A DNA stretch of 64,000 nucleotides. Source: Torymus aiolomorphi. Lineage: Eukaryota; Arthropoda; Insecta; Hymenoptera; Torymidae. Location: assembly GCA_036365515.1 (NCBI GenBank), contig CM070874.1:109381235-109445234 (forward strand), given 5' to 3'. Below, piece by piece: positions 1-64,000 of this stretch; position 1 is the first letter of the stretch, and each line of letters begins with the position of its first letter. The notes below the pieces were generated by a model. It had not been told where the DNA came from. It ran no database searches and was given only the letters and a program-made list of their open reading frames with translations. A program made the translations under genes and the position numbers.

Positions 1-1940
1 AATCTACCATCCTCCTTAAACTGCGTCGCTCAACTCGACAAACCCATCAATCATCATTACCCTCACTGCCACCTCAGCGATCTCGCCCACTTCGCAATAT
101 CTCTCTCTCTCTCTTTCTCTCCTTCTCCCAACCCATATACACACTCTGCACCTACAGTCAGCTCTCTCGCATCCTTTTGAATCCCGTGAAATCAATGTGG
201 GTGAACCCGAAAGGATAATCCACTCTCCATCCCCCTAACAGAAAATCAAAGCCTCCAACCTCCATTTCACACACATACACACACATAATTTTAGATCCCG
301 ATCCCCGAGACCTCACGACAGTTTAAAATACTCCGAGCAACGTTCGCTCTGCTCCGTATCTCTTTCTCGCCGCTGCCGCCGCCACGGAAGTGTCGTATAT
401 CATCGACTCTCAGCCTGACAGCCGTCGCATGCGCGCGCGCTCTGAAAAACTTGTTAACAAGCTGCTGGCGCGGCGAAAAAACGCGGCGCGCACGCGCGCG
501 CGTGCCTTTTCAAGAGGCGGAAACGGGCCCTTTTTCAAATGCTTTGCGCGAAAGTCGTAGCAGCTGCCGGGCTCGGGAAATGGAGGAGTCGTGTGTGTAG
601 GAGGAGGGTGTGCACTGTGTGTGTATGCGTGTGTGGAGAAAGTCAGATGGGTAGAGATAAATGAGCGGGAAGGGGCGAGGACGACGACGACGACTTGAGA
701 ATGACGTAATTTTTGCTTTTGAGGGAGAGAATGAGGGTGTGTGGGTGGATTTTGAGGACTATTGTGGACAGTCGGGGAGGGTGGAGAGCCGAGGGAGTGG
801 TTTGTTTTTCGGAAGACGATTTTTCAGATGATGGGCTCGTCGTTCGCTCTCGGACGAGTGCTTAATGTAAATCTATTAACGAGTAATGGACCGATACACG
901 AAACGTATCTCCATTGTTGTAAGATAAGTATAAACATTGTAGGATGACACAGTTGACGGGGGTGTCTTAGCTATTTATGAAACAAATATTTCTGGAAATG
1001 CATCATTAATGTGCATTCATTCGCTACTCTGTTAAAGTATCTGTGGGCAATTATAAGCAAAGTCTCGTTGGAATAACTTTCATATATATATATATAGGTA
1101 CGAAAACTATTAACAGAGCATAAATCAGGAGACTACCTTCCCAGATCAAGTGGAATCCGACCTGACACAGCAGGGCCTATACGGAACACTTAAAATATCG
1201 CAGATCGTAAAGCATCTCAGTACACAACAAATTTATTAAATCCTTTCAACTCAATCCCTTCAGACGGGAGTGGACGGGGTTCCCCGACGAGTTTAAAAAT
1301 AAAGCGCGCCCGAGAATTAAAACTGGAAAAGTATCACTTTACCGATAAATGCTGTACATCGTTCTCTCTCTTACTCTCTCTCCCGCCGTTCTTTTATTTA
1401 TATCTAAAAGAGTGAGCCGCGAGGGCAGCTGCGGGAGAGAGAGGGCGATGCAGCGCGCGCACTCACACACGCGAGAAAGGTGCACGAGAGAGGAGGAGAA
1501 AAAAGAGGGGGCCGAAGCACCCATTGGATAATGAGGAAGTCTTTTATCGTCTTTGAAAAAGGAAGTCATCCGACGGATACCGGCTCGCTCGCTCTCGCTG
1601 CGTGAAGTGCCGCGCGCTCGCAGCGGGATCTTTAAAATCTCTCTCTTTCTCTCTTCGAGTGTTCCTCTCTCTCTCTCTCTTTTTCTCTTTCGTCTTTTTC
1701 CCTTTGTGAGCGATGAAAGGGAAGAGCGGTGCGGCAGCGTGATTCATACGGTTAGGTGAGATTGTATGATAGCTTTATTTTTTTCGCAATGGACTGACGC
1801 GCGCGCGGGCGCATCCTTACTGCTGAAAGAACATTACCAGTAAGAGAGAGAGAAAGAGAGGTTGAAAGGGATCGTCTCTCTCTCGGTGAAGGAGAAGAGG
1901 TTTTATTAGGTGTAGCGCGCGTGTAAGAAAGTCGTTTGAG

Positions 1941-1972
<32 letters not shown>

Positions 1973-3887
1973 TCTCTCTCTACACGTAAGAGATGTTGCG
2001 TGCGTGAATGGCAAGACAGGGTTTAACGAATGTTTTTAGGATATTGGAAGGTTCCGCGCGGGATTGAGAGAGAGAGAGAGAGAGAGAGTGGAAGTGGAGA
2101 AGTGGAATCGCTGATGATGTATCTGACTGATGGGATTGGTATACTTGGCAGATGAGGTGGGCTTTTTTGAGGGAAAACTTTAGACAATACGTTGCGCGAA
2201 TTTCGCGATGGTGTGAGGAACGATGTTAGTAGAGTTGCGTATATATAGAGACTTTTAAAAAGTACCATTACGGTAATGGCATGAAAACGCATCTCAGTTA
2301 ATGTTTAATGAGTAAAATGGTTTCAAGCCATGAATACATGATTTTTCTTTCAAGTGAATCGAATTCCTTTGATATCAAAGATTGTATTAAAATATGCAGT
2401 ATACTCCTCGCGAGTTTAGAAAATTTAAAGTCTTTTGGTATTGACGAGTATTTGGTAACGTAACAATTCAGAGTCGATAAAAACTATAATATTTCAATAC
2501 CACGTATTCCGCACATACATATTAACACGCAAATCGCAAATCTCCATTGATCGTTATAACAATCATTAAAGATCACAATTTCACGTACAAAAAATAAAAT
2601 TTATCGTTCTTATTTAGTCGCTGCGCTCAGACCCAGCCTCATCTCAATAACCCGAGCTGCACTCTCCAACGACCCTCGCCGTCCAACCTCAATAAATTCA
2701 TCATCATCATCATCAGCAGCATCGATATACACAATAACCGCATCGACGGCCTTTCAAACATCTCAATCTCGCGATCTCGATCATTAATAAACGCAATCAA
2801 GCCTGCCCTCTCTCACCCGCAACTTCTTCATCTCCTCCTTCGCCTCCTCCTCCTCCTCCACCTCTGCGCAGACAATCGCGCCAATCAAGCCCCGAATAAA
2901 TACAATCCCGTCTTCGTCTAGCCCCCGCACATCCTCCGCACCACCGCGACAAATACACAAGCCCATTCCCGGCAATTTGTAACTCGATCCGGGATCCCGC
3001 ACACGTCCTGCCGTAAGCTTCCTTCCTTCCTTTCCTCTCCTCCGCCTCCTCGCGCGACATAAAACTCCTTCCTCTCGCCGGAAAATTTCATCCGGCCTCG
3101 GCACAGCCGCGACATCAGTGACACGCCATTTGCCAAAGAGGCCTCGAGTGTAGAGAGCTGAGACTTTGCGCCGTCTCCTTATCGGCGCCGGCGATCGCGC
3201 CGAGAGTATTGGCTGCGGAGAGAGCAAGAGGAGGCGGAGGTAGAAGCATAAAGGAAACGGCGCGCGGGAGCCATTAGCGCCTCCACAATTAAGTGAACGC
3301 TTCCGAGTCGAGTGGAGAGCGCGAGCGAGCGAGCGAGACGTTAATACTCTTTCTCTTGGCTGGGCGATCGTGTGTGTGTGTGTGTATGGGGGGAGTTTCA
3401 CGTTTCTCAAAAGGCTTTGAAAGGGATAGGTCTGCAGTAGGTGTGGCTCTGCCAGCGCTGCAGCTTTTCTCGCCCGTATGTGTGTGTGTGTATGTACAGT
3501 GGGCTGGTGGATTTCGCGCGGTGATTGGAGACGCGCCGGGTGTGAAACGTTGGTGAGGATGGCAATGATGATGAGGCTGCTGCTGTTGGATGTTTCTTTT
3601 GTGGATTGGCACAAAGGGTTGGCCTTCGATGGCTCGTCTTTTCTTCATCGTTTTTTTATATGGATTTTTCTTTTTCAGCCAGGAAATCGTGATAAAGCTG
3701 TGTAATTGAGACCGTAGAATGCAGGGTAATGATTGATAGGTTTATGGGTGCGATAATGATGAGCGTATCGAGAATGGTAATTGATGCTGTATTGTGTTGG
3801 CTCCGTGAGAATAATTACGTGAATTGGAATGAATAGTTCTAGGTACGGTGCGGTGATAAAATATTTTTCTGTATCCGAATGGTATAC
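1..3887. other. Noncoding DNA: three CpG-core/skew modules
   Basis: I see no gene here. The stretch holds three composition modules. In the first, C/A-rich DNA (1-300) passes through a CpG-rich core (340-560) into G/T-rich DNA (590-950). In the second, a core at about 1380-2100 carries (CT)n at about 1640-1690 and 1940-1980 and (GA)n at about 1840-1865 and 2066-2090. In the third, C-rich DNA (2620-3060) passes through a core (3060-3350) into G/T-rich DNA (3360-3870). AT-rich valleys lie at about 960-1250 and 2290-2610. The longest open frame (minus strand, 2784-3614) is low-complexity, overlaps open frames on the other strand and resembles no protein family I know. The region is most simply intronic. 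Confidence 0.75.
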
Positions 3888-3889
3888 TA

Positions 3890-4872
3890 CACTGAGAAAA
3901 ATGTTGTAGTAAATTTTATTATAACTGTAATAAAAATTACTATAAAGTATAGGAAGGGTGAGATAAATACACTTTATGCTGCATTTTTATTATAATTGTA
4001 TGAATAATTACAAAATTTCTTGTAATTTTTATGACAGTTGTTGATTAGAAAGTATTACGAAATAAAAGAAAAATTGCTATACACATAGCAAAAACTGTGA
4101 TATAATAAAATTTAAAATATATGATTTTAATTTTTATTAGAATAGAATATAAATTTTATTTTGTAGCGTATAAATTTTATTTCGTAGCGTATTAAAAATT
4201 ACTATAAACATAGTAAAAAGTGCCACATTCAAAAATTGCTACAGGCCATAAGAAAGTTTGCTATCCAACATAGTAAAAATTGCTACAACATTAGTACTTT
4301 CTGCGCAGATCAACGCGCCCACGTGTCTGATTGAGGTTATGTTTCTACGGGAATTTCACTTTGTCTTGCGTTTAAGTTTACAAAACATTCAAAACCTTAC
4401 TTCAATTATTTTATTTTTATATTATGCACATTAATGATAAGTTTCTTTGTGTTATCAAAGTTATTTATTGTCATTATTTAATATTATCTGAAATTTTCTT
4501 GAAATCGATGGTTTGACATGTACAAGTTCCAAAATTTTATACTCAAGAACCCTATTTGGGTAAGTGGTTAGCGCGTCCGATTGCCGCGGTGAAGGTTGCA
4601 GGTTCGATCCCAACGCTCGTAAAAAAAAATATTTTTATTTCTCATTTTAATTTATTTTCACATTAAATATTGTATGATTAGAGTCTGAAAATAGTTCTGA
4701 AAACAGGAAGAACGAGAAAAAATTTCATTTTTGGAAATTTAAGGTCATTCATAAAAATTACTATGTTGCATAGCAAAAATTGTTATAATTTCGATGTGTC
4801 CCTCCGTTCCTACAAAATATAGTAATTTTTTTTATGTTTATAATAAATTTTACTACAACATTTCTCTCAGTG
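3890..4872. mobile_element. TA-flanked terminal-inverted-repeat element, 983 bp, carrying a tRNA-like segment
   Basis: The left end reads CACTGAGAAAAATGTTGTAG and the right end is its inverted near-copy (CTACAACATTTCTCTCAGTG). The matching inverted arms run about 35 bp. A TA dinucleotide flanks both ends (3888-3889 and 4873-4874), as expected of Tc1/mariner-type insertion. There is no transposase frame. The interior is AT-rich and repeats a motif of the form 'aaaattactataaacatagtaaaaa' several times. It also includes a ~21-bp tandem duplication at about 4149-4190 and a degenerate tRNA-like segment at about 4550-4621. Shorter relatives with similar ends occur at 17873-18114 and 53573-53770. 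It is a non-autonomous (MITE-like) element. The terminal repeats and TA duplication are seen directly; the superfamily is inferred. Confidence 0.85.
4550..4621 (+). pseudogene. Degenerate tRNA-derived segment (SINE-head-like)
   Basis: An A-box-like stretch (GGGTAAGTGGTTAGCGCG, about 4558-4575) is followed 26 bases later by a good B box, GGTTCGATCC at 4601-4610. The spacing suits an internal RNA polymerase III promoter. A CCG/CGG anticodon-type stem surrounds a loop ATTGCCG, which would place TGC at the anticodon positions. The flanking bases cannot form an acceptor stem and the T stem has mismatches, so it is not a functional tRNA. It is followed directly by a run of A (4621-4629), as in tRNA-derived SINEs. 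It lies inside the TA-flanked element at 3890-4872. Its ability to drive transcription is untested. Confidence 0.6.
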
Positions 4873-5100
4873 TATTATTTTTGTTCCAAATTTTACTCAC
4901 CAATGATTTAAAATAATAATTATTGTTTAATTAAGGGTTCGAATGAACCTCGCGTAGTATCTTTCGGCATTCTGCAACTCACTTGGAGAAAATTTTAAAA
5001 ACCGCGCTGCCACGCTATTAATCAGTGAAGGAGCGAAGGAGCTCATGTGTAATTACTTGCAGAATTCATCAGTATGCGCCAGTTCTTTCAAGTGTGAAGA

Positions 5101-5669
5101 TTGATACTAGAAAAAATAAGGCTCCGAAGCATTGAAGAATTTGTTCACTTATTGTGTTTGGACCATAGTGTTACGACGGCTTTGAAAGGTAATTTCATTT
5201 TTTATAATTGTACTCTCTAAAAATGAATATGTGAAAAGTCCTGCTACGAATAAGTGAAAAATTGACTAATTCTTTAGTGAATATTCACTTATTACGCAAT
5301 AACAATTTTATTCCATTACTTCAATAAGTGAATATTCATTAAATAATTAGTCAATTTTTTCACTTATTTGTACCAGTGAACAACTTTTCACATATTTATT
5401 TTTAGAGAGTAACTTTTTTGCTTTTATTGTTAGTTCCATTTTTTATGGTACTTTAGAAAAAAACTTATCTTATAACGCGATTTATTTATTCAAAATTAAA
5501 ATTAATTTTAATCAATTGTATTTTATATTTTTAGATGCAGATATTGATATTGATTTCTTATCTTGTATGACAGTTGATAATTTCAAAAAATTGAAAATGA
5601 GTTTAATTCTCCTGTAATTTAAGAATTATCAAATCAATGAAAGATTTTTAAATTCAAAACGAAATAGAG
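5101..5669 (+). pseudogene. Broken two-exon fragment of a SAM-domain-like gene
   Basis: A first exon-like stretch ends at 5188 and reads IEEFVHLLCLDHSVTTALK just before a donor (gtaatt, 5189). An acceptor (ttatatttttag, ending 5534) resumes the same frame in phase 1 with DADIDIDFLSCMTVDNFKKL and KMSLILL, then meets TAA at 5615-5617. The frame reads on in phase as FKNYQINERFLNSKRN to another donor-like gtaaag at 5670. A further acceptor (ttttttttgcag, ending 5734) is followed by an open stretch that no longer matches the phase. The pattern (hydrophobic 'FL..MT.D.FKKLKM..ILL' after an acidic 'DxDxDxD' segment) resembles a sterile alpha motif (SAM) domain. The in-frame stop, lost phase and missing start make it a relic. 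The SAM assignment is by eye and could be wrong; alternatively this is a fragment of an unknown transposon gene. Confidence 0.4.
5213..5409. mobile_element. 197-bp hairpin MITE with TA flanks
   Basis: The ends CTCTCTAAAAATGAATATGTG and CACATATTTATTTTTAGAGAG are inverted near-copies, and the complementarity continues inward (AAAAATTGACTAAT... against ...ATTAGTCAATTTTT), so most of the element folds into one hairpin. TA flanks both sides (5211-5212 and 5410-5411). It lies within the putative intron (5189-5534) of the SAM-like relic, so it inserted into that intron. It has no coding capacity. Confidence 0.85.
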
Positions 5670-5770
5670 GTAAAGTGAAATATGCATATTTTAAAATTAT
5701 GAATTAATTTTTAATTAGTCTGTTTTTTTTGCAGGACGCTGAATTTTCTGAAACCGAACTAGCTCAAATC

Positions 5771-5953
5771 ATTATTAAATATAATAGATATGATATTAAG
5801 AATATAAATATTTCAATCAATAAAAATGATTATTAAATATTATAGATTTCTTCTTCTATTAAGAATATAAGTATTTTAATTAAGTAAAATGATTATTAAA
5901 TATAATGGATTTCCTCTTGTACTAAGAATATTAATTTTTTAACAATTCAAAAT
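5771..5953. repeat. Three-unit AT-rich tandem repeat (~58-63 bp units)
   Basis: Units begin at 5771, 5829 and 5892 with ATTATTAAATATAATRGAT. Each continues with a 'taagaatataa.tatttt' block. The third unit is the most diverged at its right end. The array starts just downstream of the SAM-like relic, which may have supplied its first unit. Confidence 0.75.
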
Positions 5954-5980
5954 AACCTTACGTTTTTTAATATACCGATA

Positions 5981-6121
5981 CTTGAATTAAGTAGAAATCC
6001 GCTTATGGCAAGTAGACGAACTCGAAGGAGATTTTATACTTGATCCAAGCATATCGCTACTAGTGTCATAAAACAACATTATTTTCCTCTTGGATCAAGT
6101 GGATTCTACTTGCTGCTAAGA
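5981..6121. mobile_element. Possible small inverted-repeat element
   Basis: AAGTAGAAATCCGCTTATGG near the left end is an imperfect inverted copy of GGATCAAGTGGATTCTACTT near 6100-6115. TTGATCCAAG (about 6041) and CTTGGATCAA (about 6098) also pair. Outer ends and a target duplication are not clear, so this may be a damaged MITE or a simple foldback. Confidence 0.35.
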
Positions 6122-6137
6122 TATCTTTTTTTCAGTG

Positions 6138-8869
6138 TTCAATTTCATTCTCCAATTTCTCTACTTCCGCGAAATCAAAACGGCGTGTATAAACCGCCGC
6201 GCAGCCATCCGAAAACAAACCCAATTTCATGAAAAACGGTACTCTAAATAACCCTCAAACCCACTCACCTCTTAAAAGCATTCCACCAACGGACCCACAT
6301 AATTAGCCGGGCATTCAGTCCTCCTCCTTCTCCTCCTCGTCGTCGTAGTAGTAGTCGTCGTCGCCGAAAACATTTCAGACCTTACGACGACTCTCAACCC
6401 GCGGGGAAATAACATTTTAGCCGAACGAGCGCGCTTTTACAACAAAATGCTTTTCCCCTCTTTCTTAGTGCAATTTCCTCTCCCTTCCTCACTCTTACAT
6501 AACCGGAAAAATTCGACGCGCATATAAAACGCGCGGAGCGCGTGCGACGACTACTTCAAAGCGATCGCGTCCATTTATAAATCCAAAGCATTATCGCGCG
6601 CTCTCTGGCGCTCTCGTTCTCCGCGGGGATTCACGATCTTTTAAGTGCGCTCGCGCTCTCGTCCATTAAAAGCCGAATTGTCTCCCTCCCTCTCGTAACG
6701 CGCGCGTCAGCGTTTTTTTTTTATTGCGTCGCCCCCGCTCTCGAGTGTCATATTCCATTGTGGCGCGTATATGACGCACGCGCGCCTTTTCATTAACCCG
6801 ACTAAAGATACTCCTCGAAGTGCATGACTGCGAAAAAAAAGAGAGAGAGAGGGAGAGGATGAAGAGTGGAGGAGGTGGAGGTGGAGGATGACTGCGGTGG
6901 GTGTATGGTGCACACGGGTCCGAAATAGCCCCGGAGAGAGTGAGGGCGAGACAGATATGCGCCTGCGCGCGCACAAGGAAGAGGGATAATCTCTCTTAAG
7001 ATGATGTTAGGTGCGCGGCTTTTTGTTGGGTTTTACATGTCAGATAAAATTTATTGTATTATAAATAAACGTTATATGGTTTATTAGCTGAAAAGGGTTT
7101 ATAGTTATTTAAAACGGATAATAAAAATTATAGTATAGCTGTATTATTATTCGTTTTACTATGTGGGTCAAAGAGTAATGAAAAGGTACAGGAAACAGAC
7201 ATTCGCGAGAATTCATATTCTAAAGATAAAAACAGTTTGCATATTTTCACAAGTACGTGGAAGAATTTTCTTCTCCTACCAACTTTCTGGAATACAAGAT
7301 ATACTCCGGGATATCTTTAAAATAGTTTTGAACAATGCAAACGCGCGCTCAAAAATATTTAAACTTATTCTCAGGCCCGTAAAAGCTTTATCTTTTAATA
7401 ACCTTTTAAACAACGCACGTATACAGCGCGCGCATTCATACCACCTATATGACATCTTTCCAATGAATCACAGCTGCACAGCCCAATCATCATCAGCGAA
7501 CATCATCGCGCGCACACATACATAGATGCAGAGAACGATTACAACCGTGCAGGCAGAAAGAAACAGCATGATTCACGACCGCCGGTGTAATAAAACTCAT
7601 ATATACGCGCGCTCCGATCTGCAGCAACAGCAGTGTACTATAGCTCCTCGCTCGCGCGCTCGATTCCCGTTATCTAGATGACTAACCCGCGCTTCATTAC
7701 CCCTTATCACGCGCAATAAAACTCGCCATCGCTCATACTCGCCGACACATACACGTACGCGTGCTCTATCAATCCACTCTGCATGTGTATATACGCGCGA
7801 CGCGCAGAGTCGTGTTCTCGCGAATTCTATAAATGCGTGACGATTTATAACCGGGCGAGCAAGAGCGAGAGACATTCTCGCTTCCATTTCGGCCTGCGTA
7901 TATACGCCGAGAGACGTGTCCCCACCCGCGCAACTGTACCGCGCCGTCAACTCTCCCGCTAGTGTCCTTGTCTTCCTTTTGCGCCCCTCGGCGCTGCTAC
8001 GCTCCTTCGTCTATTTGCGCTGGAAAATAATATCTTCCAAGAAGAGCGACCGCAACCCTCGCTCTCTCTTTCTCTCTCGGCGCGTATAAAATATTTACCC
8101 CGATCTCTTTCGACGACGAATATTCGTCTCTCTGCTGCGGTGAAGTGTATAGAGAGGGAGAGAGAGAGCTAATGACGTCTCTCTCTCATTCTCCTCGTCG
8201 AGTTTATCGTCCCGTAAAGCGGACTTCATTATTTCCTCTCTCTCTCTCTTGGCTCGACGGCGAGCGAACGTCGATTAAAGGCAGCGGCTGTGGCGGCAGC
8301 GCCCTTGACCTCGCGGGGGCATAAACCACCGCGTCACGCTCGCGCGCGGGAAAAGCGAACGGCCGATGGCCCGACGTCTCTCTGTGTGTGTGTATACATA
8401 TATAGATACAGCTTTGTACAGGTATATATATGACTATAGGAAAAGGAAAAGGAACGAACGGTCGATGGAATTGTCTTGCTTTTTTTCGTGTAGAGAGAGA
8501 GAGAGAGAGCGGCTCTGCTTTGTCGGGAGGAGAGCGTGCGCGCATGAGGTTCGAGGATTTGTCGTCGGTGTTGTAACTGTTTTTTGCCGGAGAGAGGTTT
8601 TAGAGAACGAGAGGCGATGCGAGGGTTCGTGATGGGGGAATAAGAGTTGAGCTGTAATTTTGGTGCGATGGGATGGATTTTATATACGATGATAGTGTAA
8701 AAAACGGTGCTTTAATGAGCGTTAGGGTTGTAGATGTAATGTATCGAAAAAAGTTTTTGTAAAAATAGATCCGTTGTGCATGTAACATATTCATGATTAA
8801 AGAATGGAATGATTATGTCTGTTTATTATTAAATTATTATGGACGTGCATTATGATATTTATGTTACGT
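6138..8869. other. Noncoding DNA: CpG-core/skew modules
   Basis: I see no gene. One module has C-rich DNA (about 6190-6300), a core (about 6310-6830) and G-rich DNA (6840-7060). A second, longer one has C/A-rich DNA (7430-7560), a CpG core (7560-8540) with short (CT)n and (GA)n runs, and G/T-rich DNA (8545-8720). An AT-rich valley (7030-7430) separates them and another (8740-8870) leads into the first recursive splice site. The open frames here (120 codons at 7163-7525 and 117 on the minus strand at 7597-7950) resemble nothing recognisable. Confidence 0.7.
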
Positions 8870-8946
8870 TCTTTTTTTTTGTTTCAGGTAAGAATCTTCT
8901 TCGATAAAGGTCTATTTTTACCGCATAGAGGCCAATTACCGTAAGT
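8870..8946 (+). promoter_or_regulatory. Recursive splice site 1 (ratchet point) with RS-exon
   Basis: A thymine-rich tract ends in TTTCAG at 8882-8887 and is followed immediately by GTAAGA at 8888-8893. A complete 3' splice site is thus fused to a complete 5' splice site with no exon between. The roughly 80 bases upstream contain no other AG, as for a true acceptor, and AT-rich branch-point-like sequence (TTATTAAATTATTA) lies in that zone. A second donor, GTAAGT, begins at 8941, which would define a 53-nt RS-exon at 8888-8940. The known role of such sites (Drosophila and vertebrate long introns) is stepwise removal of a giant intron. After the first step the regenerated 5' site is reused, and the RS-exon is normally skipped. 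Confidence 0.75.
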
Positions 8947-9743
8947 TAACAATAATGCATAATCTTCTATCCGGTTTCAATTAACTGCAATACAAAGTTT
9001 TATAAATAAGTGACTCTCGATAACCGTATTTTCACTTCTAAAAGTCACTCGTCAATTTCGAACCTGTTATTTACCCACCCAATCTCGATAGAATTTCTCA
9101 ATTACGTTTCTTTTCACGCTCCAAAAAAAAAAAAAAAAACGAAGCTGACGACTTCCCTACAACCAACATACCCAGTCATCCTTAACCACTGCTCCAACAC
9201 TATATACACACCTCAATATAACGCAATAACGTTCTCGCGCAAAACCGTTAATATAAAACCGCCAACCACCCCGGAAAAAAACGCCGTCCGCACAATCAAT
9301 TTCCAGCAGCGAGCGAGAACTGCCTAACTATAATACACGCGCACAATGCCAGGAGAGCAACCGCTGAACAAACGAAATCAAATCTCTCTCCCTCTCTCTC
9401 TCTCCTTCGTTCTCTTATATGCAAAGGTTTCTGCCGCCCCGCCGACGTCGCCAGGAATTTCACACGACGCCCGGCGAGCCGCGACCGCACGCCGAGAGAG
9501 AGAAACCGCGGCTGCGTATATATATATACATACCTCGGCGCGCAGGTGCGATTATAGAGAGCAGGGGACGATAATTTTTTTTTTCTTCTTGGCGAAGGGA
9601 ATTCGGTGTTTTTTCGAAGGGCTAATGGGTAGTTGGGGTGATCAGGAATTTTTTTTTTCGTGTCGGCGGGGTGGAGAGAGAGAGAGAATGGGTGCGGGAT
9701 TAATGTAGTTTCGATTGGGTCGCGGTAAGTGGTCGGAGATTAT
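8947..9743. other. Noncoding DNA: one skew module
   Basis: C/A-rich DNA (about 9040-9330, with a run of A at 9123-9139) passes into a CpG core with (CT)n (9385-9410) and then G/T-rich DNA (9590-9740). I see no gene or RNA in it. Confidence 0.7.
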
Positions 9744-9967
9744 ATGGGTCTGAAGTTTACAACGTTGGGACGCAACGAAATAAAAAAATAATCCATTTTA
9801 CTTCAAGTTTATACTAATTAATATTAATTTTATGTGTAGATTGCGGGTTTTATAGTATAAAATAGCTTTATAACGAAGGTTTGGATAAAATTTTCATTGT
9901 TTAATAACTTTAAGCAATTGTAAAAAATGATTTCGTTGCATTCCAACGATGCAAACTTCAGACCCAT
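9744..9967. mobile_element. MITE family with ATGGGTCTGAAGTTT ends, copy 1 (224 bp)
   Basis: The ends ATGGGTCTGAAGTTTACAAC and GATGCAAACTTCAGACCCAT are inverted near-copies of about 30 bp. The interior aligns along its length with copies at 21633-21857 and 41027-41634. No coding frame is present. A target duplication is not clear at this copy. Confidence 0.85.
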
Positions 9968-10979
9968 GAGATTATAAGGGCTGTTTGATGTAATTCGCGT
10001 GCCGAAATTCTGTTCTTTTTTTTTTAGTAAGTACATTAAAATTTTTTTTTTAGTAAGTAAATTAAATCGAGTGGAATGGTTTTTTTTTCGGTTTCGGCTG
10101 TACACTATTACAGTCGGGGAAAACTGATGGGCTTTCGATGGATGTTATCAAGCACGCTGTATTCTATTGTTACAACAATTTGAGTATTCTTATAAATGTT
10201 TACAGTTTGATTATATCGAACGAATTAAAAACACGATATCAAACGTTTTTGCTTTCTTACAAAAATACCTTCACAATCCCAAAATTACCATCCACTTCCA
10301 ATACAATCCACTTAATGACCCAAAAAGAGTACTCCAACCCGGCGCTGAACCTCCGCAATTACACCCGCGCACCCGGCTTCAGCCGGGCCAAAATTCGCGC
10401 AGCCACACACCGCTTCAGGCCAATTACCAAAAAAGCGTCGTCGTCGTCGCGCACGTCGCTATACGACGAGAGAGAGTGGGAGCAGGTGCTTCCTCGCATA
10501 AACCATCAGCCTAACGAGCTTTCTCCCCACCCCATCCACTTCTCTCTCTCTCTCTCTCGCGAGACATTAGACGCCGTGTAACGTTAGACGACGCCATCTC
10601 GCACGCGCGCGCGCGCGAATCCAACGTCAACATCCGGCGTGTGAGCGAGCGAGCGCGAGTGAGCTTATATAAAGCATTCGTCGCGGCAGCGGCAGCAGCA
10701 GCGACGGCGAAGAAATGGGAATAGTTTTGCGGAAGAGGGAGAGGGATGGGGAGAGAGCAAGGGTGACAACTGAATTAACTTTGCGCGGAGAAGGTGGAGG
10801 AGTAGTAGTGCAGTTGCAGCGTGTAGTGATGGGATGGACGTGTTGTTTGGAATATCCGCGGGAATTTCATTCGGTGAAGTGCGTATGCGAGCGTATATAA
10901 TGTCGTTATAGGGTTTGTTTTTGGTGTGTAATAGTCGTGGATTCTGGTAATCGAATTTTTGATATGCGTACCGATTCAT

Positions 10980-10980
<1 letters not shown>
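9968..10980. other. Noncoding DNA: one skew module
   Basis: Poly-T-rich AT DNA (10010-10095) is followed by C/A-rich DNA (10250-10540) with (CT)n at about 10541-10558, a CpG core (10560-10700) and G-rich DNA (10700-10920). The overlapping plus-strand frames at 10138-10581 and 10167-10514 share the same bases in different phases and neither resembles a protein. Confidence 0.7.

Positions 10981-11074
<94 letters not shown>
10981..11074. repeat. Compound microsatellite (AAT)n(CA)n(TA)n
   Basis: About ten TAA/AAT units run from 10981, followed by about 24 CA units (to about 11060) and about seven TA units. It lies between the G-rich flank of one module and the C-rich flank of the next. Confidence 0.95.
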
Positions 11075-11959
11075 GTTGAGAAAGAAAGTTTTTTTATTAA
11101 ATAACTAGAATTTTTATGAGATTTCTTCAATCTGTTACTGTTTACTGAAAAAACCACGAAACCAATTAACTTATTAAAAATGTTTCCTATACTCTTCCCA
11201 GTCGTATTTCTCTATTTGTACGCCATAAACTTTATATACCTATATAAGAATTCATTCCGAAGACTAATTACAACAAACTATTGACAAAAATAAGAACCGA
11301 TATAAAACCCCTTTATTATTTTTCAACCATATACATACATATACCCTACGTGCACTCATCCTTCAAGACTACCCACACCCACATTCCGCGCTAATCTCCG
11401 TAAACACAATTAAAGCGCGTTCTCTCTCTCTCTCGCGTCCTCCTCCCAATTTACGAGCGCAAATATCGGCTCCCATAAATACGACCTCTCTCGTACTCCC
11501 CTCCTCGAAAGACTCGCCGCCGCCGCCGCCGCGACGCACTCACGCACTATCAATTACTTTATTTCCTCCGCTCGGACCTCTTATCAAAATGTAATTAACC
11601 CTCCTCTCCTCCCCTACTCTTCTCCCGAGAAACAAAGATAAATTCAGCGCGCACATAATCCCGCGCGCTCGCGCTTTGCATTGGAAATTCGCGCGTTCAT
11701 CTTCATTAACCCACTACTCGCCTTTTTCCCCACAGCACAGCCCTTCTTTCTTCCCTCGCTGTGTGCTACACTCTCTCCCCTCCCCCCTTCCACCTAAATG
11801 CAGAGACTCTTTGTCGGGGCGCGCGCGTCCCTGCGGTGAAATTCTGTCACCCCTTTTTTCGCTCGCCACTCTCACGGATAACCCAGAGAGAGAGAGAAAG
11901 AGTAGAGTGTATAGCCTCGTCGTCGTTGTCCCCCTCTTTTAAGGCTCCCCGTGCAAGCA

Positions 11960-11993
<34 letters not shown>

Positions 11994-14446
11994 TAGGAGA
12001 GCGGGTTGTGATGTATACCGCGCGTGCACCGGGGCTCGTAAGTCGTTGCGCCCGCGACGTTTTTCGCTACCACGAACACGCGCGCCTGGTTTTTACGGTT
12101 TGCAGGGTGTGTATGTGTGTGTACTGCAGTGCGGGGATGCGGTGGAAAAGGTATTTAGAGTGGTTTTGGGTGAATTTTAGGTTTTTGTAAAGGATTTTTG
12201 TTGTTTTGGGAATTGAAAAACACAGATTTTCATTAAAAATACTTTTCAAAATGTCCTTTATTTTATAGTACAATGGGAAAGTATATTTCGAGCAAACTTT
12301 CTTTCTCTCTATTCAAATGTTATGAATAGAATGTTTCATTGGCCGCGAAAAGGGGACATAATATACACGTCCACTGCATTTCGCAAATTACTGAATCACC
12401 ACCTCCTTCGCTCCGACTTTAATATTTCAAATTAAACCGGTGCACGGGTCGAATATTAAAATGAACCACGCAGATGACCATTTCCCAGTTCAAATCCGTT
12501 CGAAATCCCCCAGCTCGCTCCTCCGCATAAATATTTATTTATCGGAGAAACGCAAAACAACCCCCCCCGACCCTAATGCATTCAGCAGCTCTATATACCG
12601 CTACCGCCGTGGCAGTCACACCTGTTTCTTATACATCTCTCCTCCCTTTTTGTTCGCCCGGCCATCAATTTATCTTTTTCTCTCTCTCTCTCTCGCTCCC
12701 TCCCCTCCCGCGCCTGCTTTTTGCTAAAGTGTATTGCATTGGCTGCTCTCCTGGGTATTAGAAGCATCCGCGCGCTACCTCACCCGTTTCTCGCTCGGCT
12801 TCGCCCCGGATTTTCCCCGCCCCGCGCGCCCTCTTTCACTTATTTCGCCGAAGGTGAAATTTCGGACGCGCCTGCGTGTGCGCACGCTGGGATATCAGGT
12901 GGTGGATCGAAGCGGTTACGGATCGTTTCGTCCCGTGCTCCCCTCTCTCCTTTATCTCGCCTTCGTCCCTGCGCATATCTATATACACACAGCCATATAC
13001 GTTTGTATATATAATATACACACCCCCGTTTTACTTATTCTCTGGTTAGTCTTCTGTGCATATATGCGAGAGAAGCAGCGGCGTCGTCTGGCCCGCCGGA
13101 GATTAGAACCTCGATGTGTGTGCAAAGGGAATCTGTAGACGTCGGGCGCGGGGGAGAGACACTTTTTCCTTTATTCTCCGCAGGAGCAGGGGAGGGAGAC
13201 AGAATTAAGCGTCCGCTTTTTTCCCTTAAATTTGCGGTAATCCGAGAGAAAGAGAAAGAGAGAGCGTTATCGACGCGCGAGATCGCGATAAGGACGACGA
13301 TCGCGCTTTTCCCCCTCCTAATGCGCTCGCATTTCACGTTTCTTATTCTCTCGTTGCCTCTTTCTCTCTCTCTTTTTTTTATTCTTTTTATTCTCGCCCG
13401 CGGGCGAGGAAGATTAAAACCCGAGCGCGGGGGAGTTGGGTGCTACGACGTATTACAGGAGCGCCGAAAATTGGGCGCGTGTTTCTTCGCTGGGGTAAAT
13501 CTCTTTCAGAACTGTATCAAAAACAATAGGCGGAGGTTTGAGAGCAACGAGGATTCTGAGATTGTGCTATCTGGATACATTTGTTCTCGACCTGATTATA
13601 TGCTTAGGAAACACCGAATTTTCTTATAATAACGTTTTGGGCTTTATCAGTGAATTATAAAAAGATTTTTCGAGCATTTCAAAAGATAGTTGCTTAAATT
13701 ACGTTTGCTGTAGAAAGTTTGAAGAAGAATTGAGATTTGTCGAAGCGGAAAGCTTGAAAAAGTATTTCTAGCACAATTAAAATATTCAGGGAAATAGAAA
13801 GGGAACTGAAAAACAAGGTGATTACTAAACTGTCGTAGGAAAATTTTTAGACTGCAAAAAAGGTTAAGTAGCACCGAGGGATGTGACATTTTAGTTTAGG
13901 AGCAGAGGCGTTGCAAGGTATGAAGTGTGATGCGATAGTTTTAAGAGCGTAAACAATTAGGTATAATAATAGCAATGTAATTGAACGTGTAGTACCTGAA
14001 ATAAAGGCTGTGCGAACTTATGTAATGTTTTGTATAAAGAAAAAATGGTAGCTGTATTGTGTCTAACAAATGTATATATATGCAAGCGTAAAGAACAACG
14101 TACATAATAATTTAAATAATTTATATTTAAATATAAGTGTAAAGCGAAGGGTATGAATGAGTGTATGTTGAATTTAGTTAAGAAACTTTGTAAACCAAGT
14201 CCATTTGTTTATATGTAAGTATTTCTAGCACAATTAAATATCAATGATTCTCATTCCGATGAGTTTGAAAGACAACAAGAAATTAGAACCATCAATTATG
14301 ACAATCCAATTGTCAATAAAGACTCATTATTCCAACCCATATATTATGAAATCATCTTCTTTACGTATTCTATTCAAAATCGAAAACAACATTTTTAGTT
14401 TCTAACATAATACTGACAACCGAATTATCAAGTTTCGAAAATTTAA
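11075..14446. other. Noncoding DNA: two skew modules and a long AT-rich valley
   Basis: C/A-rich DNA (11180-11640) leads through a core with (CT)n (11421-11434) and (GA)n (11960-11995) to G/T-rich DNA (12060-12200). A second module runs from C-rich DNA (12380-12510) through a long CpG core (12700-13400) into G-rich DNA (13400-13560). From 13620 to 14440 the sequence is AT-rich and featureless. The largest frame (171 codons, 13114-13629) is composed largely of microsatellite translation and is not supported as a gene. Confidence 0.65.
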
Positions 14447-14650
14447 GGTGATGTGATACCCACACTATTACTCAATTCTGGGTTCCCGTTTTTCTCCTTC
14501 AATTTTAAACTTTTTGAAAAAAACTCTTTGACACGTTTTAAGTTTAATAAAGAACTATAACGTATCAACGAGTTTTTTCCTTAAAATTAAAAATTGAATG
14601 AGAAAAACGGGAACCCAATTTTGAGTAATAGCGTGGGTATCGCATCACTT
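14447..14650. mobile_element. Hairpin MITE, TTAA-associated (~204 bp)
   Basis: The left arm GGTGATGTGATACCCACACT is mirrored by AGCGTGGGTATCGCATCACTT at the right end. Pairing continues inward through CTGGGTTCCCGTTTTTCTCC and GAGAAAAACGGGAACCCA, so almost the whole element folds on itself. TTAA precedes the left end (14443-14446); the right copy is not intact. The left terminus resembles that of the TTAA-flanked insertion at 41111 (GGCGATGTGAACC), so the two may be relatives. Confidence 0.8.
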
Positions 14651-15365
14651 CCATTTTTACTCACCTATATAGTAAAACAACGCGAACCAACATAAACGTA
14701 ATATAACACTCATGAGCGACAACACTCAGCCAATCTATAAATACCACGGTACCACCGCGCCAACAACATCCATCCCATCAATCGCTAAAACACATCGCGC
14801 CATTTACCAAACAATATCGTAACCGAAGATAACCCAACCGCACTCCATATACACACACACAGAGATAAATTAAACAAACGAACGACGTGGTGTCCTACAC
14901 TTCCTACACCTCGCGGGCGATACGGCGCGCAAAGGGCCGCGAGCTAAAATATTCACGATTGTTCGTCTCCGCCGTTCTTCCCGGTGAATGGATCGAGGAA
15001 AGACCTCCTGCTGACGCAGCGCGCGAGAATCTCTCTTGGTTTCGCGTATTTAGGTTATGTCGCGCGGGAACAGCGATTTCCCGATAGCGCGAGAGTGTAA
15101 GGTGGCATTGTGCAGTCGGCGCGGTTGGAGAAATGACTCGCAGGCGCTATTTTTAGGGGGATCCGGTGTGGAATCCGTTCGGCGAGATTGATAGAATGAA
15201 TTTTAAGTTTCTTTTATTTTAAAGTCTGAATGCCGCCGGTTAATAATATCATTTGAAATTAGAAAATGTCACTAAATTCATAGAGTAATAATTCGACTAT
15301 CCGTTAAAAATGTATCCACGTAAAGTCTTTACAATCTATGTAAAGACTTAACGAACTTTTCCGTT

Positions 15366-15370
<5 letters not shown>
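14651..15370. other. Noncoding DNA: one skew module
   Basis: C/A-rich DNA (14690-14880) passes through a CpG core (14900-15080) into G/T-rich DNA (15080-15200), then AT-rich DNA. A short perfect hairpin, GTAAAGTCTTTAC overlapping a second copy of GTAAAGACTTA, lies at about 15319-15350. No gene is visible. Confidence 0.65.
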
Positions 15371-15411
<41 letters not shown>

Positions 15412-15418
15412 ATCGCGA
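15371..15418. repeat. Poly-A run of 48
   Basis: An uninterrupted run of A follows CCGTTTCTTT. It could be the tail of a retroposed sequence, but I recognise no source transcript upstream and no flanking target duplication, so it may simply be a homopolymer expansion. Confidence 0.9.
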
Positions 15419-17169
15419 AGCCAAGTCAGTAATGCAGTTTTGTTCTAAGGCTTTAATTTTAGCCGCGTAAAATCCGTTTGATATCGCTCGAGTTATCCTT
15501 TTACAACTGGTTTAGTAATTTGAGAAACCGTTCGTTCCGCTCGCATGCTGCAGCAGCAACAGCGGCAGTAGATCAGAAACTTTCTCGCGTAATCTCATTT
15601 CTCTGATTATCTCATTATATCGACCTCTAAGATCTCATTTCCTCATTACTCCTATAACTATCGAATTACCTCACCTGCGCGGTTTTACACGTCCCGGCCA
15701 CTTTATAACTTTCGCGAGCTTGCAATTATTTCTGATTTCTTACCGTCTCGCCGTTACTGCTATCGCCTCTTCTTCCTCTTCTTCTTCTTCGAGTTATTCT
15801 CCTCCGCGCCATCTAAAAACGCCGTCGTAAAACTCAAATCGCGAGCCAATGTTTTCTTCTTGTTAACGATCGTCGCGAAACTGAAAGCTCTCTCTCTCTC
15901 TCTCTCTCTCTCTCGTCGCCCCCTCAGCGCAAATGTTGACACTCCGTCGCTCCTATCCTCTTTGTCTTCGCGCGAGCACGACATTTCTCGGTGGACTTTG
16001 CGCGCGCGGCCCCTCCAATTACTCGCGCAACGCGATAAGTAAACGCTATCAGACACGACTTATATGTAAAGGATCGCTCGCGTGCTCGCGATGCGGATAT
16101 TTTTAGAGCGAGTGCGGAGGAGGCGCGGTCGTAAAGCACGCGGGCATTTTTTCCTTTTACTTTTAAGAGCCCCCGTCGCTGCTTTTTGCATCCGCGATTT
16201 TTCGGTATATTTTTAGACGCCGGAAGAAGAGTGCAGTGGGGCGGCAAGTTTTTGACGATCGCGCGCGATGGAAGAGGCGGAGATATCGCGCGGCGACGCT
16301 TCCTCCGATCAAGCGCCTCGAATTATGGCCCAGGCTGTAAAATATCTTTTTGGATAATATTTTTAGGGTGTATTAAAAATAAGCGGAACGGGGGGGTATT
16401 AAAAAATGTTGTGGAAGCTTTTTCGGTGTTGGGTTGAGGGGGCCACGAAAAGAGTCCACGTAATTAGCGGAGGAAGCGCTGCAAAAAAACAAAAAAAAAA
16501 ACCATACGGTAACGCGTATGGAACTTTAAGCATTTTACGAGAGCGCGCATATTTTGGTAAACGCGCAAGTCCAAAAAAATAGGAAAGGCAGAGAGAAGCT
16601 AAACTAACAAAGCAAGTTAATCGCTTTTTAATACTTTCGCTTTATTTGGATTTTAAAAGCGCAAAAAAATTTGAATATAAAACTCGTAAAAGATATATAT
16701 TACGTATTTAAAGACGTATTACACATTCATATTCTTACGATATAATATACCGGCACACAGAAGCTTTGCTCACTTCTCAAAAGCCATTTCCTCTGTGTAA
16801 TTCTACGACCGCAAAATGCAAAAATCGAACCTTTTACACAAGAAAAAAAAGGGGGCAAAAACAAAACTCTCGTGCACACACAACAGAACTCAATCGGCAA
16901 TCTCCCCTTTTCGAAAACCTCTCTCTCTCTCTCTCTTTCAACCACACGAGAAAGCAAAACGAACGTACGAACCAAGCAGCAGCAGCAGCCGAGAAAGAGA
17001 GAAAAGGCCCTCTCTCGTGTAATGCAATTAGCAAGCACAAAAAGCTCCTCGCGCACGTACACGAGATTTTAAAAGCACGCACACGAGCCGAGCGGCGAAG
17101 AAAAGCAAGAAGAGAGCGAGAGCAAGAGAGCGAAAAGCCCCTTGAAATTCCGCGCGCCTCTCTCTTGCA

Positions 17170-17171
<2 letters not shown>
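15419..17171. other. Noncoding DNA: skew modules
   Basis: A C/T-rich stretch (15560-15800) leads to (CT)n at 15889-15914, a CpG core (15920-16320) and G-rich DNA (16200-16450), then AT-rich DNA. C/A-rich DNA resumes at 16740-16990. Frames open on both strands at 16727-17275 are low-complexity. No gene is supported. Confidence 0.65.

Positions 17172-17232
<61 letters not shown>
17172..17232. repeat. (CT)n microsatellite, 61 bp
   Basis: A perfect CT/TC dinucleotide run lies on the left side of the CpG core at 17280-17350, opposite G-rich DNA at 17340-17650. Confidence 0.95.
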
Positions 17233-17233
<1 letters not shown>

Positions 17234-17872
17234 AGATTTCTGGGTAGATGTAGCGCGGAGATAAATGTCACATAATTAACCGGCGCGAGTAATTAATTTC
17301 ACGCCGAAGGAATCGGAATGCCGCGGCGCGCTGCGCGAAGACGACACGCTGCGGAGGAGTAAGCGAGAGAGAGAGGAAGGACGATACGTGTGCGGCGAGG
17401 AAAATTGATAGGAGAAGAGAGGAGGGACGAGATTGCTAGAGGAGGAAAAGTGGTAAGAAGGGTGCGAGTGAGAGAGAGAAGAGGAAGGATTTTAATGGGA
17501 ATTGATTCGTTTTTATGCGACGCGCTGGAGGTGGCTGATGGGGTGTATTGGTTGCCGCGCGAGAGGAGATGCGGTGTGCTGCAATTATATATATATTGAT
17601 GATTCGGTCGTCGGGAGGATGGCGCGATCTGTGTTTCCATTCGAAGATGATTATAATGTTTTATTTGCGGATGATGGCGGTATTAAAGTGTCGTTATGAT
17701 TAAATTAAAGCTATAATTAGGAAATAAATGAACGATCGGTTCTTTTATGCGTCATTTTGTCGGAAAGTTAAATTGAAAAGCAGCATTATACTATAAATTT
17801 AAAACTGCTATATTAAAGTACATTATAATAAAGATTTTAATATCGATTTAGCATAATAATATTATCATCGTA

Positions 17873-18114
17873 CACTGAGAAAAAAGTTTTGGAAAAATTA
17901 CTGTACTGTCTGATAAAGCTACCACAAACTGTAAATAAAACCCAAAAGATATTTTACAGTAAATTTGACAGTACTTATAGTAAATTTTCTTATCTTTCTA
18001 GCAAAATTTCTTATAAAGTATATGGTTATCTTTTGAGTTTATGGTGGCTTTCCCAGAAAGTATAATAATTTTTACAAAATTATTAAAAATTTTTACTAAA
18101 ATTTTTTCTCAGTG
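17873..18114. mobile_element. TA-flanked CACTGAGAAAAA element, 242 bp
   Basis: The ends CACTGAGAAAAAAGTTTTGG and ATTTTTTCTCAGTG are inverted repeats. TA flanks both sides (17871-17872 and 18115-18116). Interior blocks also pair (ACCACAAACTGTAAATAAAA against the region of AGTTTATGGTGG). It shares its terminal motif with 3890-4872 and 53573-53770. It has no coding frame. Confidence 0.85.
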
Positions 18115-21100
18115 TATACGAAACTTATTCCCAGACATCCACAAAAATATCCTCCCAACGCCCCGCCGCACTTTTAAATCCGCTAATTGCCGCATACAAA
18201 TCAGTCGGCCGCAGAAAGAGAGCCGTCACTATATACGCCCGCGGCTTTCAGCCTCGCGTTCGTCGTCGTATAATATGCCACCAGCCGCGCGTCTTTGTGT
18301 ATCTCCGTCTCCTTCCTCAACCTTTCCTGCGCGCTCTCTGACTTTAATACACCGGAATAATACGCATTGATCAAGCACGCCACGATATCAAACTTCCTTC
18401 TTCCTTTTCCATTCATTCTTCTCTCCTATACTTATACTCTTAGAGAGAAAAATTTACGGACACGTTACGTTCTCTGGTTTATGCACGAATATATATATAT
18501 ACATATAACTTTCTGAACTCGTGCGGCTTTGCATACGTAGCGCGCAAAGGAAACTCTTTAAAAGTCATTTCTTTTGGCCGCGTGACGTCGCTCGTCTGTT
18601 TTGCCCGTTTTTCGGGCTGAAAGTGCAGAGGTGCACGCGGCCCCAGCGCGATTATTTTATTGCTCGAGCGCGGAAAATTTTTCTGTGAGGCGTGCGGTAT
18701 ATAAGGGGGAGAGAGAGAGGATTTTTGGCCGATTTTAGTGGGAAAATAGTTTAGCGTAAAGGTTTTGGGTGGAAATGGAATGTTTCAATGTGCGGAAGAA
18801 GATTTTTTATTTCAAAGATGTGTAAATTAATTGTTTAAAAAAAGTAATTTACATGAGAATTATACGAGAATTGTTATTAAAAACAAATGATGCGCTGCAT
18901 TGGTAGTAAATATAATTTGTAGATAAACCACAATTAATAATTAATTAAAGACTTTAACGTTTGTAGCTTCTACTTGACAATCTCTATTTACAAAAGACAT
19001 TGGTATCCACAATTCCCTACATTATTTCCCAACAACTATACATTTAAATCTCTTCCTCCATCTACGAATATAACGTTATTGTTCCAATACGAACATCTCA
19101 CTATCCTCCTCTCCATTCCACCTTAGACAAGGTTCAATTGACTACTCACCACTACATCCAATCAGCACCCACAAAAATCCACTCACACCCACCTCCCGGC
19201 ATTAATAAACAGATATTAAATTTACCGAAGCGCGTCTATTGCTCTCACCGACCCGCTCGCTCCCCAACTATATAACACCGTACCACGCGGAGGAGAAAAG
19301 GGGAGCAGCAGCAGCAGCAGCGGCGCTATGTGCCGTCCCTCTCTCTACCTCTGCGCCTCTGCCATAAGCGGATGTCGTGTATCGGTATATCGCATTAGAC
19401 CGGCATTCGCGCACGACGCCGCCGCGCACGTAAGACCATCACGACCCGACGGATTGCATGCGCATTTAATATTAGCTCTCTCACGAAATTCTCCCACCCA
19501 AAGGCTGTGTGTGTGTGTGTGTGTGTGTGTATACCTTTTGTTGCGGGCGCCGGTTTTTTTTTTTGCCCAGAGGTAGAAGGAGACGAAGGAGGAGAGGGCA
19601 AAATTAAACGGCTTCGATCGCGTTTTATTTCGCCTAATTGATTGAATTTCGCTTAATTGAATTTGTAATTAAATTTTGATTTGGTTTTGTGGCCGCTATG
19701 TGAGTAAGTTTCGAGAGATCAAGGGCTTCTTGGTATTATAAGATGCATCATTGGTATATTATAATATAGGTCTCTTTGAATGTTTTTGCATTCTGAGAAA
19801 TCTCGAAGCTTACTTCGAATTAATATACTTGCCCTGTATACGTTGCATAAAAACAATTTCTGTTACGGTTAATTGAACACAGAAGTATGTTATATAATTC
19901 ATTGCTAATTACTCTTCAGTAAAAATTACTCCTATTTCTATAGAAAAATACAAAACAATTTTGATGTCGCAACAGTACCTTACACACACAGGAGCTGCGC
20001 GCAGAAACTCTGAAACCCACATTACAACAGTCATCTTCTTTATTAATAATCGCATTTTTTCAAAGCCACGATCGCATTAAGACATGCGGCAAGAAACGTT
20101 CGCTAATTATGCTTATATATACGCAGAAAGCGAATCCTTCGTATATATACATATACAACCACACGCGCGTTATCGGCCAGCTCACATGCGCACAGTGCAA
20201 AAGCCATCTCGCCTCGACTCCCGCGTCGTCATCTCCGGTTCATTAGCCGTTTTCTTACTTATATACCAAAAAAAAGACTCTCTCGCACACCTTCCTTATC
20301 AATATCGCACAGTGCACGTCTCTCATCGCACACACGCGCGCGCGCGAAACCTCGCCACGGCAATATCGCGGCGCGCTTCCTCCCTCCAGAGTGTAAACAG
20401 AGAGAGACGAGAGAAAGAGAGAGAAGACTGCAGCAGCGAGACGGAAAAAGAAAGATTAAGCGGGCGAAAAAACGAGGACTCGAGAGCGCCTCTCCCGTTC
20501 TCAAGGAGGAAGTTCGTGGTAAAGGGATTCATTAAGGGCGAGCCGAATCGACTCTCTCTCTCTCTCTCTCTCTCTCTCGAGCTCGGGCAACGAGGAAGTG
20601 CAGACTCGCGAGAGCGCGCGGCGATACGATAACGCGAGAAGCAATTATCCTCGCGGGAGCGTGAGGCTGAGCCAGCAGCGTATGCTGCCGCTGCTCTTTG
20701 CCTATTACCGCCGTCCCGAGATACCCCAGGATTACACGCTCCTATATATATGTGTGTGTGTCTGTGTGCGAGCGTGGATTAATCCCGCTCGCGCGTTTTC
20801 TCACTTTAAGGCAAACGGTCTCGAGGAGTGGCTAGGTAGAGAAAAAGAGAGGAGGAGGAACGCGAACAAAGACAAGCGCGCCGCTGGTACTGTTAGACCG
20901 TGTGTGTATAAGAGCTAGCTTCGTCGTTGTCGTCGTCACGCGAGATATCGTATACATGTATGTGTGTGTGTGTGTGTGTATATATGGGAGGCGGAGAAGG
21001 GCCGACGTATCGGTGATGCGAAGAGTAGTAGCTCGCTTGAGCATCGCGTGAAGGCAGACAGAGTATTTTTGGGAAAGGGTGAGAGATGGGAGAGGCAGCA

Positions 21101-21632
21101 GCGAAGCTGCGGGGTAATTGGGTTGCGCAGGATCTTGGAAATTGCGATGGGTTTGTCTAGAAGGAAGCGCGCGGTTGTATAGACGAGCAGCAAAGTAATT
21201 GGTGGAATTTATCGAGCGGGTATATGTATGGATGCGAGAGAGTTGAGTTTATTGACTAGGCTGGATATATAGCGGGATAATTAATTGACTTTTTCCTATA
21301 GTAGATATGGGTTTTATATTTCCATTTGCAGATCTGTTTTATGGATCTGTAATTGCTGGAACTCGCGGTTTTAAATTCTAAATTGCTCTTTATCGGATGC
21401 TTATATTTTCGCGTCATAAGACACGACACGACAGTTTTAAAAATATATGTACGTAATCGGCGGTTGTTGATTGTACCAGGAATTGCTTGGTATTTTACTT
21501 TCGAGCTTATCGCCAATTCCAAGAATTTATTAATATTTTGTTATTTGGCGTTCGTCGACCAATGATGCCACGTGTTACAACAAAAAAACCCAATACCAAA
21601 ACAATAATGTATAATAAAAACCTCATAACAAT
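18115..21632. other. Noncoding DNA: three skew modules
   Basis: Modules are visible at 18120-18430 (C/A) to 18680-18830 (G/T); 19020-19200 (C/A) to 19560-19740 (G/T), with (GT)n at 19506-19531; and 19980-20260 (C/A) to 20960-21260 (G/T), with (CT)n at about 20551-20579 and (GT)n at about 20961-20979. AT-rich valleys lie between them. The 182-codon frame at 20084-20632 runs through microsatellite and is not credible as a gene. Confidence 0.65.
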
Positions 21633-21857
21633 ATGGGTCTGAAGTTTGCAACGTTGGAGTGCAACGAAATGAAAAAAAAAAATTATTTTGCTTCATGGTT
21701 ATACGAATTAATATTAATTTTGTGTGTAGATTTAGTGTTTTATTGAATAAAATCCCTTTATAACAAAGATTTAGATAAAATTTCCATTGCTTAATAACTT
21801 TAATTAATTGTAAAAAATTATTTCATTGCACTCCAACGATGCAAACTTCAGACCCAT
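21633..21857. mobile_element. MITE family with ATGGGTCTGAAGTTT ends, copy 2 (225 bp)
   Basis: This is the cleanest copy of the family, with ATGGGTCTGAAGTTTGCAAC at the left and GATGCAAACTTCAGACCCAT at the right. It defines the uninterrupted length and gives the empty-site sequence for the insertion found in copy 3 (...TAATATTAATTTTG...). ATAT lies directly outside the GGG and CCC on both sides, but the true duplication length is unresolved. Confidence 0.9.
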
Positions 21858-22638
21858 ATAACAATAACCTAAGTATAACAAAATGTCATAATAATAAAAA
21901 TCCAAAAGAAATTCATCATCACCCCGTCCCCACAAAACCCTCAACAACCGTTCCCCACTCCGACAAAAACGTCAAATTAAACCACTTATACGCGGAAAAC
22001 CTCGTCGGGCCTCTCTCACATCTCGCCTCACCTCCGCGAGCAAACGAGAAGTGACATAATGCGCGCTCGCACAATACTGCCCTCTCTCTCTCCCAAGAAA
22101 GCGCGCACGGGAAGAACCTGGCGCACGTGTGTGTATGCGTGTAAGTATATATAACGTAGAGAGAGAAAAGACTCGCGCGGTGAGGGCTTATATTCGCGCG
22201 CGGCGTTGAAAACGAAGCCGCCCTCGCGCGCGCCGCTTTTGTGCTAATGTTTACGCGTCGCGATAAGACGCCGCCGCCGTTGGTTGCTCGAGGCGCGCGC
22301 GCGGTCTTGTATGCAGCGATCGGGTGTCGGGTGTAGAGGCAGAGGTTACTGTACCTATACGTACATGTAAGAGCATTTTTTTTTCTTTCGTGCTGTGGTT
22401 TTTTTTTCGTTGTGGGTGCGGAGTGTGGTAGGAAGCGGATGGGTGGTGAGATTTCATGAGGGACTTTTTTCAAGGTGGTTCGGGTTTAATTGTTGGGCTA
22501 ATTAGGGATTGAGATTGTGATAGTGGCGGGTGTAGTGTATTATGGTTGTTGTATTAAGAATAACACAATTTCGTTGACCTGTTAATTGACTTCAATTTTA
22601 TAGTAAATCGTCGAAACTCTGGACCCCCCCCCTCCCTG
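21858..22638. other. Noncoding DNA: one skew module
   Basis: C/A-rich DNA (21860-22030) passes through a CpG core (22040-22300) into G/T-rich DNA (22310-22550). Nothing else is visible. The 184-codon minus-strand frame at 21919-22473 spans the whole module and is low-complexity. Confidence 0.65.
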
Positions 22639-22642
22639 TTAA

Positions 22643-22989
22643 GGGGGTGTCATACTTGTACCATTACCTACCGAGCAATTCACACAATTTCAAGCTGATT
22701 AAAAATAAAATACGTCGAATTACAAAAAGTGTTTTTGAACGTTCTACCATCCAGTCAAAGTTTGGAGTCGAAATATCAAGTAGTTTTTGCAAAAACTTTG
22801 AACGAAATTAAATTTCGCTTTGATCAAAATTCTTGAAAAAACGACTTGATATTTCGACTCAAAACTTTTACTATGTGGTAGAACGTTAAAAAACACAGAA
22901 GAGTGTTCTCTTAATTTTTTGTGATTCGACGTATTTTATTTTTAATCAGCTTGAAACTGGGTCGGTAATGGCAGGACTATAGAACCCCG
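22643..22989. mobile_element. TTAA-flanked hairpin element, 347 bp
   Basis: TTAA lies on both sides (22639-22642 and 22990-22993). The ends pair imperfectly (GGGGGTGTCATACTTGTACC against the inverse of GGCAGGACTATAGAACCCCG). Much longer arms pair well inside, for example CAAGCTGATTAAAAATAAAA with TTTTATTTTTAATCAGCTTG, and ACGTTCTACCA with TGGTAGAACGT. The TTAA target fits piggyBac-type or Kolobok-type MITEs. No coding sequence is present. Confidence 0.85.
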
Positions 22990-22993
22990 TTAA

Positions 22994-25235
22994 CAATGTA
23001 TTCGTGTGAATATTGTGCCTGATAACTTTTAGCTGAACACTGAAAATACGATTTCTTTGAAAATCACCTCAGTGGTTTTGAAAATTGCTTGTATGTACCG
23101 TCCCTAATTTCAACATCACACTGCAAACACACCATAGCAAATCGCATGACAGTTTTATACGTTCACTAAAAAGAAACAGAAAGAATCCATAAAAAGGGCA
23201 AAAATCTCCTGCTTTCCATCCAATAACCCCGCTATACATCCCCATCACTCTCGAATAATAGCCCTCCCCCCCTACAAAAAAAAATACACTTATATTCATA
23301 CATCGAGAGCGCGCGAGTCTCGTGTCAAAAAAAAAAAGCGGCCGAACTATCGAGAGGGGGAGAGCAACAATGCGGCCGTCGCGTTCCACTTTAACGAACG
23401 TAGCCACTCGTAAAAGGGCCCATCGCCCATCTCGTCCTCAATATTTACAGCCAGGAATTTTCACGGAAGAAAGAAGTAAAAGAAGAAAAAAAAGGGGGGG
23501 AGACTATTGCACCCCTCGCCTACCGTTCTCCCCCTCTCTTCATTTCCGACTTTTGAAAAAAAAAAAGTAAAAGGGAAAAATCAAGCCGAGGCAAAAGAGG
23601 TTAAAACGCACTCATCGCCGTCCCCTCGCTGTCAATCAAACGGCGACGTACGCGTGTCGCGCAGGAATTTCCTCTTCCAGAGAGCGAGAGAGAGGGAGAG
23701 AGAGAGAGATGATCGTCGTCCCTTTTTTCGGGATTTTAATGAGGGCGGAGCTGCTGCTGGGCGCGTTATCGCCGCGCGGACGCTAATTAAGTACAATCGC
23801 TCTCGCATGTATATATATACACACGGGAAGGAGGAGAAATTGCCGATGATGCAGCAAAGAGAGAGAGAGAGATTTATTCAAGGGGTTAGTCGCGAGACGT
23901 GTCTCGCAGGAGGATGTTGATGGATTATCGGCGATAAGAGCGTGCGCCGGCGATTTTTGCAGTGTCACCGCTGCTGCTCTGAGCGCCGGGGACATTTGCG
24001 GAATAATGAGGATTCGACCGCGCTGTATAGTTGTCGTAAACGGCTGCTGCTCGCCGTGCGACGCTGATAAGTGTTATTTACGAGGGCGAGGAACGGATAA
24101 TGAAACGGTTTCGCTTAACGGAGGTACTGTGTATTTAAGTGTATAGGAAAAATTCGTCTGGACCGAAAGTCTTGGTATTGTTGAATAATAGCCACATTTG
24201 TTTTTGTAAAGAAAAAAGTTAAGGTAATGATACAATTATATTATGTGATGAATGTAAAATTTTATTTATAATTTACTTGGAATTATACAGCGGAATGAAT
24301 TTATCAATATTACGTTTAATGTGTGAATTGAGACACTTGACAAGTAACCTAAATTAAAGTCGTATGATATATTTAATAATAAAAATTAAATCCAATTATA
24401 GCCTCTACTTCAATTGCATACAGAAGTCAATTTTTATTCCTGCAAAAATAGCAAAATTAAAGTATAAATCTGTTCTCAATAATACGGTTAACAGACCGAC
24501 CGCGATACAGTATTTACGTATATTTATTAATTGAAAGACATTATTTGCTCGAGACATTACTTACTTCCCAGAATTAAAAATGAACTATTCATCGCGTCCA
24601 TTCAGACACACAAAAAAAAAATATATCAAAAGTATGTCATAAACCTTTCTCTTCGTCCCCAACAATAAAAGTTTCATTCTCCTCTCTATATACCATGTTT
24701 ACAGCAATCCCCACTCATATTCCCTCATAAAACAATAAAAATCGCGTCCAAATCATCCCTGCACTCTATACCCACACGACTTACCCCCCCCCCCCCACAC
24801 ACACAAATACACACCGCCTAATTCTCTCTCTCACTCTCCCTGTTCCCGCAATCCTAGCTTAACGAGCACAAAACCTCTCGCCCCGAGGAAAAAGGCGGCG
24901 CTTTCGATTGTTTCGCTCCCTAAAATCCGCGCGCCTATTGTCTATTTCTAATTTCACGTGCGCGCGTAGTAGTAGAAGTACACGTGCGGCGACCGTCGGT
25001 CTTTTGTACGCCGCGCGTGCGTATATGGAAACGCTACAGCATGCAGTAGCGGCCGACGTTTTCCAAAGTGTTGAAAGGCTAGACACGCGCGCGTGGGGGG
25101 CGACGGTGGTATATAGTATATATACAGGAGGGAAATATTAGGTAATGTTGCCGGCTGGATATATAGAAATCGAGATCGATTAATGTCGGAGCTTGTATGG
25201 GGTTGCATGTGGGCATTGTTGGGATATTGACTGGG

Positions 25236-25238
<3 letters not shown>
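22994..25238. other. Noncoding DNA: two skew modules and AT-rich valley
   Basis: C/A-rich DNA (23090-23460) leads through a CpG core to (GA)n (23689-23709) and G-rich DNA (23700-24130). An AT-rich valley follows (24130-24600). A second module begins with C-rich DNA (24600-24850), including a poly-C run at about 24785-24797 followed by (CA)n. No gene is seen. Confidence 0.65.

Positions 25239-25269
<31 letters not shown>
25239..25269. repeat. (GA)n microsatellite
   Basis: A perfect GA run lies on the right, G-rich side of the CpG core at about 24890-25110. Confidence 0.95.
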
Positions 25270-25274
<5 letters not shown>

Positions 25275-27700
25275 GGTGGAAACGACAGTGATTGGCTGGG
25301 CGAAAGTTTAATTTCTTTGTGGAGTTCGTTATACAGGCTTCTGTATATATTTCGAAAAACTGTGATTGCTTTCGAAGGAACGAACTATGTAATGCGTTCT
25401 AACACATATCTTACCTTGTTATTAAGTTAATCGGTATCTTTTTTACATCCCCTGATATCTTTAGAGTATATAAATGATATATTTACTGTTTCGGTATTCA
25501 CAACATTTTCAATTCCCTTTATTTACGTTATTATACCTATGCGCACGTGAAAACGAGCTCCTTGCTTGTATTGACATTATACTTTTGTCTCTCATCGTAA
25601 TCAATGATCTCACCATCATTATTATACCAAACACAAAACAACAACAATACCGAAAACGAAGCGTCGAATTAAATCTTAGCCGCAGCTGTGAATCATTTAA
25701 TTATTTTTCCCGCGGTAAAAAGCCCGACTATTTGCATACCCGGTCTATTGAATCCAACTCGCGCGCTAGTATATATATATATACAAACACACGCTCGTGA
25801 GCGGTGAAAGCCCAACACAAACGTGCAGCGCGCGCACTGTGCACCCGTTGTACGCGCGCGCTCATGGAAAATCTATTTTACGCGAAATCTCGACCGACCG
25901 CACACGCGCGCGCCCATTATGCAGCGCCGCATGAGAAAGCGAGAGCTAATTCCGGGGCCGGCTGTTTACCCGCGGAATGGTAAAAATTTCGAGAGGAGGG
26001 GGGAAAATGGGTGGGTCGATGGGTTATTAATTTAATTTCGAACCAGAACCGCAGCTAATTTGATCGAAAGAATGGTCGGTGTGTTTTCGATGTTAATTTG
26101 CGAGCGAATATTGTGAGTAGGTTTAAATCAAATGTTGACTGCAATGCGCGTGCATCGTGATTATATGATTGAATTTATTATGACCGAGGGTCGGTTTAGT
26201 TCGGTTCGACGTTGAAAAAGAAATAACTCGATGAAGATTACGCTAAAATCATATAATCGATGCTGCAATGAGAGAATTCGCGATAATTATTACTAACAGT
26301 TTATTATTGCAATTCCTACTAACACTCGCCGTAAACGTGCGAACATTAGCATTTGTTTTCACCCAAATACCACGCACTCTAATATTCCCTTTTTTCCTCC
26401 TACCCCACACCGTAACTTTCACCAAGAAATTCTTTCCCCGCGCGCTGCAATCTCTAAGTACGCGATAACTTCCCTCCTCCACTGTTCTCCGCACCAAGCG
26501 CTGATCCCAATACAAAACCACTACAAATTCCCATTCTAAAAGAAGCCCCCGTGTGTCCTCTCTCGTATAATTCGCGAAGGCTATACGCACCGCGCGCGCG
26601 CACGAACATATACTGCCTTCCGCGAACAATGAACGGTTTCACAAACGGCCGCTAATTCACGTAAGAAAGCGCGCTTAAAACAAGAGCTGCGTTCGCGCGC
26701 ATTTATAAAAGCAGCGCGTATGTATATACGCGAACAATGAGATCCACGCGGCTCTTTGTCTCTTCGGGTGCGTGGGCAGAGGTGCGAAAGCGGGCGCTAA
26801 TTGGCTCGCTGATTGACTGGCCGCGAAAAAAAGTAGAGTTGTATGTGGGTGTGTGGGAAACGTCGCACAGCGTCGGCGGTTCCTCGATATGTCTCTATAT
26901 TTATTCGGGGCCTTTAATCAAGAGCAGCGGCTGTGCAAACGTATAGAAGCGTTTTCTGTCCTTTTTTTGAGAGGGAATTAATTTTTTAGGCGTAGCGGAG
27001 AGAATTTTATCTCGGATTTCGCGGCGCTTTGACGGAGGAATATGTGTGTGTGTTTACACACACTTTGAATGAGTAAGTGAGCGAGTATGAGAGGCTGTAG
27101 TATTTTCGGACGGTTAATCGGGATGAACTTGAATTCGCGAAGAGGGAGTTTGAAAGCTTGTTCAAACATGATGGGCTCGAGAACGCTCGGAAATTCTCGC
27201 TGGTCAAGTTCAAGACCGGCGGCGCGCCGAGCGGCTTGCAGAAAAAGCCCGTAAAAACTGTCGAGAGTTAATTATAAATTGATTTCAACGTCGCGGCCGC
27301 TTACTCACTGAAAGCGCGCGCGAGCGCGAGAACTTCGAGACAACTTTTTACAACTTTCAATTTCAAAAGCGTAAATGATCGCGCAAAAACACGGTGAGTG
27401 AGCGGAGCGGAAAAAAAACGCTGCAACACGGACGACGGCGCGCCTCTATTGTTTTCGATTTTACGTTCGGCTCGTTCGTGCAAAGATGACAAAAAACGTT
27501 CTCCGCGCAGCAGCGCGGCGTAAAAATGCTCTGGATTTCGATTTCGGAGCGTTCGCGTGTGTCGAAAGATCATCGTGTAAGTCGTGTAGTCTTTTCACCG
27601 TACGGCTTGCTTCTTAATTACAATAATGAGCGAAAAACATTAGTTATGTAGGATTTTTTTTGTGCCTCCCGCGTTTGATTTACGACGACGATAATTCATT
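25270..27700. other. Noncoding DNA: skew modules leading to ratchet point 2
   Basis: Modules run from about 25590-25800 to 25960-26130, and from C/A-rich DNA at 26330-26620 to G/T-rich DNA at 26740-27100. A moderately CpG-rich segment (27130-27560) gives way to AT-rich DNA before the splice site at 27725. No gene is supported. Confidence 0.65.
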
Positions 27701-27779
27701 TTCGCCCTATTTTCGTATGTTTCAGGTAAGACATGTGTTTTGGGAGTGGATTTGATGGAGAGGACGTGGACACGTAAGC
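27701..27779 (+). promoter_or_regulatory. Recursive splice site 2 (ratchet point) with RS-exon
   Basis: TTTCAG ends at 27725 and is joined directly to GTAAGA (27726-27731). The upstream sequence is pyrimidine-rich (CGCCCTATTTTCGTATG) and has no AG for about 70 bases. A second donor, GTAAGC, begins at 27774 and would close a 48-nt RS-exon (27726-27773). The core TTTCAG|GTAAG is identical to that of the sites at 8887 and 50875. It lies 18.8 kb from the first site, a normal step length for ratchet points in insect giant introns. Confidence 0.75.
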
Positions 27780-30700
27780 ACAGCGTTCGTTCATTTTTCG
27801 TAACGATACTCTGAGGTAACGTAAAAAGAGTAATGATCTTAGTTCACGGATGGCGTTTTTGGAGTAATATTACAACGAAATTTTACGTAATTATAATATT
27901 ACTCGGGTGCGGAGTGGATTGCGTTATAATTATTCAAATCGAGTCAAAAGTCGACGATTTCTGTAAAAAACAAGAATTAAATGGATATAAACTGTGTTTA
28001 ATGAAGTAGATATTATCTAATATTAACCGTACAGTATAATGTTGAACCGTCAGAACGAGGAAATCCCGAAATTTAGTTTGAATATTATATACGACTGTAC
28101 GTGACAACGTGTAACACAGGTCAATGACTTAGTTAATTCAATGTAATATATAATTGTTACCGTTAAATCATTAGTCAAGCGTCAATTGCTCCGTCCAAAT
28201 CGTTGCGCATTTCTATTCTGAGTGCTGTCGGAAAATTCACGAAAATAAACACAACTCTATAATAGTAGTCTACACTCTACAATTAAAACTACGTTAAATT
28301 ATCTTTACCAAAATTAAATTCCAATCGCTGTAACGACCTACGACTGAATTTCCCTTCAACCACCTTAATACACTTCATCAATTAATTATCTCTCTACCCA
28401 ATACTTCCTACTTTCGAAACACCAAGCCATTTAAAACTAAAATCTAAACATCCTATCACCACCCACTCTCGAAAACTTCTCTCTCCCCCCCACACACACA
28501 CACACACCTCGCAAACATCAGCTCGGCGCGTATATACAGCACTCGGTACATATACTCACGAACCGAACGCATAAACCATAATTTCCCCGGTGTGTGCGCG
28601 CGCGCGCCAGTATCCACGCGCGTACATATATACACCAACAACATTCCACTGCGCGACATCGCGCGCGATAACACGACCCCGAGACTCGGGAACGTGTTTT
28701 ATGCGCGCCCGCTCGCGCTCGTCGGATTATCCGCCGGCGTATATACGCGGATTTTACAACTACACGCCGCGTAATCTCTCCCACTCTCGCTCTTTCGCCG
28801 GCCCCGAAATACCTGCCTCCCGAAGACAATTCAATCGGCGCGCGAAGACTAGCGCCGCGCGTATATACGTATGTATATATACCTTATGCACATATATACA
28901 AGCATATACACACACATGCGCGCATATCCACATCCATGTTTGCGTCTAATCCGAGTCGCCGAGGGACAATAGGACGCCCGTGTAGTGCGCGTGTTATTGC
29001 CGCGCGGATAATGCGCCACCGCGTGCGAGAGTTTGAAACTGACGTCGCGCGCAAACATACGTATACGTACGTACGTACGCGAGAGAGACAGTTTGCCTTT
29101 CGGCGAGTGCGTGTGAGTGAAGAATAATGGCAGTCGGACGGCAGAGACTGCGGCGGAGGCAGCTACGGCGACCGCGGACGTGTGGTTTGCGGTATAAGCG
29201 TGCGGAGAGCGGAATTTTTGTTCTTGCGGAGGGAGAGGACGGCTGGTAGCGAGAGAGCTGAGGTGACGCGTGCATGCGCGCGTCTGGATTTTTTTTGGAA
29301 GGAGATTTTTGCTAGGGTTTTTGAGAGGGAAGTGATAGATAGGTTGTTGCGCAAGGGGTCGTTGTGTAATAAAGAAAGTCTCTGCGGTATAGGATTGCGC
29401 TCGTATTTGTGTGTGTGTGATCTAATTTGCGGTTTCAGAGAGTTTTTATTTAGAGCGTATAGAATATAGAGATTGAATACAATGTTGACTTTTAAATTTG
29501 CGAAATATACCGTTACAAATATATATAACGTATATAGGAAATGGTTTTTTAATATTCAAATAACGTCTGGCCTTTTTTTATCCACGTTGACGTTATCGAA
29601 GATATATCAGAATCGTCGGAAAATAATTTTAAAAGAATTATTATATATTTCGTATCAGTAAAATCAGAATCAGAATTATTTCACTCGCGCGCGCGCGGTC
29701 GCGGCGGCCGACATCACGTACATCGGCGCCTGTCAATTGCAGCGTGATATTCCATTAGCCGCGTGATAAAAATAAAGGCTACTCTTCGCTTGAAAAATCA
29801 TTCCTGTATACACGCCTCTGGTCCGTTATATTATATATTCCATATAAAATAATGCTTGAGCGTATGAAACTTGCCCAAGAAAGAAAAAGCATAATTTTCG
29901 CGTACACATATTAAGACACAATTATATTCAGCGCAGCTACTACCGGCGAAGAAAAATTTAAATACAAAACAGTCGCGGCGACGGCGGCGGCGGCTACCTC
30001 GCCCGTGCGCGGCTCAACAACAATACAAAAACCTTTATTCATAAGAACGTTTATTCCTCCTACCTAAATACCCCATCCGGCGAGCTTTATCACCCAACAA
30101 AGCACTAACGAAACTGCAGCACACTGTCCCCCCCGCATCCCATATAATTTCCTCGTATACAGCCTCCGCATGCAAAACGCTCAATGGCAAATCAGCGCCT
30201 CTCCCTCCGAAGAAACATCGATGCGCTCACGCGTCTCGTAAACTCTCTCTGTCTCGCTCTCTCGGTACACGCGCGCGCGGCTACCGCACCTCAGCCTTAT
30301 GAATCTCGCGGCCGTAAAAGCCGCAGTCGATTTTACGTCCAGCGCCTGCCTCCTTCTCTCGTTTTTTTTTGTATTTTCACGAGCGCGCGAGCGAGAGAAA
30401 GAGAGATGAATTTTTTCGCGAGCAGGAAGTGGGCGGCGTTGCGTCGAATATCGTTACGCGGCAGCAGCGCATGTGTATGTATATATATACGTGCGCGCCT
30501 TTGATGATACGGCTTTGTCCACCCCTTTTTGCTCCGTCTTGTTTCTTCTTTTTTGGGCAGAAGAGAGGGAGCGAGAGCGAAAAGTGCGGCTGAAATTGCA
30601 GCAGCAGTAGCCGTTCGGTTTTATATACATATGGATGCGCTAGTGGCGCGTGCGTGTGCGCGTCTGCCGACGCAGGAAAACGGGCGCGAGAGGTGTGGAA

Positions 30701-32013
30701 TGCGTGGAGGAGAGGAATGGAAGTGTCTGTGTGAGGATTCGGGAGAGAAGAGAGAGGAGTGAACGTTACGCGCGAATTTACGTGGTAAATTGCCGCGCGA
30801 ATGTTTTTGGTAAATGTTTTGAGGTTTTTGTGCTCGCCGGGAAATTGGCGAGTCGTATTACTGTACTATTTCTTTATTGTTAGTGTAGAATAGGTGTGAA
30901 TGGAGGTCGTTAATTAGGATGTGGCCTCGTTACGGTTAATATGACGTGCTGCGAGGTAGATAATAATCCATTGAGAAGTAAATTAAGTTAAGTAATTTTT
31001 ATAGTAAACTGTATGAATACTCAAGAGATGATGAGAATTGCAACTTCAATTTTTATTTTATAAATATATAATAAACTATTTTTACAAAAAATAGTATCAA
31101 ATTGGTCCAATTACTGGTTCTATTCATAAAGCATGCACTTATACTCGACACACATAAAACCCCTTTCAAAAATCCCGTCCGACATTTAAGATCGCTTCAT
31201 TCTCTCCTGCCCAAAATATTCCGAATACCCGCACTTACCTCACCATGATTCATCGATAACAATCCAACTTCTGACAATTCAAAGAAAATCACTGCTCACA
31301 AAGGCCACGTCCAATCCAAAATACTTACCCATCCAATCCAACGCAGCATCGAAGACCTTATCAAGACTTAAAATAGACAGAGCGAGAGCCACGAGAGCCG
31401 CCGCCTCTCTGTAATCTCTCGGCATCTACACGATGCTCATCGCTCGGCCGCTTAAAAACCAGCAATGAAGAAGCGCTTTTTTTCTCTCTCCTCCTCGCAA
31501 TATCGAGGGGTGACTCTGCTCAGCCGGTACGACATCAATGGGCCGCGGGGCAGGTGTGAACCAACCGGCCGCCTCGTCTTTATTTTCGGCCTCATCATCG
31601 TCGCCGCTTATCTCGGTCTTTGATTTCTCGGAGGGACATCTCCTCTCTTGCTGAGGTCTCTGTTTCCTATACGGCCGCGGGGGCATTTTATTGTGAACAT
31701 GGTTTTTTTTTGTTGTTGTTTCTTTGGGGAGGTAATTTATGCGCGGCGAGAGGCGAGGTAGGTGACGGCCCGGGCGGGTCCTCTAATTAAGATGCTTTTA
31801 ATTTAAATAAAGACACGGGGTTTTGGGAGGTTCTTTTTTTCGTGGGATTATATGTATATGCTCAGGGCGGCGCTTTATTGCTTTCGTTTATGAATGTGTT
31901 TAGGGGGGTTTGAGTTGATGGAATGACGATAAGAATAGTTTCTTGTTGGGATGAAAATTCTGAGTTATGTATAATATATTTTAAGTTTTTCAGTTCGAAA
32001 TGTTAATTATAAA
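27780..32013. other. Noncoding DNA: modules and AT-rich valleys
   Basis: AT-rich DNA (27820-28330) is followed by a C/A-rich flank (28270-28620) with (CA)n at about 28491-28506, a CpG core (28580-29090) rich in 'tatata', and G-rich DNA (29090-29420). Further modules run from 30040-30180 to 30680-30960 and from 31140-31400 to 31690-31930. No open frame here resembles a known protein. Confidence 0.65.
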
Positions 32014-32276
32014 CCCTGCTAGAAAATTAACCATATTTTATAGCTAAGGTGTTAATTAAATGGAAGGATTTTTAGCGAAAATGATAATGCAAAAGTAATA
32101 TAATTCATCTAAAAGTTCTACTATTACTTAAATTACATGTTTTATGAAGTGTACTAGTGCGACAATTTATTTCGGATTGGTACATAATTATGAAATACAA
32201 GCAATATGTTCGTTTTTAGCCATAAAGTTAACTAAAAAATAGCTATATACGCTTTTGGTTAAGATTTCTACCAGGG
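32014..32276. mobile_element. CCCTGNTAGAAA-ended inverted-repeat MITE, 263 bp
   Basis: The left end CCCTGCTAGAAAATTAACCA is mirrored by TGGTTAAGATTTCTACCAGGG at the right. Inner blocks also pair (TATAGCTAA and the 'agctatata' near 32240). The same terminal motif ends the hairpin at 56527-56687 and the one-sided remnant near 46702. AA, not TA, lies outside both ends. Confidence 0.75.
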
Positions 32277-33167
32277 AATTATCCATGAAAATACGACGAT
32301 TAATGGCACTTCGACCAATAATTATGCTTACCTTCAAAAACCATTCCATCAAATCGATTGCTCCCCGCATTCTTTACAATTAGTTCGGCTACCATCCCGC
32401 ACAATAAAACCATTTTCCCAGAAACAAAACCGCCAGCCATATACATACCACCATCCCTAATCAACTCATCATCGCGCCGAGTCAATCATCAATCCCGCAG
32501 CTGGCCCCTAATACCCCTGCGCCACACCTCCTCTACACCGGCAAATTTTCCGCCTCCAACACCCGTTGTTTCTCGCCGCGCTCCTCTACCCACACAAAAA
32601 AGGCCAAGGAAGAGGATAAAACAAAAAAAATAGCCATTTCACCCCACCTATATGCTTTTCCTCTGAGCCCGCGCACCAGCAGCGTAGTAGTAGAGACGTC
32701 GAGATATCCTTTGGAAACCCGAGGCGTGGAGCGAGGCGCACCACGGGACGTCCGCGCGTATAGAGCGCTGCAGCGGCTATCGGGTGTCTCTCAAAAATAG
32801 ATTTTTCACCGCTTGCGCGCGGGATAGAGCTGTTGCTCTCTCGCTGGGCGCTGGTGCTGTGCGGCATACCGGGGTTTTGTCTGTTCTTCGTTTTCTCGTT
32901 TTTTTTTCTTGTTAGAGGGGGAAGGAATGGCTGGGAGCGTTGCTGAGTGTGTTGCGCTCTCGTAGTTGCTGCTATAGTTCGTTTTTTTAGTTCGAGGAAG
33001 CCTGGAGGGGAGAGAAAGACTGTTGGCAGACTGCGAGGAGGGAAGGTGCCGAGAAGGTTTTGTGCAGATTTTCCACGGGAGGGTTTCTTGGGAAAACAGA
33101 TGAGCAGCGCGGGGGTAACGAGAGCGTGAAGATGCGCGCTAATGAAATTCGAGGATTATTGGAGGTC

Positions 33168-33169
<2 letters not shown>
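32277..33169. other. Noncoding DNA: one skew module
   Basis: C/A-rich DNA (32350-32640) leads through a core (32660-32870) into G/T-rich DNA (32880-33169). No gene is seen. Confidence 0.65.

Positions 33170-33204
<35 letters not shown>
33170..33204. repeat. (GA)n microsatellite
   Basis: A perfect GA run lies at the right edge of a G-rich flank, just before AT-rich DNA. Confidence 0.95.
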
Positions 33205-33205
<1 letters not shown>

Positions 33206-36200
33206 ACTTTGGGAATTAGGCGAACGAATATAAACTGATAATTAAAAGTTCAAACCTTTTAATATCCGTCCTACTCTCAATTTTTTCAGTCGTGTTCTAT
33301 AGTATCTATAGTATATAGATTCATTGCTGACCTTATTCGATCGGTAGAATAATCTAAAATTCGAATTCCCAATCCGAACATGAGATAAAAACCGTTTAAA
33401 ATTCGAATTCCCACATAAATTTTCCTACCATACTTTTAAATACACATTTTCCGACATAACATACAAACTACGCAGCTCGTTTAACCACGCCATTCACCCC
33501 CCCCCCCCCCCACCCGCCAAAAACCCAAACTTTCTCTTCCCGAAACTAATAAACTCATCAACACCAGCTAATTAATCCCCAACTCTCCCCTTCCCAAAAA
33601 TCTCCCCAAACTACTCCCAACCTCTCCCTCTCTCTCTTCACTACTCCTCGTCGCGTCCACACAAAGGCTACTTAAACCAACTCTCCCTCTCCCCCCAGGC
33701 GCGAGCGCGCGCGCTCCACTAACCTACGTCAAAAACAGTGAGAGAGAGCGAGACCGCATCTGCGACCCCCGCCGCGGCATAAATCGTGTGCATGCGCGCA
33801 ATCGAAGAGTGATAAAGGACAGCGAAGAAATACAAACGCGCGAGCCCCTCGTAAAAATGTCCGGCTCGCCTGATTTTTCCACGCGCGCGAGATTCTGACG
33901 CTGGGTCTCGTAAATATGGGAGCTAGCGGGTAATATGGAGGGGCGCTGCTGCTGCTGCGTCTTTTGTGCGAAGAGGTGAAGTGGACGCGAGGCTTTGTGC
34001 CCGTCGATTTCTTTATTCCGCGCAGAGAGATAAGTGTGAGAGAGGGAGAGGTTGACGTGGTTCGAGTGTTAATGGAGCAATAACAGTAAAAATCAGTGGA
34101 TTATTGGTAGTAAAGTCAGCGAGCGGTAAAGTTCGTAGTGCTCTCTGTGTATGTTTTTATATACGTATATTATATACAAAACAATATTACGATGTAGTAA
34201 AAGGTGCGATAATCGGGCGTTGAGAAGTTTTCCAACAGGTCGATGTCCCGGCTAATATTGTTGGTATATCGACCGGCGACTTTAGAAAATATTGAGCGTT
34301 ACTCATTGAGAGTGGGAAATCTCCGTTTGTATATATATAATTTGTCACTTAAATGATAGATATAATGGCATCGTAAACCCACTACCATAACTTTTTTATA
34401 AATACTCTCCCTATTAAATTCTAAACCGTAGCCACTATATATCATATCGGCCAAACAGCCTCATTAGACATTTATCCATATTCTCATTAATGAGCTTTTC
34501 ACGAACGAACGCGCGCGGCCGTAAAACTCGCCGTAATACACGGACACTCGCTCTATCTGTACTATACGTGTGTAAAAGCTCCGGCAGCGACGGTGTGTGA
34601 TGTACTGTATCGAATTTCTCCGGGAATGCGCGACAGGGAACTTACTGTCAACTTTTACGGCCGGTCGGGAAAAAATTATCGCCACCGGCGGCGTCCTCCC
34701 GAAATTTATCTACATCTTCCAAGAGAGAGAGAGAGAGCAGAGAGAAAGTCAATTTGGGAATAAAATACGGCGCTCCTCGAATATTTAGGATCTACGAATC
34801 GGGAGCAGATGCAAATCGTAAGGCCGCAGCCGCCGTCGCCGCCGCTCATGTTTCTTTCATTTGTCGTGTGCGATAAAATTTAAGGGAGCGATATTTTTTG
34901 CCGTTTTATGCGCCTCGTGAAATATGATTGTTGCGCCGCGGCGGTTGTATTATAGTTTGATTGCGTTGTGCGAAAGTATTTCGAAATGCGCGAGCTGTGA
35001 TTTTCGGATCAATTATTTTTGTATACGGTAAAATGGTTTACAAGTTCTAACGAGTTGTTTGTCTTATCAGAATTGTAAAACATATTGTATGCAATACTTT
35101 ATTCATGGATCCTTTCCCAGTTATGAATATACTTTTCCGATAATTTAATTACATACCTGTTGATCGTCTTCCAATAAATTTCCTCATAATTACCCTGTCT
35201 CTCTATTAAATGACTCTTCCAACTCGAACACATTCCCACGAGCATCGACGAGAAATCACTGCAGCGCTCATTCCTATATATATATATATACGCAACCTCG
35301 GCGCTCTCACATATAACTCACCCCTTCGCTCAAAGCACAAGCCATAAAAATCCCTCTCTAAATGTTTAATTACTCGCCCGCGTAAAAACTCTCCCACATT
35401 CCTCTCCCACCCTCGTTCCTTTTGCAGCCCTCCACCTACACCCGTCACACTTAGCGCGCGCAAAAAAAGACGACGACGCAGGATGGGGGTGCGAAAAGAG
35501 AGCCTAAAGAAGTGCGCGCCCACCGCGCTCAAAGAAAAATGCGGCGACGCTAGTTCGCCCCGTGCACGTAATATGAATTCGCCGTTTAACGCCGAGCGAC
35601 ACGGCGCCGCGCCACAATGGACTCGTAAAAAGTGTTTACAAGCCCCCGGAATGCCCCCGGCGGAGATAACGCGCACGCAGAGGCGTAAGAACGCGACGAC
35701 GACGACGACGACGACGGCGAGGTGGAGGTATACCCTCGTGCGCCCCGACGGCTTTTTTATTTCTTCGGAGCGCGCGCGTGCCGACGCTCGGGGGTTAATT
35801 TGTACGCGGCCCTGCCGCGCGTTGCTATTGCTGATTAGGAGTTTCGAAGGCAGTATGGTGGGGGCGAGACTTTGTGGAAATTTATTGGACTCGTGATTTG
35901 ACAGAGGAATGCGGAATGAGATTCGTGGAATTTTTCCTGGAGAGTTGTCGGTATACGGAGGCAGTTAAATTGGATTAAATGATAATTTTTTTTTTTTTAT
36001 AAATATTGATATTAATTAAAGCGTTTGTTAAGTTCGTTTGAAATTCGATGAAAGAGTATTAATATTGCGGGAATATATGCGATTGTTTTATGAAGCGTTA
36101 AATTAACTGTCAGGTTCGAAGAAAGATATATAAAATATATACATTTATTCTCAATGTTTGAAATGGGTCAATTAAAAATTAAATAAAAAAGAATATCTGC

Positions 36201-36808
36201 GTATATTGAAATTAATTTTATCTTGCCCGCATTAATGAAAACGTTGAAATGCGTTTGAAACGTGTTTACGTTTAAAATTATAATTAAAGATATATCAAAT
36301 ACACAATATATAACACGTTAAGCGAAAAAGAATATCACAAAGGCCGTTATAACGACGAAGCGCGCACGAGAACAGATTTTTTTACTTTATTATACCTAGT
36401 ATAGTTTTTAAAGCAGAGTATAGTGCAAAGCACTTGTAACAATTTCACTTTCCCTTTACCAACAACATTTCAAAGTCCACTTATCCTTCATTACCACAAA
36501 CAAAACCCTCCCTCTACCCGGCAAATCAAAAGCTACTCACCGAGACAATACCAATTATTTTTACCCTCTCCGGCGCGCGCAACAACACAAGAGAGCCGCG
36601 CGCCAACAAACGACGACGTCGCTTGCGCTCTTCTCTCTCTCTCCCTCTCTCTCTACGAAAACTAGTTTTTACAGTCAATGCCGCGTCTTAAAGCTCTGCT
36701 TCGTTTTGCTCATCTCTTTGCCTTCTCTCTCCCTCCCTCTCTTCTCCTCCGCCGCGGAATCAAAAGGCGCATTACGTCGATTTCGATGCCCGAGCGCGCG
36801 CGACGTCA

Positions 36809-36810
<2 letters not shown>
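33205..36810. other. Noncoding DNA: modules
   Basis: C-rich DNA (33380-33740), with a 14-15 base poly-C run at about 33487-33501, leads through a core into G-rich DNA (33900-34330). A core at 34500-34900 includes (GA)n at about 34723-34738. C-rich DNA (35170-35480) passes through a core (35450-35830) with a (GAC)n run (35695-35716) into G/T-rich DNA (35850-35970). AT-rich DNA follows (35970-36400), then the next C/A-rich flank (36430-36600). No gene is supported. Confidence 0.65.
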
Positions 36811-36880
<70 letters not shown>

Positions 36881-36881
36881 A

Positions 36882-36933
<52 letters not shown>
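36811..36933. repeat. (GA)n microsatellite, 123 bp, interrupted
   Basis: GA units with a few C, A or T interruptions (for example GACAGA). A second run follows at about 36985-37008. Its translations give the Arg/Glu and Leu/Ser dipeptide 'proteins' at 36675-37113, which are artefacts. Confidence 0.95.
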
Positions 36934-36936
<3 letters not shown>

Positions 36937-37023
36937 TTTTGTAAATAACCGCAGGCTACATTTTTTATCGTCTCGATATTCAAAGGAGAGAGAGAGAGAG
37001 AGAGAGACAGCGAAAGAGAGAGA

Positions 37024-38500
37024 ATTTACGTCCTGTTTTGCAGTCAATGGTAGAAAGCGGCGCTCGTCTGCGTTTTGTGCGGTTTCGCTTATATATATAA
37101 CGTATAGCAGCACGAGGATCTATAATAAAAAAGTTGGCGAGGTTGCCGTTTGTATAGTTAGAGGAGGAATGTCATTGTGTCGCGGTAAACGAACGTATAT
37201 TTATGAGAGTTTATGCGATTATTATTATACATATCGTGTAATTAATTGTCTCTTCATAAATAGGTTTATAACAGAGAGCTGCACCTGCTTTCGGTCTCAA
37301 GTTAAATTTTCAGGGTTTCACGTACACTCGCTAAGCGCGACTGAAACACGCGACAAAGAATAATTAAATACACTTGGCTAATGAGCACGCCGCTGCGATA
37401 TTTATTATGATCTAAATTGACATAGATGCAATCGCGTTGTGTATTCAGTACCGCGCGCGCGTTCATCGACTAATCGCTCATAATACTTTATCTCGAATGT
37501 GCATCGACGTTGAGGTATATATTTGTACAGCGAACAACAGACCGCATCGGCATACTCTTAATTGTGTGCTCCACAATCGAAGCGCGCGCGCGCGCGCCCC
37601 AACGCCGCGCACTTTTAATCACGACCAAAGCGAGCCGATAATTAATCAAACTCCTTTCTAATCACGTGCACAGCGAGCAAAAACTTCACCTCGCCGTTCG
37701 ATCACATACAATTACCCTCGCACAAGCCCCAAAGCCCCCAGCGTAATGCGCCGTCAATAATATATCTCTCGAACCCATCGAGCTATGCCCACTCACCGCA
37801 AACGCGCACACGAATATCCCGCTAATCATCCCCGGCGACACTTATACACGCGAGGCTCTCATCGGATTCCGTTCCGCGAGTCTGCGCTCTCTCGTGCATT
37901 CCGCGCACTCGACGAATTAAAATCCATATAAGAGACCTGCGCGCGCAAAGTCATCGGCCGGGCATTTGTCATGTAGCTGCCGGCTTCTCTCTAATCGCTT
38001 GGATTTCTCTGAGATACGAATCGTACTAGTGCTGCGCGCGGGTAGCGGCGAGATTGCCGCGGGTGATTCGTCGAAACGTGACTCGCGCTCGTGTGTAGTA
38101 TGCACCGAAGTGTGTGTGGATTTTTTTTTGCTCAAGTGTGTGTGTAGATGGAGGGATGCGCGGAAGTTTTTTGGTCGGGGAGGTTTAGGATGTAGTTAAT
38201 TGAGGATTGGCTGGTATAGGGTTTTTTGGGGGAACGGAAGATGGGGTCTTTTTTAGGAAGGGAGTGAGGTCTTGCGAGGATTCGGTGATACAATTATAGT
38301 GATACGTTGGATTGCTTTTATCAATACTCTTGTATTTTCGTTTTATTGTAGTACAATAAATTGAAGTAATCTTATATGTTATTATTAAATGTATTCTTTT
38401 AGGAAGTTAAGTGCTCTATCAACTAATTCTTTCGGTTTTGTTAATCCTGATCTTGATTCAAAGCGATGAATAAATAAATGAATTCTGTTTACTAACAAGC
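37024..38500. other. Noncoding DNA: one skew module and AT-rich valley
   Basis: A CpG core with C-rich flank (37540-37920) passes into G/T-rich DNA (38110-38290), then AT-rich DNA to 38500, which contains a TACTAAC branch-point-like motif at about 38490. No gene is seen. Confidence 0.6.
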
Positions 38501-38558
38501 AGATTAACCGTTTATTTATTTAAACGCCCAACAATATTCTTTTCTTTTCTCTTCTCAG

Positions 38559-38619
38559 TGGCATTTTCCGAATCTTTGTTTCATTTGCCATCGGCGATAG
38601 GACTTCGTGTCACACTCCG
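38559..38619 (+). other. Candidate 61-nt exon (weak)
   Basis: A strong 3' splice site, TTCTTTTCTTTTCTCTTCTCAG, ends at 38558. It has no other AG for over 50 bases and a perfect TACTAAC branch-point motif about 65 bases upstream. The first plausible donor is GTGACG at 38620, which is poor. The 61-nt interval is open in two of three frames. It could be a cassette exon of the host gene, a cryptic exon or a decoy acceptor. No protein similarity is recognisable. Confidence 0.22.
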
Positions 38620-38639
38620 GTGACGAGAGAGAACGCGAA

Positions 38640-40702
<2,063 letters not shown>

Positions 40703-40892
40703 CACGGAAAAAAATAATTAGTTAATTCTACATTTCCTATACAGTTGATTTGACTATAAAGTGGCAAGTTCGTTTTACTTTCAAAAATATCGGTAGAATT
40801 TTCATTTTGAAATGTAGAATGTACATTTTTGGAAAAAAGGGAATTATTACTTTTTCTAATTTAGTTGATTTTACTATTTTATTTTTTCCGTG
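40703..40892. mobile_element. CACGGAAAAAA-ended MITE, 190 bp
   Basis: CACGGAAAAAAATAATTAGT at the left is mirrored by ACTATTTTATTTTTTCCGTG at the right. Inner segments TTCTACATTTC and GAAATGTAGAA also pair. No coding frame; target duplication unresolved. Confidence 0.8.
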
Positions 40893-41026
40893 TTGATTTA
40901 TCCAGTTATGTAAAAAACTATTCATTCAATTCAGAGGTTTAATCGAGCAATACTTTCTCAATCAACAGCTCTTAATTATTATTGGATTTTATCTATACCT
41001 TTAACTTAAATCACTTTTCTACTATC

Positions 41027-41634
41027 ATGGGTCTGAAGTTTGCAACGTTGTAGTGCAACGAAATAAAAAAATATTTAATTTTCCTTCAAGTTTATAATAA
41101 CTAATATTAAGGCGATGTGAACCTCAAAATCAACCCAATTTCATTATTTAATTCATAAAGATTCGAACGTTTATTTGGAAAAACAATTCTGTCAGGCGCT
41201 CCGTGTATGTAAATACTATGCTCAGATTTTTTTTTGTGCGATTCTATCAGCATTTCCATGAGATACGCTCGTTTTAATACTGGCAAAATTCGAAGTATTA
41301 CAGATCCCTACTTATCGGCATTGCGGCTTTTATTTAATTAAATAAATTCTGAGTAGATTTTTGGAAAAACAGCTCTGTCAGGCGCTCCGTATATATAAAT
41401 ACTATACTCAATTTTTTTTTTTAGTAATTCAATTATTATTTGCAAAAGATATACATGTTCTAAAATTTGTCGGTAAGTACACATTATCTTAATTTTGCAT
41501 GTAGATTTATTGTTTTGTAGTAACAAATAACTTTAAAACAAAGATTTAGATAAAATTTCCATTGCTTAATAACATTAATTAATTGTAAAAGATTATTTCG
41601 TTGCACACTCCAACGATGCAAACTTCAGACCCAT
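41027..41634. mobile_element. MITE family with ATGGGTCTGAAGTTT ends, copy 3, interrupted
   Basis: The ends match copies 1 and 2 (ATGGGTCTGAAGTTTGCAAC and GATGCAAACTTCAGACCCAT), but the element is 608 bp instead of about 225. The excess is a 378-bp insertion plus a duplicated TTAA. Removing those 382 bp leaves 226 bp, the length of copy 2. ATCAT flanks the GGG/CCC termini on both sides, which may be a 5-bp target duplication. Confidence 0.9.
41111..41488. mobile_element. TTAA-flanked insertion nested in MITE copy 3
   Basis: TTAA occurs on both sides (41107-41110 and 41489-41492), and the empty site is preserved in copy 2. Short imperfect terminal repeats are present (GGCGATGTGAACC and the inverse of GTACACATTATC). 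Internally a segment of about 50 bp is directly repeated: TTTGGAAAAACAATTCTGTC at about 41173 and TTTGGAAAAACAGCTCTGTC at about 41359, each followed by AGGCGCTCCGT. No coding frame. A piggyBac-type MITE is likely. The left end resembles the hairpin at 14447. Confidence 0.85.
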
Positions 41635-43105
41635 CATCCATTATCACCTACTTCACAAATCCTCCGACGATATTTTTTCATCTCCACCACCACGACAAAT
41701 TCATCGTCGTGATTCTCATTTACGTCGCGCTCTAACTCTCTCTCTCTCGCGGCGCCTTACCACTACCGCCGCCGCTATACGTTTGCGCGAAACGCGATAA
41801 CGTAAAAATTCTATCATCGCGGTCTTAAAGAACGAGAGCATGCGTAAGCGACGCGCGCACTTACCGCGAAGAAAAATGGTAAAGTTGTTGTCGGGGACGC
41901 GCGCAAAAAGCGTGTACGGCTCGTCGTTGTCGCAAAATACGATATCTTCAGCGCACGCGCGCGTCAAAGGCGTCGTATTTTTTTTTTTTTTTAGAACGAT
42001 GTTTATCTCCTCCCCTCGGATATACGGGGCTTTAAAATAAAATTAGGTTTCATAGCGGGACGATATCCAGCTCACATCTCGCAGCGTTTTATATAATAAC
42101 GTTATATATGCGCGATATGCATTTTTGATATTTCGAAAACTAGTATAAAGAAGAGAGAGAGAGAGAGATATATATATATAAAACCGCAGTTTTCTAAAAC
42201 ATAAAAAATTCAAAACGTTACAAGCACGCGCGTGCGCGCGCGCTTTTCACGACTCCGATGTGTACATGCGTGCGTGCAGCAAGTTTGATGTATCCAAAAC
42301 TCCATTAACGGATACAAGTGCGGAGTGGATGGAGCCGTAAAAGCGTCGCGCGCCATCGGACCCTGGCCGCGTGCGTTCATACGTGGCTCTCTCGTGTCTG
42401 TAGGTATATATATACGGACACGGGCCAACTTCCGAAATTCATTTTGGCCGAATTATTAAAAGCGCAGCTATTTGCGCTAGTGTGTATACGTGCGCGTGTA
42501 ACTTTGATACATCATCGGCAAAGATTTCAGATCTAAAAAATAAAGAAGTTATATATATATTCTTTTTGTATATATCGGACAGAGAGATAAAGGATGAATG
42601 GATGGATTTAATTTAAATGTACGATGCGTCAAGGTGACGTGATATTTAGTTTCTTTTCTACCTCCCTGACACATCTGCCATTCTTATCCTTTTCGGATCT
42701 AACGATTGTATAAAGGGGTTATAACTGTCTGACGAGGCAAAAAGTCACTGTAGAAGCCGCGGCTCTGTATAACAGACAACTGTACACCGCGAAACGGACA
42801 AAGAAGGAAACTAAAGTTTTCTTCTCTTCTCTGACGGATCAGTAAAAAAAGAAGTGGAGTGCGCGAAGGGTAACGATATAGCGCGGAGATAAGAATGGAA
42901 AGTGAGAAAAGACAAGAGATGGAGAAGTTTGGGAACGCGCAGAGGAGTGCAAGTGATAGAGAGACGGCCTGTGTTCAGGTAGATTGATTATGATCGATGC
43001 GAGGATCGAGCGAGGCCGAGAAAAAAAAAATAGCTCGCGTACAATGGGAGACAAGATACGATGGATAACGCACTTATTTTAGAGAGCCTATCTCGAAAAG
43101 TATAT

Positions 43106-43108
<3 letters not shown>
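41635..43108. other. Noncoding DNA: modules
   Basis: C/T-rich DNA with (CT)n at 41735-41747 leads to a CpG core (41750-41970). A second core (42220-42480) with (TA)n and (GA)n runs at about 42150-42180 passes into G/A-rich DNA (42560-43050). No gene is supported. Confidence 0.6.
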
Positions 43109-43169
<61 letters not shown>

Positions 43170-43184
43170 TGTGTGTGTGTGTGT
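43109..43184. repeat. (GT)n microsatellite, 76 bp
   Basis: GT units with one GGG interruption at about 43164-43167. It lies on the right, G-rich side of the core at 42220-42480. Confidence 0.97.
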
Positions 43185-46139
43185 ATATATAGTAAAAATT
43201 AATATGGACTATGGGAAAGTTTCGGTAGCAACCTATACCAGCCTCTCGTTTAGTTCTTTCTGTTCTTTTTTCTATATATAACATCAACTGTTATTGTACG
43301 TTCACATATACAAGCGCTATATCTACCATCCTAATTTCTGCCCAATTTTTACGAGCAAATCCCCTAACACCCACGCGTACGCACGATAAACAGTCGCAAA
43401 CTCAAAGTTGCACTCGCTCGCACGAGCTCTCTGACGTAATTAACGAAGTTACGATCGCGCCGTTATATACCTGCCATATCCTACTCTCCTCTCAGCGCGC
43501 TATCTGCGTTCCGTTTATGAATGCGCGTGCGCACGCGAAATGAGATACGCGCGCCGTGCAGTTTATCGCATTGATTTGCATTTCGGGACAATGGGAAGGG
43601 AGAGAGAGAGAGGGACTCGCGCGTTGATTGACGCGGGATTTTTCGGTCGCCGCGGACGACTGTTAATTGTCGACGAGAGGGAGAGAGGAAAAGGATCAAA
43701 CGAATGGAACGAATGCGTGTGTGTGTGTGTGTGTATCGGTGGCGCGAGTGATTGATTGTTGGGATATAAATTAGGGGGGTTGAATTAATTTTACACTCGG
43801 CGAGTTTACAGTGGTCGTTTGGGGGAGGGCCAGGCTGATATAATTGACTCGATCGCGGTCAGTTGTCGGTTTCTTATTAGTGCTGTGATATAAAATATTT
43901 GTTAGTTTTTGTGGGTCACCTTTTAAATACAAATTTAAATCTGTCATTTTTCATACACTGGCTCAATTCTTTTTTAAAAGTCGATTTCTAAAATGAATTC
44001 TAAAATTACTTTGTTACAGAATAAAAAAACTGTTACTTTGTACAATGTAATATTCAGAAAGAACCTATTGTCATTAAAATAATACAAACATGAAAAAAAA
44101 AATGTTCAAACAATAGTAAACTCAAACACACAGATGGCAAAGAACCGTACCTACCATTCGTAATGCTCACGCCATCAGGATGAAATAATCGATACGAAAG
44201 AACAGAGCACAGTTATCAATAACCGCGCGGCGGTGGCGAGCGATTCAGCTGACACAAAGCCACCTCCGTATAATACATATCCGCCCACAAAAACTCTCTT
44301 TATCTCTCCACAATCGATGATCGAACCCTCTCTCTCTCTCCCTCGGACTTCCGCCAAAAATTATCTCCCGGGGCCGAAAAAACGGACCGAACTGGAGCAC
44401 CTCGCCAACCGATATGAATTACACATATATACTTTCCCACGCGCGCTCGCATAACAATACACCGTCGCCGCGACGGAGACGGAAAATCCTCTCTCCCCGC
44501 GAATCATAAAGAAATTTTTCGGCGAGCACTTTGTTCCAGTTTGTTAACTCCCTCCGCGCTCGCGCGACCGATGAAGCGTAAGTGCGCACGCACGCGAGGA
44601 CGGCGAGTTCCGGCTTTCGCTCGCCGCGCACTACATTCCCCCGACGTTATTATTGCAGAAGTCACTGCGCCGCGGATGACGGCGATTACTTCTCTCTGCG
44701 CGGCTTGGGTTTTTTTTTGCTCGACACGCTTTTTTTCAGCGGGCGCGGGTTGCGGGTTTCTTATTATCGCCGGGGAGAGCCGCAGCGATGTTTGCGCGCC
44801 GCGCGATGATGAAGAGGGTTTTACGGTTTTCTTGCGGCTCGCTTTTTCTCGTTTCAATTCGCGAGATTTGTTGTGGGAATCGATCCGCGTTTGTTTTGGC
44901 TCGCCACCCTGGAACAGAGCCGTGATGCGGGTGTGACGACGACGGGGCGGATATATAAAAGAGAGATTTGGTGCGGTTACCGTGATACGTGTATCGATTG
45001 TTTTGTATATAGGGTGTATCGTTCGTACTTACTGAATTATACGCGTTGTAATAAATGGATTTTTAAATTGATTAAAATGAACAACGGAATGGGAATATGA
45101 TTGTGCGCTTACCTAGTTAACTAGATACTTCAGCTCAACGATAATAATGAATGTATATAATGTTTGTGTGTGCGCAACGAAATTTAATTGAGGCACATAT
45201 TATAGCAATGGACGCGAGCGTCGTTATATTCGTTTTATTAGATAAATAATCGCGCTAAATTTCAATTCGATCTATGACGATGCAAATGCAATTTGTGTCT
45301 TTACTATTCACTGCGACGAGCGCGCGTGCGTGCGCGTGTGTGTCCGTTCAAAGTAATTCAGAACAATCGTAATGAACGCTCGAACATGTGCATTAGCCTG
45401 TTTTCCACATTACGAGCGCGTTTCGGGTATAAATTTATATGTATGATGATTTTAGTTGATTATATATCTAAGCGATTTCAAGTCAATGGACATTCAATTA
45501 GTGGAACGACAGCTGTATATCCACGATTACAATAAATATAGTATATATGACACACAGCAAACTTTGCACAAACGTATACATCCCTGCCAATAGAAAAAAA
45601 AATCGAAATAACACTTCTCACATTCCCCAACGACTTATTAACCTCATCCCCGTATATATCCCTATACCCACTCACAAGCCCTCTCCCCGGCGTCATTCAA
45701 ATCACCAAGCCCACCCTCCCCTCTCCATCTCAAAAGTCGCTCATACAAAACGCTCGCCCTCCCCCCTAAGAGTTGAGCACTGCCACACATGTATATGTAC
45801 ACACATACGAGAGAAGGGAGAAGTCAAGTTATGAGAAGCACATATACAATGGGGGCACGTCCAGGTATGTTTTCACCCGGCAGATGCGGCGAACAAAAGT
45901 CCTCCGCCCCGCTCGTTCGGACGTCTTTATGCGAGCGCGCGCAGACGACGTTCGAATTAGACGCATAGGAATTTTTCGACTCTCCTGCGCGCGCGCGAGT
46001 ATAAGAGGGAGAGGTGCTGCTGGGATTTTGAGGGGATGGTATGGTCGCCGGTCGTGGGGAAGGTTGAGGGGATAGGATCTAATTTGTTTATTAGGATGGT
46101 AATGGAAAGGTGATGTGAAATGTATAGTGAGTATAATCT
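43185..46139. other. Noncoding DNA: modules and AT-rich valleys
   Basis: Modules run from 43320-43400 (C/A) to 43680-43900 (G/T, with (GT)n at about 43715-43734); from 44240-44470 to 44900-44990, around a CpG core at 44460-44900; and from 45550-45780 to 46010-46110. The AT-rich valley at 45000-45290 contains ATGCAAAT and TAAT-rich sequence but nothing I can assign. No gene is supported. Confidence 0.6.
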
Positions 46140-46375
46140 ATATACGAAATGGCCAAGAAGTTAGAAAATAGCTAGTAAAACTGGCTAATTAATCGCTATT
46201 AATAAAACGATTTTTCGATCATTATTTGCCTATTTCTTAGATTTGACGTAACAACAAAAATATTCGTATTTAATTTACCTACTAATTTTATCTTTGATGA
46301 AAGAGCATTAAAGTGCATTGGATGGCTTACCAAAATATAAATAAATAATATCAACTAATAAATCATTTGTTGTAC

Positions 46376-46702
46376 TCATTCTATGAACAATTCAGTAAAA
46401 TTGTTATTTCTCCGCCTGATTCTGTCTCTCTCACTCCTTGTCATAACAGCAAGCCTTCTGCTAGCCATTTCCGGACTAAAGAAACTGATTAGTTTTAATA
46501 CCTTTAAAATACTCAAGAACAAGCTTGTGCTTGTCTTCGAAAAAGTCATTCTATTTTTCAATCTATTAAATGGCCAAATAATAGGAGAAAAAGCGTTTTA
46601 TCGCGAGCTAGAAACTGGACAAGAGAAATTCCTATTTTGTAGCAAGTTTCTAATATAAATGGTCAATTATCAGTTATAAAATGTTTTGGATTTCCACCAG
46701 GG
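46376..46702. mobile_element. Degenerate or one-ended CCCTG-family element
   Basis: The right end GGATTTCCACCAGGG (to 46702, followed by TA) matches the terminus of the elements at 56527-56687 and 32014-32276. A clean left end is not found. Blocks such as CTAGCCATTTC (about 46461), AAATGGCCAA (about 46569) and a similar GAAATGGCCAAGAAG at about 46148 suggest a rearranged copy that may extend left to about 46140. The two opposite-strand open frames here overlap and are not supported as genes. Confidence 0.4.
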
Positions 46703-46704
46703 TA

Positions 46705-49700
46705 GTGCAGGAGTTGTTTAGGGTTGTCGAATAGTATTGGATTATCGTGCTTAATTTGTTAGAGGAATGATGTATCGTTATATGATACATTATACGAGTG
46801 TTTGGACAATACAGCAGATGCTTTATTAACAATCACGATCCTTTATATGGACTAATTCTTTCGGATCAATTACACATGCTGCAGAATCGCATTACACACG
46901 TATATCAGAGCGCATTCCATTGTAAATTCTATTTAAGTTCGATCCTCTTATAGTTATATCAGAGTACAATGGTACTTTATACGGCGTTATGTAATTCATT
47001 ACAGTAGAGATGAACGTTTTATGAGCTCTTGTACGATAATCGATATATCAGCTGCGCCGCGATCACATTAAATTTATAATACGCGCGACGCTTTGATTCA
47101 CAATCGGCCGAGTATTAACTTTAAATTTTCAATATAAAATCTCTCTCTCTCTATAATAATCTTCTGTGATATACAGAGACGAAATCAGCGCGGTATTAAA
47201 TAATATATCAGAAATATATATATATCATAATTAAAAATCCGCCGCGCCATCGACTGCAGTTTCCTCCCATTCTCCCACCATCCATATTATATATAGAATC
47301 AAAATCCAAGCTTCCCCTACTCGAAACTCCTCCATTTAATCAATACCGATCCTCCAAGATAAATTTTATTTATACCTCAAGTGCGCTCGCGCGGCCACCT
47401 ACAGATTTCACCTATTATTACGGCTTCTCTCCTCTTCCTTTCACCGTTCCAAGACACGCGCGCGCGCACACACATACACAGCGCGCACTTAACCCCACCT
47501 CACAAAGAATCTCACAAGAGACCACGACGACGGCGACAAAGCTGCTGAAAATTAAAAGAAAAGCAACAAAACCGCTCTCTAAGTCCGCCTCTCTCCCCGG
47601 CGGATCACTCGCAAGTGCGCCTCTCCTCCGGACGTTCAATATAAACCCCCGAAAAGCCTCCCCCCGTGTCGTCGTCGTCGTCGTCGTCTCGCGACAAAGA
47701 GAAGAAGGAGGAAGAAGAAGACGAAGGAGAAGAAGCGCGGTGAAAAGGAAATGGAAGCCACTCGAGCGCCATTGTTGCCCCCGCGCGCGGTTTTTCAAAG
47801 CAGAGATTGCCCGCGCGCGCTCGGAAAAATGAGAGAGTGTGTGTGCGATGGGAAATTGGGCCGACCTCGATTAGAGGGAGAGCCGGTCGCTGCGTGTTTT
47901 TCGGATTTTAAGTCGAGAGCGCTGTTTCGGACGCGAGAGAGAAAGAGAGGAGAGACGGCTCTTGCGCGCTCACCACCACTGCGCGAGTTTTCGCGAAATT
48001 ACTATACTGGTCCTTTTTTCGGTCGCCTTTCTTTTTCCTGCGGTTAGTTTTGTTTCGGTCGTTGCGGATGAAGAATTCGCGGCGCGGGTTTTTTGCGGAG
48101 GGAGAGAGGTCGGCGATGTGCGAATTTAAGGTGATGAGGGGCTTGCGTTGCGTTGTTTGAGTTTTCGGTTGGTTTGGTTGTAATTTTTTTTAGGTGTGTT
48201 ACTTGTTGTCACTAGATTGACTTTTACATGAATTGAAAAATTGTGAAAAATGTAAATAAAATAGATTTTAAACGTATATATAAAATCTCATAACATCTGC
48301 CACGTTTCGTCTTTTTTTATTTTATCAATTAACAACACGCAAACTCCAGGAAATCCCAATTCCGCGCAATTTCTCGTCGCGGCACTAGTCAAACGAACCA
48401 CTACGTGGCATCCCCAAAATTATCACCTCGTAAAAAAATCCCCCATTATACCCCATCTTCTCTTCCCGCATCCCCGTAATTACACCACCGGCGACCCAAA
48501 ACAGACCAAAACACACCATATACACATAACCACCCATCCGCTCGTAATCCTCAGAAAAATCTCCGCGGTCGCGACAAAAAGACGAGACAAAAAAAATGTG
48601 TGTCACCGGTGCATTTACGCTGTGTGCTGCTGCTGCACCGGCTTCGCCACTTTTTCCTCTCTTCTCCACCTCCCCCCTTCTAACTGTGCACAGGGCGTAA
48701 ATTACAGTTTGCGTTTTGCGGTCGCGCGGCGGCGGTCGAAAAACCGCAGGGAAAAGGTCGTCGACCAGTGGTGGTGGTGGTGGTGTGCACCGCTTTTTGA
48801 TATATTCGCACCGGATGGCCGAAGGAGGAGAGAAAGAGAAGCGCGATCGTTCCTTTCGTCGTCGTGCGTCCGTGATTTCTTAATTTATCGCGCAGGAAGG
48901 ATGGTGTAATTGCTCGGCTGGACGGCCGCGCGGAGGTTAAAGGGGAGGATGTGTGTGGGGAGACGACTGACGGTATGGGTCGAGGTTCACGGTCTTCTTC
49001 GTCTTCTTAAATGCGCTTCCTCTCCGTTTGAGCTTTTTAGGTGTATTGTCTTGCAGACGAGAGATAGGGGGAATTCTCAGCGTTTGTGCAATATTTCGTT
49101 TTGGTGTAAGAGAGCAATTTTTGTTAAACTACTCGACGAATTTAGTTTGTTTAGTGCGGTTTATACGAGGTTATTATAGTGCGGTTCTCTGATATTGTCA
49201 CCTAAAGTGCGGTATAATTTTGGCATTCTGCGAAACGTTTCTCAGATTCACCAGTCTCAAATAATATTTTCTTGAAATTGCAACTGTGATTGTTACAAAG
49301 TTGCTGGCTCTGTTAGCTCCTGGGAGTCAAGTGCTAAATTATATTCTTGTTCTAACAATTGCAACAACAAATTTTACATATCTAACTTAATTTGAGTTTA
49401 ATTTAAGTTCAACTCTTAAGACCAAACAATGTAATATAAAATAAATTTAACGGTAACATCTTATTTACGATGCTACTCGGCACTACACTTCTCAACAACA
49501 AAAATTCCTAAAAAAAAATTTAGCATTAAAAGCCTTATCACAGCCCAAGACAATCCATCGTCCCGGCCGATCCCCAACAATCGCTGCACCGATTACTCGC
49601 CACGGCCATGCACCGTGCGCTCGTTAAAATTCCGGCGCGCGCACTTTATTACTTCCTCGCCATCGCCGAAAATCACCCGCACTGCTCTCCACACTTGACC

Positions 49701-50855
49701 TCCCGTCCGCCCTCATTATACACGGCGTCCGACTAGGAAACACACAAAGCAAAAAAGAAAAAAAGAGAGAGAACGTCGTCCACCGTGACCAAAGTGCACA
49801 CCGGATGGACGCCTTGCCCACGTGTATAATATATATACATGTAGTAGTACAGTCCTTTCTGTCATCCATACTCCGCGCGGCTTCTGCCGAAAATTACTCG
49901 TAGGGCCTCGGCCTTTCCCACGAGTCGATTAACATCGACGAGAGACTTTTTTTCATGCGAACTTTATCGCGCCACGGCTCTTCATTAAACGCACGCCGCT
50001 GCCGTCTGTGCGAGAGATGCGCACGAGAGATAGGTGTGTGCCTCGAGTGTTCTACGTGTATATATACATGTTTGTGGTGCGGTAATAAGGGATTGTGGCG
50101 TTTTTTGGGTAACGTTGGTGTCGCCTTTTTGGTGGGAAATTTGGTGGGCCGGAGTGAGGAATTCGTGTTGAAGTGGTTCTTTGAGCGAATAGTCGCGTAT
50201 TTTTGGTATAACATGTGTTTGAGGTTGTTTTGTTTTGGAAAAATTGATGGGATAAAGGATAGAAAATACATCTATACACATCTATAGTGAAAGAACCAAA
50301 ACTACGAATTTTTTGAATTTTTAGTAAATTATGACTATATTTAACAATTACCTCAAAAGCGGCCATTAAAGTAACTATAATTTAAGCTAAAAACGATTCG
50401 GAAATGATTTAATTCCATATAACGACTGAGCAAGGAAGCACCACACACACACGAAATTCATGTTTTACTTTTATTAAAATAATGACACGTTAAACTCACG
50501 GCGCCGTTAAAACGGGAGCGCACCTTTCGAAGAACAAAATTGTAATGGATTACTTATCCTGCCCACCATCTTTCGATGCGCAGATAAGGCGCGCTCAAGA
50601 GTGAGAGAGAGAGAGAGACAATGGCGTCGGTGGCGGCGCCTCTCGCACGGTCGTAATTTCGGATATTACTTTTTTTCTCTTAATTATCCGGATATTCTCC
50701 AAATTAAAGTAACGATCGTTTAGTGCGCCCCTCGAAAACGCGGCAATTTATACAACTCGCGCCATCGCCATATCCTCTCTCCAATACATAACGGACTTTA
50801 TATAATAAGGTACATATAAAATGCTAAAGAATATTTTTCAAAGGTTAATAATCGA
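46705..50855. other. Noncoding DNA: modules leading to ratchet point 3
   Basis: AT-rich, less repetitive DNA (46720-47240) is followed by modules from 47250-47480 (C/A) to 48050-48200 (G/T), with (GTC)n/(GTCGTC) at about 47667-47688; from 48310-48560 to 48900-49190; and from 49490-49760 to 50030-50270. AT-rich DNA (50290-50420) and a smaller CpG-rich patch (50500-50780) precede the splice site at 50875. No gene is supported. Confidence 0.65.
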
Positions 50856-50946
50856 ATGCTTTCTTTCTGTTTCAGGTAAGTTACCAGAGGCCCGTGGTTA
50901 TGTCTCTTCCCAAAATTCACATCCACGACAGCCGGTCCGCGTGAGT
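50856..50946 (+). promoter_or_regulatory. Recursive splice site 3 (ratchet point) with RS-exon
   Basis: GCTTTCTTTCTGTTTCAG ends at 50875 and is joined directly to GTAAGTTACC (50876 on). This is the closest of the three to the consensus YYYCAG|GTAAGT. TTAATAAT, a plausible branch-point region, lies about 25 bases upstream, and there is no AG for about 30 bases before the acceptor. A second donor, GTGAGT, begins at 50941 and would close a 65-nt RS-exon (50876-50940). It lies 23.2 kb after site 2 and 13.1 kb before the strong acceptor at 63985. Confidence 0.78.
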
Positions 50947-51508
50947 ATACACTTACGGCGCTAAATACAACCGGGGAATTATCTGGAATCGCTGCGCCGC
51001 GTAAATTCGGCGGACGCAAAAAGCATCGAGCACCTCTCTTCCTCTTCTTCTTCTTCGCGCGAATTTCGAAAGTAAACCCACGCGCTCGCACGTCAAATCC
51101 TTGCCCCGCGCAAAAAGTATCAAAAGATAATATTTTCTCGGGCTGAGGAAGAACCTCCCGCGCGATAAAATTTTCGTGGGCGGGCAATTTTTGCCTGTGT
51201 GTGTGTATGTATGTATGTATGTATGTTCGTGCATATTCAACGTAGAAGGTGGAGGAGGAGGAGGAAGAGGTGGAAGAAGAATAAAGCGCCTCGTCTTGCA
51301 TTCATAAATCCCGGCGACCCCTTTCTATCTCCCTCTCACTCTCTCTCTCTCGTCCCTGGTATCAGCGTAACATTTTTCTCGCGTTCGTTCTTTATTTTCT
51401 CCGGATGTATTTAGTACCCCGGATAAACCCCAGCGCGCTCGCTCGCGCCGTAATCTCGCTGTACAAAGCCATTCGCCGATTCTCCTTTATTTTTTTCTGA
51501 AAAGAAGG
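50947..51508. other. Noncoding DNA: CpG-rich module core
   Basis: A core with (TCT/TTC)n (51042-51056), (GTAT)n (51205-51226) and (GGA)n (51250-51266). No gene is seen; the 167-codon minus-strand frame at 50798-51301 is low-complexity and overlaps the splice site. Confidence 0.6.
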
Positions 51509-52305
<797 letters not shown>

Positions 52306-52307
52306 TA

Positions 52308-52781
52308 CACCAGACAAAAAGTTCAAGCACTCAAAATCGAAAATCGGACGAAAATTTTTGAAATATTTTAACTTTTAAAAATCAAATGTCTTAATACATT
52401 TTTTATTTCATTCAAAATAATGGCGCATCTTCAAATTTTGTTCAATTCTTATCTTTTTGGTCTTATATTATTCGGATAAGAATTACTAAACTTAGGTTTT
52501 CCAAAAAAGAGATCACTTTTTAAGTTGACTGTACTTTTGAAAATGTTTAATTATTTGAAACAGAAAAAAATATTTTATATTTCTGATTTCCGCGATCTGT
52601 TAGGAATTCTTCTTCGAACAATATAAGACCAAAAAAATAAGAATTGAGTAAAATTTGAAGATGCGCCATTATTTTGAATGAAATAAAAAATGTATTAAGA
52701 CATATAATTTTTAAAAGTCGAAATACTTCAAAAATTTTCGTCCGCTTTTCGGTTTTGCAGGCTTAAACTCTCTCTCTGGTG
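52308..52781. mobile_element. TA-flanked long-hairpin MITE, 474 bp
   Basis: The ends CACCAGACAAAAAGTTCAAGC and GCTTAAACTCTCTCTCTGGTG are imperfect inverted repeats. Arms of roughly 200 bp then pair closely, for example AATGGCGCATCTTCAAATTT with AAATTTGAAGATGCGCCATT, and TTTTTGGTCTTATATT with AATATAAGACCAAAAA. TA flanks both ends (52306-52307 and 52782-52783). No coding frame. Confidence 0.88.
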
Positions 52782-52783
52782 TA

Positions 52784-53340
52784 TTTTTATTTTTATTTTT
52801 ATAAACATATTGAAGAAAAAGTGTAGTAATGCTGACTCGCGACTTGGATCGTACAGCCAATACAACCTTAAACAGTTACTCCAGAAGCCCCGCGTCCGAC
52901 AAAAAAGCCTCGAAACACACACACACACACACAGCTACACTGCCCCCCTCGACAAACTGCGCGTAACCACATACCAAATACTACACTCGGGCCGGGCATA
53001 TTTTACTCATTAGACACCTCGGCCTAACAAACTCGCACTTTGTCAGCCGTCGCGGCGCGGGATTCCGAATTATCGCCTCGTTAGCTAAACTCGACGCGCT
53101 CACACAACTCCCCGTCATCGCACGCCCGGTCATTTTCACCGAAGACATATACGCATCGACATCACAAAAGACAGACACACGTCGCGCATTCTTATGCGCG
53201 CGAATTCGAGCCCGTAATCAGATAGCTCTTTCGGCCGGGCGCGCCAAAACCGGCTAATTAAGGTCCGCTCTCTCGCTCGCGATCGAGGTTAATTAATTAT
53301 CGCGCCCTCGCCGCGAGACGAAAGGGCGCGCGTGGGAGTT

Positions 53341-53377
<37 letters not shown>

Positions 53378-53572
53378 TCAAAGGGTCGCGCGCGTCGATG
53401 CTGCTGCGCGCGATTGGCAAAGGGATTTTTTTCAGAAGTGGTTAAATAAAGGTATATAGTGAGAGCTTCGATTTTAGAGAGGGTCTGATTGAAGTGCCGC
53501 TAATAGGTGCCGTTACTTTCCTTGTAATAAATTCGGATATATGGATGTATAATGGTAGAGCGTGGGAAATTA
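52784..53572. other. Noncoding DNA: one skew module
   Basis: C/A-rich DNA (52850-53140) with (CA)n at 52916-52932 passes through a CpG core (53140-53340), then (GA)n at 53345-53375, into G-rich DNA. No gene is supported. Confidence 0.65.
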
Positions 53573-53770
53573 TACTGAGAAAAATGAGCTGATAAAAATT
53601 ACTATAATACAGAGTAATGTCGAGACATATACTTGAAATGTTAAAATAATTATTAAAAACATAAGAATTTTTACTATAAAATGTAGTAATTATATTTTGA
53701 CATTGCAATGATGTCCCGACGTTACTATCTATGTATTGTAGTAATTTTACTTAGGTAATTTTTTTCAGTG
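53573..53770. mobile_element. TA-flanked CACTGAGAAAAA element, 198 bp
   Basis: The left end is TACTGAGAAAAATGAGCTGA and the right end is TTACTTAGGTAATTTTTTTCAGTG. TA lies outside both (53571-53572 and 53771-53772). The interior holds 'aaaattactataa' blocks like those in the 983-bp element at 3890. It appears to be a shorter or more diverged relative. Confidence 0.78.
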
Positions 53771-53900
53771 TATTTTAACTAAAATTTTGATAAGACCAAG
53801 TATTTTACTTGGCAATGAATTTTTAACATAATTTTTAATTTTGAAAATCATCTGATAATTTCATTGAGTTTCTACAGGAAATGGAATTTATTATCGCAGT

Positions 53901-53903
<3 letters not shown>

Positions 53904-53934
<31 letters not shown>
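53904..53934. repeat. (GT)n microsatellite
   Basis: A perfect GT run followed by TATATA. Confidence 0.95.
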
Positions 53935-53940
<6 letters not shown>

Positions 53941-55160
53941 ATGAGCTAGCGATGCGGGTTTCACTATTTTACATTTTATCAATTCCTAATTAACAAATTT
54001 AATACGTTACACACGTACTAATTGCATTTAATCAAATTAGCAATGAGTCGTACTTGTTATTTGTAACAAATCAATATATAATATACAAATGTATCAATGA
54101 TTCAATATGAATTTCAATGAGGTTCTAATTAATATTCCCGATAATATTATACAGGAAAAAGTATTCTAAATCTATGAGAGACCTTTATTACACTATACGT
54201 ACTTGTTATCAATCGTATTTCTAAAGTTCACCATACAGCTACACTAAACAGATTTTGATAATAGGGACGATTGAATCATACGACGACAATAATTCACTTA
54301 TCCTTACCCCAGAAGTATATGATAATTCGAGGAGACACGAACACCGGATTATTATACATAAACCCGAAAAACACACACGCATGCACTCTCGCACACAAAC
54401 TCGGAATCCGGAGACTTCGATTTGCTTAATTCAACAACATCGTGCCGAGCAGCTCCTCGATAAATTATACCGCGTAAACGCTGCTGATTTCGCAAAAACA
54501 ACTTCTTCCTTATACATTCGCAACGAGAGTAAAAACGACTCCGCGCTCCACCCCCTTCTTTGGCCGCGCGCAAGAAAACTTCGATAACAAAATGCGAATG
54601 TAAAATTATTCAAACGCGTCGCTCCTCCTGCGCTCTCTCACTCTCTCTCTCTTGAAAAATGTTACCGGGACAAATCGAGTTAGCTTCTTCTTTCCTGCCC
54701 TCCTTATTTTTCCTTTTCTCTCGCTTGCATGTCGTCGAGACGGAGAGAGAGACCCTCCCGCGAGAGTCGACTATTTCCGATTCCAGTTTGGCCGCGGAGG
54801 AATATGAAAAATACGGAGTGGGTGGGGGCGCAGAGGTTTGTAATAACTCGTTAAATGAACCGAGGAACGAGTCGAAAAATCCGCGGGGAAGAAATGCGGC
54901 TATAAGGACGTGTATTATGCTCGAGTGTGGAGGAGTGGCGCGCGTAGTACTTATATATAGCTCGCGAAAGTCCAGATCGGTCTGAGATGCCTTTTTTTTT
55001 CTTCGATTTTCTCGGGTTGCGAGTACTACTGTTCGCGCGCGCTTTTATTTCTTTTGCAGAATGTTCGAAGTTTAGCATTTGTTTTTGTTTTTTTATGAAT
55101 AGAAGAAGTTTTTTTTATATTGGTAATTTCATTTAATTGAATCGTTCTGGTTTGTTTCAG
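53935..55160. other. Noncoding DNA: AT-rich valley and a module
   Basis: AT-rich DNA (53950-54260) is followed by a C/A-rich flank (54290-54570), a short (CT)n (54635-54652), a core (54600-54780) and G-rich DNA (54780-55020). The plus-strand frame at 54659-54985 has a less biased composition than most here but resembles nothing and lacks supporting signals. Confidence 0.55.
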
Positions 55161-55187
55161 CAGTTCAATGCAAAAAAGAAAACCTAC
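55161..55187 (+). other. Candidate 27-nt microexon (weak)
   Basis: A good acceptor (TTCTGGTTTGTTTCAG, ending 55160, no AG for about 40-50 bases upstream) is followed 27 bases later by a donor, GTGAGA, at 55188. The length is a multiple of three and all three phases are open; phase 0 reads QFNAKKKTY. The acceptor is a CAGCAG tandem, which would allow a 24-nt alternative. It could be a microexon of the host gene or a chance pair of sites. Confidence 0.25.
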
Positions 55188-56524
55188 GTGAGAACTTTTT
55201 ATTGCTTTCGATCTATAATAAAAAACCATAAAAATTTAATAGCTTGAAAATTCATAAAACATTTTAAATTAACGTCTATCGTAACCTATATCTTCATAAA
55301 TATAACCAATTAAAAGGGTACACAAAGTTCTTTTATGATTCGTGATTGACCAAAGTATACTGTTTCTTCCACAAATAGCACCCAACATGCCCAACATTCA
55401 ACCAAAAATCCAAATCCTCTCTTACACCACAATATCTCCACCCCATCCCCAAACACTGTAATAACCCCATATCCGCAAACGACCGAAAATCACCAGCCTG
55501 CTCCTGCAAACCTGCAGCGCAAAAGCGAGAGAGAGAGAGAGAGAGAGCTATAGCTGACCGCGGATATACTTTCTCTCTCTCGTTCGCAACGATCGAACGC
55601 TTCGCGTTGCACGCACCGGAACAAAAGCTCTCGCTCTGTACCCCCCCCCCCCCCGCTTGCGCGCGCGCAAGGTCGGCGCTTCGGTTTTCACCCTCTCTCC
55701 TACATATATACATACATACACCCATATACTATTGTCCAACGGATCGAGGGGTCAAGCTTACGCTCATGCGCGCTCGCACACCGTGAATTATTATTCCCAT
55801 TTGTCGTCGCGGCCGTTTCGTCACGGCCGACAGATGAATGTCAAAATAGAGGCGCGCGCGCATTAATAATATGCAATTTTTGTCTCGCTCACGGGGGTGC
55901 GCGCGCGTCGCGGCGTTCGATTTGTAGGGTTTACGTGTGTGTGTGCGCGGGCGTTCGATTTGCGGGGTGTGTATAGGGCAGAGAGAGGATTGGTCATCGA
56001 GCGAAGTGGTGGGTATACAGGAGCGGTCGCGGGGTGTAATAGTGGTGGAGCGCGCGTGCTTTGTACTTTTGGTCATTGTCGGCGAGTGTAATTGTTGTTT
56101 GCAAGCGTTTGCTTAGAGATTTGGCAGTTGTTAGGTGCGTATATGTGGAGCGGAGAATGGTTTTACGTGCGCGGAGAGTGCGACATGTGTTTGCTCGGCG
56201 GTAGTAGTGCAAACAAAATTATACTTACTTTTGTGGTGCAAATTGAGGTATAAGAGATTTTTGTTGCGGTATAGGGACGTGAGTGCATCAAGAATGCATT
56301 TAGCGGTGATTGTTATATGGTTATAAGCGTATATTGTATCAATATGGAAGTAGTAATGGAAGCGATTGAAGGGCAAAAGTATATATTGATACGTACGTTT
56401 ATGATTTGAATGTATACATTTAATACGATGATATTAAACTTGCCGAAACGTACTTTTAAAACACTATAAAATATCGTGAAAAATTTACTTTATAGATTTT
56501 AAAAATTTATTTTACTGATATGTG
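55188..56524. other. Noncoding DNA: one skew module
   Basis: C/A-rich DNA (55370-55520), (GA)n (55529-55547) and poly-C (55631-55644) lead to a CpG core (55650-55920) and G/T-rich DNA (55890-56330). No gene is supported. Confidence 0.62.
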
Positions 56525-56526
56525 TA

Positions 56527-56687
56527 CCCTGGTAGAAATCGTCCATTTTTCTCCCATTTGTGAAATGATTTTTCTTCCATTTTCTAGCCATTTTCTAACG
56601 ATTTCGGTCAACTCGCCATTAAATGGCTAGAAAATGGGAGAAAAATCGTTTCACAAATAGACGAAAAATGGACGATTTCCAGCAGGG
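56527..56687. mobile_element. CCCTGGTAGAAAT hairpin MITE, 161 bp, TA flanks
   Basis: CCCTGGTAGAAATCGTCCAT at the left pairs with ATGGACGATTTCCAGCAGGG at the right. Inner arms (TTTTTCTCCCATTTGTGAAA and TTTCACAAATAGACGAAAAA; TTCTAGCCATTT and AAATGGCTAGAA) also pair, so the element is nearly one palindrome. TA lies on both sides (56525-56526 and 56688-56689). Confidence 0.88.
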
Positions 56688-56689
56688 TA

Positions 56690-57911
56690 ACTTCATTCGC
56701 AATTCTACTATTTAAAAACAATATTTCTCACTTTTTCAAAATTATTCCTCATCCTCCCACTACCTTCAATATTAATACCCAAATCGTATACGGTAATCCC
56801 AGGGGATTTTTTATTCAAAAGAGAAACACCAACACCTAAGTGCGCTCCCCATTAAAACGCTAACGCTTTCCACCACACAGAGAGAAAGAAGACACATTCG
56901 ACAGCAGCCGCAGCTTTCGCCGCTCCTTTAATAACTCACGAAAAAGCTGCAGCGCACTACTACACCCACGAAAATCTACGCGCTCGTGCGAAATCTCCTT
57001 TAACCGCGCGGGGCTCTTATAATCTCGCGAGGCGATTCGTCAAAAGCGCGCAGGGAGAAAGAGAGAGGGAGAGAGAGAAAACGGAACGGCTGTGTGAATT
57101 ATGCACGCGCTGGGCCGCGAGCGCGAAACTTTCCGGGCTTTACGTACATCCACGGTTTCCCCGCGCGAGATAGATTATGCGTGAATTATTAAATGTCGCC
57201 GTAGAAATTTTCAGTCGAGAAAAGAGAGACAGAGAGGGAGAGAGAGAGAGAAAGCAGCAGCGTGGGTTGTGTGCAAGGGACGCACACGCGCGCTAAATAT
57301 TTGCGTTATCGCTCGCGGACGCTGATAAAGCGATTTATTCGCGACGGGTTTTGGCTTTTAGGCGAGCGCGCGCGGGGGGGATTTATTCGGCTTGATAGGA
57401 TCTGTCGTGTTTTTGTCGTTAGCTGCGTTTTTTTTTCGTTGGGTTTCGGAGGCTGGCGATGATAGCGAGCGCGCGAATTTAGAGACGTGGGCGGCTATGG
57501 GTTTTTGAAACGAATAGCCTTTGGCGCGTGGACGCGTTGATGTCATATAGTTTTGCCAACGTGCGTGACACGTTCGCGCCGCGTTCGAGTTTTTGTGTGA
57601 ATTATGGCACTCCGGGCGCGGTGTGTGATGTTTTTCCGCTAAATTTGATATGATTTGGAAAATCGAGCTGCAGCTGTAGTTTTGTCAAAATTAGATAGGG
57701 GATTTGGAGGAATACGAAATGTTTGAATATCAACGAAAACGAGATTTTTATTTTTTTATCATACAAAAGCAGAATAAATTTATTTCGTGGTAAGTGTAGA
57801 AGGGATCTCAATTTTATTCTAAAAACAAAAATCCTTCGTATATAAACTTTTGGTGTTTTTTTTTTGTACTCTGATCACAAAACACAGGCACGCACGCACG
57901 AACCACACATA
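56690..57911. other. Noncoding DNA: one skew module
   Basis: C/A-rich DNA (56740-56990) passes through a CpG core (57000-57340) with a (GA)n run (57235-57251) into G/T-rich DNA (57340-57740). No gene is seen. Confidence 0.62.
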
Positions 57912-58107
57912 CAGAGAAAAGAAAATCTTAACTGTTAACGAACGGACGTTTGGATATGGACAGATGGAATGTTCATTTATAGTTAGACAAATTCGTAAAC
58001 TAAAATTCGCTAAATAGTTAATTCGACTTTGCTAACTATATAAATGAACATTCCATTGTCCATATCCAAACGTCCATTCGTTAACAGTCAAGATTTTCTT
58101 TTCTCTG
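57912..58107. mobile_element. Hairpin element, ~196 bp
   Basis: CAGAGAAAAGAAAATCTTAA at the left pairs with the inverse of TCAAGATTTTCTTTTCTCTG at the right. The pairing continues for about 75 bp (GTTAACGAACGGACGTTTGG, ATGTTCATTTATA and their inverses) around a short centre near 58010. It lies only 19 bp from the larger fold-back element that starts at 58127, so the two may belong to one composite insertion. Confidence 0.85.
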
Positions 58108-58126
58108 TGCATATATACATTCACAT

Positions 58127-59267
58127 CCCGTGTAAAAAAAAAAGTCTGGGCGAAGTCTTGCACAAGTCTGGCTTGAAAAGTCTGGACAAAGTCTCGCAGG
58201 TCGGACGATCCCAGACTTTTTGCCAGACTTTTTATTTCTTCTATTAAAAGTCTTGGAAAAAATTCCCAGACTTTATCCAAGACTTTTTACCAGACTTAGT
58301 ATACTGCCGAAGAAGTTTGGGAAAAAATCCCCAGACTTTATCCAAGACTTTATGCCAGACTTAGCATACGGCGAAAAAAGTCTTGGAAAAAATCCCTAGA
58401 CTTTATCCCAGACTTTGTTCACCAGGCTTTGTGGTCGGCGTATGGAGGTTATGCACGCCCGAACAGAAGATTCCGCTGGTATGATGAAGAGAGGGTTGGA
58501 TTAAATATGCGCCCGTAGAGCAGCGAGGCAGTCCATAGCTGCGTTTACCATGACTCTTCGTGGCTGCTCACATTCAGGTGTCTTCTTCGGGGAATCAGGA
58601 ATTCGCCATCTGAAATAACTACACCATTGAAATAAAAATATCTTCGCAAATTCATTATAACGTATGACCAACACGACTATTTTGAAGTGAACATCAACGC
58701 ATAGATTTCAAATGTTTTGTTTGGTTTCCAAGTCTACACGCGCGTTAACTTGGAAACCAAACAAAACATTTGAAATCTATACGTTGATGTTCACTTAAAA
58801 ATGAACGAATTCGCGGAAATGTTTTTATTTCAATGATGTAGTTATTTCAGATGGCGAATTCCTGATTCCCCGAAGAAGATGCCTGAATGTGAGCATCCAC
58901 GAGGAGTCATGGTAAACGTAGCTACGGACTGCCTCGCTGCTCTATGGGCGCATATTTAATCCAACCTCTCTCTTCATCACACCAATGGAATCTTCTATTC
59001 GGGCGTGCATAACCTCCATGCGCCAACCACAAAGTCTGGTGAACAAAGTCTGGGATAAAGTCTGGGGATTTTTTCCAAGACTTTTTACGCCGTATGCTAA
59101 GTCTGGCATAAAGTCTTGGATAAAGTCTGGGGATTTTGTCCAAGACTTAATAGAAGAAATAAAAAGTCTGGCAAAAAGTCTGGGATCGTCCGACCTGCGA
59201 GACTTTGCCCAGACTTTTCAAGCCAGACTTGTGCAAGACTTCGCCCAGACTTTTTTTTTTACACGGG
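58127..59267. mobile_element. 1.14-kb fold-back element built of AGTCTGG repeats
   Basis: The element begins CCCGTGTAAAAAA and ends with the inverse, TTTTTTACACGGG. Two long arms (about 58127-58734 and 58749-59267) are inverted copies around a 14-base spacer, with TTTGGTTTCCAAG and CTTGGAAACCAAA at the hinge. The outer third of each arm is built of AGTCTGG/CCAGACT motifs in both orientations, organised in units of about 66 bp. The left arm has one more unit than the right, and also a ~21-bp segment near 58660 that the right arm lacks. The inner parts of the arms are unique sequence. Long inverted repeats made of short tandem repeats are the hallmark of Drosophila Foldback (FB) elements. No transposase frame or clear target duplication is seen. 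Confidence 0.88.
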
Positions 59268-62200
59268 ATCAGACATTTTAATTCTAATAACAAGTCATAA
59301 ACCAATAATTCTTTTCTACCCAATTAATTCTACATCCAACCATCCCTTCCCCAGCAAAAAGAACCTATATGTATCAATTCAATTCCTCCCACTCCATATC
59401 CCCGACTTTTAACCAACCCCGACCTTATCATTCACTTACCTCTACTCTCTCCACTCAACTTTTTTCCCTCGCCCCCGCTTCAACCACCAACTCCCCGTCA
59501 TAATCCCCAAAAAAGCACCCACTTCTCTCTCTCCCCCGTCTTCGCATTCCGCGAACCTCACTACGCGACATCGATCCGCGCTCGCCTTCTGATAAGCGCT
59601 CTGCTTTCCGCGCGCCCGATCCATCTTATCGCGGCTTAGTCTCGATTCGCGCCCGACGCCAACAATCTTCGCCGTTGTTCTCTCACAGCCGCGATCGCGA
59701 GAAAGTGCAAATAAAGCGAATCGAGGGTGCGAGAGAGAGAGAGAGAGAGAGGTGTCGCACTGCAGAGTGGACGCTTTGTCCGCGACCCCGACATCCTGTT
59801 ATTGAATACGATAGTCGTGCGTGTGTGTGTGTATTTGTGGGTTGGGTTTTTATCGGTGTTGAATGTAAGGGATATGTGTTCGGGAGGCTGGAGGAGTGGG
59901 ATTGATTACGGTCGGCTTGCAGGCTGCGCGCTCGCTCGGTACAGTCGTACGGGTTCTGTAGAATTCGTGTTGTTTGGTAAATAGCTCGAGGAGGGAATCG
60001 GAAATGGAGCGGGGAATTAATCTTCGAATGGCTTAATAGGACGTTCTTTGGTTGTTTAAATTTTCGATTATCCGAGGAATTGAGAATAATATTAGTGTAT
60101 TTGCTTTATAAATGTTAGAGAAATTAATCAAAGGAAACTTTTTATACTATAATAATACTGGAACTATATGTATTGCATTTTTTAACAATCGTTTGAAAAA
60201 TATTCGCCAGCGTTCTATCCCCACGTTATATATTTGTCTGTATTATCGGTATTTTTCAAATGATTTATGTATAAATATAACAAAATAACTGTTTTCACTA
60301 TATATGTATATATTCCCGGTACAGCGCGTACGCAGCAGACACCGCACATACCTCTTAATCAAATCAATCGCGCCTTTCGCACACACGACTCGGCGCCCGC
60401 GCGAGCGCTATAGCGATAGCATGTCAAACGTAAATAAAATATATCGAGTGCGCGCGCGCGCGCGCTCGCGCCTGCGCACGTGTAATCTAAATAGGTTTAT
60501 CGCGATATTCCGCTGAAAAATGCTCCCGTACAGTGGACACTTTGTTATCAATGTATATACGCCGTGCCCGCCGCCGCCGCCGCTTGTACATTTGATTTCC
60601 ATGTAGAAATATCAATCTCGCGAGATAAAGGAAAGCCTGCCTCTTGCCTCTCCCGCGTCGCGGCTGCTACTTTTATTTCGCAAGACACACACAATGTGCG
60701 CGCGCGTTTCGATACGCGGGATTTGCCTCGTGAGTAATGGAGTTGGTTTATCAAATTGTTTTTATTTTTGAAGTGGAAACGTATAAACTTTTTTTCTGTA
60801 GGCGAATGTGTATATTGTTTGTACAGTTTTAACTTGAAATGCGTCATCGTCGTGAAAATAAATTCAACACGCGCTGGTTTGTAAATTCTTCGGTTATTTC
60901 TCTCTCTTGTTTCGAGCTAATACCTCGACATAAGTTTGCTTTTTAGTTTTAATATAATCCGTTATCGACTGGCGGCATTCATTATTCGGCGTATACATAT
61001 TTTCGTTACTTCTTTTTCCATCGTATATAATAAATCTCAATTTATATCGCTATCAAAATTGAATTTTCATGTTTCTCGACGAGGCAGAAATGCAAAACTA
61101 TCAAAATCAATCGTACAATTTTATTCTCACGGATAAAAATAATTTCCCCGCCCTCGGATAAGGCTTTATATATACATGTTTTTTTAATTAAATTACAACG
61201 TCAGAACATCTCACCTTCGGCTCACCTGAATTAACATTTTAATCTCTTCTACAATACCCCTCGCACCTTTTCTTTTTTTTTTTTCTCAAAATACACCTTT
61301 AAACTTCTCTCTCCTCGGGCGTTAAATCGAAATCAACCTATTCGCCCGGTTCAATTAAGATAAAGCGCGCGCCGTGAAAAAGAAACTCGAATTTCGTCGT
61401 CCTCGTCGTCGTCGCCCACTCGTCGCGCGTAACGGCCGTACCTATAAAATTTAATAGGGAATCGGACTACAAGGCTCGTTATTCAGCGAGAGCGCACTTC
61501 GATTTATACGGAGTTGGAGGTAGGAAAAGCCCTGCCGCTGCGGGAAGGATCAATGACCCCCTTCTCCCTCTCTCTTCTGAACTTGAGCGCCGCGTCGTCG
61601 TCGTCGTAGTCGTCGACGGCGTCGATTAGCGCGATATCGAGAGTCGATGTGTGTACAAGCGCGATGTGGGAGAGAGAGAGAGACGAGAGGTTATAAATAA
61701 TGCCGAGCCGGCGCCCTTCGTGTAAGCGACCGATCGACAGTTTGGCGGTTAAGGTCCCACGACTTCGGAGCTCGAGGTGGATGTGTGTATGTGAATGTAT
61801 ATGGGATGGGTGGGGTTCGATTGTGAGGAACGGGTTTTTTTTTTCTTTTGGAGGCGTTGTAAAGAAAAATGTTTATTAACAGTTTTGTGGAGTCGAAAAA
61901 TGAAAAGTTGTAAAGCGTGGAAAAGTTGGAATATTTTTTTTATGGATGATTGAACAATAAAACTGTAAGTATGGAGTGTATAGAAAATAAAAAAAAGGAA
62001 GAAAAAGGTATTTTTGTTCCAGCATCGTCGGTGGATGGTTTCTATAAATTGAATTCTTCTTAATTAAATAATGTTCTTTTTCAATCAAGAGATAGATAGA
62101 AGTTTAATTTTTAATTACGTGCAATGTACAGAAGAAAGTACATTTTCAAGTTTGACTATTATTAATTGCGTAATGTTACAGGATAATAACGGAAAATTGC

Positions 62201-63960
62201 CAGTATGAATAATTTAAATTCGCAGAGCTAAAATTATCTCTCTCAGTCTAAACGATATCTCTCGTAACCTGAATGTATTTATGGAACGCAAATATAATTA
62301 TAGAATCCAAAATTAACGTATGAATTGAAAATGCGACTAGCTATATATATCTCGTGCATTTAACGAGTTAAATTGCGAACCCTTGATCCACTGAATTACG
62401 GTTAAGCGAAGAAAAACTGTACTCATTTTTTTCCTAGAAAAGAGAGCTCGTGCGCTTTAAATTATTCCCGCGTAGGTCAATATTACAACTTTACCTTTGT
62501 GCGGAAATGAAATTTTTAAAAACTCGCCGCGCGGCTTTCATCCTCTTTATATCACTGCGCGTGTATCGTCCGGAAATTCATTTTACATATTCATTTTACA
62601 CGGTTATTTCCGCGTAATCCGCGCGCGACTTTACAAACGCTATAACCCTCCGATCCCTTGGAGCATAAATTAAATTTCCACTCCAGTCGAAGCTCAAATA
62701 ATAATTCAGCCCGCGCGTCGAAATTATTCCCCGAAATTTTTCCGCGCGTTCCGCGGAAACATCCTCTCGGGTTCGCGCAAAAATCAAAACTCGCGCGCGT
62801 ACACATTCCCAAAATAATCCGGAAATTATCGCGTTCCTCCTCTCATTAATAAAATACCCTCCCCCGCCTCCTCATCGCGTTCAGCAGGCAACGGCCCACG
62901 CCGAATATTCCGATAACTAATTGGCAACGGCGCGCATTTTTTTCGATCGCTGCTTCCCCCTCTCACTCTTCCTCGCTCCCCACGCGCGAGATAACGGACG
63001 GTTCATAAATAAAAAGCGGCATAAGCCCACGCTAAATGCAGCGCGCGCGTGTGTATATAAATAAAGAGGGGAAAAGAGAGAGAGAATTATAATCGAGAGG
63101 CGGCGGGGCGTCGGCATTCCGGACGATTTCGTCGATGACTCTTGAGCAGTATTAAAATCTCGTTGAATTAAGCGAGAATTATACGGCGCGCGAGAGGCGA
63201 GGGCCGATAAAAATTTACGAAAAACGCGCGCCCGGATATTATATGGCGGGTGGAAAATGTTGCGGCGCGCGCTCCTCGAGTTTATTCGGGAGAGGTATTT
63301 GTTATTTCGGAGCATAATGAGGGATCGATTTATGGTTTTCTGACTCGAGAAATTGGAGTTGATGCGTCGGCAAGGGAATTTAATATGTTATTTTTTCATA
63401 ATTTAATATATTTTCGCGTTGATATCGTTAATGATGTTTTTATTACTTCTGAAATACTTTCAATTATACTTGATCAACTCGTATCGAAGTTATTTAAAAT
63501 CAGACATCGATATCGTTAATTTATATACTTTCAAGTAGCTAAGAATTTTATTTTAAAATTAACAGGTATAGTACAAGTTTATTTTTAATTAAATTTCATT
63601 TAATAATTATAAGATTTTTAATTAACGATTTTTCAATATTGCACGTAATGAATTACAATAATCTAAAAAATTTTAAATTAAATTTACAGTGTGTTACATT
63701 TTCAAATTTTTTTGAAAATATGATAGTCAGAGATCATGAATAAAGAGATTTGTTGATAATACAAATTCAGCGTTAAAATAACGAACGATGTGTATCCTCT
63801 ACAGATAAATCAGTGGAAAAATCTGGCATTAATACAAATCAGTAAAGAATCTACTGATTTTATAGCGAGAATATATATACACTTTTCAATAAAATTAAAT
63901 TGAATTTTCACCGTCAAATATCAACTTTAATCTGCTAAATCGCTCAATTCTTTCATTAAT
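59268..63960. other. Noncoding DNA: modules and a long AT-rich end
   Basis: Modules run from 59290-59480 (C/A) to 59710-60050 (G/T, with (GA)n at about 59730-59750 and (GT)n at about 59818-59831); from 60340-60420 through a CpG core (60390-60490); from 61220-61320 to 61640-61870, with (GTC)n at about 61390-61412 and 61590-61612; and from 62640-62900 to 63200-63350. The last 500 bases are AT-rich and lead into a strong acceptor. No gene is supported. Confidence 0.62.
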
Positions 63961-63985
63961 TTATGTGTTTTTTTTTTATTTTTAG
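63930..63985 (+). promoter_or_regulatory. Strong 3' splice site at the window edge
   Basis: CTGCTAAATCGC (branch-point-like CTAAT/CTAAAT) is followed by a tract of about ten T and then ATTTTTAG ending at 63985. No other AG occurs in roughly 100 bases upstream. The 15 bases after it (ACAGCATATACATTG) have no in-frame stop in at least two phases. This is the best conventional acceptor in the window and is a candidate start of the next exon of the plus-strand host gene. The window ends before a donor could be seen. Confidence 0.45.
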
Positions 63986-64000
63986 ACAGCATATACATTG

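What the first reader, a model, noticed from the sequence alone, without database searches (positions are those of the whole stretch)
8870..50946. Three identical-core recursive splice sites in one plus-strand giant intron
The 11-mer TTTCAGGTAAG occurs at 8882, 27720 and 50870, always on the plus strand, and I found no inverse copy. By chance an 11-mer is expected far less than once in 64 kb. Each copy has a pyrimidine-rich tract and a marked AG-free zone upstream, so each is a complete 3' splice site fused to a complete 5' splice site. The spacing (18.8 and 23.2 kb) matches ratchet-point spacing known from Drosophila long introns. It also explains why 64 kb of sequence has no gene.
Basis: partly seen in the sequence, partly recalled or inferred. 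Interest (0 to 1): 0.93.

Follow-up and report, generated by a model that had tools for sequence, protein, structure and literature searches.

The report
Ratchet splice sites in giant intron
A wasp gene has one very long intron that carries a one-way series of splice "stepping stones", so it is probably cut out piece by piece, as happens in some long fruit-fly introns.

Summary
In detail: TTTCAGGTAAG occurs exactly three times in the window, all on +.

The window lies inside one 194,387-bp intron of a + strand gene. The signal-peptide exon ends 59.6 kb upstream of the window and the next exon starts 70.8 kb downstream. The 628-aa protein belongs to the DUF7044/7042/7043 family; its best-scoring relatives are chalcid wasps.

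The three sites belong to a train of seven + strand ratchet points, 16.1-26.4 kb apart. Five of the seven, including the three in the window, have a strong donor 46-65 nt downstream: the cryptic "RS-exon" described at fly ratchet points.

At 100 copies of the 11-mer on another chromosome, such a donor lies 35-80 nt downstream in 36, against 7 at 95-140 nt. G at -7 marks 28 of 36 donor-bearing copies but 18 of 58 others, a possible ratchet-specific acceptor signature.

Known mechanism; new gene and lineage; possibly a new signature. RNA junctions, conservation and a genome-wide ordinary-acceptor control remain untested.

The parts
1..64000 (+). Interior of one 194,387-bp intron (window-relative -59592 to 134794) of a DUF7044/7042/7043-family gene; no exon of that gene found inside it
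   Evidence: Exon scan, tblastn with 120 homologs, signal-exon scan, joined protein
8858..8892 (+). Ratchet point 1 of the window: pyrimidine tract, AG|GT junction between 8887 and 8888, 11-mer at 8882-8892
   Evidence: matrix score 22.2 bits, AG-free 83 nt
8888..8946 (+). Cryptic RS-exon, 53 nt (8888-8940), with in-frame stop, and its donor ACC|GTAAGT at 8941-8946
27696..27730 (+). Ratchet point 2 of the window: AG|GT junction between 27725 and 27726, 11-mer at 27720-27730; weakest tract of the three
   Evidence: 16.6 bits, AG-free 72 nt; only 11th with a matrix from the gene's own splice sites
27726..27779 (+). RS-exon, 48 nt (27726-27773), open and in frame (would add 16 aa), and its donor CAC|GTAAGC at 27774-27779
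50846..50880 (+). Ratchet point 3 of the window: AG|GT junction between 50875 and 50876, 11-mer at 50870-50880
   Evidence: 20.9 bits, AG-free 30 nt
50876..50946 (+). Cryptic RS-exon, 65 nt (50876-50940), frame-shifting, and its donor CGC|GTGAGT at 50941-50946

Best explanation
The three sites are intronic ratchet points (zero-nucleotide recursive splice sites with cryptic RS-exons): the third, fourth and fifth of about seven in a 194-kb intron of a chalcid-wasp DUF7044-family gene. As the polymerase passes each site, the acceptor and a donor about 50 nt downstream define a short cryptic exon, and the upstream exon (ending ...GACG) is spliced to it. That puts exon 1 directly against GTAAG and regenerates a donor; the next splice leaves from the junction itself and the cryptic exon is discarded. 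The intron is so removed, probably 5' to 3', in about eight pieces of 34, 19, 16, 19, 23, 26, 21 and 36 kb, and the mRNA joins the signal-peptide exon to the DUF7044 exon. Shown by sequence: motif, strand bias, host intron, RS-exon donors, genome-wide pattern. Inferred: actual use, order, co-transcriptional timing, skipping of the RS-exons.
For: Three exact 11-mers on one strand. In the 194-kb intron, matrix hits of 16 bits or more: 8 on +, 1 on -; 60 shuffles of one strand: mean 0.23, maximum 2. With a donor of 6.5 bits or more 35-80 nt downstream: 5 on +, 0 on -; shuffles mean 0.05, maximum 1. RS-exons of 60, 46, 53, 48 and 65 nt match the about 50 nt of fly RS-exons (PMC8605326). In exon-1 context each of six regenerated donors outscores its RS-exon donor; the seventh site has none. 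Segments more even than random, P about 0.0009 for seven sites. Genome check on 100 unselected 11-mers: donor at 35-80 nt in 36, at 95-140 nt in 7; same-strand neighbours within 75 kb 14 of 17.
Against: No RNA, no relative's genome. With the matrix from the gene's own 11 introns, 27726 ranks 11th of 837, behind two - strand sites and 48194(+). 77309 has only a weak RS donor and 98385 none. By the six intronic positions alone, the RS donor beats the ratchet donor at 8888 (9.4 against 7.3) and slightly at 27726 (7.5 against 7.3); the advantage comes from the exon-1 bases. Evenness is not significant with only the five GTAAG sites (P 0.42), and adding -27605 worsens it. At 14 bits the strands stand 8 to 3. 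The main matrix uses recalled weights.
Confidence: 0.9

Rival explanations
1. They are ordinary or regulated short cassette exons of 48-65 nt that begin with GTAAG (like the expressed Ubx microexons, themselves recursive) and are included in some mRNAs.
For: Each has an acceptor and a donor 48-65 nt apart. The one at 27726 is in frame and open and would add 16 aa.
Against: Of five RS-exons read, two contain an in-frame stop and two shift the frame. None of 12 aligned homologs shows an insert of that size at the junction. In exon-1 context the regenerated donor is the stronger.
Confidence: 0.06
2. Transcripts also start inside the intron from an alternative first exon, so the window is partly upstream of a shorter transcript and only some sites act in it.
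For: Trichogramma isoforms X1 and X2 of the same gene have different N-termini that join just before DUF7044.
Against: A scan of the region upstream of exon 2 for phase-1 signal-peptide exons found two candidates, of which only the MQG exon is convincing. It would not exclude recursive splicing of the long transcript.
Confidence: 0.1
3. Chance: an 11-mer and splice-like sequence with no function.
For: About half of the genome's 894 copies may be background, since the reversed pattern occurs 454 times; the matrix alone gives false positives such as the last coding exon at 162083.
Against: P about 3e-6 for three on one strand; 8 against 1 strand bias and RS-exon donors far above shuffles. Baseline for a donor of 6.5 bits at 35-80 nt after any AGGT in the intron is 53 of 395 on + and 84 of 442 on -.
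Confidence: 0.03

Closest known systems
Drosophila intronic ratchet points with cryptic RS-exons (Ubx, kuz, Bx; PMC8605326, passages)
   Same: Juxtaposed acceptor and donor in a long intron, same strand as the gene; short RS-exon of about 50 nt with a downstream donor; poor coding potential
   Different: Chalcid wasp; no RNA proof; G at -7 prominent here (fly logos not visible to me)
Fly multi-site recursive introns such as Ten-m intron 1 (PMC6110457, Results parts 1-2 of 3 and passages)
   Same: Several sites per intron (up to seven in flies, about seven here), placed to cut the intron into pieces; long introns near the gene start
   Different: Pieces here are 16-36 kb against a fly mean of 9.1 kb; intron 194 kb
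RP-site enrichment in bee, beetle, mosquito and sea urchin large introns (PMC2773006, section 6 and passages)
   Same: Computed strand-biased RP sites in insect introns over 50 kb; bee 0.484 against 0.122 per 100 kb
   Different: A count by consensus; here one intron is resolved with host gene, RS-exon donors and spacing
Vertebrate recursive splicing (RS-exons in long genes; PMC5126111, passages)
   Same: RS-exon and competition between two donors as a model
   Different: Human sites often lack the AG|GT core reported in flies (PMC5126111); vertebrate large introns show little RP enrichment (PMC2773006)

Membership tests
Insect intronic ratchet point | Acceptor fused to donor, (Y)nNCAG|GTAAGT | tested here: met
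   All three window sites are TGTTTCAG|GTAAG; +6 is A, A and T. Tract weaker at 27726.
Insect intronic ratchet point | Lies in a very long intron, on the transcribed strand | tested here: met
   194,387-bp intron of a + strand gene; 8 against 1 strand bias at 16 bits.
Insect intronic ratchet point | Short RS-exon with downstream donor | tested here: met
   53, 48 and 65 nt at the window sites; 5 of 7 in the intron at 6.5 bits or more, 77309 weak, 98385 none.
Insect intronic ratchet point | Regenerated donor stronger than RS-exon donor, so the RS-exon is skipped | tested here: inconclusive
   True for six of six with the exon-1 context; by intronic positions alone the RS donor is stronger at 8888 and 27726.
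Insect intronic ratchet point | Sites divide the intron into similar pieces | tested here: met
   P about 0.0009 for seven sites; not significant with the five GTAAG sites alone.
Insect intronic ratchet point | Recursive junction reads, lariats, saw-tooth coverage | not testable with these tools
   No RNA data at hand.
Insect intronic ratchet point | Junction conserved among relatives | not testable with these tools
   No related insect genome is held; the own genome has no relatives here.

The most novel reading that the evidence does not exclude
In this wasp, ratchet points use their own acceptor code, TGTTTCAG|GTAAG, with a G at -7 that interrupts the pyrimidine tract. It would separate stepping-stone acceptors, and perhaps the acceptor that ends a giant intron, from ordinary exon acceptors, and might be read by a U2AF variant or a UGUU-binding protein that favours recursive use.
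Probability: 0.4. Interest if true: 0.72.

Novelty: new member of a known kind. Interest (0 to 1): 0.58.

Why it matters
Recursive splicing is worked out mainly in flies and vertebrates; for Hymenoptera my searches found only a computed count in bee. A 194-kb intron with about seven ratchet points, and dozens of similar sites on another chromosome of a 1.08-Gb wasp genome, suggests that the RS-exon mechanism extends beyond flies and lets one ask how ratchet spacing scales when introns grow. The -7G signature, if ordinary acceptors lack it genome-wide, would make a long-standing question testable: how the spliceosome tells a stepping stone from an exon end.

Tried and rejected
Rfam: 23 matches at E up to 1, each below its family's gathering score. 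No tRNA. Nested gene: 10 of the 70 stop-to-stop ORFs were scanned; 9 had no Pfam match and one a weak ZIP match (17 bits, cut-off 35.1) in a His-repeat; the other 60 were not scanned. 162083 (TTTCAG|GTGTGT) scores as a ratchet point but is the acceptor of the last coding exon. -27605 (weak donor GTAGTT, 4.2 bits in exon-1 context) was left out of the train as doubtful. The idea that the sites are copies of one repeat: +/-300 bp of eight sites do not match one another; one has a 91-bp, 75% match elsewhere and one a 26-bp match. G at -7 does not differ significantly between clustered and other C1 sites (15 of 27 against 31 of 73, P 0.17); it differs between donor-bearing and donor-less sites. 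PMC13105047 (passages) concerns human sequence features and does not mention insects.

Not obtained: a genome-wide gapped-pattern count, a 13-mer count, and a set of ordinary acceptors from other genes as control for -7G (genome search stayed busy).

Full report
Coordinates are window-relative (C2 coordinate minus 109,381,234); negative or above 64000 lies outside the window.

OBSERVATION. TTTCAGGTAAG occurs three times, all on +, at 8882, 27720 and 50870; CAGGTAAG occurs three times on + (these) and never on -. The shared core is 13 nt, TGTTTCAGGTAAG. The window is C2:109381235-109445234 of a 1.08-Gb assembly of 21 contigs, where the 11-mer occurs 894 times against 454 for the reversed pattern. 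At that rate three on a given strand of 64 kb has P about 3e-6. A composite acceptor-plus-donor matrix with recalled, generic weights ranks these three first among the 296 AGGT of the window, both strands (22.2, 20.9, 16.6 bits; next 14.8 on -).

HOST GENE. An ab initio exon scan of the window plus 100 kb on each side found one strong + strand exon upstream and a series downstream. Pfam finds DUF7044, DUF7042 and DUF7043 in them; DUF7045 matches below its curated cut-off. A protein search gave 137 hits (120 listed), the five best from chalcid wasps: Phymastichus, Copidosoma, Eretmocerus and Trichogramma (two isoforms). With the 120 listed proteins, tblastn places matches only at 134.8-162.2 kb; the signal-peptide exon itself gave no hit. 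Exon 1 (-59722 to -59593, MQG...LLLLLLVTLLTVPCARAD) ends in phase 1 and fits exon 2; a scan of the region upstream of exon 2 for phase-1 signal-peptide exons gave two candidates, of which only this one is convincing. Twelve exons join into 628 aa, 76% identical to the Phymastichus protein over 601 aligned residues. The MQG start, or MQG within the N-terminus, recurs in 7 of 12 aligned homologs (Orussus, Athalia, Neodiprion, Leptopilina, Vespa, Venturia, Chelonus), MQE in 2 ants; the nearest relatives Phymastichus and Trichogramma lack it but have a comparable signal peptide. The intron between exons 1 and 2 is 194,387 bp and contains the whole window.

THE TRAIN. In that intron 8 sites on + and 1 on - reach 16 bits; 60 shuffles give a mean of 0.23, maximum 2. 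At 14 bits it is 8 to 3. Setting aside -27605 for its weak donor, seven remain: -25847, -7237, 8888, 27726, 50876, 77309, 98385. Segments are 33.7, 18.6, 16.1, 18.8, 23.2, 26.4, 21.1 and 36.4 kb; such evenness has P about 0.0009 for random placement, but the five GTAAG sites alone are not significant (P 0.42), and adding -27605 raises the variation. With a matrix from the gene's own 11 introns the top five sites are + sites of the train, but 27726 ranks 11th of 837, behind two - strand sites (91756, 14664) and 48194(+). 27726 therefore rests on the 13-mer, its 72-nt AG-free zone and its downstream donor.

RS-EXONS. Fly ratchet points carry a cryptic exon of about 50 nt whose donor is normally out-competed by the regenerated one (PMC8605326, passages); in flies strong donors are enriched in later recursive segments (PMC6110457, passages). 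Here donors of 6.5 bits or more lie 60, 46, 53, 48 and 65 nt downstream of the first five sites. The combination occurs 5 times on +, 0 on -, mean 0.05 in shuffles; after any AGGT such a donor is found in 53 of 395 (+) and 84 of 442 (-). 77309 has a weak donor at +49, 98385 none. In the context of exon 1 (ACG) the regenerated donors score 10.7, 8.7, 8.6, 8.6, 10.7 and 8.0 against 8.4, 7.2, 6.4, 6.9, 6.5 and 5.3 for the RS-exon donors. Without the exon bases the RS donor is stronger at 8888 and slightly at 27726. Of the five RS-exons read in frame, two contain a stop, two shift the frame, and that at 27726 stays open.

GENOME CHECK. One search listed the first 100 places, all on C1. Of 17 neighbour gaps up to 75 kb, 14 join same-strand sites (8.9 gaps expected in all; same-strand excess P about 2e-4); one of the 14 is a duplicated repeat, and the bias fades at larger distances (29 to 18 at 500 kb). 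I fetched 311 bp around all 100. A donor of 6.5 bits or more lies 35-80 nt downstream in 36, and 95-140 nt downstream in 7. Sites with a same-strand neighbour within 75 kb have it more often (16 of 27 against 20 of 73, P 0.004). Six near-identical copies dropped, 94 remain: G at -7 in 28 of 36 donor-bearing and 18 of 58 donor-less sites (P about 1e-5), and the donor-bearing ones have the better T tract, which was not used to pick them. Before any TTTCAG in 324 kb around the window G is 33 of 240. In the intron 7 of 7 sites have G at -7, and so has -83509 upstream of exon 1; of ten ordinary acceptors of the gene one has it, the one that closes the giant intron. The two acceptors added later (printed) lack it. 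G at -7 did not differ between clustered and other sites (15 of 27 against 31 of 73, P 0.17). So -7G goes with RS-exon architecture, but a proper set of ordinary acceptors was not obtained.

COMPARISON. Flies: up to seven sites per intron, pieces of 9-15 kb (mean 9.1), non-random placement, enrichment in first introns (PMC6110457, Results parts 1 and 2 of 3). Bee large introns: 0.484 RP sites per 100 kb against 0.122 on the other strand (PMC2773006, section 6). The fly consensus in print is (Y)nNCAG|GTAAGT (PMC2773006 and PMC5126111, passages); fly logos are figures and were not visible, so -7G could be known there. Searches of the open-licence library for recursive splicing with parasitoid (0 papers), with Nasonia (2, by title unrelated, not read), and with ratchet and honey bee (only PMC2773006) found no experiment in Hymenoptera; subscription papers are not covered.

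VERDICT. The sites are very probably genuine ratchet points of a known kind in a new gene and lineage. 'Chalcid wasp' is inferred from protein similarity; the assembly is unnamed. No RNA or comparative genome was available.

Noticed in passing
window-relative -83509 (L002; C2:109297725): A further ratchet-like site (GTTTCAG|GTATGT, donor CACGTAAGC at +43, G at -7) upstream of the signal-peptide exon, presumably in a 5' UTR intron. The MQG exon has an acceptor of its own.
   Followed up: partly
proteins P0004 and P0005: Trichogramma isoforms X1 and X2 of the host gene have different N-termini joined just before DUF7044, which points to alternative first exons at this boundary.
   Followed up: no
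C1:21663309-21939659 (L045-L049): Five 11-mers in a row on + within 276 kb, three of them with a donor of 6.5 bits or more 35-47 nt downstream: probably another multi-ratchet intron; host gene not sought.
   Followed up: no
C1:19904673 and C1:19946844 (L042, L043): Two 11-mers with the same upstream flank and no pyrimidine tract, a duplicated repeat rather than ratchet points.
   Followed up: partly
window 39635-40360: Long (CA/TG-type) repeat read as a poly-His-Thr ORF that gives a weak, sub-threshold ZIP transporter match.
   Followed up: partly
window 4001-6000: GC drops to 26% against about 36-48% in the other 2-kb bins.
   Followed up: no
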